Shown here in pieces: positions 1 through 64,000 of a stretch of 64,000 bases of DNA. Source of the DNA: Polyporus tsugae (lineage: Eukaryota > Basidiomycota > Agaricomycetes > Polyporales > Polyporaceae); assembly GCA_024305745.1 (NCBI GenBank), contig JAHRBS010000011.1, positions 186,001 to 250,000 on the forward strand, in the 5' to 3' direction. The notes beneath the pieces were generated by a model. It worked only from the letters and a program-made list of their open reading frames with translations. It searched no databases and was not told the origin of the DNA. The position numbers and the translations under genes were made by a program. The first letter of the stretch is position 1; each line of letters opens with the position of its first letter.

Positions 1-29
1 TCTGTTCACAGTTGTACCGCGAATCAACC

Positions 30-983
30 CTAAGACGGCAGATATTGCTGGATCTTTGTCCAGGCCGGCCACGTAGACCTGGACGTCAGACTTCCATTGT
101 TCGAAGTCTGGGCTGAGGCCGTCGAAGTACTCGGGCTGGGCGAGTCTAGGTGGGGCGTGGTTCCTACCTCCGCGTTGGGGTTGGGTTGCCGCGATGAAGT
201 TTGCGATCTCCCCCGAGATCCACGCTTGCGTTGCCGCGTCGAATGAAAATGTTTGCGCCATTGCTCGATGAGCGCGGGGTGGTTGGCTGATGCCGGCGGT
301 TTGGATGGGAGGTTGGATGGGGTTTTGGGAAGCGGGTAGGGATCCTGTGGCCGTGAGGGAAGTGCGGAGATCGAGATTCTCGAGGGCACGGATGAATCCG
401 TCTGAGTCAGATCTATGACGTCTGGAAGGTTCCTGATCGTCGTCTGAGTCTGTTGGAGGCGAGGGTTCTTCCGGGAGTTCTCGGTATTCAAATCAGCTAC
501 TTCTGGCGACCGGGGACGCTTCCGTGGATCCCGCGGCTTGGACGGGGATGGGGATGTGTGCGACAGGTGGGGTGGGTTCTCGCTGACGTTCTGGACGGGT
601 GCGTGGGTACGGACTTCCGGGGCGTGCAACGGGCTCAGGGGTCGGCTGACGCGCACGAGTTCTTGGGTGAGTTGCTCCAGGTACCGGAGCTGTTGGTTCC
701 GGTGGCGGTTCGCGCGGGATTGGGATGTATTCTGGGAGTTGGAAGGCGATGGGGTTCTGGCTGTGGTACCGGTTAGGACACGGTTGTTGGTGGCACTGGT
801 GGAGATCGCCGTCGAAGAGGTATGCGTCAACTCTGACGTCGTCTGATTTCTGGAATTGACAGTGCCGCTGTCCTGCGCAAGCCGTGTTGCCCTAGCTTCC
901 CGCGCGTTTATAGCGCGGACGACCGGTGGAGGGGATGGAGACGGAGTTGGATACGATTCAAGCAGCAGATCCCAAGGGTCCAT
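30..983 (-). CDS. gag N-terminal frame of the left Ty3-like copy
   Basis: Open frame of 317 codons starting MDPWDLLLESYPT, rich in Ser, Pro, Thr and Arg, with no recognised domain in this frame. It corresponds to the first half of the 566-codon gag frame of the right copy (61764-63464). The left copy lacks seven bases found in the right copy near 100 (between two TTCGA repeats). As a result, the capsid portion here continues from a different, overlapping frame that stays open to the window edge. Which arrangement is ancestral is unclear. The capsid-proximal residues (PRLAQPEYFDG) lie in that overlapping frame, which favours the left copy as the less damaged one. Confidence 0.55.
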   Translation of the reverse strand: MDPWDLLLESYPTPSPSPPPVVRAINAREARATRLAQDSGTVNSRNQTTSELTHTSSTAISTSATNNRVLTGTTARTPSPSNSQNTSQSRANRHRNQQLRYLEQLTQELVRVSRPLSPLHAPEVRTHAPVQNVSENPPHLSHTSPSPSKPRDPRKRPRSPEVADLNTENSRKNPRLQQTQTTIRNLPDVIDLTQTDSSVPSRISISALPSRPQDPYPLPKTPSNLPSKPPASANHPALIEQWRKHFHSTRQRKRGSRGRSQTSSRQPNPNAEVGTTPHLDSPSPSTSTASAQTSNNGSLTSRSTWPAWTKIQQYLPS

Positions 984-1104
984 TTACTAAATGCAAAGAA
1001 GGTGTAGGTAAGCGTACGTGACGAGATGTAGGTTACACTAGCAGTTTTACCGCGGTATGGCTAACCGGGGTCTCCTGCGCCGAGTTGTGACACGTGGTCA
1101 CTGA

Positions 1105-1674
1105 CTACTCGGTTGGGATGGACACGTGTAGGATAGCGGTCTGGTCGATAACGTAAGGTATAAGGGAAATGTGAAATACCCAATAGGTGGGTTGTGTGGA
1201 TGCGATGATACCGTAGAGAGAGTAGCTGGCAGTTGTTGGGGTGGCGGGGAAGCGGAAGATGACGTGTCCGGGAAGGACAGAGTAAAGGGAGCGTGGGACG
1301 TACGCCGTAACTTCTGTTCCTTGGAACAGTGGGGTGTTGACCCTTGTTTGGATGAAGGTGGCGTGCGCGGGATTGACGTGTCGGGATACGGCGATGTGAA
1401 CGGGGACGCCGGCGTCTGAGTCGGAGTCAGAATCTACGGCGGTGGCGGAGTCGGAATCGGAGTCTGAGTTGATAAGGGGACTTGGGGATCGGTGACGAGG
1501 GTGCGGGGGCGGAATTGGGATGGGTGGTGTCGACGACGGAGACGGCGGCGACGAGTTGGTGAGGGTGTATATAGGGACGAGGTGGTGGGTGGTGCCGTCG
1601 GCGAGACGCACGACGAGCGGAGGGTTCAGGATGGGGAGAGAAGTGGAGGATGATGAGGACGCCACGGTTGGCAA
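1105..1674 (-). CDS. Extra 189-aa frame upstream of gag (left copy)
   Basis: Open frame between the LTR-like segment and gag, start codon at 1674. The first half is Ser/Pro/Asp-rich with runs of alternating Ser-Asp around residues 70-90. The second half (about 90-189) looks like a small globular domain and ends IPTE. The right copy encodes the same protein at 61068-61637, although the gag genes of the two copies differ by an indel. I do not recognise the family. It could be an accessory protein of the element or a translated leader. Its preserved frame in both copies argues that it is not chance, but the copies may simply be young. Confidence 0.5.
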   Translation of the reverse strand: MPTVASSSSSTSLPILNPPLVVRLADGTTHHLVPIYTLTNSSPPSPSSTPPIPIPPPHPRHRSPSPLINSDSDSDSATAVDSDSDSDAGVPVHIAVSRHVNPAHATFIQTRVNTPLFQGTEVTAYVPRSLYSVLPGHVIFRFPATPTTASYSLYGIIASTQPTYWVFHISLIPYVIDQTAILHVSIPTE

Positions 1675-1729
1675 CGAAGACGGTGCGCCGTAGGTCGAGG
1701 AAAGGGTAGCTTCGAGTTATGATAAGGTC

Positions 1730-1914
1730 AGACCTCACGCTGGCAATAAGCGAAAGACTGGGGGACTAAAGACCAACTCGAAGCTGGGGAATTACCGCAG
1801 CTTCGAGTGGTTTATATATTGTATTGAAGCCTGTGCACGGACCAGGTGCTTCAGGGCAGGTCGTACAGGTTGTTACAGGTGGTATTACTAATCATAAAAA
1901 GTCGTATCGTAACA
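1730..1914 (-). repeat. Proposed 5' LTR of the left Ty3-like copy
   Basis: About 185 bp beginning TGTTACGATACGA at 1914 on the minus strand, with a TATATAAAC promoter-like box near 1815. It aligns with 60838-61022. The inner edge is a guess: a CA dinucleotide in TTATCA. No primer-binding site starting TGG was found directly after it, so the LTR may be longer. Confidence 0.45.
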
Positions 1915-3059
1915 CTCAGGATTGCCCGGGCCGGTTAGCAGGCCAGCGGGACCATCGGCAACCGAGGAGCGAGACGAGGTGCCACCCGGAGCTGCCGAAT
2001 AGAATGATTGGAGGCCGAGAGATTTGCGCGCACCCGTCGCTAGCAGAGGAGGTGAATGTCTAGCGCGATCTAAAGCTGCACGTGGCCCAGGTTTGACATC
2101 CGAGCAGAACATTGGAGGTCCCGAGAGTTCCAAGCGAGCCGAGCGGAATGGTTGGTGTCACAATAGCTATACATGGTCCGCGGTCTCCATAGAGGTCCGT
2201 GTACAGCCACTACGACGAATCTAGGAACCAAGCTTGCTGAAATTAAGTCCGATCACCCGATCACCTTTCGATTACCTTTTCGGCGGCAAGTGCCACATCC
2301 TGGCCGCCCAATACAATGACGTAACTGCGGCCTGCAGGTGAAGCACAGCCAGACTGGGTTGAGCAATCACAAGCTACTTTCACTAGTTAAGCGGCATCAT
2401 GAAGTCATGAAGAGTCCACGGGAAGGAAATATATTTTGGCTTCTATCGGTGTACAGCGATTTCAACCATAGGCCCTATTACGGCGCTCCAAGACTCGGAT
2501 GAGAAGTAGGGTACAGTATAGTGTGCAATGCAGTGGGGCATAACAATATCGTAAAGGAGTGTATAATATTAGCACAGTGTAACATAATAAGTGTCGTGAG
2601 ATTGGAGCCTCACTGCTAGATGCACTATCCAACTAGATGAATAGCATTGTCCGAAAGAGGGAATCAAAGGAAAGCAAGCAAGAAGTAGAGCATTGATGGC
2701 AGCGACAGTACATTTCAACTGACAACAAACCCAACAGTAACCAGATTGATACTACAAGAATTCGTTAGGAAGGGAGGCATGCTAAACCACGCCGACCAAT
2801 GTCTTCAACGTGCTTGATGACCAGGTCAGCGTCGACACCACGTTGGCGGACAGAGCCGAGGTAGGAGGATGGATGTGGCGGCGGTGATGTTTGATGTATG
2901 AGTGGGCAGGAGGGAAACTAGTGGGACGGCCTAAGACTTGACACCCTGGAGAAGCACGGAACTTACCTGACTGGGCATGCGCGTACGCATAAGCTACTAA
3001 CGAAACGTGAGTGACTTGACGCGGTAGAGAGGAACTGAGTGACTTACCAATACCAGACC
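1915..3059. other. No gene recognised
   Basis: Flank of the left retroelement. Short frames exist on both strands but none has convincing splice structure or a known family. A minus-strand stretch near 2780-2870 reads like the end of a coding exon (SVRQRGVDADLVIKHVED) and could belong with the small frame at 3060-3299. Confidence 0.4.
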
Positions 3060-3299
3060 TCAGGTATCTCCATTGGAGGGATCGGCGGCGTTGGGGATGT
3101 TGAGCGTGACACTGTCCTCCGCCGCGCTGCCATCCTCCATCTCGATGTCCTCGGGATCAGCCTCCATGACCTGCCCTCTGTTCCACCGGATCATTTCCAT
3201 CCCCAACTTGACGATGCCGCCTCCACTGACAACAAAGAGAAAGACAGTGGTGGCACTGTCTTTGAGGTTGAAATTCAAGATGCTGATGTTGATGGTCAT
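3060..3299 (-). CDS. Small hypothetical protein, possible exon
   Basis: An 79-codon frame starting at an ATG at 3299 (MTINISILNFNLKDS). It has one hydrophobic stretch (TTVFLFVVSGGGIV) around residues 17-31 and an acidic tail. The composition suggests a small membrane-associated protein, but I know no family. Splice donors downstream (a GGTAAGT near 3045) and the coding-like stretch at 2780-2870 suggest it may be the first exon of a spliced gene. It could also be a decayed remnant. Confidence 0.3.
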   Translation of the reverse strand: MTINISILNFNLKDSATTVFLFVVSGGGIVKLGMEMIRWNRGQVMEADPEDIEMEDGSAAEDSVTLNIPNAADPSNGDT

Positions 3300-6200
3300 G
3301 GCAGGGGGCAATGAGTAGCGAGGGCTGGATGGTGCAGAAGGGAACAAGTTGGCGGGGTGAAGGAGAGAGAGTGCGCGTTCGCTCTCGCGCTGTAAGAAAC
3401 CTACAGCCACAGCATTCAATCTCCGCCAAATCTGATTTGATTAGCAGATTCGGCGGACATGTGTACACAGACCGCCCACAAGTAGATCGCTGATCTATCC
3501 TGGTGAACAAGGTGCAGTACAATATGGTTTCCTTTTTTGAATAAGCAAGTTCCCTTACGTAATACTCGATCGTTGCCAGGACATTATTTGCGCGGAGCCC
3601 GAATACCGAGTGGCTATGCGAAAATGCTTATCTTATCAGTAGCACTTACATAATCACAGTCTTTGCACAGCTCCGCAGCGTACTGCACTTGAACGCATAA
3701 GTACAAGGCTGGCATCGGTGCGACCTGCCGCACCTTGGCCGCACCTCTGAGACCTCTGAGTACTGAGTAATTCCTCCTGACGTGCCGCTGCTTAGAGCTG
3801 TGCTACCATACTAGAGAGGAATGTGGCCGCAAGGCGCTTCGGAGCGGCCTCCGAGTCGTTACAAGCTGATCGGAGGATCTTCTTTTCTCCGAATGCACTG
3901 ATTCTACTAGAATTGGTAAGCCTGCCTGCAACGGTCTTCCTCTTTTTCCATCTGTCACGTGTATTTCATGGCACTGTCACGTGCTTATGCTGGCCCTGTC
4001 CAAGCGCGATCTGGTTCCGCTTAGCGTGGCAATCTGAGTCGTCCTCGCTTGTCTTCCGGCATGCCCTGCAATCTGGTTCCGCTCGTCAGACAGCCTCAGC
4101 CTCAGCCTCAGCCTCGTCTCCTCCTTTTAACGACACTCGGTCGTGCACTGGTTGCCCTCGCTCCTTCCGCTCCCTCCCCGATGTATGATGACCTACGACA
4201 GTCTACGACCACTGATCAGTAAAAGGTTCAGGAGGCTGTAGCACCCGGTACGGTAGATATAGATCACAGTAGTTTCCGTAGCGCGCTGTAGCACAGCCTG
4301 TAGGGCAGTTGTGCCCTGTAGCGAAGCAGAGCACATGAACTATCCCTCCGTAGGGCTCAATGGCGAAACAGGGCGGGCTCATGCTGTTCTTGTGGTGCAC
4401 CGTGGTTGTTTCTCAGCACTCAGTGCTCGCAGTGGGTGAGCTCGCATATCTGTCAAACAAGTCCGCGCTGAGTGCGCCGTCATACCCGGCGCGTAGCACC
4501 ACGGCATCGTGCCATTGGATCCCTGTCAGCACTCCCAGCAGACATCCAGCAGTCAATAGCACACTAAGTGACAGTAAAATGTTCTTTATCCGAGCACAAC
4601 TACTACACATGAATAAACTATGTTACAAACAATCGAATGAAGACGGCCCGCTCTCCATCCGCGGAGTTGTCATCGAGGGAGTACCGGTGCGACAACGGTA
4701 TTAGAGGGACGTGTTCGCGTGGAGCTCTATAATCTCATCCTCCACAAGCGACGAGCTGCGCATCCATCTCCCTTGTTACCACCTGCATGCCGGCCGTGAT
4801 ACCACCAACTTGAAAGCGGATGCGGAACTGCGTCCATAGATGAAAGACTGACCATGGAGGGGCTTGGGGCGAGACGCGAGCCAGTGACAGTGCGCGAGTG
4901 CCCTGTGCCCGGAATGCCAGGGAGAGACCCTCGCCACGGGCTCGCTGCAAGCTATAGAGGGGCATCGCGAGACCGACGAGGTGCATCTACGCACACTGAC
5001 ATAGTCGCGTGAGCTCAACGCGTACCACCACCTCTGAGTCTTGACCTCTAGGATGGTGAGGTCGGAGCCGTATGGTCCATGAGACCTGATCCGTCGGGTC
5101 GACAAGTCTTGAGTCGTTGGGCTTGAGAGCTGATGAGGAGGCCACGAAGACAGACTGTGAAGCAGTGTGTGAAGACGGCAGGATGGAGGCAAGATCAGGG
5201 TGGGACTTGGGTGGATTGAGACGAGGTCGTCGCGTTATGTAAGACGACGGCACAGCTTCCTGCAACCAACACGCGCGTCTAATGCGGCGACTTCTCTCCC
5301 TCCGCCACGTCACCATCGTAGCGGCTTCCCTCTCGCATCTTCATTCTGCTTCACTCCGTACCCTTTCGGGCTAGCGAAGTCAAGTACACACTCGATGGCC
5401 GCGGGTCGCCCCAAATCAATCCCAGAAATGCCCCAAAGGGCAGGATCCAGGTACGTAGCATACGCCCGCTTGTCTTCTCGTGCTTGCCCTCTGTGTTGAC
5501 ACTCGCGCTCTCTGCCTTATTGCATTTGCACTCTCTGTCGCCTCGTTCTTAGGAGTCCCTCTCCCGCAATTCCTGGTTATCAATGGATGGAGGCGAAGAG
5601 TATCAGCAGGACCGTGACTCCGTGGTACGTCCTCGTCCCTCACCTTGCACTGCTCTGCCGGCGACATCTACAAGCGGATCAGCCTCCAGCCCAAAGGCGC
5701 AGACGTGACTTGTCGTTGCCGTGCAGCCCATTGGGTGGCTTGACGCGATAATGCGCCTGGCGTCCTCCTAGCATTAGTGCGTTCTCAGGTGGCGGCCATC
5801 CCCCATGCTTCAGCGGTATGTCCGCCCTTCCAGCTCCCTCGCTCTCTGTTCAATAGACACACTATTTATATCATCCCAGCTACCATCAAAATCAGCAGAA
5901 GGAAAGGGCCTGACAATGAATACTTCGACAGCGTCATCGCCCCAACTGCGAGACCATCTCACCCGTCTCTGTGACCTTACGTTCTATTGGCAACACCTCT
6001 GCACGCCTCTCTCGACCCGACTCCTGCGGAGAAACCCTGCAACAACAAGAGCTCCCATCCACTGTCTCTCTCGCCAACCCCCCTCTCTCCGTCCAGCCGT
6101 CTCCTTTGGCGTGGAACACCATCGTGCGCTTGCACAATCCCATCACTGGTGACTGACGCGACCGAGACCCACCCCTGCTGTAAGTCCTGCCCTCTCACCC

Positions 6201-6606
6201 ACATTCGCACCTGTCGCAGCAGCTGAGCGTCCGTGGCTCACCCTCCCACTCTTCGCCAAGTCTTCCTTTGACGTCGACCTCATCCCGCTCAAGAACATTC
6301 TCGCCTCTTTATTACTTTCAGTATCTATGCTTAGGAGGGTTCCGTGCGCGGCCTTTCAATCGGGAGCCGACCTTCCCCATCTCTTTAGGTTATACCCGGG
6401 ATGCATCCTTATCAAGTACTATGTCACTAAAAGCATTGTATGGCATGCAGATATGAATTGTTTGGCTTCTCTCCCGCTTTGCAGTCTGACCTCAATCTTA
6501 CTGTACGTGCTGCTCTTGTTCGTATTATTCGTATTATGGGTCCGGGGTAATAAGTAATACAAAGTCTTAGTCACCGTAAAGATTTGGACATTTACTGATT
6601 GGCACA
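3300..6606. other. No intact gene recognised
   Basis: Several short frames on both strands but no family that I recognise and no consistent exon chain. A CAGCCT hexanucleotide repeat (four units) lies at 4091-4114. The stretch directly precedes the Psy2 remnant and may hold more of that gene in a form too decayed to read. Confidence 0.4.
4091..4114 (+). repeat. Hexanucleotide microsatellite (CAGCCT)4
   Basis: Four perfect tandem CAGCCT units, read directly from the sequence. No gene is associated with it. Confidence 0.8.
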
Positions 6607-7690
6607 GTGTCGCAGGAGTATGTCAAGGCCCTGATCGACGTCTTTCATCAAGCAGAAGACCTAGAGTCTGGCTGATTTGCATGCACTGTTCGGTTGCATG
6701 CAGACTATCTGTACTATCCGCTAGCGCTTCCGTAATACGTATCTTAATGTCAACTTCTGGCTAGGTCAAGTTTTCGCTACCGCAGTACTGCTGAACGAAC
6801 AGAGTCTCTATGAGCACATCTTGGACAACGATGCCTTCATATGCATCATTGGTATACTCGAACGTCCGTGGATCAAGCTTTCATATGCTATGTGAGTCCA
6901 ATCCCGTTACACAGATGATCCCGAACTCATCAAAGGTAGGGCAACTACCACAACTTCCTTCGCGAAACCTCCCGCTTCCACCAGCCCATCCCCATCCGCG
7001 ACGACATGATCCAGCGCAAAATACACCACACGTACCGCCTGCAGTTCCTCAAGGACGTTGTGCTCACGACTCGACGTTCAACGTGCTGAACTCGTCCATC
7101 ATCTTCAACCAGATCGACATCATCACCCACGTCCAGAATGATTAAACATTCCTGCGTGAGATCGCGGGCATGTTTATGGCCGACGGTCTTTTTGTGCTTC
7201 TCGGCCTCCCGACAAAGAACGGAGAAGCGTCGAAGGAGCTCGGCCCAGGCACGCCGAAGCACGCGGACAAGATGGACGTCGACTTCATAGATGCGAAGCG
7301 GCTGAACGGCCACGCTGAGGGCTTGGTTCTTTGACGCCCAGCAACAAAACGCTCTCTCCGGAGGAGTTCAACCTTCGGCGCGAAGTCGTCTTGGCGGGCA
7401 GCAGCTGTGCATGATGGGCAAGAAGGTGCAGCTGCCGGCGTGCATGTCGCTGTTCCCCATGCTCGTCAACTGCGGGATCGTCTTTGCCGTCTAGTGGTGG
7501 GCTCCCGAGTCTGAGGTGGAGAAGGGGGGCCGGCAGATGATCACGACTTCGGGTGAGATCATTGCAATGTCGGGCGAGATCAATGATGGTCGGCTTCACT
7601 GCGGATTCCGAGGGTGTGCTCCTCGACCACGACCTGAACAGCGGGCGCAGACACGTGCTCAAGCAGCCCGGCATGATGGATCACGAAAGG
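6607..7690 (+). pseudogene. Psy2/SMEK (PP4 regulatory subunit 3) remnant
   Basis: Fragments in shifting frames match, in order, the conserved core of protein phosphatase 4 regulatory subunit 3. They are EYVKALIDVFHQAEDLES and ADLHALFGCMQT (6615-6710), YEHILD (about 6810), then around 6960-7145 the residues of the PIRDDMIQRKIHHTYRLQFL and FNQIDIITHVQND stretches. Near 7400-7500 come QLCMMGKKVQLPA and GIVFAV, and at 7615-7660 LLDHDLN and HVLKQ. Frameshifts and stops (for example TGA at about 6675 and TAG near 7492) break it, so no functional product is expected. In living fungi Psy2 targets PP4 phosphatase in the DNA-damage response. Family assignment is from memory of the motif order. An intact copy presumably exists elsewhere in the genome. 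Confidence 0.7.
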
Positions 7691-8099
7691 CAGAGCGGAA
7701 GAGCAGGAAGGAAAAGGAGACGGTACTCATGCTCATGCATCATGTCTCGGGTCCTTGTCCGGAGTAAGGACCTCCCGGTGCAGAGTCTGGTGGGAGAGGC
7801 GTTGCGGTAGACTTGCCAACTTTCAAGCACTGCACATATAGCTTGTAGTGTACACATTGTGGAAGGTCTATTCAATCCCGAAACCCCTCCTGACGCAATT
7901 CCCTCGAAGCCCTCTCCAACCCACCGCCGCAAAGCCCCTTAGAAAACATCAACTCGTCCAAAATCTCCCTTGCCAACGCTGCCAGAGTCTGTGTTTATCT
8001 TTCTGGTTGAAAACTGTCGCCTTGATGGCCCTGGAACAAACATCACATCAGCGCGAAACACGCCGCATAACCATGGCCAACGTCGGGAGCGAGTAGAAC
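7691..8099. other. No gene recognised
   Basis: Short frames only. The sequence joins the Psy2 remnant to the Gln/Met-rich remnant and shows nothing I can name. Confidence 0.4.
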
Positions 8100-9020
8100 G
8101 ACCAGCAACGAGAACACGCCTTCATCTGTGAACATATCGTCGTCAGACGTCACCATCTGCGCACGGTTTCCGGCTGGTTGCGGACGCATATTCAGTGGCT
8201 GCTACCGACATGCGTCGACGAATCCATGTGCGATGGCTGGTGCTGATGCATCAGCGCCATTGGGCCCCCAAAGTTATGCTGCATCCCGTGCCCTTGGCTG
8301 AGATTCAGATTCGCTGGTTGCGTGAGGGTGGGCATAAGCTGTGAGTCCAAACCTATTTGTGTGTGGGGCTGTTGAGTGGCACCCCAGTCATAGGCCCAGA
8401 ACTACCCATCAGGAGACCCATTTCGGGCAACATCGTGCCCCCACCCTGATCGGGACTATTGTCGCATCTGCATGTTAAGTGACAAGTCCATCCTCACAGG
8501 ACCCGGCATACGCATCCGGCCGCTGCCTCTCATGCCGGGCTGCATCCCGCCCCTATGCGCGCCCGCCTGGGCTAACAACTGAATGAAAGTGTCGCATGGT
8601 TGGCTGTGGAATCATACCTGCACCCGAAAATTATCCCAAGTTGCCACCCCCGGCCTCCATTCCCTGCATCTGGTTATGGGCGAGAGCGGCCATGAGAGGA
8701 GGGCCTCCACCACCACCAGGATGGAGGCCAGAGCCATTGGTAGTTCGCAGTAGAAGGACTAGGTTGGCGAGCGATGATGCCGAGGCCGGGGTTGGTGCCC
8801 TGATTGTTTTGGAGGAGACCGAGGTTGTGTTGGCATTGTGGCAAGGCTGCTGACCATGTTGTGGTTGTTGGGAGAAAAGTTGCTGGGGCATGAGACCTGG
8901 GTGCATGTTCGGCACCCCTTGACGAAGCATTGCGGGGTGCGGAACCTTCATGAGGAATATCGGCTAGAGACCGACGCAGGCGCAAGAACGTAGACCAGGC
9001 GCATGCAGAAATCAAGAGCC
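8100..9020 (-). pseudogene. Decayed Gln/Met/Gly-rich low-complexity protein gene
   Basis: On the minus strand, frames that shift every 100-200 bases together read as a low-complexity protein. Examples are PNMHPGLMPQQLFSQQPQ near 8900, then NLGLLQNNQGTNPGLG near 8790, MQPGMRGSGRMRMPG near 8530, and LNLSQGHGMQHNFGGPMAL near 8270. Several in-frame stops separate these pieces. Such Gln/Met-rich sequence is typical of fungal transcription co-regulators, but I cannot assign a family. It appears to be a dead gene in the same decayed host tract as the Psy2 remnant. Confidence 0.5.
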
Positions 9021-9322
9021 CATGTCAGCGAAGGCAGTTAAAAGGTAGAATAGGCAGTAACATCGCGAAGGACGATGGTGGAGGAGGCATTGCATGCTTC
9101 GAATGCGACGGTGGAAGGTACGCTTGAAGTTGAACGTTTGAACGATGAGCGCTTTGAGCGACGGCAGCTGCGACGGCACCCTTCGGCGGATCTTACAAAT
9201 ACGCGCCGCGCCGCCTTGGCATTATTGAACCTTTGGAACCAATGCCGGCCCGTGCGGGCTTATTATGAGACCTGTGCGTCAAGTGGAGAACAGAGAATCA
9301 TTGGCCCACTCAATGTTATAGC
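9021..9322. other. No gene recognised
   Basis: Short frames only, between the low-complexity pseudogene and an inverted repeat. Confidence 0.35.
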
Positions 9323-9966
9323 ATTTTGCAGAGCAGAAAATACGGTATATTGTTAGCTAACGATGGTGGTGGGAGGATGAGGGGAAGAGACAAAGAAGGA
9401 CTAGTATTGCCAAGTAAGAGCGGAGTACGAAAAGGCCGGAACATCCTCCGTAGACGCCAGGATGCGGTGGCATCATTTCTTGATTTCATCCATGTACACC
9501 TCGCCTGCCGTAGGCAAACCCCCTCCAATGCCGCCTTTGCCGCCGCCAAAAGGACTGCCACCACAGGAGCCTACCAATTTGGGAGCGGGGAACTGTGGCC
9601 GGTGTTGCCGTCCGTCAATGTCAACAACAGCCCTCCCAGCCAAACTTGTGGATAATAATGGGGTGCATCTTCCATACAATCGGAGTTGCAAGTTTCTGGT
9701 AAGGAAACTGGCAAGTATGATAATATTACCTCAATCTGCACATTTATTCATTTCCGCCCCACACTAATGCTCGTTTACCGCCACTTACTACGGCTGGCGG
9801 GGTGTACATGGATGAAATCAGGAAATGATGCCAACGCATTGACATCTTGGTATCTATGTTCCGGCATGTTTGGACTGCGGCCGTCCTGAGCAGTTCGTTC
9901 ACTTCTGGCCCCTCATCCTCCCGCCGCCCGATAGCTAGCAATCTACCATATTTCCTGCTCTGCTAC
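9323..9966. repeat. Imperfect inverted repeat with about 200-bp arms
   Basis: The left arm (about 9323-9530) and right arm (about 9770-9966) are reverse complements with scattered mismatches and indels. Shared blocks include GGGAGGATGAGGGG, GGCATCATTTC and GATTTCATCCATGTACAC. The roughly 240-bp centre contains a CCGCC-rich stretch. No coding frame runs through it. It may be a non-autonomous fold-back or MITE-like element or a locally inverted duplication. No clear target duplication was found. Confidence 0.6.
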
Positions 9967-10292
9967 ACTGCTCCTAATTGTCCGGTCGGCTTGTCTACCT
10001 CGACGGGAAGTGGTGGACGCGTACGGCGATAAGCGTTCATGGGCGGTCGTTCGGATAGTTCCGACCAGCTGGCATACTACACCACCGGGTGACCCGACAC
10101 ATCTTTTTTTTTTTTTTTTTTTTTAAATATTCTCAGGATGTCGGCAGTACTGTAATACATGAGGAGCTTATGTAACTACGGCAGCGCGTCTCCCGGTATC
10201 CTACGTTCGGTTGACGCAATGTGCTTGTGCACAGGTAGGACCACGGCCGAAGGCCAGGAGTGGCAGGGAGGGCCAGTCGGTAATTTTCCGTC
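9967..10292. other. Gene-free stretch with a 21-base poly-T run
   Basis: Contains a T21 tract at 10104-10124 directly followed by AAATATT. On the minus strand, where the broken host gene is transcribed, this is A21 downstream of its 3' part. It could mark an old polyadenylated insertion or simply be slippage. Confidence 0.4.
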
Positions 10293-10794
10293 TTACCGCT
10301 GGCCCGACGATCGTGTTCCCGAAGGAGGAGGAGCCTCCGCGTCAGACGCGGGGCCCGCCAGCTCATCCGCCTGGGCTACGTCTATAGCAGGCGTCTGCAG
10401 GTGGGGACGATTTCTCTTTGTTCTACCCACTGTGGACCCGCACGTGTGATGGTGAACCTGCGTGAGGGGGCGCAGGTATCGGTCGATATGGGTGATCAGC
10501 GCGCTGCGCTCCATCGGTGGGAGCGTGCAGGGCATGGCGTCCGTGTGATTTGTGTTGACAATCGATGCGCTGCGATCCAATGGAGGACGCATGCAGGGCG
10601 TGACGTCTGCGGAGGGATGGCTGCATGCCGTGGTGCCAGGCGGCAGCATGCAGGGAGGGACGAGGTGGGACACCGCCAACGGCGGCGGTTTATCAGGGTC
10701 GAGTGCGACCAGCCACTCAGGGAGCTGGCAGCCGATCGCGCGGTTAGGTGGTGGGCCTTCCGGGTGTGCAACTGGGGCGTGACACTGGCGGCGG
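10293..10794 (-). pseudogene. 3' part of host gene split by the copia element
   Basis: Minus-strand frame of about 165 codons ending at 10293, with imperfect repeats built on PCM(L/R)PP and a Pro-rich tail. When the copia element (10795-17165) and one copy of its 5-bp duplication are removed, this frame is exactly in register with the frame ending RKGRVRTHR just right of the element. The gene therefore appears to have been whole before insertion. A good splice donor (GCG/GTAAGA) sits at the end of the frame near 10290, so a further exon may follow. Function is unknown. Confidence 0.6.
10790..10794. repeat. Target-site duplication GGCGG, left of copia
   Basis: GGCGG directly before the TG of the left LTR. 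It is identical to 17166-17170 directly after the CA of the right LTR. Five bases is the usual length for Ty1/copia integrases. Confidence 0.9.
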
Positions 10795-11122
10795 TGTTGA
10801 ATCCGGGGGCAAAGCCCACACCGGGCAGCAACTCTAGCAGAAGCTCCGCATACTCACCTGGAGGGGTTGTTGAGGCTTGTTAAGTGATGATGGTGGTAGG
10901 GTGTAAAGAACTGTCTGTATTGGGGGCTCTGGGGAGCCCGTATATATACTACTAGATTACATAAGAACTGTACAGTAGCATACACGGTGCACAGTCGAGC
11001 TGTGCGTGATTATCATAGACGAGGCTATGAGTAATCTGGCATGTGTGACAACTGGCGCTATGGCGGTGTCACAGCCTAGCGGCTATGTTGGCTGCCAGCG
11101 CTTGGCAGTGCCACGCTCAACA
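10795..11122 (-). repeat. Copia 3' LTR (328 bp)
   Basis: TG...CA-bounded repeat, identical to 16838-17165 except for three transitions. It carries TATATATA near 10940 as a promoter-like box. Confidence 0.95.
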
Positions 11123-11132
11123 CTCCCCCTCG
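11123..11132 (-). promoter_or_regulatory. Polypurine tract of the copia element
   Basis: On the element strand GAGGGGGAG directly precedes the 3' LTR, the expected position and composition of a plus-strand primer. Confidence 0.75.
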
Positions 11133-13307
11133 CTAAGTACTCGGCATGGGTACGAAAGCGGATTTGGCGCTATAAGCTGGCCGTGGAAAGTGGAGCCCGA
11201 GTTGAGAGCGGAATTTAACGAATTTCGTCGCTCCCAAGTTCTTGGTGAATATATCGGCGGGATTGTCGTCACCTTCAATGTAGACTAGGTCGACGATGCC
11301 CTTTTCATGTACCTCCCGAATGTAGTGATAGCGGATGTCGATGTGTTTAGACCTCGGCTCCGTTACTGGATTCGATGCAATGAAGATAGACCCTTGGTTA
11401 TCTCCAGAAAGAGGTATATGATCGATATAGTAGCCGAGTTCTGCAAGTAGGTTGCAAACCCAGACTACTTGGCCACTACAATCACTCATCGCCATATACT
11501 CAGCCTCAGTTGAGGAATGAGCAATTGTTTTCTGTGCACGTGAAGTCCACGAGAAAACACCACTCGCTAGTTTCAGGAAGAATCCTGTCTGCGAGCGTCG
11601 AGTGTTGGGATCTGATGCCCAATCAGAGTCAGTACCGGCAACTAAGCCAGTCTGAGCTTTGCCTTTGTAAACCAGGGAGTAATTCTTGGTTCCAACCAGA
11701 TAGCGGCAGATATAGAGTGCACGCTTGAGGTGTTCCTCAGATGGGTTGGATGCAAACTGGGACAATTTTGTCACAGCGAAGGCTAAGTCCGGCCTTGTTC
11801 CTAACATGATATACAGTAGGGAACCGATGACTGTCTGGAACCTAGAGCGAAGCTCTGGTGTGGATTGCTCTTTGTTGGGCTCAGGTTGGTAACCTGCTGG
11901 GAGCGGAGTAGTAGCTGGTCGCGCGTTAGTCATGCCGCAACGTTCCAGTACTTTCTCTAGGTAGGCGCATTGATCCAGGTGGATATCGTTGCCTTTGCGT
12001 GTAATACGCATGCGTAAGAACTCTTTGGCATCGCCAAGGTCTCGACACTCCCACTTTCTCATGAAGCGAGCTTTCAGTTCAGCTACGAGCTTCCTATTTC
12101 GCCCACAAAAGAGTGCATCATCAACGTAGACGATAACAACTACAAGTGCTCCATCAGAGCGTTTGTAGATGTATATGCCTGCATCATTGCTGAGCCGTTT
12201 AAAGCCCATCAATGTCATGGACTCAGACAAGGTGCGCCACCACGCTAAACCTGCCTGCTTAAGCCCATATAGAGCACGTTTGAGTCTGAGGACTTTGTGC
12301 TCTGTGCCGGGTGTGCGAAACCCTTCTGGCTGCTCCATATATATCTCTTCGTCCAGCTTGCCATATAGGTAGGCACTGCGTACATCGAGGCCTGAGATAT
12401 GCCAGTCCTCGAGCGTTGCTAATGCTGTGATGAGACGCACTGTCTCGAATCGTACAACTGGGGAGAATATTTTGTCGAAGTCTTCGCCTTCGACCTGGGA
12501 GAAGCCTTTCGCAACAAGCCTGGCTTTCTTTCGTCCGTCAGTTTTGACGTCGAATACCCAGCGGTTCTTGACGACCTTTCGCCCTTTGGGCCGGTCAACC
12601 AAGTCATACACATCGCGCCTGCGAAGAGCCTCTAATTCTTCGCGGCAAGCGTTGAACCACTCCTTTCGCTCATCCTTTGGTAGGACAGCGATATCACGGA
12701 AGGTCCATTCGCGCACATTAAGTGGCGAGGCCTTCTCCCCCTCATCGTCTGGTGGGATAGCCTTAGAAATAAGGTATTGGATGAGATATGCTCCCCCTTC
12801 CCGGCATAGTTCTGCCACATCAGTTCCGTCTGGATCACGCAGGGCATCTTCGACTTCCTCTGAGGACGCGTCTTCATCATCATCATCTTCGTATTCAGAT
12901 GATTCGTCCTCATCATCAGTTTCTTCCTCAGAACTTTCGTTCGAGTGTGCCTCTGAGCTTTGCTCACTAGGAGCGCCTGAGTGAGGTGGAGGGACTGGCT
13001 CTGCAGGTATAGGTTCCGGTATGGGACCAGAGTCATCCTCTTCCTCAGCGTCGCTGCTACTAGGTGAGATCATGGGAGTAGGCTCCCGTGGCGTGGTCCA
13101 TTTCGAAGGTGGACGGAGTACGGGTTCATCGCGTGATCGCGGAAGTGATCGAGAAGAGCTAGGCCCGGGAAGCCTCTCATCTCTGGATGGTGGCACGGTA
13201 CGAGAGCGACTCGTTTCTCCACGAACTTCAACCATTTTCTTCCACGATTCCCGTTTCTCTATGTCCTTGAAAAATGTCTGTAGGGTGTCATGATTCACCA
13301 TAGACAT
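11133..13307 (-). CDS. Copia reverse transcriptase and RNase H
   Basis: A 724-codon frame forming the 3' half of the copia polyprotein. After a Ser/Glu/Asp-rich linker (residues about 1-165) comes the reverse transcriptase: NRWVFDVKTDGRKKARLVAKGFSQ-type start near 245, ALYGLKQA near 345, and the catalytic YVDDAL near 392. RNase H follows with GTDSDWASD near 555, SSTEAEYMA near 600 and DNQGS. All the expected catalytic landmarks are visible. It has no initiator of its own: it begins in an overlap with the preceding frame at 13288-13307, where a +1 shift is needed. This could be a simple indel or a programmed shift. Confidence 0.9.
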   Translation of the reverse strand: MSMVNHDTLQTFFKDIEKRESWKKMVEVRGETSRSRTVPPSRDERLPGPSSSRSLPRSRDEPVLRPPSKWTTPREPTPMISPSSSDAEEEDDSGPIPEPIPAEPVPPPHSGAPSEQSSEAHSNESSEEETDDEDESSEYEDDDDEDASSEEVEDALRDPDGTDVAELCREGGAYLIQYLISKAIPPDDEGEKASPLNVREWTFRDIAVLPKDERKEWFNACREELEALRRRDVYDLVDRPKGRKVVKNRWVFDVKTDGRKKARLVAKGFSQVEGEDFDKIFSPVVRFETVRLITALATLEDWHISGLDVRSAYLYGKLDEEIYMEQPEGFRTPGTEHKVLRLKRALYGLKQAGLAWWRTLSESMTLMGFKRLSNDAGIYIYKRSDGALVVVIVYVDDALFCGRNRKLVAELKARFMRKWECRDLGDAKEFLRMRITRKGNDIHLDQCAYLEKVLERCGMTNARPATTPLPAGYQPEPNKEQSTPELRSRFQTVIGSLLYIMLGTRPDLAFAVTKLSQFASNPSEEHLKRALYICRYLVGTKNYSLVYKGKAQTGLVAGTDSDWASDPNTRRSQTGFFLKLASGVFSWTSRAQKTIAHSSTEAEYMAMSDCSGQVVWVCNLLAELGYYIDHIPLSGDNQGSIFIASNPVTEPRSKHIDIRYHYIREVHEKGIVDLVYIEGDDNPADIFTKNLGATKFVKFRSQLGLHFPRPAYSAKSAFVPMPST

Positions 13308-14010
13308 TCCCTTTGCGAACTGGTACTTTCCGTTCTCTCCCAGATCGTCGCGGAGAACTCACGCCAGATCTTTCAACCGGAGGAGATTGCGGCAACACAG
13401 GGCTATGCACACTTCGCGGCGTCTGTCTGCGTGAAGTACGCTGTACAGGTAGTTCAGCCGGTGGTGCAGGAGGTGCGACGTCTCGCGCCTTGCCCTTGTC
13501 CTTTTTAGAAGGAAGGTTTTTGGGAGGACGATGTGGCTCCTCATCGTCATCAGGGAGATTCTTAGGAGCGGGGACTTGGTCCGCGGATTCCTGTGATTCC
13601 TCTTCATTGGGCGCAATCTGCTGCCTCTGTCGCTTCTGCTCGTGCGGACACTTCGGAAACATATGTTCATCAAATAGCGCTTGAGCAGCTGTAAAGATGA
13701 CATTGTTTGGTAGGCGCATGAACTTATAATTGTGACCTCCATCGCCGATGCCAAGGTAAACCATCAACTCCGATTTGGGGGATAGTTTATTCTTCCGCAC
13801 TTCAGGTGGCAAGAAGACATAGGCTCCACATCCAAAGACGCGTAGGTGGCTAATGTCTGGCTTGGAGTCGTATAGAAGTTCATAGGGGGTTCGCCATTCC
13901 AGACGACGCATAGGTGTTCTGTTATAGACGTGTGTAGCATGATCAAAGGAGAATTCCCACCAGGACTGAGGTATGCAAGCGTCGTGTCGCATTGCCTCCC
14001 CTTTGTCCAT
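13288..14010 (-). CDS. Copia integrase C-terminal part
   Basis: A 240-codon frame continuing the integrase after a +1 step near 14000 (the preceding frame ends ERIIRT; this one continues MDKGEAMRHD). It holds the integrase core end (HATHVYNRTPMRRLEWRTPYELL), the conserved HLRVFGCGAYVF segment and then a charged, Pro-rich linker typical of the integrase tail. It ends at a stop at 13288 where another +1 step leads to the reverse transcriptase frame. The two breaks suggest that this copy cannot make one continuous polyprotein unless both shifts are programmed. Confidence 0.85.
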   Translation of the reverse strand: MDKGEAMRHDACIPQSWWEFSFDHATHVYNRTPMRRLEWRTPYELLYDSKPDISHLRVFGCGAYVFLPPEVRKNKLSPKSELMVYLGIGDGGHNYKFMRLPNNVIFTAAQALFDEHMFPKCPHEQKRQRQQIAPNEEESQESADQVPAPKNLPDDDEEPHRPPKNLPSKKDKGKARDVAPPAPPAELPVQRTSRRQTPRSVHSPVLPQSPPVERSGVSSPRRSGRERKVPVRKGNVYGES

Positions 14011-16519
14011 GAGCAGTACGAATTATGCGCTCGGCACGGCCATTCTGTTGATGAATGTGTGGTGCACTGGTTATAATCTCGATGCCTCTGTCCTTGAGCA
14101 TATTCGTGAAGGCTTTTGATTTCAATTCACCTCCAGCATCAGATTTCCATTTCTGCACCTTCGCGCCATATTGGTTTTCGACATATGTCAACCATTGTCG
14201 CGTAGATTGTAGGGCAGTGTCCTTGGTACGAAGTTTGACGGTCCACACATGTGAAGTGTAGTCATCATAGTACAGTATAGCGTACTTGTGTTTGTGGTAC
14301 GAAGGGACAGGGAATTCTTTGAGGTCCGTGTGGACTAGCTCAAAAGGTTTCGACGCTCGTCTAAGATCGAGCGGATGGGATTGCGATGGCATTTTGCCTT
14401 CAGCACATCCTCGGCAAATCGAGTCCTCTTTGGGAATCTCAACATGCGGGCACTTGTCAGTGTGTTTCCGAGCATGTCTCAGCACATCGCACGAAGGGTG
14501 TCCTAAGCGACGGTGTAGAGTATCATAGTCGACAGCTTCAAAGGCTGTGATCATGTTTCGCGCCAGTAAAGGCTGCGTGAAGATGACATAAATAGTGTCA
14601 CCAACGTTTCGTGGTTGAAACGTGACTACAAGCTCATTTGCTTGGTAGAAGGAGATACTAGCGGTCGATGCATGCGCTTTCATTCCTTCACGGAGTAATG
14701 CTCCCATTGAAACAAGTTTGTTGGTAAGATTTGGGACCAAGGCGACATTCATCAGCCTTATGGTCTTTCCAGACTCTAAAGTTAGGAAGACAGTCCCTTC
14801 ACCAGTCATGAACGTGACCCCATCTGCTGTGTATAGCGGTCGATGGACTTTGTAGTACCGGAAATCGGCGAAGTCACTCATGTTGAACGTAAAGTGCATT
14901 GACGCTCCTGAGTCGAGCATCCACATGTTCGAGTCTTGCCGTTCAATCTGCTTATTCTTTCCCTTACAGCGCGCACACTTAGCATGTGAAGAGTGGTGAG
15001 GACATGTATTCTGCTCTATAGCTACAGATACATGCGGGCTGTTTACATGACAAGAGGGACTTGCGACATTATCAGCTGCCATTAAGGGCGCGAAGTCAGC
15101 ATACAACTTGTTGTGGGGAGAAGAATAGACTGACCAGTACTGATCGAAGAAAGATTCAACTTCATCTTCAACCACGCCGAGCGACACGACGTCCTCGTCG
15201 TCCGTCAGCTCGTTCATCGGGTCGTCCAGAGGGGCGAGGCGCTCCTCTAGGGTGCGCTCTGACATGCGCTCCCTGAGGGTGCGCTTGCGCTTGGGCGCGC
15301 GGTCCTCCTCGCTGTCCGAGTCCTCGAACTGCGAACTGCTGCTCTCCTCGGTGCCACTGGGCAAGTCGTCGCCACCACTCATCGTCGGAGATCGGGTTGA
15401 TGAAGATGCGAGTGGGGTGGCCGCGGGCGAGGCCGCGCGGTTCTGTTCCTCCGGGGCGCGAGGGGCCTGTTGGAGTCGGACGAGGTCCTCGAGGATGCGG
15501 ATGCGCTCGAACGTCGGCTGGATGCCGAGTTCCTCGGCGAGGGATATGGCAGACGTGAGCGAGGGGTACTTGTTGTCCCCTGTCTTTGCGCGGACGGGCT
15601 TGCGCATGAGAGCGCGCGGATCCTCCACTCCGCTGGGGCCCTGGATGATCGTGGTTGGGACGTCAGTGATGTGGGCAAAAGGCGCCACGTCAACCATATG
15701 GGCAAAATGCGCATGTTGGTGCGCACCTGGCTGTCCACCACGACCACGTCCAGAGCGGCGGCCGCGAGAGCGTCCACCTTGTTGCTGCTGCCCATCAGGG
15801 CGCTGCTGCTGCTGCTGCTGCTGCTGCCGCTGAGGGCGCTGCTGCTGCTGCTGACGGAAGTTGGGGTCCGGCCCCTTGCGCTTGACAGCGCTGATCTTGT
15901 TGGCGTTGTTACGCGACTGGTGACGTCCTTGGCGCTGTTCCCAGTGCATGATCACGGCCTGGCGGACGCCGGCGAGCGTGATCTTCTTGATGGCAGGGCC
16001 AGCAGCGTCATCCTTGAGGCCAGAGATGTAGACCTGGATGACGGGATCCATGGACTGAGGGAGCTTGGAGACGAGCATCATCCCCTTGACGTGCTCTGAA
16101 ACGTCGAACTTGTTGGTATCAAGGCGCTGGAAGTGCGCCTCGAGCTTGTCGAGGGCTGGGATAGGATTGGAGTCGCTGGGGACGGTGAGACTGATCGCGG
16201 CACGGAAGTCTTGATAGACGATGGGGATGCCCGGCTTCCCGTAGTTCGTCTTGAGGTGGTTCCAGATGTCCGCGGCAGTGGTCTTGCTAGCGATGGCACT
16301 GATGATGCTTTGAGCGAGGCGAAGGCGGATGTTACCCATGGCCTTGCCGTTGAGTTTGTCCCATTCCGCTTGCTTGTCAGCGTCGGTGGCGGGGCGAGAC
16401 TCATTGATGACCTTCCACTGTCCTTGTGCCAGGAGGTAGGACTCCATGGTCACGGCCCACTCGAGGTAGTTGGGGCCCGTGAGGACGCTGGTAACGGCGG
16501 TGTAGAGCGCGTTCGACAT
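13943..16519 (-). CDS. Copia gag, protease and integrase N-terminal part
   Basis: An 858-codon frame from an ATG at 16519 (MSNALYTAVTSVLTGPNYLEW). The gag domain occupies about residues 1-200. A Gln/Arg-rich tract encoded by CAG/CTG repeats (15785-15855) follows at about 222-250. The aspartic protease signature MLDSGASMHF is near residue 530. The pre-integrase zinc segment with HRRLGHPS is near 670, and the integrase core starts with VHTDLKEF near 733 and DAGGE. A Cys/His cluster (CPHHSSHAKCARCKGK) lies before the protease. The frame goes out of register near 14000. The unspliced, contiguous order identifies a Ty1/copia polyprotein. Confidence 0.92.
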   Translation of the reverse strand: MSNALYTAVTSVLTGPNYLEWAVTMESYLLAQGQWKVINESRPATDADKQAEWDKLNGKAMGNIRLRLAQSIISAIASKTTAADIWNHLKTNYGKPGIPIVYQDFRAAISLTVPSDSNPIPALDKLEAHFQRLDTNKFDVSEHVKGMMLVSKLPQSMDPVIQVYISGLKDDAAGPAIKKITLAGVRQAVIMHWEQRQGRHQSRNNANKISAVKRKGPDPNFRQQQQQRPQRQQQQQQQQRPDGQQQQGGRSRGRRSGRGRGGQPGAHQHAHFAHMVDVAPFAHITDVPTTIIQGPSGVEDPRALMRKPVRAKTGDNKYPSLTSAISLAEELGIQPTFERIRILEDLVRLQQAPRAPEEQNRAASPAATPLASSSTRSPTMSGGDDLPSGTEESSSSQFEDSDSEEDRAPKRKRTLRERMSERTLEERLAPLDDPMNELTDDEDVVSLGVVEDEVESFFDQYWSVYSSPHNKLYADFAPLMAADNVASPSCHVNSPHVSVAIEQNTCPHHSSHAKCARCKGKNKQIERQDSNMWMLDSGASMHFTFNMSDFADFRYYKVHRPLYTADGVTFMTGEGTVFLTLESGKTIRLMNVALVPNLTNKLVSMGALLREGMKAHASTASISFYQANELVVTFQPRNVGDTIYVIFTQPLLARNMITAFEAVDYDTLHRRLGHPSCDVLRHARKHTDKCPHVEIPKEDSICRGCAEGKMPSQSHPLDLRRASKPFELVHTDLKEFPVPSYHKHKYAILYYDDYTSHVWTVKLRTKDTALQSTRQWLTYVENQYGAKVQKWKSDAGGELKSKAFTNMLKDRGIEIITSAPHIHQQNGRAERIIRTAHGQRGGNATRRLHTSVLVGILL

Positions 16520-16823
16520 CGTGCGAGAGGGGTTAAAGTCTGGAGGGAAGAAGACGTGTCAGTCAACATCCACAAAGACTTTTTAGGGCAGCGGTCATGG
16601 AAAAACGCGCTGGCATAGGTTCCCCCTCTATTTGGTGGAGGGCAGGCAGCGACCTCGAAGGCGCGCCACATCCAGCTCCACTGCTGTGGATGGCAGGCAG
16701 CGGATAATCGCACCACATCCATCCAACAGGTCGTCTGCCATAACGGCGACGAAGGGATTCCAGGCGAGCTGGGAGCCTCACAGGTCGCAGCCAGCAATGA
16801 GCGGCGCAGTACCTGGGCATTAC

Positions 16824-16837
16824 CAGGGCTCATAACC
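16824..16837 (-). promoter_or_regulatory. Copia primer-binding site, initiator-tRNA type
   Basis: Directly inside the 5' LTR, the element strand reads GGTTATGAGCCCTGG. This complements the anticodon-arm sequence GGGCUCAUAACC of eukaryotic initiator tRNA-Met rather than a tRNA 3' end. Drosophila copia uses the same internal site with a cleaved half-tRNA primer, so half-tRNA priming is inferred here. Confidence 0.7.
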
Positions 16838-17165
16838 TGTTGAACCCGGGGGCAAAGCCCACACCGGGCAGCAACTCTAGCGGAAGCTCCGCATACTCAC
16901 CTGGAGGGGTTGTTGAGGCTTGTTAAGTGATGATGGTGGTAGGGTGTAAAGAACTGTCTGTATTGGGGGCTCTGGGGAGCCCGTATATATACTACTAGAT
17001 TACATAAGAACTGTACAGTAGCATACACGGTGCACAGTCGAGCTGTGCGTGATTATCATAGACGAGGCTATGAGTAATCTGGCATGTGTGACAACTGGCG
17101 CTATGGCGGTGTCACAGCCTAGCGGCTATGTTGGCTGCCAGCGCTTGGCAGTGCCGCGCTCAACA
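16838..17165 (-). repeat. Copia 5' LTR (328 bp)
   Basis: Pair of the repeat at 10795-11122, bounded by TG and CA, followed by target duplication GGCGG at 17166-17170. Confidence 0.95.
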
Positions 17166-18260
17166 GGCGGTGTGTGCGGACTCGGCCTTTGCGTTTGCAG
17201 GGCGTGAGCGTGTGATAGTACTGCCGAACCACGAAGTCACCGTGGAACGGACATGTGAAAGAAGTGAGTCTGTATGCATAGCGTTCAGACTCAATGTCGT
17301 CTGGAACCGCAGCCCGAAGCCGGTGTTCCGTGAGCCAGCGAGGTGGGCTGAGGTCGGCATGGACACTTGGCCACAGCTGCCAGCTGTTGGGGATGTCTCT
17401 TGGATTATCGCCTGCCTCAATTGCCAGCATGTCGTAGACACGGGCATTCCAAGCAGACCGGGGTGCTGCGATCTTTTTAAAGAGTCTTCCAAGGGAAGAT
17501 GTACTGCTGTAAGTCCCCTGCACGTTTCGTTTACCCTCACAAGTGTGACAATATGTCGTTTCAAGGCTCCTGCGTGGTCATGAACTCGAGGACATCCGCG
17601 TTCTCCCAATGCCCATGAGCCTGACCCGTCATTGGCGAGCTGAATTCTCTGATGGGCTGTATGTGTGGACGAGACTCGCGTGTTGCAAACCCATGAAACC
17701 GAGGTCAGTGATCGGACCACGGATATGGACAACGGCGCACTTACAAGCTTCTTGTTTCTCTCTTCAGCCACGTCTCTGGCGACTCAAGGCCGACGTTCAC
17801 AAGTCCTTTTGAAGACTTCCAATGCATGGTCCTCGGCAGCTTGTCGCATGACTTCGAGTGCGTCTGGTTCCGTGACGACCGTGTGGTCGAAAACATTGAG
17901 GGGGGACCGTTTGGTGAGTGAACCCACAGGCGCCGAGTGTTGTCCTTGTGTTCAGACATAGCTGCCAGGATGCGCGATGCGGCAGAATCGGTGTTCGTTC
18001 AAGCGCACCGTAGATTGGCCGGCTTGGCGAGCCATTGCACCGTCGAAGGTAAGCCAACGTGCACGGTGCCCCGAGACGTATTCTGCCACTAATGCTTCTC
18101 ACCTCTTTACAAAGAACTTCCACGGCATGATCCTTGGCGGCTTGTCGCAAGATCTCTAGTGCGTCTTCATTCCACTTGCAGCCTCCCTATCATTTCATGA
18201 AACTGCTGACGGATCTCGTTTTTGAAGCTATAGACGGATATCCTACCCTCGCGAAGTTCT
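17166..18260 (-). pseudogene. 5' part of host gene split by copia; histone-fold-like repeats
   Basis: Minus-strand coding-like stretches separated by probable introns. Near 18230-18120 lies ISVYSFKNEIRQ followed by NEDALEILRQAAKDHAVEVL. Near 17870-17810 a second version, DALEVMRQAAEDHALEVF, appears. From about 17470 to 17170 a continuous stretch runs ARVYDMLAIEAGDNP, then CPFHGDFVVRQYYHTLTPC and RKGRVRTHR. The ALE(I/V)(L/M)RQAA repeats resemble the long helix of histone H3-type folds, but this is a weak resemblance. The frame continues across the copia insertion into 10293-10789. Intron edges are not resolved. A related fragment lies at 55945-56260. Confidence 0.5.
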
Positions 18261-19668
18261 AGGTGCATCATCCTCCTCGGAGGGGGAACTTCGCGCATGA
18301 CACGCAGATTTGAACCCGGTTAAGCTCGCACCTAGGCCTCAGGTGCGCATCTAGGAGAACAGTGCACGTATACAAGTTGTGTGGAACTATTCCAAGAGCA
18401 AGTTGACCTGCGAGCCCGATGAGCTGAAGGACGAGGACGGTGGGGGTTAGGACGAGCCCAAGAAGGGTCATGACGGTTATGGGGCCCCAACAGCCTCATG
18501 GAGGGCTGTTCGTCCAATACAAGCTCGGGAAGGACGAGGACGAGGTTTGTCCTTGTCCAGCACCTCACGTTCCTTCTCTCACACCTATTGCCTCCCTACA
18601 AGGTCTACACTGCGCTCAAGATGATCTCAGATCGGACCTTCATCTGCTTGGTCTCTCCGTCTACGTCGGCCTCCCGTCCCCCTCCGCCCTCCCAACGCCT
18701 CGTTCTTACAACGCCTTCCTCGACGGTGTCGAGATACATACACGTGCCGCAGAACGAGGAGACACGAGCGGAGCTCTCGCAAATCGCTTGAGTGCCTCGT
18801 CGGGTGAGTATATTTCATTTCAGAAGCGGCGTCACCCCCCGGATAGATTCATCTTTCCCTATCCCCAAGCTATTGAGCGGCGCGTGCTGATACTTCGTTC
18901 TAGGTCATCTCACCACAGGACATGGCTTCGCGGTGCCCGGCAGTTTACATAGCTGGATGCGTTCTTGGACTGGAACCACGTTCAGAACATCAGGTCTAGA
19001 TTTTGGATTGGGGATGGCACTATCCCGTCTCCTGCGATCATCAAGCCCAAACCTATGCAGACGGGCAAGCAGCTGCTCAGCACCTCATGGCATCAACATC
19101 TTCCGTACTCGACCCGAAATCGAACAACCTTGTCTTCGACGACGGCATCACGGCGATATATCGACTGCAATGTACGTTATAAAAATCACAGTGGTACCTC
19201 GGGCGGTAGACTAACAGAGGGCCTCCGCAGTTTCCATCTCTGGCTTCCGGCGTGGCTTGCGTTAACTCCAGTCTCCATTCCACATCTCACTCTTCTGGAT
19301 CCGTCGTTACGAACCCATCCCGCCGAGCCCGCAGGACGTCCATCTCGGAACGTCTATGTCACCGAATGGCGGCCCAGGGTCGACCGAGGTCGGGGAGCAT
19401 CCGCATCCCAGGAACCAGGAAGGCCAGAGTTTCGCACAGGTCATTTTCTCCGTCTACGGGTAGTCTTGTTCTCCGGGTTCCGGGAGGATCAGGAGTTGGG
19501 TATCGTTGTGGATGGTGAAGCCGCGGGCAGCGAGTGGAATGGCGGGGAGTGTCCCCGTGTGAGCTCCAGCCGAACGGCCGTGAGACTACCGTATGCGACC
19601 AGCCGCGTGCCGATCAAGTCGATGGGAGAGAGAAGGATGGCTTTGCAGCCGCGCGAGCACGCAGAGAC
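18261..19668 (+). other. Coding-like host fragments flanking the giant element
   Basis: No complete gene. A plus-strand stretch near 19060-19170 reads as a clean exon (SVLDPKSNNLVFDDGIT, then a donor GTACGT and an acceptor CCGCAG about 60 bases later). Another near 18620-18790 also looks coding. I do not recognise the family. The region ends at the target site of the giant transposon, whose insertion may have interrupted this gene. Confidence 0.35.
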
Positions 19669-19671
19669 TCG
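19669..19671. repeat. Target-site duplication TCG, left of giant transposon
   Basis: TCG immediately precedes CACGCGAGG. The same three bases follow the mirror-image end at 45060-45062. Three-base duplications are typical of CACTA-type transposons. Confidence 0.8.
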
Positions 19672-19729
19672 CACGCGAGGAATTACAGTATTCGAGGCTG
19701 GTCAAAACGGAATGAATAATGACAATGCA

Positions 19730-20042
19730 GAATGTCACGTTTTGTACGATATTCGACCGTAGATAGAAATTGAAGTTTGACATTGCTCCGAATGCTCGCG
19801 AAAACTTACCGTTCCGGCCCGCATTCCGAGCCGCAGACAATATCACGTAGAACGTCACGTTCTACGATACGCCAAACGTCATCGGGAACTTGAGGTTCAG
19901 ACGAAAGTTTTGTATTTAAAGGAATTTCGAGTTTCACGCCCGGCAAAATGTCAGAAAGAACACGAAGTTTGCATCAACGTTTACGACCGACTAGAATTTC
20001 AAGTTTCACTTGTTACAAAACATTCACCGACATATCAAGTTC
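19730..20042 (+). promoter_or_regulatory. Subterminal array of phased 13-bp palindromic sites (left)
   Basis: Ten related 13-mers of form GAAnnTnnnGTTY begin at 19730, 19766, 19802, 19838, 19850, 19886, 19922, 19958, 19994 and 20030. Examples are GAATGTCACGTTT, GAAATTGAAGTTT, GAACGTCACGTTC and GAATTTCAAGTTT. The steps are exactly 36 bp except one 12-bp step (19838 to 19850). The 19850 unit is a perfect palindrome around a central C. CACTA elements carry subterminal repeats bound by transposase proteins, so I infer the same role. Units at 19838 and 20030 are weaker (9 of 13 positions match a neighbour). Confidence 0.7.
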
Positions 20043-20123
20043 TCCGCAAGACAAAACAGTTCGCCCGCTCTCGACGCGCCGACCACCCACTGAGTGCCCG
20101 CCAAGTAACCGCCGGATGTCTTA

Positions 20124-20427
20124 CTACGCGGCGCCGCCCGTGCCCGTCACGTTCGTCATGTTCTTCGTCTGGACCGGCGTGCCAGAACGTGGCGACGCGA
20201 GAGCCGGACGCTTCCCCGGGCTGTAAGCGAGTCAGTACGGGCGCGAAAGGCGGCTCGAGTGCATACAAATGCACCTGAGGGAAGGGGAGGAGCGACGAGC
20301 TGAGTCACGCCCGGCCTGTATGCCCTGGAAGGCCAAAATAGGCTGTAATAGGTTAGTGATTGAACAACAGACATCAGGAATGACATACCATGTACTTCAG
20401 CATGTTCTGAATGACAATAGGAAGCAT
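20124..20427 (-). CDS. Small spliced gene in left TIR (67 aa, model)
   Basis: Mirror image of 44304-44607. The model has three exons (mirroring 44304-44342, 44389-44456 and 44511-44607) with GT-AG junctions and CTAAC branch sites. The total length is divisible by three. The product starts MLPIVIQNMLKYM and ends TNVTGTGGAA. No family is recognised. Because it lies inside the inverted repeat, two copies are kept identical. It may be real, or a transcribed part of the repeat with chance splice signals. Confidence 0.35.
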
Positions 20428-20638
20428 GTTTGAGCTTGTGAGTGAGGGGAGGAGTTGGAGTGCAGAGATGGTGGTGGAGGAAAGGGAAGAGGGTGAAGGG
20501 GGAGTCCTGATGAAAACTTACAGCAGCGCGGGAACGTTGAGGGCTAGGACTGGGGGTGGTGATCGCGAGAGATTAACATTGTTTGTGGTATGTCAGAGAC
20601 AACCTTTGAAAACATCCTGGACAGTCAAAGACAGTAGG

Positions 20639-20942
20639 CTAGTACATCTTTTCGAATGCTGCGCCTCCATTTATCTGTGTGGCAAGTGATATTAGTGAAG
20701 TAAGGGAACATTGCGAACGGAGGTAAGACAGAATGCGTACCTCGCATACCCGGTAGTCGCGTCTACCTCCAAACGGTCGACCCAACCCATGCAAGTCGTG
20801 AGCTATGGCGGTGGAAGCGAACACGGAGGTTAGAGGGTTACGTCAGCAAAATCAAACATAACGCGATCGCGAGGAGACGGAACCACGTACCTTGCATTTG
20901 CGCCGTTGCGTTCGCCCACGTGGATTGCGCAGAGGCTTTGTG
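20639..20942 (-). CDS. Spliced gene fragment in left TIR
   Basis: Mirror image of 43789-44092. Three exons read KASAQSTWANATAQMQ, then AHDLHGLGRPFGGRRDYRV, then INGGAAFEKMY before a stop, joined in frame by canonical introns of 88 and 66 bp. A further upstream exon is probable. I do not recognise the product. The consistent frames through three exons favour a genuine gene duplicated by the inverted repeats. Confidence 0.4.
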
Positions 20943-21378
20943 CTGTTAACAGAACAAACGCGTCAGTGGACGAAGGACACGCGAGGGGCGGGCACCAAGG
21001 GCGTGCGTGTCAAATGGTTACGGCGGCGCCGCGCGAGTTCTGAGATCTGAGAGCCCAGGGCGTCGTGGAGGCGTCGCGAGAAGGCGGACGCAATGAACCG
21101 CACGCTCATGTAAGCCGTTATCGACCACATTTGCTCGACCGCGACGGTTGCACGACTCGTCCGGGCCCGTTGCATGCGCGTCGTTGTTTGGACTGAATTC
21201 AGATGAAAATTGCATGTGTGCAGACCAATGAGTAGAGAACGCGTACTGTACATTCATACAGATACATGCGATTGGTACTATCCGTAAAGGATTAGTATCA
21301 GATCATGCTGGGCGACAGGAAGTATGGAGACGTACATGATACATCGACTGACCGCGACAGGAGAGATCCCCAATTCAT

Positions 21379-24170
21379 CTACAACCTAATGCAAGTGTTG
21401 ATGCGAGGCAGAAAAGCGGCACTCTTCTCCGCCACGGCCGTCTGCAAGGGAAAGACTCCGCGCCAAAACGTGATAGTTGATCGCCAATCCTTCGCCGATA
21501 GAGGACCGTCGATACCATCCCTAATCCGCTTCAGACGCCGCTGGAACCAGTTCTCGCACCATGGCGTCCAATATCCGAACGCCAGCCCAGAGGTATCAAA
21601 TACGTTGGGTCGTGGCCACCAGGACAGTAGTTCCGATTGCGATCCGTGAGCTGTGTGTAAGCACATCAGTGATTGCGTCTGAAATAAAAGCATGAAGAGC
21701 CACATACTAGAGGGCAACTTGTACACACCACACAGGATGTCTATCTCGCCGGACGTCAAGGAATCATCATACAGAGGGACCCCTCGATGGGGCAAGAACT
21801 CCTGGCCAAAGGAGTAGATGTCTTCGGACGGCCCACTCACAGCCCGTTCCGCTGCATCACTGCCAAGGATCTCCAGAGCGAGTCTCCAGATAATTCCACC
21901 ATGCAATATCGCCGCCCGGCCTCGAGGTTGGCAAAGAACTTCATACCCCTGCGCAATGTATTGTCCGTAGTCATGTCGTGTGGCCTTGAATCCACGCGGG
22001 CGCCATCCCAAACAGTCGCCGAAAGAAGATGGTTGGTGGAAAAATGAATCTCTCCTTGTTGGGGAATACACAGTATGGAAACCGATCCCCTTCTGAACCA
22101 TCAACGAGATGGCGGACGCGCGGGAGCGGATGCCTTGGCGGCGGAGGAGCTCGACAGCAGTCGTCGCATCCACAAGAACGTCGTACCAACATTCCGGCTC
22201 GTTGATGTAGCGTATACAATAGTAGTCAACGCCAGACAGCCTCCAGAGCGTCGGACGCAGGGTATGATGCTCTCGACCCGGTTTCAGTAAGTACTGGGGG
22301 CAGCCAGGGTCGAGATCCCAAACCGCTGCGGAGATCGCAGAATTCGTCGAACGCTTCAAGGCGATGCCCAAGAACCCACTAAGAGCAGCGAGGTCGGCAC
22401 TGGTGAGGTCCATGGAAAGCACGCCAAAGTACTTCTGAACCTTGTTGCAATCGAACGCGGCATATTCCAGAGGAGGGCGCTCACCCTGTTCCGTAGCGGG
22501 TAGCACGCCTATGACGACACCGTATCGGTAGAATGCTACCTCTCGAAAACCTTCGGCAACGAATACGTGGCCAAGGAAATCCTCGCCGGCATAAAAGCGT
22601 TGGAGATCAGCCTCGAAAGATCGCGCGATGGTAGCTAGGGATGCCAGCGCGAGTAGAGACTCCTGGCTGGGCAGCTGTTGTGGGTGGGGGGCTGCCGGTG
22701 CGTACGGAAAGTCGTCATCGTCGAAGTAGTCCTCCTCCACGACGGGATCGTTGGAGAGCTTGGGGCAGATGTCCCACTCGTCGCGCCATGGATCGTAACG
22801 CTTGTGAGAGTTTGGATACATCTCCCACATGTCTCGTACTCCTCCGAAACGGACCTTCTTCCTGTAGTCACGATCAAGAAGATACCAAGGGACGGTGGAA
22901 TCGACGTCCCCGACCTCCATCCAAAGGTAAGTGTTTGTGGGACGGGTTGGGCAGGCGTACGTTGCCGCCTTCGCAGCTCGTGCTAGCCGCTTCTCCTTCT
23001 TCTCGGCAGTCTCAGTCTGCTCCCACTGTCGCCATTGCGCTTCTCTACGATCGAAGAATTGCTGGTAAGGCTCGCCAGCGCGCTGTCCTGGTCCATGGGG
23101 CAGACGACGCAGCTCATCGCTAGAAGGGATAGGGGTTGTGGCGGGGGTTTCGATAGGAGCAGGACATGATGCGGGAGGCATTCCAGAAGGGATGTCAGTC
23201 CAACGGAAGCATGGCTGGGGGTCTCTTGGATCCTCCGACGTAGGTACGATGGGTGCTTCATCGGCAGAACCAGGAAAGTACGGGCGGAGGTAGGGGTGAA
23301 GGCTCAGGACTTGCTCGCATAAGGAAGGGTCAAGCTTCCCCCCCGGGGCTGGCCATGAAATGTAGGTCGGAAGGTTCGCCTCGATCATGCATGGGGCATG
23401 TCTAGTCCACACCGTACAAGCAGGACCAGGCAGTGGATCAATGAAGGCACCAACTCGAAGCCCCGACGAAAGGTCTGCAATAGGACCGGCACGTAGTTCA
23501 TCTATCCAAGGCGCCGGGATTCCTACGTCCATGAGCACACTGGTCCAAGCAGGAGGGTCTTCCCCTGGAAATCGATATTGGAATAAGGCAATGGCTAGCG
23601 TACAACGAGAGGCGAGAAGGAAAAAGGCATCGCGTGAGCGCAATATAGCGCGCCTAGCGGATAGGAAGGTAGAGTAATCGTTCCGGTAGCCACATTCGGT
23701 GGGGAGGGGCCAGAAAGCGTCGAAAGGGAACTTTGCTTCGGGGATTTTGCTGATCCGTAGTAGCAACGTTTCACTGACGGCGTAAAGATTTTGTTCCAAG
23801 TCCTTCCAAGTCGTCAGGATGTCTTCACTGAGTGCGAAGCGTTTATTTTTCGAGACGATTGGGGGCTTACGAGGGTCGCAACTGAGCCGTGCAAGAAGCG
23901 ACGAGTCTGAATGAGAGCTTCGCAGCATGTAAGCCATCTCCGGTCCCTTATCAACGGCCCATATCGCTTTTCGCAAATCCCTCGCGGTCAGGCTTTGCTC
24001 CGGTTCGCCTATGCGCAGTCCTGGGAGGAAGTCGACTCGGGAGGGGTTGATGACGGTGAAGCATTGTTTTTCGAACCAGAAAGTCCGAGAAGGATGGAGA
24101 GTGCTGGAAAATGCGGGCAGGTGAGTATGACATTACATTAGTGTTGCAGGCAGACGAACCTGAGTGCCAT
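21379..24170 (-). CDS. 892-aa protein of unknown function carried by the element
   Basis: Proposed model: an 11-base first exon (24160-24170, ATG GCA CTC AG), a 56-bp intron, a large exon 24103-21708, a 57-bp intron with a perfect GTATGT donor (21651-21707) and a last exon 21650-21379. This gives 892 codons in one frame. An in-frame stop just upstream fixes the start. Features: GLRVGAFIDPLPG near residue 205, a charged helical segment (REAQWRQWEQTE, then EKKEKRLARAAKAA) near 340-370, and a Trp/Asp-rich stretch (DMWEMYPNSHKRYDPWRDEW) near 415. From memory, similar unnamed proteins are common in mushroom genomes, but I cannot give a function. It shares a divergent promoter region with the first kinase. 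Confidence 0.75.
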
Positions 24171-24731
24171 TGGGAGGTTGCTTGGAGGGTTGCCCTAAGT
24201 CTTGCCCAGTAGAAAGCGATTGGAGCAATGTTCTGTGCTGCGATTATAAGTCGACGCAGCAAGAATAGAGTGTACGGCAGATGAACGTACTCGAGAGCGA
24301 CAAGATCGCCCTGGACCAACGACAAGACCGGTGGCAATGGTGCAGCGCAACGCTGAGATAGATCCGGAGAGAACGAGTAATAACTCTGTTCGAGGACTGA
24401 GCGAGAGCGGGCGAAGGAGCGAGTGATAACTCTGCTCTGGATAGACGACCGACCTACGGAGCGAAGTTGTCTGGAGGCGACGGAGGAACTTGGGGTGGTG
24501 GGCGGGAGATTGCGATGGTGAATGGGACTCCAGGCGACGGTCGGTGGCTGGTCCTTATTGTGTTGGGTGCTTTGGCTGCGGGAGGGACCCTAAATAGGTA
24601 AGTCTGGGCAAATTCTTGTCTTATTCATCATCGTGCACACGCCGCGCGGCCCGCGCGCCATCCCTCCGGTTCCCGACCCTGACCCAACCACCACCCCATA
24701 ACCCCCTCCGGCCCCTCCCCGAACCTTGTAT
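24171..24731. promoter_or_regulatory. Divergent promoter region with two GAGTnATnACTC dyads
   Basis: Intergenic region between the 892-aa gene (minus) and the first kinase (plus). It contains GAGTAATAACTC at 24375-24386 and GAGTGATAACTC at 24421-24432. A block GAGAGCGACAAGATCGCC at 24292 is nearly repeated upstream of the second kinase (31811). A segment near 24596 (GGTAAGTCTGGGCAAA) resembles one before the truncated kinase (34938). Shared upstream blocks suggest cassette duplication of kinase genes with their promoters. Confidence 0.55.
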
Positions 24732-27073
24732 ATGCCCGAAGACCTTACCGTCCCCATCGTCCTCAATCTGGAGCCTCATTACATCAAGCTGCCCATCAAG
24801 AGCTGCTCGTCGTATCGCAAGCTCACAGCCCAGGACGTCCTCACTGCAGCCCGCGAGTTCTGTGTGGAGTACTACAATGTAACGGACTGGGTTCCCAATG
24901 ACGTGCCAATGCACCTCCGTTACATAAAGGAGAAGGTACGTAGCATCGTTAGGGTGGGTGGGTTCTTGCCTAAGTTGTCGTCTGCCAACTCGTAGTCGAA
25001 GGCGTTTGATCCCCATGATGGCGATGCGGATACAATTGCAGCTCTTCTCGGCCTCCCCTCCAAGCAAATCTTCAATGACGACAACGTGCGCCAGTACCGT
25101 GCAACTATGTGGTATAGAACGACGGGTTACCACGTCTCCTCGGTAGACGTACAACCCTCCCAGTTGCTGTCCGCCTTCAGCAAGGGGTGGAATCAACACG
25201 TCCACTGGTATGTCGTAGTATGTGGTATGTGAAGTTAAAAGTTATTCACTTGTCGCCTGCGTCTGACCCGAGCCTCCGTTTCCAGTGTCAACTGTTCCAC
25301 ACCACTGGCCCCATTATATCCCGAGGGATCGCGAACAAGTCGTCCGTGAGTCATTTCGTCAGGCCACCATCACATGCGATTACTCATAGCTACGTGTAAG
25401 AGCGCAATGCGTACATCAAAGCGATGAGACACAAAATCGCCCATCGGATGGAGAACGCAGTCGCTCCACCTTCCACTGTGTCAAAGTTTCCTGCAAAATT
25501 CGATGAAGTACAATCCTCCGAGACTCCTATCTGCATCGGCATTCGCCCTCTCGATTCATACGGACCTCACCCCGCTCTTTTCTGTCGCCCGTTCAACGAC
25601 GCGTACAACAAGAAAATGAAGCCTAGGGATGTCAAGGTCGACATGGGCCTCCCGGAGACGTTCAATATGAGTGTCTGGCTCGCCGCGTTCTGGAAGGCGT
25701 GTGCCGCAACTACCAAGAGCGAGAAGGAGTATGTCTCTGACATCCGCAAATTGCTCCAACAACTCATCGACGACCCCGGTCTCCGATGTGGTGCCGTGTA
25801 TCAAGATGGCGACGGCACGGTCTGCGAGTTGGATATGGAAGCGCGATGCAAGACCGCCCACGGTTGGGAGGCGCTCTACCTGGCCATCGAGTGCAAGGCG
25901 TGGAGCGGCTCGGGAGGAGACCCGATAGTGCAGGCCGTATTAGCGTACCAACGCGCGATTATGATGCCCGAGGTACGAAGAGCAACTACTCGGCTTCATC
26001 TTGATCTGATGTCTGGATTGCACCAGTTCAAGCACATCCTCCGGATGACTTGTTGTCCTTGCCTGATCATAGGCTTATCGAATTCGCTGATTACGGTTCA
26101 CACGGTGTATTTCAGCGACCGGGTCCACGGCACGATCCTCTTCACGGAGTCATTGGGTGGCAGTCAGACAAGCCAGATTGACATGGACCAAGTGGCGCCC
26201 TACTTCCAGATCATTCGAGACACTGCTGCGCAGTTGCGCAAGTGGTATGCGGAAGTCCATATTGGTACCGACGTTCCCCACGCACCCCATCTCTTTCCCC
26301 AGCCTTTGTCCGTCATCTCCCCTGCTGAGTCCACTGCTGCTGAGTCCGCCGCCCCTGAGTCCGCCGCCAGCCTCGGCCACCTCAATCTCGTCCTCCTCGA
26401 GAGAGTCGGCCCCCCCACGATGGCTCGCCGTTGCCTCTACAAGGGTATCATCAACCGGCTCGACGGCAGCGCTGCGTCCAGGGTCTACGTCAAGTTTGTG
26501 GTGAAGCGATACGGCAAGCTCCAACACGAACTGCTTGCCGATCACGGTTACGCACCGGCACTGCACTACTGCGCCGAAGTCATGCATGGCCTCACGATGG
26601 TCATCATGGACGAGCTGCGAGGCTACAGCCTTACCAAGACCTCCTCGAAGAAGTACACCACGATAGTCGAGCGCGATATCAAAGCAGCCCTCAATATCTT
26701 GCATGACCGGAATTTCGTGCATGGCGACATTCGGCCGCCGAACGTGGTGATCTCAGGCAATCATGCATCCCTCATCGACTTCGACTGGGCTGGGGTACAT
26801 GGAGAAGTGCTGTATCCACCCGACCTCAACCCGGACGTCCAGTGGCACCCCACAGCGGCGAGTGGTCAGCCCATCTTAGAGGAGCATGACCAGTTCATGT
26901 TGAAGCAGCTTACTGACACGAGTTCCGACACGGGTTCCAAAGACAAGAAGAGGCTGAGAGAGAGCGGTGGGGAGAGTGGACGGGCGTCCAAGAAGTCGAA
27001 AGTGAGCAGCGAAGGTCTTCGTTCGATGCCACCGCCCACATCTATCCCGTCTCGGCCGTCTCAGTCGTCTTAG
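24732..27073 (+). CDS. FunK1-like fungal protein kinase A (700 aa)
   Basis: Five-exon model (24732-24935, 24996-25217, 25286-25345, 25403-25972, 26027-27073), all introns in phase 0. The intron ending at 25402 would use a GAG acceptor and is the weakest junction. The N-terminal half has the FunK1-type lead-in ending in VQAVLAYQRAIMM (near residue 350). The kinase half has the catalytic loop HGDIRPPN (26719-26742), the metal-binding motif DFDWAG (26777) in place of DFG, and LEEHDQF. The tail is Lys/Ser-rich. FunK1 kinases are a large fungal family (Pfam Pkinase_fungal) with mostly unknown substrates. Catalytic residues appear present, so it may be active. Confidence 0.8.
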
Positions 27074-27572
27074 TATTTCATGTAATGCCATCCTCCACTG
27101 TGATTATGTATGTAATGTATATATCCTAAGTCGTCATTCAGGGACGTCGACGTTCCGAATGGGAATCAGATGCAAGTGCCTGTTGGCGCCCACGCCCATG
27201 TTCAAATGTTTGATCGATTGTTGATTCAGTGGTCAACGTTGCCCATCGTCCCTCCCACTACCATCACCTGTCTTATGAGCCGGAGTTATTACTCGCTCCT
27301 GTCGACCGTCTTACAAGTTACGAGCCGAGTTATCACTCGCTCTTCCATGCATCGCCTTCTCTTTGCAAAGCGCGCGGGGCGCACTGGACAGCATCGGTCA
27401 CAACAGTCAACAAAGCAAGATCACTGACAAAGTTCTGCAAAACTCCTAATACACTGATATATACATTCCTATATGCTGTCCGTCATCGTGAACAAGGCAG
27501 TGGGCGGTATTCCCGGTTCCGAGCTACACGACCAGCGTGTCACCGAATCCCCACCGGCTACCCACCGATTGC
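27074..27572. other. Intergenic region with two GAGTnATnACTC dyads
   Basis: Lies between the 3' ends of kinase A and the coiled-coil gene. It carries GAGTTATTACTC at 27283-27294 and GAGTTATCACTC at 27327-27338, each followed by GCTC. A block near 27170 (AAGTGCCTGTTGGCGCCCAC) is nearly repeated at 34899 upstream of the truncated kinase. This indicates that kinase cassettes were once arranged in tandem. Confidence 0.5.
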
Positions 27573-30500
27573 TCACATCGTGTGAGCGAGCGTCGCCACG
27601 ACGCGAATCCAATCGAATTTTTCGGATGACACCGCGAGCGTGTGGATTTGCTGGGGGTTCTGAGCCTTCAACCAGTCGGGATTGTAGAGCTGCTGCGGGA
27701 GCCGCCGGACGGGATTGCGAGTACTCTTGACCGTACCGTCCCGGAGTCTCTTGCCCGGTCGGGAACCCTGTCGGGAGAAGAGATCCCGGTCGAGGACGCG
27801 CTGTCGGTCGATGATCTCCATGTGATCGTCCATGGAACGTCGCCACTCGAGCACCTTGACGCGGAAGACTGTCTCTGGCAGATCATCGCAGGTGTCCTCA
27901 GAGCTCATACCATCAGCGCCTAAGAGGTTCAGGACCTTCTCGAGGAACCTCCAGACCGCAACATCAGACTCGGGATTCCCGACATGCAGCGCGATGACCT
28001 TCTGAACCGTGGCGTGACGGCGCTCGAATTTCTTCAAGGATATCATGAGCTCTAATCATTGAGTCGCGAGTCAGAGGAGCGCACTCACGTTGCGACGTCT
28101 TTGGTCAACCCTAGCCCTGTCTTTGACCCTCTCGTCTGCGAGTAGGACACGAGCCTCGCATTCTTCCGGCGTTTCGATGGTCCCCGTGGACTTGAGCTTG
28201 GGCTGTCCGCCCCTCCACGTCTGTCGACCACGGCAGAACTTGTCTTCGATCAAGTCGTTGATGTAATGATCGCTGATGCTGTTGTCGTTGATGAAGGTCG
28301 CGTTGTCAGCCTTGAACGTTTCCAAGAGGTGTTCGAAGATGATGTAGTTCCAGGGAGAGACGCTGCTGCCTGAAGTCCGCATATCGAAGCGGATGTTGGT
28401 AATGCTAGGTGCGTCCTCGCCGCGGGTATTGTAGGCCTCCACAGCGATGCGATCCGCCTCTTGGTGCCCATGCCAGTCCTTGTCAGTATCGATCTTGCAC
28501 TGCTTCTTGTAGAGCTCGCGCACCCGTCGCTGACGGGCACAGTCAGCGAGGTCACTTCGCCATCGTGGATCTATCCGACTTACCAAGAGCTCAATGCGTG
28601 TCTCGCGGTCGACTTCCGGCTCCGACTCCGGCGCCGATGTCGCAGACATCTGCCGCCGATGGCGCGGGGACGACTTCGGCTTCACTGTCTCGGCCATCTC
28701 TTTGCGCAGGGTCTGGCGGATAGCTTCCATGAGCTGGTTCACGGTCAGGGTATGAACCTCGACTCCGTCGCCAATCACCGTGGAGGGGCGAGATGTCGCA
28801 GTCCGCGGAACAGCGGATGGAGCGTCGTCGTCGTCGCTGTCGGAGCAGGCGGGTTGGGCTGCATCGTCTACGAGTTCCTATATATGACTTAAGCTCGATA
28901 TGTAGTGATATGGGGGATTTAAACTCACTGGCATTGCCGTCAGAAACATACGGGTCGATGAGCCGGCCTTGTTCTTGGAGTGCGTACGGTGTGCGACATT
29001 GGAACGAGGAAGGGTCGCTCGAGTCGAAGAGGCAAACGGTCTGGGAGGAGCAGCGAGTAGTGGTTGGGCAGGCATAGCTGGGGCGGCGTTGCGAGGACGA
29101 GCTGATTCAGCCCTCGCCTGTTGCAAAAGGCGAGACACAGATGCCTGCTGGTTCTCCACTGCCGCGCGATGCTTCTCGACAGCAGCCTCCCTCTCAACCA
29201 GTAGCGCTTCCCGTTCGCGGAGATCTACCGCCATCCTGTCCTGTTCCGCCTCCTTCGCCATGAGCTGTGCTTGCGCTCCTTGGATCGCTTGGTGCTGCGC
29301 AGTGATACGGACTTCTTCGGCCTGGACCTTGTCCCGCAGTTCTGATTCCTATACCCACAAGTCTGTGAGCGTGAATCCGTGAGGATTCAGAGACAACGTA
29401 CCGCTGCAGCTCGAGTTGAATTCATGAATGCCATCAGCTGGGCTGTTTGCTCTTGCAGCTTGCCAACCGTAAGATCGTTCTGCTGCTGAATTGTCTGCCA
29501 ACGACTAGTAGCCTCGGCATATTGCTGTAGGTCAAGGTCAAGGTCAGTGTGTAGGCATGACTAGAGCCCAAGAGCACCATCCCACCTTCTTCAGTTCATT
29601 GTTCTGCCCTCGACGATACTTGGATACATCTTTCCAATAAGCGACTTCACCTCGGAGGCCTCCGGAAGCCGGTTCATGGTCACGGCGCTGGCGGACGGCG
29701 CGCGTGTTGTCACCATCACGGCCATAGCGAACAGAGTCCTGGTAGAAAAGTACGGTGAGTATGGGAACAACGTAATGAGGCGCAAGTTACTGTACCTCCA
29801 GCCCACCCATGTCGTCGTCTTCACTGCGGACGTCTGCGGAAGTGGGTTCATGTTCGCGGCGCTGGCGGACCCGGGCCGCGGGCGTGTTGTCACCGTCAAG
29901 GTGACGGCGAACCTCGATAGAGTCCTAGTGGAAGGGTATGATAAGTGTGGTTGGACAGACGCTAACGAGTGGTGAGTACCGTACCTGCATGTCGTCGTCG
30001 TCGTCGCAAGCTTTAGGCGTACTGTGTCCAGAATGTGGCTCGGACATAAGAAAGTTCTCCTCGGGAAGGGAAGTGACGTCGCCGTCGTTCGTAGGGCGCA
30101 CCGACATCGGAGTGAGGGACCGTGAGCTCTCTTGGAAGGAGCCGGGAACATGCAAACGTGAGATAGAAGGAGTAGGGTATGAAGGCAGAATCGAGTGGGC
30201 GCGTGGGGTAGCATACAAAGAGTCGTCTGTCCCCTCGTCCTCCGAGGACTCGAATGCGCTGCGAGCGGTGGCGTACATTTCAGAACCAGTCGACGCGTCA
30301 ACGTCATCGAGGGAAAAGTCCATTGCGGTCTGGGCAAAGGAGTCTGGAAGGGGCATCGCGGGGCAGTCGAAGCGGGTGAGGGCGTTAGGGAAGCGTTGAG
30401 CAGTCTGCGCGCAGCACAGATTGGAAGGGGATGCGTCGAGCGGACGTGCGCACCAGCGCGGAGTGATGCAAGAGGACGTAGAAAGCGGGAGTGGTGCGTG

Positions 30501-30605
30501 CTGCACAGCAGTACGCGATTCGGAGGGTGTTGGGAGTTGCGCGCTGCGCTTTGAAGTCGTGCGGTCGGCAGCAAGGGGATCGACGGAAGCCGGATTTATA
30601 CGCAT
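27573..30605 (-). CDS. 885-aa coiled-coil protein with a duplicated exon
   Basis: Eight-exon model on the minus strand: 30605-29985, 29924-29796, 29738-29586, 29524-29402, 29348-28929, 28877-28584, 28529-28089, 28049-27573. All introns are phase 0 (the last uses a GAG acceptor). The first 207 residues are disordered and Ser/Thr/Pro-rich. Exons 2 and 3 are related: both begin DS(I/V), share GDNT and RQRR(E/D)HEP, and look like an internal exon duplication. Residues about 300-440 form a coiled coil (Glu/Gln/Arg/Ala heptads). The C-terminal half is a conserved-looking domain with FEHLLETFKADNATFINDN and PQQLYNPDWLKAQNPQQ. I cannot name the family. A role as a second transposition protein is possible but unproven. 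Confidence 0.7.
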
Positions 30606-30997
30606 CTGAACCTGCTGGACTCGACCTCTGCCCCGAATCGCACAAGCATAGACAATAGGCAGACAATAGCGAAACAAAGGGAAGCGTTTGGATGGCTACG
30701 TCGTCGCTACGCGTCATGGCCCAAGGAAGTGTACGGTGTTGAGTATGGTGTGGCGTGGCTTCACACCGCATTGTCAAGCGTGCGCCAGTCCTCCCAATAT
30801 CCGTTGAGGTCGCTCTTCCTCCGTCGCTCCACCGTCATGGGGTTTTTGTTATTGTCTTGGAACATTTCCTCTGGTCCTATTGCCGGATCGCTTGCGTGAG
30901 CTTCCGGTTACATAGTCATCGTCGCCCACTCTCGTCGCCCGCTCTCGCCGCCTGCTTTATCAGATATTTGCGCTGGTCGCACTTCCTCCCCTTTACC
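30606..30997. other. Divergent intergenic region
   Basis: Upstream region shared by the coiled-coil gene (minus) and the small 176-aa gene (plus). I saw no repeat or dyad of the kinds found in other intergenic regions of the element. Confidence 0.4.
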
Positions 30998-31629
30998 ATG
31001 GTCAACGGACGCATCTATGTCGCTCCCGGCCCTAATGTAAGTACGCGCATTCAGCTATCTATGACCTTTTTGACGGCAACCCACAGACCATGAATCGCAA
31101 CTTGCGATCGCGCCTATACTCGTCTTCCGATACCAAGGCGCGACCGGTCGGCGTGACGACGCGTTGTGCCGGACAGCTCCGCTTTCCCTTTGTGGAGAGC
31201 GTGGTTGGTAACACGCCGTTGCAGCCCTATGTTCACGACTGCGTCGTGACCGTCATCGACGGGCCGCGTACTCACCGCTACGTCGTATTCTTCAAGAGAC
31301 ATCGTGCCCTCCCCTCGAACGCGCTTATTTCTCGCCTCTGTTATCCCCTCGCCTTTCGTGGCGACATCGTGGTGATGCGGATTGGTTCGAGGCATGGGCA
31401 CGTCGTCAACATGCGTCCTGGAGACGCAGTTGTCGCGAATCTGGTTATCGCAAAGTGAGTAAGCTACCCTCAAGACGCAGTGATGGCATACTTACCTTGT
31501 GCTAGATTTGTCTCGAAGGCGAGTGCGGCTGTCACGTCGCGGACCCTCCCGCGAGCCATGAAGATGGAGATTGTTCAAGGCGGCTCGTTAGGGAGGTCTC
31601 GGAGACGTAGCTCACGTCTGATGCTGTAG
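30998..31629 (+). CDS. 176-aa hypothetical protein carried by the element
   Basis: Three-exon model 30998-31036, 31087-31454, 31506-31629 with GT-AG introns of 50 and 51 bp and total length divisible by three. The product starts MVNGRIYVAPGPN. Its middle is rich in beta-prone residues (HDCVVTVIDGPRTHRYVVFF, GDIVVMRIG, GDAVVANLVIAK) and its tail is basic (GRSRRRSSRL). No family is recognised. The first exon encodes only 13 residues, so the start rests on a clean donor and an in-frame join. Confidence 0.65.
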
Positions 31630-32109
31630 CAGCTAGTTTGAGGGTACAGGGTGATGTAATGCTGCGATTGCAACGATACGAAAACAGACTGTACGCTGAG
31701 GACTCCACAAGCTGAGAATAGTGTCCGAGCTGTGCTGCAAAGAGACCGACATCCAAGTCGTCAGGACATTGGGCAGGGACATTGGGCAGTGTATGGCATA
31801 TGGGAGTACTCGAGAGCGACAAGATCACCTTGAACCAAGGACAAGACCGAAGGAGCGAGTAATAACTCTGCTCTAGAGAATTGCCCGGGGACGAGGGATT
31901 GGGTCAGTACGTGGTACGTGCTTAGCGCTTAGCCCGTACACGTCGAGCCTTTGTGACGAGCCTTTGTGACGCATCACGCACCATATCTGTGTCTTGACTC
32001 TTACTAATCGTGAGCATATCCACGCCACCCTCCTGGTATCTCCCACGACCCTGACTCTCCTCCCTCCCATCACCCACCTGCATGTCCCCCATCCTCTCCT
32101 CTACTGCAC
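31630..32109. promoter_or_regulatory. Upstream region of kinase B with a GAGTAATAACTC dyad
   Basis: Contains GAGTAATAACTC at 31857-31868, preceded by AGGAGC as in the kinase A promoter. The block GAGAGCGACAAGATCACC at 31811 is nearly identical to one at 24292. A stretch at 31700-31760 (CCACAAGC, then GAGCTGTGCTGC and AAGAGACCGACAT) recurs in altered form at 35885-35945 downstream of the truncated kinase. Confidence 0.5.
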
Positions 32110-34621
32110 ATGGAACTTCGTTGCATGTCCAACTTGGACCCTCATTACCTCCTTCTGAAGTTTGACGTCCCCTATCACCTCCTCACCGCCCAGAAGGTCA
32201 TGGACAAGGCTCTCGAGGCTTGTCGAGCTTTCTACACTAGGCTAGAGTTTCCCGACCCGCCGCAGCCGCCGACGGTTTATGGACTCCACTACATAACTGA
32301 TAAGGTGCGTAAAGAGGATTCAGGGAGGTCAGAACAGCTGGCTAAAGTCGTTGCCTATCAAATTGTAGTCGGCTGCTTTCAAGTTGAAAGACGCGCAAGC
32401 CGCCGTTTACGACATCTGCCGCACCCAGCGTGGGCACCCCGACTTCGTAACACAGGCGGGTGGCTGGTATAGAAAATCGGGCTACTGTCTGGCTTCCCGA
32501 TACGTAGACCCCGCCGCCTACCTCACGTCCGAACCTATGCCGGAGGATGGAGTAGTGCAATGGTACTTTGTCGTGGGCGATAAGAGTACGTACACAAGTA
32601 TCATTTCTGGTATTCCTCCCGCCGTCGTCTTACCCATACTTCCATCCCCAGTCATTGAAAAGGCGGGCGATTGCACCCACACCCCTAACACGGCGCTAAG
32701 TGTTAATAGGCTACATTCTTGTGGGTCATTCCTCCATGAGATCGTCACGCGCGATGACCAATCCTTCACCTTCAGCGCGCAGGGACTACATAGAGCGGGT
32801 GAAGAACAAGCTGCGCATACTGGGGACAGTGGAATCCGCGCCCAGCGCCGTGGCGAAGAAAACTGAGGCGTACGACTCCGTAATGGAGAACACTCCCGTC
32901 GCGATGGGGCGTCGCCCTGGTACATCATATGGACCGTGCGCCTCAATTTACTCGCCCGCCTTTGCAAAGGCGCTCAACGACCTCGAGCGCTCTCAGCTTG
33001 AACATGTCACGATCGAGACGGTACCAACACCGGACCCCCAGTCCTTGACCATGGACGAAGACGCGGAGTGGGATACCATGGACGAAGACGAGGAGTGGGA
33101 TACCATGGACGAAGACGAGGAGTGGGATGCCTTCAACCTCTTGCCGTTCGATATGCGCACGTGGTTCGCCAAGTTCGTCGACGTCAACGACAAGCCCGCG
33201 GACGAGCGTATGCTCAATAAACGAGCTCACAGGCTGTTACAGAAGTTCTTCCACGACTCGCCCCTCGTGCTGCATGACAGGCGCCCCGAGACCGAGCTGG
33301 ATATGAAGGGAGAATGCACGACTGCCCACGGCTTTCGCGCCCTCTGGTTCGTTTACGAGGGAAAGGGTTTCAATTGCGTTGGAGGGGCGGCTGAAGTGCA
33401 GGCCGTGTACGCGGTACAACGCAGGCTTATCGCGGATCCAGGCGTGAGAATCATAATTCTTGGTTTGCGTATCTTCATCTCACATCTATTTTGCACCAGT
33501 ACGCGTTCGTGCTCCGGACGACCGCCTGCCCTGTTCTGCTCATGGCTATGTCTGGTAGTCTCGTGTTCTTTTACGCCGTCTATTTCACCGATAAGATGTA
33601 CGCCACGCGCCTCTGCCAACTTTCTCTGGACGGTCACGCACGCGACACGGATGATGATCTCACGAGCGAAGCCAAGCTCCAGGTCATGCGGAACACCGGC
33701 CGGATGTTGCGCGAGTACTACACCAACCTCCACACCGGTTGCACCTTTTCCGACACGCCTCAACTCTATCCCCAGCCTGCGTCTATCTTCTCCCAGCATC
33801 CTTTGGCCACCCCCGCGTCCATTGCCGAAGTCACCTCCCTCAATATCTCCCTCCGCGACCGAGTCCCCGACTCGAAGGGCCGTTTTAATACCCATCGTTC
33901 TCTCTTCAGGGGCACAATACAGCGCAAGGACGACCCCAACCCCGTGGATGTCTACGTCAAGTTCTTGAAGCACTACGGCAAGGAGGCACACTCTTACCTC
34001 GCGTCTCACCACCCCCCCTTCGCGCCGCAGCTCCTGTACTGTGGCGAAGTTGTGACTCGCTACATGATGGTTGTCATGGAGGACTTACATGGGGAACCCA
34101 TTGACCCGTCCCTCCCTGATGACGTCAGCGGCGTCATCCAATCGCAGGCCGAGGCAGCCCTCGAAGTCTTACATGCAGGCGACTTCGTGCATGGCGACCT
34201 GCGCGCGCCAAACATCGTGCTACAGTCCGACACACGGCGCGTGTACTTCATCGACTTCGACTGGGCTGACAAACAAGGAAAAGCGAAGTATCCGATCCGT
34301 CTCAACCCGAAGATCAGATGGATACGCCCTGCGCACCTACTGGCGGGTCACGACATCCAGAAACATGACGACCGGTGCCTGCTCCGACGAGAGCTCGTTC
34401 AGGTGCTGGGAGATAAGTATGTCAAGGAGAATAACACGTTGGGCAAGAGGTCGACTGCGAGCAAGGAGGATGACGATAACAGGCCTTCCAAGAGGTTGAG
34501 GGGAACAGACGAGCCGCCCCCCAGCTCGAGGGTGGCCTGCGCGCCCATGGAGTCCCTACCCCCCGAGGAAGGCAGTGGTATTGGCATAAGCGCGCTAGCG
34601 GGGCAGGTCGCCGCGATCTAG
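32110..34621 (+). CDS. FunK1-like fungal protein kinase B (755 aa)
   Basis: Four-exon model 32110-32304, 32369-32585, 32710-33443, 33500-34621, in one frame throughout. The N-terminal part parallels kinase A (DPHYLLLKF versus EPHYIKLPI; AEVQAVYAVQRRL versus VQAVLAYQRAI). The kinase domain shows YVKFLKHYGKEAHSYL, the catalytic loop HGDLRAPN (34190-34213) and DFDWAD (34252). The C-terminal tail is basic and Pro-rich. A 27-bp triplicate (about 33049-33129) encodes an acidic DEDEEWDTM repeat before the lead-in domain. The last intron sits at the same place as in kinase A and the truncated copy. Expected to be a Ser/Thr kinase; substrate unknown. Confidence 0.85.
33049..33129 (+). repeat. Three tandem 27-bp units in kinase B
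   Basis: Three near-identical units encoding ACCATGGACGAAGACGAG-type sequence, giving an acidic D/E/W repeat in the protein. It is absent from kinase A. Confidence 0.75.
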
Positions 34622-35020
34622 GTGGTGTAGCCGTATCCATACCTCCTCCGTTCAATCTCATCCGTTCCCCTACTCGTCATGTTTCCCTTCTGTTCCCCCG
34701 CATCACGTCTCCGTTTTCCTCGCATCATCGTTCCACTCTGTTCCCCCGCATCGCCGTTCCGTTCCATTAATTTACCATTCCGTTATGGTCTGTGATGGAT
34801 AGTACTTCGAGTGGATGTACAATGTACGTTATGTAACTTTCTACATGACTTTTATGTGGATTGGAGAGTGCAGGTTTGCAACGGTTTACCGCGATCGAAG
34901 TGCCCATTGGCGCCCACATTCAACGAGTCTTATCGGTAAATCTGGGAAAACCTTGTCTTATCACATCCTTCATCCTTCATCCTCATCCTCATCCTCATCC
35001 TCATCCTCATCCTCATCGCC
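34622..35020. other. Intergenic region ending in a TC-rich microsatellite
   Basis: Shares GGTAAATCTGGGAAAACC (34937) and the AAGTGCCCATTGGCGCCCAC block (34899) with sequences around kinase A. A CCTCAT hexamer repeat of about six units (34981-35016) lies directly before the start codon of the truncated kinase gene. Confidence 0.5.
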
Positions 35021-35621
35021 ATGGTCGTGTTTGTGTTGAATGTAGAACCTCAGACCGAGAAGGAGGACGACTACGACGACCTGCCACCGCTCACGGACAA
35101 TTTCCCTGGGCACGCCTCGCTACCTCCCGAGGACATCTCGTCCTGGGACACCTCGGCGTCCGGTGATGAGCTCATCAATATGCACGCGTGGGTGTCCCGC
35201 TTCAACGCTTTCCGGTTCCCTGCCCACGACGAATCGTCTAAAGCGCAAATATTATCCGCATGGATGACGTCCCACGGCTTCAACGGTCCCTGGTTGCCTG
35301 CCCTCGACAAGGAATGGAGCAGAAACGAAGGATCATTAGCGCAAGCCGTGTTCGCGTTCCAACGCCAACGCATGCTGTTGGATCAGGTAAGCAAAGCGAC
35401 TGCTTGCATTTCTTCAACTCACATCTCTATTGCGCCAGTACGACTCCATCAGCGCCACGACTCGCCCTCCTCCTTCGCTCATGGCAGCGTTGGCAGCGTT
35501 GGGGGACGAGGAGGGCCAAGACATCCTGACGGAGGGTATCAACGTCGACATGACAGCGGCGGGGGATGAGGAGGGCCAAGACATCCTGATGGAGGGTATC
35601 GACGTCGTCGAGCTTGAGTGA
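35021..35621 (+). CDS. Truncated FunK1 paralogue (182 aa)
   Basis: Two exons, 35021-35386 and 35439-35621. Exon 1 encodes an acidic start and the end of the FunK1 lead-in (LAQAVFAFQRQRMLL, compare VQAVLAYQRAIMM in kinase A). The intron is at the homologous position and ends in GCGCCAG, as the others end in GCACCAG. Exon 2 begins YDSIS and then, instead of a kinase domain, holds two acidic repeats (GDEEGQDIL) and stops. It is either a decaying copy or a kinase-less regulator derived from the family. The open frame and intact splice sites leave both possible. Confidence 0.65.
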
Positions 35622-35994
35622 TAGCGTGCATTTCGGACTGTCTGTACGCTGTTCCATTATCCTCGTTCTCCCTATCCTCGGCATTAAGTGAGCGTCGATG
35701 AGCGGCAGCACCGGGAATCGTCTTACAAGCGGAGTTATGACTCGCTCCCTCGCCGTGGAATGGAATGAAAGCAGATGCAATCCCATCACAGCTTGGGCAA
35801 ACCGACTCTGATAAGACTCCTACGTGAATTACAAGCTGTCCATCATAGAGCGATTACACCGATAAAAACGACACGCTAACGGCTACTAAGGGCCCCACAA
35901 GCAGTGCCTGAGCTACGCTGCTGAAGAGATTGACATCTGAGCTGTGCCGCTGAAGTAGGGTAGGTCGCGATGCATACTTACGACGTGCCAAGCA
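35622..35994. other. Intergenic region with a GAGTTATGACTC dyad
   Basis: Lies between the truncated kinase and the convergent 243-aa gene. GAGTTATGACTC at 35732-35743 is preceded by CGTCTTACAAGC, as near 27308, and followed by GCTCC. It also holds a diverged copy (35885-35945) of the block seen at 31700-31760. Confidence 0.5.
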
Positions 35995-36834
35995 TCAGTC
36001 GTCTTGAAGGCGACGTGATCGCAACTTCTTGCCGTTCTTCCTTTTCGGAGCTTCTGTAGCTACGGCGTCGTGAGCGTACTTCCGGGCTTTTGACGACGTA
36101 TATTTCAATCGCTGCTTGACAGCGTCTGTGACTGGCCATAGGTTCTCATACTGATCGAGTTCCGGGAACTTGTTCACAGCCTAAAAAGTGGTGGAATTGA
36201 GCTCGCAATTCACCTGTGAAAAGGACTGGTACCTACCTTATCACGCAACAACGTGATGCGACTCAAGGACTGACCCGATACAGACCGCGTGGGGTCGAGG
36301 CATTCGCCCACAAGTTTGTTTATCATTTTCTTGACGACTAGCATGAGATTGTGACACGGCTGAGCCTAGTAAGCTGCGCACCTTAAACTCAGACATACGC
36401 CTAGGGTTCCAATCGAGGACTTGCTCGAGCGAATAACCACCTCGGCCGGGGCGGCCCACCTCCCCAGGAGGCTTAGCGATCTTCATATCAGCATCGTCCT
36501 GCGACTCGGGTTCTGAATCGGTAGAGCTGGTACTGTCAGAGTCGCTGTCGGTGTTGGATCCACGTTCAGGGGTGGAGGCCGCGTGATCAGGAGGGTGGTT
36601 CCCTGCAGGAGTTGTTGAACGTAGGACGTCGAAGGTAATAGTCTGCGCTGTTGCCATTTTGAGTGTGCGGGTCGGAGCGGCCGAGCGCTTCGACATGTCG
36701 ACTTCCTCGCGAGACAGAGGCTCGACGTCGAAGCACAAATCGGGAATATCGGTTTCAGACGCTAGCAGGGGATGAGGGTTCGGGGGCGAGGCTGGTTCGT
36801 ACCAGACGGGAATGGCGACAGAAGAAGGTGTCAT
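35995..36834 (-). CDS. 243-aa hypothetical protein carried by the element
   Basis: Three exons on the minus strand: 36834-36382, about 36329-36237, and 36180-35995, all joined in phase 0. The second exon would use an AAG acceptor. The N-terminal 150 residues are disordered, with a Ser/Asp-rich stretch. The C-terminal part reads YSLEQVLDWNPRRMSEFK, KMINKLVGECLDPTRS, FPELDQYENLWPVTDAVKQ and a basic tail (KRKNGKKLRSRRLQDD). Short unnamed proteins with an FPxLxxYxxxWPV signature are, from memory, frequent in basidiomycetes. The basic tail could bind nucleic acid, but that is inference. Confidence 0.65.
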
Positions 36835-37251
36835 GAGCAGGGTATTAAATCGCTATTGGTTAGGGACGAGATGGATGGTGACAGACGACGCGACCAGCGC
36901 GAGAGGGAGAAGGGGCAGGAAACGGAAGGAAGAGCGGGCGATGAGAGCGGGCGACGAGAGCAGGCGACGAGAGCAGGCGACGAAGGCCAGAAGATATTGA
37001 ACGGCATGGTTCCACACACTTCCCGATTTAGGCGGCTTATTGTTTTCCTCCAAGGTCGAGAAGTGTGGAGCTAAATATAATATTCATTGGAAACGAGACA
37101 ATGAGAACGCGAAGAAGCAGATGAACTATTGTATTCGCGTTGCGCGGAAACGGCCAATGACTTCGTGCGCGTTGAGGATATCGCGGCTCATATAGCTCGC
37201 GCCCACTCACGTCCCCCGTAACGCAGATTCAACGCAGCACTGTCGCCTACG
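36835..37251. other. Divergent intergenic region
   Basis: Separates the 243-aa gene (minus) from the WD40 gene (plus). A short GC-rich direct repeat (GCGACGAGAGCAG) occurs around 36950-36975. No dyad of the GAGTnATnACTC type was seen here. Confidence 0.4.
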
Positions 37252-38962
37252 ATGCTGGTGTCATTGCCTAACTTAAACCCCTTCACATCCCCCGGTGGAC
37301 GCTATAGGCCCATCGCGACCTTCAATAACAACCTGAGGGGTGTAAACAGTCTCAGCTTCTCCAAAGACGGACATTATCTCGCTAGCGGCGGTGAGTACAT
37401 TGACCATTTCGATCCCAAAAGACTTCAGCCGCTGACCCGGGGCAGGAGGAGACGGAGTCAAATTATGGGATTTACGGACCAAGTTGGCTGTCCCTACCCC
37501 TCCGCACCGTGAGACCTTGGGCCCAGTCACCAGGGCGTTGTGGGTTGGAGGTAGCGACGCTGTCTACCCCACGCTCTGTTACGGTACTGGACTTGGGTAC
37601 CTGTGCCTTTGGAACCAGGGTGCAAAGAGCGTGAGTTGCCGCGACATGTCTCTTGAAGAACGTTGGACTCACCGCTGCTTTCAGGACCGGTTCATCGAGG
37701 TCTTCGAGAAGCGACTTGCCGACGGCGTGGAGATCACGGCTTTGGGATGTGCAAACGGCAACGGAACGGACGCGCGCATTGCTGTCGGTACACGGAAGTG
37801 CGTCATACAGGTCTTCCAGTACGACGGGCGAGGAGATGTCAGTCCAATCTTCTCCATTCGTCTGGAACGCGTCGTACCCAGTTATCTTGAGTTCACGTCC
37901 AACCAACGAGACGTGCTGGTCTTTGGAATGTATGACGGAGTGATGTAAGTCATCTGAAGAGCATTTCGCAATTTTTTAGCCTGAGTCGACTTATCTAAAC
38001 GCAGGTACACGCTAGGCAACAGCAATGGAAAGGTGCTTAAATCGAAGAGCCTCGGCCAAAAGATGTAAGCAAGTCGGAATACTAAGAAGTTGATGTATAG
38101 TGCTGAGACAGTTCAGAGGGTACGCTTCTCTACCTCCCAAACAACACCTAGTCGTTCTCGACAATATTTCCAACGGATTCGACTTGTGGGACCTGGACGT
38201 AGGAACACATCTACGCACCTTTCCAACCGGAACGCCTACTCGTTTCCTGCCTCGGCAGGTTGTCTTCGCGGAGAGGTGGAAGTCCATCGTAGCTGGAAGC
38301 GACCACGGGGCTGTGTACGTCTTCGACAGAACAACGGGTGCGCCGTTGGACGTATTGCGCCATGCGGCGAAGGGTCTGGTTCAGACTGTGGCGGTGAGCG
38401 AGTATCAAGCGTTGACAAAAAGGGACACTGACGTCGAAGATAGGCAATTGATCGAGACGGATACTCCGTGATTGCAACTGGGTCGTCAGGCGAACAGGGT
38501 GTCGTTACCCTGTGGCAGAGCAAGAAGCTGTTCGCCGACTCGTTGAGGCCGAAGTCGATGTGGTCTCTGTATCGCGTGCTTAGCTTCGCGGTGCAGCTTG
38601 TTATGGCTTTGGCCACAATCACCTTCATCTTTCAGAACCTGGGGTTCCGAGTAAGCGATTTGCCGCATGGGTTGTGGTTTTCCTACTTACGACGCAAACA
38701 GGTTGACCTCCCGGCTTGGTTAGTTCCCGTCCGAACCAACAGCTTCAACCCGCAGGAGCCAGTGGCTGCTGCTCATGCAGTCACGCGGCGTAGTGTGAAG
38801 ATCGCACGGTCATCCAACAGCAAAGGCCACAGCACGGGAAGCGCGGCACCAAGAGAAATGTACCAGGAGGGGGATTGGGCGGCTTGGCAGGAGTGGAAGG
38901 CCTACGTTGCGAGTCAGCGAGGTGGTGCGCCGGGGAGGGCAGGGCGGGTCATTGTACTGTAG
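37252..38962 (+). CDS. WD40-repeat protein with a membrane segment (462 aa)
   Basis: Seven exons: 37252-37390, 37446-37630, 37685-37944, 38005-38064, 38117-38393, 38444-38650, 38702-38962; the lengths sum to 463 codons. Beta-propeller blades are visible: VNSLSFSKDGHYLASGG and GVKLWDL (residues about 30-60), GYLCLWNQG (near 100), then NGFDLWDL, KSIVAGSDHGAVYVFD and YSVIATGSSGEQGVVTLW up to about 320. A hydrophobic segment (FAVQLVMALATITFIF, near 350) follows. The C-terminal 85 residues are polar. WD40 proteins with a tail anchor would place a scaffold at a membrane; partners unknown. It is one of the best-preserved cargo genes. Confidence 0.82.
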
Positions 38963-39654
38963 TGTCTCTTGACAACCGGAAGTCCAAGGTTCGTGTACCC
39001 GTACATCCAAATGCACAGAGTCTCATGAACTCGCCATGATTCCGCGAAGCAAGGAGAGTGGATTGCCGACGCCTTGTGCGGGTTATAACCCAGCACTTTG
39101 GTAAGCGAGTTGTACCAGAGAGGAACAAAGGAACAAGTTTCAATGTCAACGTTGACGCCTTGTGCGGGTCATAACCCAGCACGTCGGCAAGCGAGTCGCG
39201 CCAGAGATCGAGAGGAACGAAGGACAAGGGCAGGGGGGCAGGCTTGGGGCAGGCTGTGCAAAGGGAAGTCCCGTCCCGTCAACTTGCCAAATTTAGAGCA
39301 TGCTCCTTACGTCAGGCGGGCGCTCAAGAACAAACTCGTTCAACTTGTGCTCACTGACAACGGACAACGCCTTCCGTGCATTGTATCACTTGGTAAGTGC
39401 TTGTACCCCACGATTGTCGAGGAACGGACTCTACTTTGTTTTTCCTTTACAGGTACGCTTCCAAGGAACCATCGCAACGCTCCGCGTGGGAACCCCGGGC
39501 AGAGTTATTACTCGCCCTCCTCGTCGTCAGCCCGGCCCCACCGTTCCTGTGCTTGCGATCCCAGATACTCGTTGCGCTGAGTTATTACTCGCGTATATCC
39601 CCCTATGCTCCACTACCCCCGCACTGCTCTGCCGGCCTCCTCCACTCCCCGGCT
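38963..39654. promoter_or_regulatory. Transposase upstream region: two dyads and an 86-bp-spaced direct repeat
   Basis: GAGTTATTACTC occurs at 39502-39513 and 39579-39590, about 150 and 75 bases before the transposase start, each followed by CGC. A direct repeat (GACGCCTTGTGCGGGT and AACCCAGCAC) occurs at 39068 and 39154. Open frames in this stretch are not convincing. The dyads next to the transposase promoter could serve self-regulation. Confidence 0.5.
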
Positions 39655-42600
39655 ATGCCACGGTTCCTGCAGTATTGTCGCTGCGAAAGCTGCGTCTTGG
39701 GTTGCGCGGACGCGTCTAGAGGGAAGCCATGGTCCGACAAGTTGAAATGGAACTTGCACAGTCGGTCCCTCCGCGAGAGAACCACCTCTTTGTCACCATC
39801 TACCACTCACCCAGACGACTCTCCCGGACCCGTCGCACCATCGATCGAGGATCGTTCTTTCAACCTATTCGCATCTGTTCTTGTTGGAGATGCACCAGAT
39901 CCTTCTAGGATGGCACTCACTACTCGTTCCGTCGTCGAGACGTCGACGATACTGGCTCCTGCTTCTTTTGAGATGGAAGACATACTCGAGAGCCTCTCGC
40001 GCATACACCTTTCTTCCCTACCGAACGACACACCGCACGCTGCATCTCCTGCAATGGATGATGTTGCTGACTCCCTCCGCAACCTTCAACTTCATAACTC
40101 TCACGATATCCCACCCAGTATCCCGCCTCCCAACCTTGCTCCTCACCCCGCGCCCCCCAGCCCCCCCGGACCTGGAGCCGCTGCGAGCACCCCGTTAAGA
40201 ACGGACAAGCGCGACACTAATGTTGCTACCAAGCGGGCCTTGCAGACGCTGGCACACATCGAGGATCACGTACTACTCCTCGAGGGCTCGCTCGCGGCGC
40301 CATCCGAAGAACAGCTTGGGAGCGCGGAGGCTGAACTATCGCGTCTGCGTTCCATGTTCCTACGCGTTACTCGGACCACGAATCTGGTGCTCACGCGGAA
40401 GGAGGAGACAAGATGTCATCTACAACGAATCGGCAGCCGTATCTGCGAGCTGAGACACCTGATGCCGGCGCCGTCCTTGCCGCACAAGCCCATCCCTTAC
40501 GATTGTGGTAAGTCAACTTTTGAAAAGGTAAAACAACGCAGCTGACGTACTTTTCAGGACACCATTACGACATCCCTGCGAGTCGTGCTCACGTCGTGGC
40601 GCAAATCGCCATGTTCCTTGGGATCGTGCTCAATGTCCTGGGGAAACTAAGTCGGGAAGGGTCGGACTTTCTTCTGGGGTGCCTATCGTTTTTACTAGGT
40701 TTATCCTTCAAGTCTTCGGGAACGCCCATCACCCCCCTTCAGCAGAACATCCTCTCTCAGATCCCCACCAATCTCAAAGGAGCTCTAGAGCGATTCAACC
40801 TCTCTGCCCATACTACGACGTACGCGGCGTGCCCCACTTGTCATTTTGTCTACCCACCTTCCACCACGCCCGACAGTGATAATCTCGTGTATCCTGCTCG
40901 GTGCAACAACCGACGGAGACCCGGCGGCTCGATCTGCAATGCCCCATTGCTGGACCCACGCCTAACGAGCGACGATCAGAAGCCCGTTCGACCCTACGTT
41001 GTACACGATCTCAAGGAATATGAGAGCGGTCTTCTCTCCTCCGAGGATAACGTACGCCTCATCAACGCCTCCTGCGATGAGACTATGGCCGAGGTTCGGC
41101 GCGATGAACCCCCTCCCTTTTTCGTCACTGGGCCATTTCAGGCACAATTTGTACGGACCTTCGTCTTCGACAAGCAATCAAATCGTCTATTCATTGATCG
41201 GGGAAAGGAGATCCGTCTGCTCTTTGCCCTGCATGTCGATAGCTTCAATGTTGAGGGCATGTCTGTGCGTGGGGCGTCGACCTCTTGCACCATCATCTCA
41301 CTGGCATGTCTCGATCTTCCTCCCGAGATCAGATACAAGTCCGAGAACATCGGTCTCATCGCCATCATCCCAGGCCCACGAGAACCCCATCTGACCGAGC
41401 TGAACTACTACCTGGCCCCCGTTATGGATGCGTTTTGCGAGTCGTGGGAGCGAGGTACGCAACATTCACGCGTCGCCCTGCACTCTGGTGGTTGTGTATC
41501 TCGGTCGGCCATCGCTGCTGCTGTCATGGATCTCGTCGCCGCCCGCAAAACGTCGCAACTCGCGTCCCACTCTGCACATATCTATTGCCATGTGTGCACC
41601 TGTTCAGGAAAGAGTACGCGCGGACGCACCGACTTCCAGCAATGGATATTCCGAGACCCTAAGGAGATGCGTAAACACGCGGAGGCATGGCGGGACGCGA
41701 CTAGCGTCTCGGAGCAAGATAAGATATTCGCCCAGCACGGCGTTCGTTGGTCAGAGCTTTGGCGATTACCTTACTGGGATCCAACCCGTCAGCTTGTCGT
41801 CGACTCTATGCACTGTATATTCGAAGGCCTCATTCCCTACCACTTCCGCGACATCCTCGGTTTAACGTCCGCGAACGCAAAGGAGACAGAAGTCCTTCCG
41901 CCCGCCTTCGAACATAACTTCGCTACCGTGGGCATCGAAGGAAACAGCCGTCTGCCTGAGAAGGCGCGGCTCTCGGACAAGGAAGTTGGACAAGTGGAGT
42001 CCATCGGCCACGCCCTTTGTCAACATATCGGCCACAGCGCAGAGGAGCAGGAGAAAGGGCTCGAGGACCTCCACCGCAGACTGTTGAGCAAGAACCTGAA
42101 GGCTTTAAGTTTCGTCGGGCACGGCCTGGAGCTTCCTTCGAAGGCAAAGATGACAAAACGGCTGTGGGTGGATGCACTTGTGGCATGGGCAAGTATCTCG
42201 TGTTCTCACTCACACAGGCAAGAATCTAACCCCATGTATCTAGCGTCGATTAAGGCCGCTCTCTGCGAATCCCAGTGCGAAGAAGATCACAACACTGGAG
42301 GTTATCGATCGCATCCGCGACGTGATCTGCCACTGTGATAAGCCGTCTTGGCTTAGCTCCGTTCCTCGAAACTTCGGCGACGCAGCCGCAGGGACTCTGA
42401 AGGCTGACGAATGGAAAATCATGTGTACCGTCTACCTGCCGATCGCTCTCGTCACTCTATGGGGTGTTGGCTCCTCTCATGCCACCCCTGAGATTGGCAT
42501 ATTCTTCCGGCGCGTCCTCGATAATACCATGCTCCTCGTATCAGCCGTTGTCGTGCTGTGCAAGCGAACCATGTCCGAAGCGCGCGCGCGCAAGTACCGT

Positions 42601-43481
42601 GCTTACATCGCAGACTGGCTTCGCGGCCTGCAGGAGATTCATGCAGGTTCATACTCTGATCGGACGAATAACCACGTTGCCTTTCATATATTCGATTTCT
42701 TGCTTCTGTTTGGACCCGTCTACTCGTGGTGGTGTTTCCCTTTCGAGCGCCTTATCGGACAGCTGCAACGCATACCTCACAACGACAAGTTTGGTGAGTT
42801 TTCTCTGAGATGAATGAAATACTTTATTCTGACAACGACTGCACAGGTCAACTAGAAGCGAGTTTGATTGACTCCTTCCTGAGGGCAGCCAAGCTCCGAC
42901 GGTGGCTTAACAGGTCTGACTGCCCGGAAGCTCTGCGCCAAGTAAAGTGTTTCTTCGACAAAGCCTTCGGTAGCTGGAACTTCAATCCCACCACCTCTGA
43001 CGCCGACTGTCCCACTAAACATCATCCCTCAACGCCTAATCCGAGTATTCCCGCCGACTTGTTCCCCCTGCTTCCCCCAGATGACCTCTGCCGACTGACC
43101 TTGCTGGCCCGTTGTAAACACGAAGGTCACACGCTCGCCAGATCATCAACACATGTCGGTAACAGCCTCGTTCTGTATTATCCGCGAGAGCAGCCGTCCA
43201 CTGCCGAGTATGGGTCTATCGAGTACATCTACCAGGTCGATCAGCGCTTCGTGTTGGCGGTACGACGTCATCTACCAACTTCAGGAAACGATCCGTTCAA
43301 ACCCTACACGGATTTCCCGGCCACGGTCCGATCAGCTCAACTTGGTCCGCTGGAAATAATCGATCAGACAAGCGTTGTTTGCCACTTCCTTCGGTGGAAG
43401 ATGCCGACGGGCGACATGGTTGTCTTGCCCTTGTACAAGGTTGGCTATTTGTTTCAGGTCCGATGCACTACACTGACATGA
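39655..43481 (+). CDS. Tnp2/CACTA-type DDE transposase (1,222 aa)
   Basis: Four exons: 39655-40507, 40558-42188, 42244-42793, 42847-43481, giving 1,222 codons without a stop. The start MPRFLQYCRCESC carries the paired-cysteine motif usual at the N terminus of basidiomycete Tnp2-like proteins. A disordered region and a heptad-like helix (residues about 195-250) follow, then a hydrophobic helix near 300 and zinc-type cysteines (CPTCHF with SICNAPL). Catalytic candidates are D512 in HVDSFN, D700 in the family hallmark VDSMHCIFEGL and E996 in WWCFPFERLIG (this segment belongs to the DUF4218-like part). CHVCTC lies near 625. Intron 2 is a GC-AG intron (donor GCAAGT at 42189). It should cut and join the element ends in the nucleus. 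Confidence 0.92.
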
Positions 43482-43788
43482 ATTCTCAGGATTAAGTAGC
43501 TTAAGTAGTTCGAGTATATGTAGTACGAGTACTGATGGTGAGACCATGAGTTATGCAGTTATGTTTACTTGTTCTTGGAAATGTCGCGCGATAGCAGCCT
43601 TCACATGAAGAGCACTTCCTGTCCTACTCCCATTGCATTGCGCCCGCCTTCTCGCGACGCCTCCACGACGCCCTGGGCTCTCAGATCTCAGAACTCGCGC
43701 GGCGCCGCCGTAACCATTTGACGCGCACACCCGTGGTGGCCGCCCCTCGCGTGTCCTTCGTCCACTGACGCGTTTGTTCTGTTAACAG

Positions 43789-44092
43789 CACAAAGCCTCT
43801 GCGCAATCCACGTGGGCGAACGCAACGGCGCAAATGCAAGGTACGTGGTTCCGTCTCCTCGCGATCGCGTTATGTTTGATTTTGCTGACGTAACCCTCTA
43901 ACCTCCGTGTTCGCTTCCACCGCCATAGCTCACGACTTGCATGGGTTGGGTCGACCGTTTGGAGGTAGACGCGACTACCGGGTATGCGAGGTACGCATTC
44001 TGTCTTACCTCCGTTCGCAATGTTCCCTTACTTCACTAATATCACTTGCCACACAGATAAATGGAGGCGCAGCATTCGAAAAGATGTACTAG
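43789..44092 (+). CDS. Spliced gene fragment in right TIR
   Basis: Exons 43789-43840, 43929-43990 and 44057-44092 join in frame (50 codons including stop) with canonical introns. Peptides: HKASAQSTWANATAQMQ, AHDLHGLGRPFGGRRDYRV and INGGAAFEKMY. An acceptor GTTAACAG precedes the first exon, so an upstream exon is expected (possibly ending near 43718 at GCCGCC/GTAACC). The same gene exists inverted at 20639-20942. Family not recognised. Confidence 0.4.
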
Positions 44093-44303
44093 CCTACTGT
44101 CTTTGACTGTCCAGGATGTTTTCAAAGGTTGTCTCTGACATACCACAAACAATGTTAATCTCTCGCGATCACCACCCCCAGTCCTAGCCCTCAACGTTCC
44201 CGCGCTGCTGTAAGTTTTCATCAGGACTCCCCCTTCACCCTCTTCCCTTTCCTCCACCACCATCTCTGCACTCCAACTCCTCCCCTCACTCACAAGCTCA
44301 AAC

Positions 44304-44607
44304 ATGCTTCCTATTGTCATTCAGAACATGCTGAAGTACATGGTATGTCATTCCTGATGTCTGTTGTTCAATCACTAACCTATTACAGCCTATTTTGGCC
44401 TTCCAGGGCATACAGGCCGGGCGTGACTCAGCTCGTCGCTCCTCCCCTTCCCTCAGGTGCATTTGTATGCACTCGAGCCGCCTTTCGCGCCCGTACTGAC
44501 TCGCTTACAGCCCGGGGAAGCGTCCGGCTCTCGCGTCGCCACGTTCTGGCACGCCGGTCCAGACGAAGAACATGACGAACGTGACGGGCACGGGCGGCGC
44601 CGCGTAG
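44304..44607 (+). CDS. Small spliced gene in right TIR (67 aa, model)
   Basis: Exons 44304-44342, 44389-44456 and 44511-44607; introns of 46 and 54 bp with GTATGT and GTGCAT donors. The product begins MLPIVIQNMLKYM, continues PILAFQGIQAGRDSARRS and ends GTPVQTKNMTNVTGTGGAA. It is basic and Ser-rich; no family known. Duplicated in the other arm. Confidence 0.35.
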
Positions 44608-44688
44608 TAAGACATCCGGCGGTTACTTGGCGGGCACTCAGTGGGTGGTCGGCGCGTCGAGAGCGGGCGAACTGTTTTGTCTTGCGGA

Positions 44689-45001
44689 GAACTTGATATG
44701 TCGGTGAATGTTTTGTAACAAGTGAAACTTGAAATTCTAGTCGGTCGTAAACGTTGATGCAAACTTCGTGTTCTTTCTGACATTTTGCCGGGCGTGAAAC
44801 TCGAAATTCCTTTAAATACAAAACTTTCGTCTGAACCTCAAGTTCCCGATGACGTTTGGCGTATCGTAGAACGTGACGTTCTACGTGATATTGTCTGCGG
44901 CTCGGAATGCGGGCCGGAACGGTAAGTTTTCGCGAGCATTCGGAGCAATGTCAAACTTCAATTTCTATCTACGGTCGAATATCGTACAAAACGTGACATT
45001 C
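44689..45001 (-). promoter_or_regulatory. Subterminal array of phased 13-bp sites (right)
   Basis: Exact mirror of 19730-20042: ten 13-mers at 36-bp steps with one 12-bp step, positioned 59 to 371 bases from the element end on each side. Inferred to be binding sites for the transposition complex. Confidence 0.7.
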
Positions 45002-45059
45002 TGCATTGTCATTATTCATTCCGTTTTGACCAGCCTCGAATACTGTAATTCCTCGCGTG

Positions 45060-45062
45060 TCG
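45060..45062. repeat. Target-site duplication TCG, right of giant transposon
   Basis: Matches TCG at 19669-19671. The predicted empty site reads GCAGAGAC-TCG-GCTGCTGGCG. Confidence 0.8.
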
Positions 45063-45859
45063 GCTGCTGGCGATGACGCAGAGACGGAGATCAGCGCGCT
45101 CTCTCGCCTCGGACTTCCACCGTCTACCCGCGTCGTGTTGGTTCTCTCAGCACTCCTCAATACACTCCGCCATCCTTAGTATCTCCTCGACAAAGATACT
45201 CCACGTGTTGCATTCTTGTTAGGGTACCGTCCCTGTCCCCTTGTCCTCATCCCTCTGGCTCAAAGAAGTCTTCTCCCTCCTCGCCTCCTACGCCACCCTT
45301 TCACGCAGTCATAACCTTTGGAAACGCTGCAATGCCATAATTGCTGTTCGCAGCTCCCCCGTTTTGTACAGCCAGTGCTGAAGCCGAACGTGAATGTTCG
45401 GCTCATCGTGGCCCACTCCGGCGAACTGGCAGGGCTTGCGCGCCGGCCAGGGCGATCTCCTCTCCGTACTTCCTCAAGACCTGTGCCCTCTTCCTCTGGG
45501 CAGTAAGATCGTTTCATACGACGTCCCAGGAGATGGGGACGTTGTATGTCTTTGCTACTCCTAAAGCTGATACTAGGTGATGACGTATCGGAACTCATCA
45601 ACGTTCCCGTCGTGTTTCCGCGCTCACGCTGGGCAAGATATGTCGCGGAAGAAGAATGACAACTTGTCTGTTGTCGTGATCTGTTGCCCGGTTCATATGG
45701 GCGCATTCGATGAAGAGGCACCACCGCAGTATGTGCTCGCTAGCTTCGACGTCTCAAAATACACAGTCGCCAACTCGATTACATACTTTCTCCGCGCGCA
45801 CTGAGGCGCAACTCGCCCCGCTATGTATCACCTACGCGGACCACATGCTTATCAGGATC
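45063..45859 (+). other. Coding-like host remnants right of the element
   Basis: The first 110 bases read as a clean frame in register with the TCG (AAGDDAETEISALSRLG). From 45340 to 45560 pieces such as VRLIVAHSGELAGLA and GDLLSVLPQDLCPLPLGSK lie in alternating frames. This looks like a decayed gene, family unknown. Further frames to 45800 are not recognised. Confidence 0.35.
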
Positions 45860-46330
45860 GTCGTGGCGTGCGGTGTACTGCTCTGGGGCGCGCCTGGGTC
45901 TAGTAAGAAGCTGCTGGGGATGGCGGGTCGCGAACGAGTCGTGCACGACCTTCATTAGTGTTCAAGGCTCGGACCTGCTGAAAAGGTGAGTGTCCGGCCA
46001 CTGTTTTCTCGGCAATGAAGACGCCGTTGACGCGTTGATGCTGGTTTCAGTTCGTCAGCGAGAGCGGTCGTGTCGTGCGCCAAGTGTTCTCCAGGGCATG
46101 CGCATTCTCGCCGTGCGTTCTTTTCTCAGACGAACTTGATGATCCTCCCCTTCCCAGTCCGAGTCCTTCGCACGCGTCGTCAACACGCTCCTGGCCGAAC
46201 TCGATAGGCTTGAGGCGCTCAAGACCGTGTATGTGATCGCCGCCACGATGGGCGCCCTGGACGCAAAGGAGACGGGAGCAGCGGATGCTGATGCCGGTGG
46301 AGGGCCTTGGGCGGAGTGCTAGAGAATGTG
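45860..46330 (+). pseudogene. Rix7/NVL-like AAA ATPase remnant
   Basis: The order of motifs matches the second AAA domain of the ribosome-biogenesis ATPase Rix7/NVL. GVLLWGAPGSSKKLL is a damaged Walker A (normally GPPGCGKT). NESCTTFISVQGSDLLKR is followed by a 63-bp intron-like GTGAGT...TTTCAG, then FVSESGRVVRQVFSRA, the Walker B SPCVLFSDELD, and in another frame ARVVNTLLAELDRLEALK and VYVIAATM (sensor region). A stop before the intron and frameshifts near 45930 and 46150 kill it. In living cells this ATPase releases factors from pre-60S ribosomes. Assignment is from motif memory. Confidence 0.75.
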
Positions 46331-46689
46331 CAGCCGAGCATGTCGGTCGCACAGCGGCGCAAGCACCACGCATGCTCTGTATTGACGGCTCGAGATAGGC
46401 CTTTGTCCACAAAGCCCACAATGATGAATCAAACAAGGGTACGGGCATCTAACAAAGAGTATAATGAAGTTGACATACCCGTAGGATCCTCCATTGAACA
46501 TCGTCTTTGTCACCATCTGTCGTGTTATTTAAGGGCCTGTACACCTTGCGGCCTCAGAACTACAGCTCTCTCTCTCAATCCCCTCTCAGTTCTCTCCATG
46601 ACCCTTACATAGTTGACAATGGCGCTCTTTCTGTGAATCCGGATCCAAGGTGTTCTGAAGCACACAGCTGAAAGCAGGTCATAGGGATC
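46331..46689. other. Promoter-like stretch, no gene recognised
   Basis: TTATTTAAG near 46522 followed by a CT-rich stretch (46567-46600) and ATG codons resembles a fungal core promoter for the gene at 46690-47249. The first ATG frames stop at once, so the 5' end of that gene may be damaged or unresolved. Confidence 0.35.
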
Positions 46690-47249
46690 CGTTGGTCGAT
46701 TTTTCCATCCCCGGTGTGCAGTTCACGCAGGGTCACGACATCAGCGCCACGGTCCGCGTTCTCGTGGTACAGCTGTCCCCCCATGACTGTGAGTAAAACA
46801 CTAGTGCTATCCACAGATGGTTTTAATTCTAAATATGACCTTACGCAGACGGCATTATCGTGGTCAAGCTCGTCGATGCCGAGTGGTGCGGCAATCCTCC
46901 CGAGGTGTTGAGTTGCGTCATCGTCGGACCCGACACTTTGAAACTCGAGTGCTTTGAGGTAGATCTGCTGTCGTCTCAAATCCAATCATTCCTGACGCAC
47001 ACGAAGTCCAGCCACACAGTTATTCTCTTTCCAGACGGACAGAAGGCATTCTCCCTCGTATTCAGCGAGAAAATTGATTTCTGGAGCTTCGTGTCCTCTG
47101 TTTCTGAGGCGAAGATCAAGGTCATCACTCGTCTGGTGGACCTAGGGGATTTGTTCCGAGAGGCGTTGAACACTGTTCCATCAAAGCCCTCTGGTTTAGC
47201 GACAGCTGACTCCTCCACGGCCCATGCCACTGCGGCTACTGAGGAGTAG
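46690..47249 (+). CDS. Hypothetical protein, 5' end unresolved
   Basis: Two exons, about 46690-46792 and 46851-47249, joined in frame over a 58-bp intron (GTGAGTAAA...ACGCAG). The peptides are DPLVDFSIPGVQFTQGHDIS and VRVLVVQLSPHDC, then DGIIVVKLVDAEWCGNPP and KIDFWSFVSSVSEAKIKV, ending HATAATEE. The residues look like a small alpha/beta protein without a known motif. No start codon joins cleanly upstream, so it may be a 5'-truncated gene or one with an undetected first exon. Confidence 0.5.
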
Positions 47250-47859
47250 TAAGGCGGTTTTTGCGTTTGTCACCGTGTTGTAATAGTCTTCGAGAATTGA
47301 AACTTGTTTGCTATACAAAATGTGCTGAAATGAAGGAATCATGTCCCGTACACGATACTCTACTCTGCCACCTCTCCTTACTGCTAATAGTAGCGGAGAT
47401 TACGCGTGCAACTCGACCGCCAGGCATGGTATGTCGTGCGCGTTGGTCGCGGGTCCAGCCCCGCCGACTGGTGTGCTCTGCTCCGAGTCGGCGGTCCTTT
47501 CCGGGCGACATCTCCTGGCTGAACGAAGTTTTTTTCAAAGACATTCATCGTTCTATATCTGTAAACCACTAGCTAGTCGTAACGAGCAGCCTGATGCTCG
47601 GCTCCTCCGCTATAACCCCCTGACAGCCCCATGGCGAACAACGGTATGATTTTTGAGATCAGGCCTACGGAGAATAGCAATCGATGTACCCAAGCGAGTC
47701 ACTTGCATTGAATAGATAGACAACCCTAACATCACCTACACGAAGGAGGGTTGCCGTTAGGAGCGCATCTGCGGCTATCTTGGTCCAAATGACGCACACG
47801 AGCAAAGTACCGTCTTCAGCATGCTACACTTACCTGGAACAGCGAGCTGCTTTCGAAGA
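47250..47859. other. No gene recognised
   Basis: Short frames only on both strands, between the hypothetical gene and the end of the dehydrogenase remnant. Confidence 0.4.
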
Positions 47860-48770
47860 CGGTAGTCTGCGAGACAAGCCGTTTTGTCTCTTCAAGCGGT
47901 GTATGAACGCGCATTCGCGCCCGCGAGGACGATGTGGGAGCCATAGACGAATGCCAGTGCCGGGTTCGCAAGGATGAGTGCTATTCAAATAATGCAAGGA
48001 GTGAGTTGTAGGAGCGGACACAGAACAAAGTGACACGTACCAACGCTGGCCATGTCCCTTGGGTGGCCGATGTGACGTACACGTGGTGCGAAGACTCGGT
48101 GAGTTAGATGCACGCACCGAAGGGGGCGGCTGTTGGAAGGTCCTCCTCGCCATGTAGCTGGAGGCCCAATGCAGTCATCTTGGATGGAAAGACACTGCAA
48201 AGAGCAGCAAGTGAGAATCAAAACCGACAACCGCCGCCGCCCCATACGACTCACCCGAGGCAGATGGTGTTGATGGTGATGTTTGCGATGGATGAGATAT
48301 TGATGACGCGACCGGGGTCGAATGAGGTCGGGTCCTTGGCGAGGAGGGGCGCGAGGCTAGGTGCGACAACGGATGAAAGTTTATCTCCGAGCAATGTACG
48401 CAGCCGTCACTAGTAAAGAAAGATGTTCAATTATGTAGGATGGTTCACATGGCTATGGGACGCGGCTTACTGTAGAAGGGATTTGTTGTATTCAGCGCCA
48501 TGACCCTCGCTCTGGGAGACTGCAACGCATTGGCAAGGGCATCGCAGCCAGTCTTGGTTATTGTCGATGCGTAAGCGTACGTGGCGTCCGCCAACAAAAC
48601 AGATGCAGGTCGAGGACGAGCTTACGCTGATGACTGGACGCGTTGCGAGGCGAGGGAACGTGTGCAAGTTACAGTAAGTACGGATGCAAGCGGTAGCAGT
48701 CGTATGAAGGCCTACGTTTAAGAGTCGATCCCAGCCGGTCCAAACACGCGTCTTAGAGTACTCTGAAAGA
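47860..48770 (-). pseudogene. Short-chain dehydrogenase/reductase remnant
   Basis: Read on the minus strand, motifs of classical SDR enzymes appear in order but in different frames: GWDRLLNVGL near 48740, RVMALNTTNPFYS near 48490, APLLAKDPTSFDPGRVINISSIANIT near 48300-48350 (beta-5 with the Ser), VFPSKMTALGLQ near 48180 (after the usual proline-glycine turn), and IGHPRDMASV near 48060. Last comes ALAFVYGSHIVLAG near 47910, the usual C-terminal strand. The catalytic YxxxK segment is missing. The gene is dead. It was probably of the fungal 3-oxoacyl-reductase (RhlG-like) type. Confidence 0.65.
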
Positions 48771-49607
48771 GAATGCCGGTTGTTCAGACGGAGATAGAGG
48801 GAAATTTCGAGGTACTTACAAACCACAGTCAAAGTAGCGGATTATGTGACGGACCCATCCTTCTGGCTGCAGGTGACGACGGATTACCCCTGGGGGCTTG
48901 CACAAAGGCCTCAGGACCCTGCCTCTAGACGCGAAAAGGAGGACTCTGAGCGCAGAGCGGCGAAAAGAGTCGGGACGCAAGGGGTGACATGCGCGGGTAG
49001 TGCCCATGCGCCCTCAGAGGATAGCTGGAACCGACCATTTCCTCCTCCTCCTCACTTAGGTTCAGAACAGAAACGTCCCAAACGTACCACTCACCACGGC
49101 CGTAATCTACCTGCTGCGCTTCATTATTCTTGTACCAATGGGACCTCCGAGTCCTGAAAGAGTGTGGACATTCCAGATGGCGGCGTAATAAGCAACAGCG
49201 GCAGGGGGAGAGTCAGGCAGTTAGACGAGATTCAATCAAGAACCCGGTGTCATGTCAGTGATCGGCGCTCTCCGGCCGGCGTTAAAGCGGCCTGGGCATA
49301 ACTTCGACTCGGAAGCCGCGAACTTATCGATGCCATTACTAGAGTGGCAGACTGAAGTTCAGTTGTTATATACATAGTGTCTGGCTGCACATGGAAACTA
49401 AAGCATGGTGTGGATGACAGGAAGGAATAGCGACGACTCAGAAACCGGAGAGTAAAGGTAATCTAGAAAGGTGCATGTGGGAGGATGAGGGAAGTAAACC
49501 GGGCGGGATGGAAAGGGGGCGACTGGACTAGTACGGGAATGAGTGTCAAATCAAGCTAGGAACCTGCGCAATTCTTCGTGCAGGCTGTCGCACACTGGCC
49601 CTTCACC
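48771..49607. other. No gene recognised
   Basis: Short frames only, without splice structure or a known family. Confidence 0.4.
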
Positions 49608-50271
49608 TTAGTCCCCCCGCCCCTCGCCCTCGAGATCCGCAAAAGCCTCCAGTCGACTCACTAGTCTTTCGAGAATGGTGTTGTCCTGCTCCTGCTCCCA
49701 TTGAGAAAACGCGCTAGAGATTTCCCTCCCCATGGCGTACTGAGGCCCTTCGGTGTCCTCAAATTCATCGTCGAGTCTGTCGAGAGTGGCATCGTCCTGC
49801 TCGTCCAACCACCGATACAATACGGTCATGACTTTGCGCCGAAATCCTTGCGCAGTTTTGGCAGTCGGAAGGACGATACGCATCTGGACACGCTGTATGC
49901 TGTGAGACCAAGACACAAGGGTGTTGTCCTGAAATATGCCCAGCTTATCACGACAGGTCATCAAACGTGATCGTCGACTGCAAACTCACCATGTCGCCTG
50001 GATCCAAAGGATAATCCCACGCATTGATAAGGCAATACCGATTGCTGCCTCGCTCCGTTATCAACAGATATACTGAGATAACTAAAGTCAGAGGGATTGC
50101 CAACGAGGATTTGAGGGTCTACATACCTGTCGTCGCGCCAAACGTCTCCACCTGGAAGACAACAATCTCCGACAGTGCGGCAAGAAAGGGGTTACTACGC
50201 CCAGGAACGTCTCGGATGAACACACTGGATACGATCGTACGGGCAAGCTCTACGGTAATCGGAGTGGGCAT
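49608..50271 (-). CDS. Hypothetical spliced gene, apparently intact
   Basis: Minus-strand gene starting at an ATG at 50271 (MPTPITVELARTIVSSVF). Exons can be followed through donors GTATGT (near 50127) and GTGAGT (near 49990): VETFGATT, then VISVYLLITERGSNRYCLIN and AWDYPLDPGDM, then DNTLVSWSHSIQRVQMRIV. The last part is acidic and Gln/Asp-rich with two related segments (LDEQDDATLDRLDDEF and WEQEQDNTILERLVSRL). The product is about 190 residues. I know no family. Frames stay open through every exon, so it looks functional. It stands head-to-tail with the RING gene, about 430 bases away. Confidence 0.6.
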
Positions 50272-50705
50272 GGTGAGCAAGGGTGGCAATGATGAGAATG
50301 ATACTAGTTCAGTAGTGGAACGAACGGCACAACTGGCCTCATAAATACACCTTTTAGGAACTATGGTCCTTTGTTGAAGAATGACAGATGCTGTTTGAGA
50401 CAACGGACCTTTGCGGCTGGCGCATGGTAATAGGACCTCCGGGCCGGCGTGGCAGCCGACCCCTCGAGAAACAACTGCGGATTAATCCGAGGACAATCGG
50501 TGTTCGGAAGCGCCCGCTCGAACCGGGCCTTGCTCTGTAGCGTAGTCGGTTCTATGCAATCTGTTCTCTGTTCTCAGCCTTGCTCTACCTACACTCCTAT
50601 TACTAAAGTTCGTCTATGCACGTCCAAGCGTAGGCTAAACCGTGGTCCACCTTGTTCTCCTCCAACACGCCGACCAACGCCCGGCGACAACCTTCCTAAG
50701 ACTAA
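50272..50705. other. Intergenic region between two minus-strand genes
   Basis: Promoter of the upstream-starting hypothetical gene plus the 3' flank of the RING gene. No repeat or further gene seen. Confidence 0.4.
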
Positions 50706-51318
50706 TCACACACCACCGGATTGTCCCACCCTCCCGCCTCGTCTCCCCTCAAGAGAAGCAATCTTCCGCTCAATTTGCTTCAAACAAGTGTCCTGGAGCT
50801 CGCAAAGTGCTTGGATTGCAGACCATTCAACGTCGAGTCTTTCGATGTGAAGCTGGTTGTATGTGTTTTCCTCTCGTAAGTTTTCCAAACGCTCTTGCAA
50901 GTCGTCTATGTTGCTGTCATTCTCCAGCACCTGCGTATCCGCCGAAGTCGCCCTACCAAAGTGGTACAATCTGGTGAGCTCGGAACACCTAGGGTCTGTC
51001 TCACTTACTGTTTGACACTATCCAGGAGGACCTTGTCGTGCTCTCCATCGTCGTATGAGACGAATATATTCTTGAACTTGTTCCCTTCGTGAAGGGTCGT
51101 ATGGCAGACGGGACAAGTCGCGCCTTCCGATATGGTGGCATGAGCTGCGATACAGTCCCGGTGGAAGATGTGGCCTAGAGACATGAAACCTTAATCAACG
51201 GCGTACCACGACGATCTATCCCAAAGCGCGTACCACAAGATGTCGCCACCGTCTCCGTGTACGTGTCACTGCCTTCGAGAAGAAAGGGAGAGTTGCAGAT
51301 GAGGCAGACGTGATCCAT
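50706..51318 (-). CDS. RING-finger protein, probable E3 ubiquitin ligase (171 aa)
   Basis: Three exons, 51318-51234, 51174-51009 and 50970-50706, total 172 codons in one frame. The start MDHVCLIC gives the first Cys pair. The zinc-binding order is C-x2-C, then C-x-H-x2-H-x2-C (TSCGHIFHRDCIA) and C-x2-C (CPVC), i.e. a compact RING-H2-type domain within residues 5-60. The C-terminal half is a coiled coil (about 85-165: DSNIDDLQERLENLREEN, then QIERKIASLEG). RING proteins bring E2 enzymes to substrates; the coiled coil would give dimerisation or substrate choice. All metal ligands are present, so it is probably functional. Confidence 0.85.
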
Positions 51319-52639
51319 GTCGGTACGTGGTCGTTGACTGGCGGTTCTGTCTAGCGATGCCAACGACGTCTTATGTGCCCACTGTCAGGACAGAGGCAAT
51401 GCAGAGAAAGGGGAACCGGAGAGGCAATGGGTCTTTGGATAAATTCCATCGACCCTCCTCGGCGCATTATAATTTTCAGTGCGTTATCCGATCCCCAGTG
51501 GCGTCACAATTTGACCACCTTTGTAGATTGTTTTTGCCGCCCACAGATATGTTTTCCGGCCTGTCGCGCGCTCCGTGCCCGCTCTTCTCCCAACTGGCCC
51601 AGCTGGCTGAGCCGAGGGTGCGGCCCTTCCTCTGTTATCACTGGTCCGCGGGCTGGTGGATGACTTCCCGCTCATGTCCCCCCCGACACTTCCCGCCGAC
51701 GGTCTGGAGATCGTAGACTCCCTATGTGACAAGCTTCAGGCACTCTTGTCAGAGTGTCGGTCGATCGTCGAAGAAGTCTGGCATCTCTATCTTGATGTCG
51801 CTTGCTGGGAAGGACGGTGTCTCAAAACAGGAGGGAGACGAGAAGCGTGTCACCCTTCAAGACGTTCTCTCAGTGGCGGAGCTCCGCATGAGGTACCGAT
51901 CCTGTCCGTTTCAAACTCATAGCCATACGTTGTATGGCTGCACTCATGTCGGAAGGGCGGCGTGGATGAACTACTGCGATTGTAGATACCTTTGGGGAAT
52001 TGCTTTGGCGTTCCGGCGCTTGTTGTTTCGTCATATATCGTTTCGGGACGTGCGTCGTCGTCACAAAATTGCAGGCAACCCAACCCAAGTGAGGCATTGC
52101 GAGGATGTCGTGTTGGCGATGGTGAGAAGTTTTCACGATGCAGTGATGTTCGGCAAGGGATGCTGCCTCTATCTTTGCATTGGGAGTCTAACCATAAGGA
52201 ACCGCGACGTCCAGCACGCCTTGATGTAGCCGGGAGAAAAAATAGTATTTGGGGACAGACCAGAAAATAATATGAGATAGGGTTTGGATAGGGCACATGT
52301 GAATGATACCGTCCATGTGCTGATGATCACGGTTCTAGGTGCTGACATTGAATATTGAGGCACTATTCAACCTGCCGCTTCTTGGATGGTCGCTGTTATG
52401 TTTGGACGATACAGCGAGGATCCTGGGAAGCACCGTGATGCGTCAGCACGATGCGAAAGGAATGTCACGATTCGACGACACGGGCGGGCGATGCTACTTC
52501 TGAGCCGGGGGGGGGGGGGGGGACTGGTGGGGCAGCCAGCAGGACCGGAGTAAGTACACTTACCTTCTAAAGACTGCGACGACCATGACCGTCAAGAGTG
52601 CAATGGAAAGACTGCACGCAACGGCGTGGGCAAAGATCT
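51319..52639. other. No intact gene recognised; contains a 16-base G run
   Basis: A plus-strand stretch at 51650-51820 looks coding (LEIVDSLCDKLQALLSE, SIVEEVWHLYLDVACW) but no family or start is clear. A G16 run lies at 52507-52522. Confidence 0.35.
52507..52522 (+). repeat. G16 homopolymer
   Basis: Sixteen consecutive G; a second run of thirteen lies at 52659-52671. Length in the true genome may differ because such runs assemble poorly. Confidence 0.7.
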
Positions 52640-52960
52640 AGGCGAGATGCTATGAAATGGGGGGGGGGGGGTTCTAGGGTAAGACAAGGGCCACCGAGAG
52701 CCTCGTGAGAACACCGTGGTTGAGGAGGGCCACGAGCAGGACAATAAACGGCGGAAAGTCGAGCTTGGACGCGAAGGCGAGGATGGTAAGCTGTTGGGCG
52801 GCGACAGAGAGCGAGACTGTGGGTATAGCAATGGGAATATCCCCGGTCAGAACGGTCAGGTAGTAGAGTAGTAGAAACCAGCATACGAGTAGACGAGCTT
52901 CGCAAGGACGAGGATACCGAGGACGACCAACCTGGGTGGTTATGCCCCACGGGTGACATC
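52640..52960 (-). pseudogene. Fragment of a multi-span membrane protein
   Basis: One minus-strand frame reads as successive hydrophobic helices (LLVCWFLLLYYLTVLTGDIP, IAIPTVSLSVAAQQLTILAF, PPFIVLLVALLNHGVL), running into a run of G/C at 52659. No start, and the neighbouring sequence is out of frame, so it is probably a remnant. Family unknown. Confidence 0.35.
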
Positions 52961-54639
52961 GTTCCCTTGGTCGAGATCGCGGCGCAGCCCGGACCAGCAG
53001 ATATTACGGCACTCTCAGCTCCAACTTGCTTGCAGGTCGAGCCACTACCAACAGATGGGAGTTTAGAAAAGAGTATCATGGGAGGCGACGGGAAGAAGAC
53101 ACGTACGAGAAGCACCGACCACTGGTCCTCTCGCTCTGAGGTTGGTGGGCGCGGCCTGGTCGATCGACACGTTGATGGGCTGCTAGATCCGCCGGCACGT
53201 GCGCCGATGCTCGGACGGTTGCCCGCAGGCGACGATTCGGGAAGAGAGAGGCGACGAACAGGAGAACGAGGTGGGGTGGGGGCGGTCATAGCCCGTCTCC
53301 GCCCGGGTATCTCCTGCCTGTGTACTGGATTGCTCCTTCGCGTTCGCCACGGGCTTCATGTTTGCCCCTATTGTTCCGACCTGAGCGCTTTGATACCCAG
53401 CTAGCAGGTCTCGGTGCTTCCGAGGGGGGACATTGGCATCAGTGCGGTTGAGGGTGGTGCGCAAGTAGTGCGTGCGAGATATCGGCCATGTTGTCGGCGG
53501 GGTGCGGGTCTTCAAGAGACGCAACCGTCCCACGGCCCGAGAGGCCTGTCAAGGGCGGCACGAATGGCTGAGGGCCCATTATTGGGTTTGGACAAGCGGT
53601 GGCGCTGTTGTACCTGTGGCAAGAGATCGCGTCGTAGCCTGAGCACTGCACTTTGGGACGCGCTGGACATATGATCAGCCTCGATGTGTCGTATCTAGAC
53701 CAGGTACCGACGTACGTGTCGTGTTCTGCACCAATGGTGCACCGTCGAACGGCGGCCGATTCTCTATACCCCTGATGACGGCACCCCCAACGGGTCTTAC
53801 AACGTCATGCTGAATGAGATTGCAATATTCGTGGATGAGACTCACCGGTACGTGCAGACAGGACGGTGTCACCATCGCGCTGCAAAACTCCAGGATAGCG
53901 CAGGCTGTGATCCTCTGCCGTCTTCGCTCAGGACCTGCTCCCTACTCTGGTGCCCCGCTACAACGAAAGTACAAGTACATTCAACAATGAGCCTCGCGAG
54001 CTTGGAGTATACTCACCTTGCAGGCTGGCACTGCACACAACACCGTTTCGTCCTAGATGGCGTGCGTCGAGTGCTAGCTAAGGACGATGTGGAATAGAGA
54101 TTTGCTGGGGCTCGAAGACCGTGGCCAGCAAGCCCCGCGCGCGCTGTGTAGTCTGTGCAGGGTCCATGTGGAGGTACGAAGAGATCATCACTCAGCCCCG
54201 GGGCCCCAACGCCTGGAAGCTCGCCGGCGCTTAATACCGGCGCGCTCTCCATCACACTTCGAGGACTCAGGCTCACCTCATACCTCCGTCTGCTTGCTAT
54301 CCCGAAAGTCGACGCCAGCGCAAAAGTATTTAAACAAACCTTGAAAATATCAAGGCGCTTGTGGACGACCAAAGTGGCGACGGACCCGCTTAGGTATGTC
54401 AATCCAGTTACTCTCTCTGCTGGCGATTGATGATTAAATCCCCTGACAATCCCTCCCAGAAACTCACAACTGCAGAGGTACGGGCTCAGCGCCAACGACT
54501 CTCGCACCATCTGGCCCGTGAACCTCTGTCCGCGCAGCAAAGTATGTCCCTGAACATCCTGACCAGTGTGTGTCCTCTCATTCGTTCCCAATAGTGGCTG
54601 CATTCATGTTGAACAACGTGTTCTCAGTCTGCGATACCT
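52961..54639. other. No gene recognised
   Basis: Several frames on both strands. A plus-strand stretch near 53725-53860 (NGAPSNGGRFSIPLM, YNVMLNEIAIFVDETH) looks coding but cannot be assigned. Confidence 0.35.
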
Positions 54640-55200
54640 CTCTCCGCCCGCTGGATGTCAACCCCGCCCTCAGAGCCACGAAGACGTGAGGGCAAACCAA
54701 GACATGATGACCCAGGCGAATGGACGTAGAGGCTGGCAAGCGCGTCGGAAAAGAAAATGTGTGTATCTACTATTCGCGCACATTGCTATGCGATGCGGGC
54801 GGCGAGCTCAAGCTCTTGGGCCGGCATCCAGCTCGCGCACAGCTGGCTTGTAGATCCCTCGGTCCAGAGTACGCCGTCGTCGCGCGCATGCAGGACTACG
54901 ACGCCGCCTCTGCCAGGAACCTCCTCGTCGAGTCCGACTACCTCACCAAGGGCTACCGTCGAGCCCGCGCGCATACATCTGAGTCCAAAGCAGGAGGAGG
55001 AGGTCGAGGTCAGTGCTGTCTTGACCTATGACCTCACACCTATGACTCACTCGAACCCCGCAGCCCTCGTCGTGTGGACGTCGTTCATCGAGTCCATGTC
55101 TTCGCCGCTGACGTACTACGGCCTCTTCGAGCTCCCCTCCTTTCTGCCGTCCGGCGCGCTCGTCGCACTCTTCCACAACCGGGGGCCAACGACGCGGGAA
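54640..55200 (+). pseudogene. MINDY-type deubiquitinase remnant
   Basis: Plus-strand motifs match the MINDY deubiquitinase domain in order: LDVNPA (54650), GGELKLLG (54802), HSWLVDPSVQS (54840), PEYAVVARMQDYDA and VESDYLTKGY (54865-54955). A 60-70-bp intron-like gap comes next, then SPLTYYGLFELPSFLPSGALVALFHN (55105-55180), the hallmark end of the domain. The pieces switch frame at about 54840 and 54860, and the catalytic Cys region is not seen, so it is dead. MINDY enzymes trim Lys48-linked ubiquitin chains. Confidence 0.75.
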
Positions 55201-55944
55201 CTACGCTGAACGTATAGCGGCGGGCGGGCTTGCGGCGCTCAAGCGGGAGGCTGTGGGGAGGCTGCGGAGAGGGGGCTGGTGGCCCACGATCGTGCAAAGT
55301 CCGTGCCTCTCTAGTGCTGCCAGGGGTACGGGCTGATGAATGATGGATGTTGGGATCGCAGTGAGGACTCGGAGGACCTCACACGAAGGACCTCTACACA
55401 GAGTGGGAGCAAGAGCGCGGATAAGGAGCGTCAGCAGCAGGAGTACGAAGGTGCAACAGCGGCACCACGGCCCAAGAAGGATTGCGTCGTGCGACTGTCG
55501 AACCTCCGCATTACAGTAAGCAGGAAGCCGGCCCCACCTTGCGCCACGGAGACCACTACCTCCGAACCCGAGAAGAAGAAGAGAGAGACTTCGACGAGGG
55601 GAAGGTCGACTTCGAGTCGATCTGAGTGTTGCTCCGCGTATGTGAGTTTCCTTCTTTCCCTCCTCGTACTGATATAACTTACGAATCATCGATCATCCGT
55701 GGCTTTCGCAGGACAACCCGGTCTTCTCATACAGCCGTCCCTATCTGTTACTAGAGTGATCCACCGCCGTCATGGGGATGTCCTACGGCTATTTAACCCG
55801 GTGTGGCCTCCGGCGACTCATAAGAAAGCGACAGAACCCGGCAACCAAAGCGCAGACGCATTCTCATCCCATCGCATCTCACTCGTTGCCAGCAAGCGCG
55901 GCAGCAGCAGTAGCAATCGTCTCGGCTGACCGCACCCCCTTCCT
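55201..55944. other. No gene recognised
   Basis: May contain the decayed C-terminal part of the MINDY gene (Glu/Arg/Gln-rich frame near 55430-55500). Nothing else is assignable. Confidence 0.35.
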
Positions 55945-56260
55945 ACTTTTTGTATAGAGCTCGAAGGAACCCGGCAGCCCGTCGCAACATCTCTAGTGCG
56001 TCTTCCTTCCACATGCAGTCCCCAATTCCAATTTCATGTAGCCACTGAGGGACCTCGTTTTTGAAGCCATAAACAGATATCCCGCCCTCGCGATGCTGTA
56101 GGTGCGGATCAAGCAGTTAAGCTCGCCCCTCGTGTAAAACAGGTGGACGAGAGCATCCTTGGCTCCCTCCTGCAACGCCTGCACCACCTCTTCAAGGAAG
56201 AGTTGATCTGGGTGGCGATCGTGCGGATCTAGAAGAACAGTGACACCATTTGGCAGAATG
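55945..56260 (-). pseudogene. Histone-fold-like fragment related to 17.2-18.3 kb
   Basis: Minus-strand pieces: DQLFLEEVVQALQEGAKDAL and VHLFYTRGELNCLIRTYSIA (56210-56090), then a frame change to VYGFKNEVPQWLHEIGIGD and WKEDALEMLRRAAGFLRAL. The last part matches the DNA and protein at 18120-18250 (NEDALEILRQAA; shared block ATCTCTAGTGCGTCTTC). EEVVQALQEGAKDALVHLF recalls the alpha-2 helix of histone H3 (ALQEA...LVGLFED), but the resemblance is modest. It appears to be a broken paralogue of the gene interrupted by the copia element. Confidence 0.45.
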
Positions 56261-56654
56261 ACACCATGCTGATAGTAGGTGCGTGCCTACTATCTCCCTG
56301 CTCCACACGTCGCCGTAGGCTTCCGGCTGATCTACGTCTCATGACGCCTCGCCAGGACTTGGGTCACGATCATCAATACATTTTGCACCCGCAACATCGG
56401 TGGTCTGCTTCTCAGGGTGACGTTGCGCGCTCACCCCGCCTCATCGACTGTGTTCTCAGGCATCCTGCCACCAACAATTCCAGCAGTCCAATGATTTCTC
56501 CCAGCAGTCGATGATCTTGCTGCCGCTTTCAATGTTCTATGGCATTGCCCTTGTTGTGACTTTCATGCTAGAGTATCATGTGGGACCATTGTAGGAGCCA
56601 TGGGTAAAGATACATAGTGTGGGTTGAAGTAGTTGATGTAGTTGGTACTATAGA
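56261..56654. other. No gene recognised; transition to AT-rich block
   Basis: Composition falls from GC-rich to AT-rich around 56560. No coding frame seen. Confidence 0.4.
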
Positions 56655-56774
56655 ACTGTTTAATCATTAATGGCTGTTGTTTAAAGCCAAATGACCATTG
56701 TGTATTGTTTAATCAATGATGACTATTGTTCAAAGCAAAATGACCATTGTGTGTTGTTTAATCATTGATGGCTG
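56655..56774 (+). repeat. 49-bp tandem repeat, first block
   Basis: Two full and one partial unit of TTGTTTAATCATTGATGACT/ATTGTTCAAAGCAAAATGAC/CATTGTGTG. The third unit is cut at 56774 by the nested inverted-repeat element, and the array resumes at 58012. Confidence 0.75.
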
Positions 56775-58011
56775 TATATTATGCCATGTAGACTGCACTT
56801 TTAATCAGTTTTACCCCCACGCAGGAATTAATAGTCCCACGGGGACATATTATTCCCCACACGGAGGGTACTTAGTAGTTTATCCCACGAGATGACAACT
56901 TAATGCATTCACAACACTGATGTTCATAACCCCACAGCGAGTCAAACGATCTACTACCCCATAGGTAGTATTCATAGTCAATGTTTAAAGTAACGTAAAC
57001 TGCAGTAAACATCTGCAACCAGAGAAACCGCCCTGCGCTGCCCGGGAAAAGCTGCAAAGTGATGGGCGGGCCACTGTAGAGCGAGACTAGGAACATGACT
57101 GGGCTGTGAGATACGACGGGGAGGCCGGGTCAGGTGCCGGGAGGACCATGACAAGACCCGAAGAAGGGAGGAAAAGGACGACACGATGATGGTGATATGT
57201 AGGGGAGGGGGAGCTCTCCAATTTTGATGCTCAGGCCATCAGCAAAAGTGCGAAAATATCTTCCGGGCATGCAGGTATTGCCTGAAGTATGAATTGATGT
57301 GTGGGAATGTGATGGATTGCACTGCCATGCAATACATGCAATCCTTGCAATCCTTGCAATCCTCGCAAGATATTGGGGGGATTGCATGGTATTTTTTGGT
57401 ATGGCATAGTGCTCTTCAGGTTTGCACACCAATACAACAAACCTCAGGTAATGCATTGGTCTCCTCAGCTTTGCCTTACTATGCAATCTGGCGGGATACT
57501 TTTGCACTTTTGCTGATTGGCAACCTGACACCGAGGAAGCACTTACCTTGCTCGGCCTAGTGTGAGCTCTTCACTGTTCCCTGCGCCGGTCCCAGGCAAC
57601 AGTTGCTCTCCCATCTGGTCCTGGTTCTTGTGAGGCGTTGCCAGCAGGTCGTTGGAGTTATGGCCCGGGTGGTCGCCTGAGAATAGCCGTACAGGGCTAC
57701 GTAACGTCAATACTTTGTACACAGAAAGGAACAGAGAATAAAGTGGAGTGCTCAAGGAGAACATTGACTAGTGAAGCTGGCCACTGGCGGTGACGGTCGA
57801 AGGAAGCAGGACGACGATGTCGCGCTGTACAAGGTCAGAGGCGCCGATGAGGCTGGAGGCTGCGAGCGCTCCTTGAGCACTGGAACTTGCCGGAACGTTG
57901 GGGGGCCGTAGGCATCCAAGGTACATCTGTGGGATTAATTGCAGCAAGAAGAATTCCCCAGCCATGGGGGAATAATATCGATTAAAAGTGCAGTCTACAC
58001 GGCATAGTATA
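56775..58011. mobile_element. Nested 1.24-kb inverted-repeat element (non-autonomous)
   Basis: A 32-bp terminal inverted repeat: 56775-56806 begins TATATTATGCCATGTAGACT and 57980-58011 is its reverse complement with two mismatches. It interrupts the 49-bp repeat array. The tips read TA-TATTATGCC and TA-TACTATGCC, so a TA target duplication is possible, as in Tc1/mariner elements. The interior has no convincing coding frame. It contains a TGCAATCCT triplet repeat near 57340-57365. Class assignment is tentative. Confidence 0.55.
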
Positions 58012-58600
58012 TTATTTAATCATTGATGACTATTGTTCAAAGCAAAATGACCATTGTGTGTTGTTTAATCATTGATGGCTATTGTTTAAAGCAAAATGAC
58101 CATTGGATATTGTTTAATCATTGATCACTGTCATGACAAATACCACAGGCTGGAATATGGTTGTAAAAGAACTGGGAATGTCTCCTGTCACAATCATATT
58201 CCAGACCTAAATTTTGCATAAGTGCCACATAGATGGATATAACAAAGGCTACTTACTCAACTGCTTTTATTATTGAGCACCTTCCAAAAACTCCAGTACA
58301 GAATATGCTTGCGACAGGAGACCAGTCTCAGTTCATTTCACAATGCTATTCCAGCTAGCAGTGTCTGCCATTGCCTGTCATAACAGCCATCAATGATTAA
58401 ACAGCACACAATGGTCATTTTGCTTTGAACAATAGCCATCATTGATTAAACAATACACAATGGTCATTTTGCTTTGAACAATAGTCATGATTAAACAATA
58501 CGCAGTCATCAATGATTAAACAATACACAGTCATCAATGATTAAACAATACACAGTCATCAATGATTAAACAATATGCAATGGTCTATACTACCAACAAT
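58012..58600. repeat. Fold-back structure built from 49-bp and 25-bp repeats
   Basis: The left arm (58012-58190) carries 49-bp units in plus orientation and then GGCTGGAATATGG...TCTCCTGTCAC. The right arm (58310-58600) carries the reverse complement of both (GCGACAGGAGACC...CTATTCCAGCTAGC, then CAATGGTCATTTTGCTTTGAA units), ending in three 25-bp units ACAGTCATCAATGATTAAAC-AATAC. The centre is about 120 bp. This resembles fold-back elements with internally repetitive arms. No coding frame. Confidence 0.65.
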
Positions 58601-60240
58601 ACTTGAACAACAGCTATAAATAATTAAACACATTATTCATAGAACAGCATGTAGATGCAGCCTTGTATGTCAGTCCCAATACTGAACTCATTGTGGAACT
58701 GCTGTGTCAAAATTACCTAAAATCAGGCACTGAGTCACAAGAAACCTTATACTGTACTGATCACTCCAGGTCGGTAGAGGGATCAGTCTGTGACAGGGCA
58801 TATACGATCCAGTGACTTGGCAGACAGATCCTCTGCCTGTGACTTGCTTGCTGCAGGTGGCAAAAAATTGCCTAATTTAGCCATCTACTATCCGCAAAAG
58901 GCATCAATGGGACACGATGTTACATTGTGAATAAATCATGACCTTTGGCCATTTGAGACAAAGGCGTTGGGTGGTGTCTCTTGTCTGCGACATGCCAGTT
59001 ACATGCAACAACGATGGGACACAGTGTCTCACAGGTCGATGCCCCTGGTGCCTAGAGTGATCTATACAGTAATATGATCTATATAGGATTCTTAACAATA
59101 AAGTCTACTACTAAACTACTAATCTTATGAGGATGATATTAATATAAAGTCTTCTACTAAATCATCTATCTTATGGAGATATTATTAGTATCAAGTTCTT
59201 TGTTGTGTCTATGATCTTATTGAGATCTTATAAATATAAAGTACTATGCTGGACCACAAATTATATAGGGCTATTATTAGGATAAAGTCTTTTGCTAGAC
59301 CACAAACCTCATGGGGCCATTATTAGTATACAGTTCTTTGCAACATCACAAATTTTACAGGATTACAATCAGCATAAAGTCTCTTGGGATATTATCAGTA
59401 TTAAGTGCTTTGTAGTAATTGTAACCCTATAAAAATATCATTGGAACTAATATTCTCTGTAGTACCACTGATCTTATAAGACTAGTAGAATATAAAGTCC
59501 TTTGTTGAGCCACAGTATAGTGAACCACTTTTGGCAGCAGAGATTATTATAATTATAGATTAAGCTGTACTTTACACACTGATTATTCTACCTAGTATTC
59601 TGGTTTGTTGAGTACAATATGGAGATATAAAGACTGCTGTTTTTGTTGTACTATATCAACCTCTATTTTAAGATTACATATAATGCTATGCTTATTATGT
59701 CTGTGATCTTATTCAATGTGTTGGTGTTCCAGCTATTGACTATATGAGCATTGATACTTCTAGAGCATGATTTATGATCATGTGCTTATGAGGTGTGATT
59801 TTATTGAAGACTTGTAGAGAGATCTTTATATCAATATAACAGATATTATTGAATTTATATAGTGAAATGGTTGTGTGATCTTAGAGGAAGACTATGTGTC
59901 ATCAAATCTAGGACCAAACAGGCTTTCAGAACAAGGCCTCAAGTAGGACCCTATTTGAATCCTGTCACAATTATCTCCACCACAGTATCCAGATCTATTG
60001 GTGATCAATCTATATAAGCCACTATCTTGAATAAGTCCTTGGAACAATCAGGCATTACTCCAAGATCCTTTTGAGATCATTGCCTAGTAATACCAGAGAT
60101 CAGACAAGGGGCTTTGTTGAAATTGTCACACCAATAAATCAGAGCACCAAAGGTGAACTTATCTCGAAAAATCTCTCCAATCAATGCGGAGACACTATTC
60201 GAGTCGGATTTTGTCAAATCTCACAATAATCTCCTCATAA
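58601..60240. other. AT-rich, gene-free block
   Basis: Markedly AT-rich compared with the rest of the window. No open frame of note, no splice chain. It holds a degenerate minisatellite at 59099-59520. It may be an old, mutated repeat or sequence of different origin. Confidence 0.6.
59099..59520 (+). repeat. Degenerate minisatellite, unit about 46 bp, about 9 copies
   Basis: Successive units start with ATAAAGTC(T/C)(T/A)(T/C)TGCT, pass through CCACAAA or ATCTTATGG, and end GATATTATTAGTA. Starts can be seen near 59099, 59146, 59192, 59238, 59284, 59330, 59376, 59400 and 59495. Strong divergence between units suggests age. Confidence 0.6.
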
Positions 60241-60837
60241 GATCTGGGATATTAGGCATATTTGCCCACAGTGAGTATTGCGACCCTTCGATATGAAACA
60301 CCCCTCGGCGTGGCTTAGCGATAATGAGCTCACATGTCCAACTAGCCGTCCTTCCTGCTCACATGAGCAGCTGCGCACATTCAAACAAGCGATCATGTGC
60401 GGCACAATCTCTGGTCAATGAACCACAAGAATCAGCGAACCAGAAGAACCCAGCCCTCCATGAGCACATGGCAACGTGTCCCCATAGCGAGCTTCGATGC
60501 TGGGAAGGTGAAGAAGGGCTAGGGGAGCTCGGAGTTCAGGTTACCAGAATAGTCAACTCACGATCATACTAGAGAGTTGCCACGTGCGCGCAGCACTAAC
60601 CGCTTGCACAAAGAATCCGGGCCACAGACAACCCGAGATACAGAGAGGGCCGAAGGAAGCTGGCCTACAGGCTACCGTCCGACAAAACGATACCTGCAGG
60701 TGAAGGCAGTCAATGGAAAAGGATGACCGTCGGTGAATCAGAAGCCACACCAGAAGCACGGGCCTCCCACAATGAAGGCCTTCGAACCCTCCAGGGGTCG
60801 TACAACCGCACCATTTCTGGCTCCAGCTGTTACGATA
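60241..60837. other. No gene recognised
   Basis: Return to GC-rich sequence; short frames only. Ends at the outer edge of the right Ty3-like copy. Confidence 0.4.
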
Positions 60838-61022
60838 CGATTCTTACGATTAGTAATACCACCTGTAACGACATGTACGACCTGCCCTGAAGCACCTGGT
60901 CCGTGCACAGGTTCCAGTACAATATATAAACCCCTCGGTAGCTGCGGGAATTCCCCAGCTTCGAGTTGGTCTTTAGTCCCCCAGTCCTTCGCTTATTGCT
61001 AGCGTGAGGTCTGACCTTATCA
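60838..61022 (+). repeat. Proposed 5' LTR of the right Ty3-like copy
   Basis: TG...CA-bounded segment of about 185 bp aligned with 1730-1914. The inner edge is uncertain, since the second LTR is outside the window. Confidence 0.45.
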
Positions 61023-61067
61023 TAACTCGAAGCTACCCTTTCATCGACCTACGGCGCACCGTCTTCG

Positions 61068-61637
61068 TTGCCAACCGTGGCGTCCTCATCATCCTCCACT
61101 TCTCTCCCCATCCTGAACCCTCCGCTCGTCGTGCGTCTCGCCGACGGCACCACCCACCACCTCGTCCCTATATACACCCTCACCAACTCGTCGCCGCCGT
61201 CTCCGTCGTCGACACCACCCATCCCAATTCCGCCCCCGCACCCTCGTCACCGATCCCCAAGTCCCCTTATCAACTCAGACTCCGATTCCGACTCCGCCAC
61301 CGCCGTAGATTCTGACTCCGACTCAGACGCCGGCGTCCCCGTTCACATCGCCGTATCCCGACACGTCAATCCCGCGCACGCCACCTTCATCCAAACAAGG
61401 GTCAACACCCCGCTGTTCCAAGGAACAGAAGTTACGGCGTACGTCCCACGCTCCCTTTACTCCGTCCTTCCCGGACACGTCATCTTCCGCTTCCCCGCCA
61501 CCCCAACAACTGCCAGCTACTCTCTCTACGGTATCATCGCATCCACACAACCCACCTATTGGGTATTTCACATTTCCCTTATACCTTACGTTATCGACCA
61601 GACCGCTATCCTACATGTGTCCATCCCAACCGAGTAG
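61068..61637 (+). CDS. Extra 189-aa frame upstream of gag (right copy)
   Basis: Same protein as at 1105-1674, starting MPTVASSSSSTS. It has a Ser/Asp repeat tract in the middle and a C-terminal region rich in beta-type residues (TEVTAYVPRSLYSVLPGHVI). An overlapping second frame from 61004 encodes an Arg/Pro-rich peptide and is probably a shadow. Function unknown; it ends 126 bases before gag. Confidence 0.5.
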   Translation: MPTVASSSSSTSLPILNPPLVVRLADGTTHHLVPIYTLTNSSPPSPSSTPPIPIPPPHPRHRSPSPLINSDSDSDSATAVDSDSDSDAGVPVHIAVSRHVNPAHATFIQTRVNTPLFQGTEVTAYVPRSLYSVLPGHVIFRFPATPTTASYSLYGIIASTQPTYWVFHISLIPYVIDQTAILHVSIPTE

Positions 61638-61763
61638 TCAGTGACCACGTGTCACAACTCGGCGCAGGAGACCCCGGTTAGCCATACCGCAGTAAAACTG
61701 CTACTATAATCTATACCTTGTCACGAACCGTACACTTACCCACACCTTCTCTGTATCTAGTGA

Positions 61764-63464
61764 ATGGACCCTTGGGATCTGCTGCTTGAATCGTACCCAA
61801 CTCCGTCTCCATCCCCTCCACTGGTCCTCCGCGCTATAAACGCACGGGAAGATAGGGCAACATGGCTTGCGCAGGACAGCGGCACTGTCAATTCCAGAAA
61901 TCAGACGACGTCCGAGTTGACGCACACATCCTCAACGACAATCTCCACCAGTGCCACCAACAACCGTGTCCCAACTGGTACAACAGCCAGAACCCCATCG
62001 ATTTCCGAACCCCGCAGTATATCCCCATCCCGCGCGAACCGCCACCGGAACCAACAGCTCTGGTACCTGGAACAACTCACACAAGAACTCGTGCGCATCA
62101 GCCGACCCCTGAGCCCGTTGTACGTGCCGGAAGTCTGTACCCACGCACCCGCCCAGAACGCCAGCGAGAACCTACCCCGCCTGTCGCACACATCCCCATC
62201 CCCGTCCAAGTCGCGGGATCCACGGAAGCGTCCCCGGTCGCCGGAAGTAGCCGATTCGAATACCGAGAACTCCCGGAAGAACCCTCGCCTCCAACAGACT
62301 CAGACGACGATCAGGAACCTTCCAGACGTCATAGATCTGACTCAGACGGATTCGTCCGTGCCCTCGAGAACCTCGGTCTCCGCGCTTCCCCCACGACCAC
62401 AGGATCCTTACCCGCTTCCCAAAACCCCATCCAACCTCCCATCCAAACCGCCGGCATCAGCCAACCACCCCACGCTCATCGAGCAATGGTGCAAACATTT
62501 TCATTCGACGCGGCAACGCAAGCGTGGATCTCGGGGGAGATCGCAAACTTCATCGCGGCAACCCAACCCCAACGTGGAGGCAGGAACCACGCCCCGCCTA
62601 GACTCGCCCAGCCCGAGTACTTCGACGGCCTCAGCCCAGACTTCGATCTTCGAACAGTGGAAGTCTGACGTCCAGGTCTACGTGGCCGGCCTGGACAAAG
62701 ATCCAGCAATATCTGCCGTCTTAGGGTTGATTCGTGGTACAACTGTGAACAGATGGAAGCGTAATCTTGTACAGGACAAGTTTGTGGCAAACGGGAATAG
62801 ATGGAACTACCCGGACGTAGCAGCGTTCTGGGCCGAGTTGACAGCGAAGTTTAGACCAATAAACTACGTTAACGACGCAATCATCGCACTCAATCAGATT
62901 CACATGGGCAATCGCCGGGCCGAAGACTTCTTTGACAAATGGGAAGATCTGACAGCCCGTGCTACGGAAAACAAAGACACGGCTAACAACATTTATCGGC
63001 TCAAAAACGCGCTACCATCCAGCTACCTAGTTGCGATCAGCACAATGCCGGTAAAACCTGTCACCTATGCCCAGTGGAAATCTACGATCATCGCCATGGA
63101 CAACGATCGCATCATCTTCAACCGCCAGATCCGTGATTTCACACGTCGACCACCCCCGCAACAACCACCCCCACGTGCTCCACCTCAGTACCCACCACCG
63201 AATGCTCCCCCGTGCTATGGTAACCCTCCCCCACGATACCCAGGAAACGCCCCACGGTATCCGTCACGATACCCAGAATATTCCCCAGCGTTCCCTCCGT
63301 CACAATATCCGCCATATGCCCCAGCGTCACAATATCCACCGCCCCGGCCATACTACCCACAACGTCCCCAGGTACCCACGATGCCGGGAGACAGACGCAC
63401 AGGCACAGGGGTCACGTATGGAGGAGCCGGACAGCCGATGGACATTGATCGGCTCAGGGCCTGA
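61764..63464 (+). CDS. Gag polyprotein (566 codons), right copy
   Basis: Starts MDPWDLLLESYPT. Residues about 1-293 are disordered and overlap another long frame (61862-62668). From about 297 the capsid domain is clear: QWKSDVQVYVAGLDKDP, FWAELTAKFRP, FFDKWEDLTARA and LPSSYLVAISTMP, i.e. a Retrotrans_gag-type domain. Residues about 465-550 are a Pro/Tyr-rich repeat (PRYPxxxPRYPSRYP). A 7-base duplication (TTCGATC/TTCGA) near 62655 switches the capsid into this frame relative to the left copy. The frame ends at a TGA at 63462, directly followed in frame by a Cys-rich segment. Confidence 0.8.
   Translation: MDPWDLLLESYPTPSPSPPLVLRAINAREDRATWLAQDSGTVNSRNQTTSELTHTSSTTISTSATNNRVPTGTTARTPSISEPRSISPSRANRHRNQQLWYLEQLTQELVRISRPLSPLYVPEVCTHAPAQNASENLPRLSHTSPSPSKSRDPRKRPRSPEVADSNTENSRKNPRLQQTQTTIRNLPDVIDLTQTDSSVPSRTSVSALPPRPQDPYPLPKTPSNLPSKPPASANHPTLIEQWCKHFHSTRQRKRGSRGRSQTSSRQPNPNVEAGTTPRLDSPSPSTSTASAQTSIFEQWKSDVQVYVAGLDKDPAISAVLGLIRGTTVNRWKRNLVQDKFVANGNRWNYPDVAAFWAELTAKFRPINYVNDAIIALNQIHMGNRRAEDFFDKWEDLTARATENKDTANNIYRLKNALPSSYLVAISTMPVKPVTYAQWKSTIIAMDNDRIIFNRQIRDFTRRPPPQQPPPRAPPQYPPPNAPPCYGNPPPRYPGNAPRYPSRYPEYSPAFPPSQYPPYAPASQYPPPRPYYPQRPQVPTMPGDRRTGTGVTYGGAGQPMDIDRLRA
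61862..62668 (+). CDS. Alternative gag N-terminal frame, right copy
   Basis: A 268-codon frame overlapping gag in a second register. It includes acidic and Pro-rich parts (EEPSPPTDSDDDQEPS), a helical stretch (GFVRALENLGLR) and AATQAWISGEIANFIAAT, then APPRLAQPEYFDG, which is the kind of sequence that leads into fungal Ty3 capsids. In the left copy this frame runs straight into the capsid. Here the 7-base duplication terminates it. It may therefore be the original gag N terminus. Confidence 0.45.
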   Translation: MACAGQRHCQFQKSDDVRVDAHILNDNLHQCHQQPCPNWYNSQNPIDFRTPQYIPIPREPPPEPTALVPGTTHTRTRAHQPTPEPVVRAGSLYPRTRPERQREPTPPVAHIPIPVQVAGSTEASPVAGSSRFEYRELPEEPSPPTDSDDDQEPSRRHRSDSDGFVRALENLGLRASPTTTGSLPASQNPIQPPIQTAGISQPPHAHRAMVQTFSFDAATQAWISGEIANFIAATQPQRGGRNHAPPRLAQPEYFDGLSPDFDLRTVEV

Positions 63465-63788
63465 CCATGCCGAAAGTGCGGCGCAAAGCAAACCGAGAAG
63501 GGCTCATGTGGAGACATGTGGCATATCCCCAACCGGACCGGCGCAGCTGCGGTACAGAAGCGCCGATGGGAAGAACGCGACAGTCGCGAGGAATTCCTTG
63601 AAGAGGTCAGACGTTTCCATCAGGAAGACCTCGAGGACTTCCTTGCACAGATTGCCGGGGTAACGGTCCCTACCTATCACGAGGACCCAGAGCCACAGCA
63701 CGCACTGGAGGAATACACAGATGGATACAATGAGATACAGCAACAGATGGATGAGTACAAGCAGCATTTTCCCTACGGTCCCACGTAA
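63465..63788 (+). CDS. Cys-rich gag tail after an in-frame TGA
   Basis: In the same frame as gag, directly after its TGA, 107 codons read PCRKCGAKQTEKGSCGDMWH (a CxxC...C...H zinc-knuckle-like segment) and then a Glu/Arg-rich helix to a TAA at 63788. The normal product was probably one gag protein, with a CGA-to-TGA change or stop readthrough between the parts. Confidence 0.5.
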   Translation, partial: PCRKCGAKQTEKGSCGDMWHIPNRTGAAAVQKRRWEERDSREEFLEEVRRFHQEDLEDFLAQIAGVTVPTYHEDPEPQHALEEYTDGYNEIQQQMDEYKQHFPYGPT

Positions 63789-64000
63789 GTGCACATACGC
63801 GGCGACCGTCACTTTACAATAGTTTTCAGAATCGGTTTTCTGTTTTGGACTCTGATGTACCCGTTCCGGGTTGTATGATACCTATGCCTACTTATTCACC
63901 GGACAACTCCACCATTCCCCACCCTTCCGAGTAATGTCCTACGGTCCGACGTACTTCAAAGTCACACGCGGTACCGGAAGCAAACAACTAGACATACCGG

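Follow-up and report, generated by a model that had tools for sequence, protein, structure and literature searches.

Does the 25-kb segment between two long inverted repeats in the genome of Polyporus tsugae move as a single transposon, and do the genes that it carries beside a transposase belong to the element or to its host? We analysed a stretch of 64,000 nucleotides (assembly GCA_024305745.1, contig JAHRBS010000011.1, positions 186,001 to 250,000; hereafter the window) and compared it with the remainder of the assembly. The locus, here called element A, is very probably a complete and recently active CACTA/EnSpm (Tnp2) transposon from a group of giant, mutually related Tnp2 elements (25–37 kb). 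New here are families B and C, related giant Tnp2 elements with accessory genes in common with A. The mushroom-forming fungus that had been proposed as host fits the 43.2 Mb assembly and its 32 matches (7 of them below the cut-off) to PF20152/DUF6534, which we take to be a marker family of Agaricomycetes.

Ends and gene content of element A

Element A occupies positions 19672–45059 of the window (25,388 bp) and is bounded by terminal inverted repeats (TIRs) that are 99.65% identical, with 5 mismatches and 0 gaps. CACGCGAGGAATTACAG opens both ends and TCG flanks each side, so that the original prediction of 1,424-bp inverted repeats with identical tips and a TCG target site duplication (TSD) was correct in both respects. 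The following features were assigned:

19669..19671, no strand, left copy of the TSD (TCG), from the sequence; TCA/TCA in the copy on contig C11
19672..21095, plus strand, left TIR, 1,424 bp, tip CACGCGAGG, from sequence comparison
21379..24132, minus strand, ORF917, a 917-codon frame (stop to stop) with relatives in B and C, in an old copy of family A and at sites where no giant element is mapped
24702..27073, plus strand, kinase-like gene 1; upstream exons ~24702-24935 and ~24996-25229 (splicing approximate), main frame 25400-27073, ATG 25424, 549 aa
27573..29348, minus strand, candidate coiled-coil protein gene; open-frame blocks 29348-28878, 28877-28071 and 28055-27573
32014..34621, plus strand, kinase-like gene 2, 37% alike to its paralogue gene 1 in the C-terminal part (exon borders approximate)
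37252..38962, plus strand, WD40 protein gene, 499 aa; exons 37252-37390, 37449-37944, 38005-38064, 38108-38393 and 38444-38962
39655..43481, plus strand, Tnp2 transposase gene, 1,222 codons plus stop; exons 39655-40507, 40558-42188, 42244-42793 and 42847-43481
43636..45059, minus strand, right TIR, 1,424 bp, from sequence comparison
45060..45062, no strand, right copy of the TSD (TCG), from the sequence

Nucleotides ~475–962 of the left TIR share 66% DNA identity, with many gaps, with sequence near the ends of family B. A gene inside the TIRs was considered for this region and rejected: it is only 35–41% alike as protein versus 66% as DNA, and because of this lower likeness as protein we read it as conserved non-coding DNA. 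Short subterminal repeats in the TIR of A did not rise above the shuffled background; in family B, CCACTCATCGGC occurs five times against a shuffle maximum of 2.

Transposase and superfamily placement

The transposase of A matches PF02992 (Transposase_21) with 34.9 bits at a cut-off of 28.6. The 1,222 codons had been described as uninterrupted, which holds for the spliced four-exon model only, since no open frame in the unspliced sequence of this locus exceeds 604 codons; the second of the three introns is of the GC-AG type. When the whole genome was scanned with PF02992, A (36 bits) and C (35.2 bits) exceeded 28.6, and two family-B genes remained below it (25.0 and 24.8 bits) despite a likeness to the transposase of A across the whole exon. 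An unrooted tree of nine Tnp2 segments splits A, B and C from five others with a support of 1.000. Candidates for the DDE residues and the C(2)C motif of the CMC group were read from the alignment of these segments: C-x2-C and a D before LxAxRK are present in 9 of 9. Eight segments keep the D in the LxVD block, with N at C1:5469k, and eight keep the D of D-x-M-H, with N in family C, for which reason family C may be dead. The motif D-x-[LM]-H-x3-L-G is described for transposases of the superfamily in PMC1636069; A and B read VDSMHC(I/L)(F/L)EG, with E for L, and all five other aligned segments keep the L. Between the Tnp2 genes of two family-B copies dN/dS is 0.91 on 20 changes.

All three families have CAC..GTG termini (CACGCGAGG in A, CACTTCGGG in B, CACTTTGGG together with CACTTCGGG in C). 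The literal CACTA pentamer is absent from the tips, which read CACGC in A and CACTT in B and C; we regard it as typical and not defining, since the fungal member CNIRT6 also deviates (CACTG). Element A is a giant multi-gene variant of CACTA/EnSpm, and the earlier label "CACTA-like" is apt for the transposase superfamily, though not for the tip pentamer.

Families B and C and their shared gene set

The ends of B and C were given by a tip search with 8 matches versus 0 in the reversed control. Family B on C15 has its tips at 2185081 and 2212938 (27,858 bp), with ATT on both sides and 762-bp repeats; family C on C1 has its tips at 4738768 and 4776091 (37,324 bp), with AAT on both sides. The 3-bp duplications match in all four elements with both tips, namely TCG (A in the window), TCA (A on C11), ATT (B) and AAT (C).

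Five gene types are common to A and B, and four of these occur in C; the kinase gene is present twice in A and once in B and was not detected in C. Identities between A and B amount to 35%, 48% and 37% for the Tnp2 exons, 33% for the kinase, 34% for the last coiled-coil block, 37% for a WD40 exon, and 28% and 32% for parts of ORF917, and accessory proteins are ~28–41% identical across the families. Because ORF917, the last coiled-coil block and WD40 recur in both B and C and the kinase recurs in B, much of the "cargo" of A appears to be a conserved gene set and not a private load. The giant cargo-bearing element of the original prediction is hence retained as a mobile 25.4-kb Tnp2 unit with extra genes, many of which it shares with its relatives.

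Accessory genes: element functions or host cargo

Kinase, WD40 and coiled-coil genes had all been predicted and all are present, WD40 by its match to PF00400, the kinases by motifs at scores below the cut-offs and the coiled coil by eye. The five-exon WD40 model, chosen among eight fitting splice variants, reaches 29.6 bits with PF00400 (cut-off 27), and a hydrophobic segment close to the C terminus was noted by eye. Its matches in the same genome all lie in giant-element sequence (13/13, five of them outside family A), where the match at C1:5301154 was counted as element because it lies just beyond sequence colinear with family B. The coiled coil, a candidate call, was seen in 28878-29348; the blocks scanned gave no Pfam match and the middle block no PDB match. 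The last block is common to A, B and C, with six of six genomic matches in giant elements (three outside family A). All four matches of the middle block are in family A only, and its dN/dS between A and the old family-A copy is 0.40. ORF917 matched nothing in Pfam or NCBIfam and nothing convincing in PDB, and a structure model made without an alignment has a mean pLDDT of 34. Its dN/dS values against the old copy are 0.47 and 0.60, and 8 of its 17 genomic matches, one of them at 40%, are found at C3, C8 and C17, outside any mapped giant element.

Both kinase-like genes carry HGD(x4)N and DFD motifs (HGDIRPPN and DFD in gene 1, HGDLRAPN and DFD in gene 2) and score below the cut-offs for all Pfam families listed. 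FunK1 (PF17667) was rejected as their family, with 12.9 bits versus a cut-off of 24.1 for gene 1 and no place among the families listed for gene 2. A Bud32/KEOPS identity was rejected as well, as the best NCBIfam matches of 1.9e-7 and 1.1e-6 (30.8 and 28.3 bits) compare with a cut-off of 125 bits, and Bud32/KEOPS is weakly suggested as a fold-level lead only. A structure model of kinase 1 without an alignment has a mean pLDDT of 33. Kinase matches lie mostly outside mapped elements (36/47, and 20/27 in another search), including an intact relative, 90% identical, at C4:417616. With dN/dS at 1.00 between gene 1 and this relative, 0.82 between gene 1 and the old copy and 0.60 between the C4 relative and the old copy, gene 1 seems to be under no clear constraint. 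Kinase places near Tnp2 outside giant elements numbered one within 10 kb (p 0.10), one within 30 kb (p 0.28) and three within 45 kb (p 0.005), as counted from 22 hand-merged kinase places and 14 Tnp2 places, with the sizes of two contigs guessed. The kinase is less closely tied to the elements and looks like true cargo because 36 of 47 matches are outside elements and none is in C; captured cargo or a fast-evolving anti-host factor is the likelier reading.

For ORF917, coiled-coil and WD40 we favour, with some reserve, the reading that they probably serve the element itself as accessory transposition factors, in regulation or in escape from silencing, and are not host cargo. In this genome the coiled-coil and WD40 genes were found only in giant elements, and all three genes have been kept across families in which ~60% or more of residues differ. 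That the accessory genes are instead ordinary captured host genes, and the element a Starship-like carrier built on a DDE enzyme, seems unlikely to us. The distribution of the kinase relatives, the intact relative on C4, fast evolution and the ORF917 relatives without a mapped giant element would all fit such an origin, but the confinement of WD40 and the last coiled-coil block to giant-element sequence would not, and cargo would be expected to vary and to have a host original, whereas this gene set recurs across families only ~28–41% alike. It is improbable that A is a nested mosaic, in which smaller inserted elements brought together the genes of several transposons. Gene order and orientation do differ between A and B, and on C1 the copy of B has been rearranged; against this, the five gene types in A and B and the four in C sit in elements with complete ends, and the sole repeat longer than 100 bp inside A is its own pair of ends.

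A second copy and evidence of movement

A second full copy of family A lies at C11:1721599-1746986 and differs from the window copy (C14:205672-231059) at 8 of 25,388 positions; four of these differences cluster in a 17-bp part of the left repeat, and the other four are scattered, all C/T at CpG. The flanks are unlike those of the window copy, the TSD is TCA, and the likeness ends within 2–4 bases of the TIR tips. As judged by this comparison, two copies on two contigs with 8 differences and unlike 3-bp duplications (TCG, TCA) establish that all 25 kb moved together, as a unit bounded by the TIR tips. Nor are the ends of A a chance finding, since the full-length C11 copy starts and stops at the same tips with another 3-bp duplication. 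The recent movement proposed earlier is supported by this near-identical copy with its own TSD, and the possibility, raised at the same time, that the repeats belong to a larger inversion is contradicted by a copy bounded exactly by the TIR tips. Flanks joined in silico at both copies provide a model of the empty site only. Insertion into a gene was considered for the two copies, and open frames cross both joins. The suggested genome search for further copies succeeded by long alignments, on which our copy calls rest; a search for the A tip that allowed up to 3 mismatches found 5 matches versus 8 in the reversed control and alone proves nothing.

We consider it very improbable that the second copy is an assembly artefact, with one element placed twice: near-identical repeats are known to mislead assembly, and polishing might have introduced the clustered differences, but the flanks are unlike on both sides at both loci, and proper but unlike TSDs are not made by misassembly. 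Segmental duplication or gene conversion, for which near-identity over 25 kb and the tract-like cluster of four differences might speak, is hardly credible given that the likeness stops within 2–4 bases of the tips, that flanks and TSDs (TCG, TCA) are each copy's own and that the 3-bp pattern is the same in B and C.

For the transposon reading, the superfamily suggests a course of events: the Tnp2 DDE transposase would bind the long TIRs and excise the element, joining to a staggered cut would duplicate 3 bp, and copy number would rise through transposition around replication or through repair of the donor site.

Implications and comparison with known systems

These elements offer a natural test case of whether DDE cut-and-paste enzymes can move units of 25–37 kb in a eukaryote, where efficiency is reported to drop above ~6 kb of cargo (PMC6431247). 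As the same accessory genes recur, what was called "cargo" becomes a set of element functions open to testing, and the near-identical pair of copies allows an easy presence/absence comparison in related isolates. The findings also suggest that giant gene-carrying elements can arise in fungi by a second route. A more far-reaching idea, which we put forward as tentative and rather doubtful, is that of giant DDE transposons of a class not yet described, which would rely for movement or persistence on Tnp2, ORF917, the coiled-coil protein and a membrane-linked WD40 protein, with a kinase acting on host transposition control, as a second, independent giant-element solution in fungi beside Starships.

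No description of giant or cargo-bearing CACTA elements in basidiomycetes was found among the open-access titles and beginnings of abstracts listed. EnSpm families of rusts have CAC..GTG termini, 3-bp duplications and a CMC-group transposase (PMC12730594), and for CNIRT6 of Cryptococcus neoformans CACTG tips and one transposase gene are described (PMC12810828). A CMC-group transposase is probably common to these fungal elements and ours, but in place of the single gene of CNIRT6 the present elements have 25–37 kb, three to five further genes and TIRs of 1,424 bp (A) and 762 bp (B). The statement that CACTA elements usually carry only transposition genes has exceptions, such as the enlarged multi-ORF En/Spm of the red alga Chondrus crispus with 16–20 kb and 4–5 ORFs (Kojima et al. 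2013, via PMC6431247), likewise large, yet smaller than the present elements and in a red-algal host. A 20.5-kb CACTA element of soybean (PMC2613891) is also large and putatively autonomous, but from a plant; both are likened by description only. Rust IS3EU elements, which carry alpha-kinase and TET/JBP genes (PMC12730594), resemble ours as fungal DNA transposons with a recurrent non-transposase kinase gene; they differ in the transposase superfamily and, by name, in the kinase family, the kinase here being weakly Bud32/protein-kinase-like. Starships, which move by a tyrosine-recombinase captain, reach up to hundreds of kb and are also reported from the basidiomycete Tremella (PMC13066641), are likewise large, fungal and equipped with genes other than that of the transposition enzyme. 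The proposed analogy to them is apt for size only, as no recombinase family appeared among the 20 ORFs scanned with Pfam; the present elements differ from Starships in their Tnp2 transposase, their long TIRs and their largely conserved gene set.

Ends, transposase and copies of the family A element

The family A element spans 25,388 bp (window 19672-45059) and is bounded by inverted repeats of 1,424 bp that contain 5 mismatches and have identical tips, with TCG flanking each side. Transposase_21 was found as Pfam match within the open frame 40524-42338, and joining of four exons yielded a Tnp2 of exactly 1,222 codons with no stop. Repeat alignment and splicing bear out the coordinates, tips, TCG duplication and protein length of the original prediction, while its description of Tnp2 as uninterrupted holds for the spliced model only; in the DNA the gene is split by three introns, one of them of GC-AG type with a CTAAC branch-like site (by eye). 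For family A genes other than Tnp2 and WD40 exon borders are approximate.

Within the same genome (43.24 Mb in 18 contigs, with the window at C14:186001-250000) a search revealed a full second copy at C11:1721599-1746986, which differs from the window copy at 8 of 25,388 positions. Four of these fall in a 17-bp stretch of the left repeat (window 20992-21008), representing either a conversion tract or a polishing error, and the other four are scattered and all C/T at CpG. The two repeats of the C11 copy differ at a single base only. The alignment of both copies stops within 2-4 bases of the tips, the flanking sequences are unlike and the 3-bp duplication is TCA at the C11 copy versus TCG in the window; judged from sequence, this combination is characteristic of a 25,388-bp unit that has transposed in its entirety. 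The family A tip pattern (≤3 mismatches) gave 5 genome matches versus 8 for the reversed control and is not decisive alone. An older copy at about C14:557-582 kb retains one end, ORF917 (an open frame of 917 codons), kinase 1 and parts of the coiled-coil gene with ~92-98% nucleotide identity in the retained parts; its tip is decayed, and no Tnp2 was present there among the matches listed.

Other features observed in the window
Window 1-1914 and 60828-62753: 1.9-kb inverted repeat (95%) close to both window ends, with ends TCTGTTCACAGTT and AACTGTGAACAGA, respectively; two open frames that overlap this repeat are without Pfam match
Window 10795-17165: copia-type LTR retrotransposon, 328-bp direct repeats with 99.1% identity, RVT_2, integrase and gag matches
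Window 29591-30695, minus strand: two overlapping open frames, 327 and 250 aa long from their start codons, which may be non-coding; the longer has no Pfam match and no clear family B relative among the matches listed
Window 34940-35569: open frame resembling (by eye) a truncated N-terminal part of a third kinase; no match in the Pfam scan
Window 56657-58553: clustered short direct and inverted repeats of ~30-120 bp

Further giant elements in the genome

Several divergent places in the genome match family A proteins. From the end common to two of these we read a second tip, CACTTCGGGGGTTTCGTCATG, which gave 8 genome matches versus 0 for the reversed pattern, and two tip pairs delimit complete elements.

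Complete elements of families B and C
C15:2185081-2212938: family B, 27,858 bp, flanked on either side by ATT, with 762-bp repeats
C1:4738768-4776091: family C, 37,324 bp, flanked on either side by AAT

A second family B copy at C1:5272930 has kept its left tip, beyond which family B sequence is inverted and duplicated; tip search and alignment gave no right tip. A partial copy starts at C14:943027. The family B Tnp2 genes score slightly below the PF02992 cut-off. In an unrooted tree of nine segments the Tnp2 of families A, B and C are split from five other Tnp2 segments of the genome with support of 1.000. Outside the giant group, a Tnp2 pair (L034, C1:3669340-3673611; L035, C5:1085753-1090024) shares 99.6% identity over all 4,272 bases compared and is, by this likeness, an additional recent duplication.

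Gene set of the giant elements

Between the open frames of families A and B, identity is 35%, 48% and 37% by exon for Tnp2, 33% for the kinase, 34% for the last coiled-coil block, 37% for one WD40 exon, and 28% and 32% over two parts of ORF917. Gene order and strand are not alike.

Gene order (strand)
Family A: ORF917(-), kinase(+), coiled-coil(-), kinase(+), WD40(+), Tnp2(+)
Family B, as stored: WD40(-), Tnp2(+), coiled-coil(+), kinase(+), ORF917(+)

Family C carries Tnp2, ORF917, the last coiled-coil block and WD40, with no kinase among the own-genome matches listed. All of the at least 6 listed matches of the last coiled-coil block (at least 3 outside family A) and all of the at least 13 of WD40 (at least 5 outside) lie inside giant-element sequence, these counts being lower bounds because only the best candidates were scored; one WD40 match, C1:5301154, lies 154 bases beyond the end of a colinear alignment and was assigned by extension of this alignment. 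The chance that 3 of 3 coiled-coil matches outside family A fall within giant elements is ~6e-8, taking these as ~0.39% of the genome with two spans approximate. Against an element-bound set count ORF917, with 8 of 17 listed matches on C3, C8 and C17, away from any mapped giant element; the middle coiled-coil block, matched in family A only; and the kinase, with 36 of 47 listed matches outside giant elements.

Selection and kinase relatives

Compared with the old copy, family A gave dN/dS values of 0.47 and 0.60 for two parts of ORF917, 0.40 for the middle coiled-coil block and 0.82 for kinase 1. Since the old copy has stops in every gene compared, some of its divergence probably accumulated neutrally, and constraint on the live lineage may be stronger than these ratios indicate. 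Kinase 1 has an intact, 90% identical relative with 547 open codons at C4:417601-419270 (L066), on a contig from which Tnp2, ORF917, coiled-coil and WD40 are absent among the matches listed. Over 537 stop-free codons (12 gapped codons excluded) kinase 1 and this relative show 63 non-synonymous and 19 synonymous changes, with a dN/dS of 1.00; the relative and the old copy gave 0.60. All four kinases compared retain the HGDxxxxN and DFD motifs. Between two family B copies dN/dS of Tnp2 was 0.91, from 20 changes.

Proposed roles

CACTA elements are mobilized by a DDE transposase through cut and paste at a 3-bp staggered target, and the giant elements would be expected to share this chemistry. As the accessory set is kept over deep divergence and two of its genes are found only in elements here, we consider it more likely than not to provide functions of the element itself. 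In En/Spm, TnpA stands beside TnpD; by analogy ORF917, which adjoins one end, would be our first candidate for a second factor that acts at the DNA ends or in regulation. The kinase would be more like captured cargo in its behaviour.

Comparison with known systems

EnSpm elements of rusts are described as ending in CAC..GTG and having 3-bp duplications, and among other fungal DNA transposons IS3EU repeatedly carries kinase genes (PMC12730594). CNIRT6 is a fungal CACTA element that is active (PMC12810828), and in Chondrus EnSpm elements are reported to be enlarged to 16-20 kb and to hold 4-5 ORFs (PMC6431247). Starships are tyrosine-recombinase elements, with Tremella now among the reported hosts (PMC13066641). 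The TE library of Marasmius oreades contains elements of up to ~42 kb, of unspecified kind (PMC9674265). By domain, duplication and termini the giant elements found here are to be classed as members of the CACTA superfamily, and by size and gene set as a giant multi-gene variant of it.
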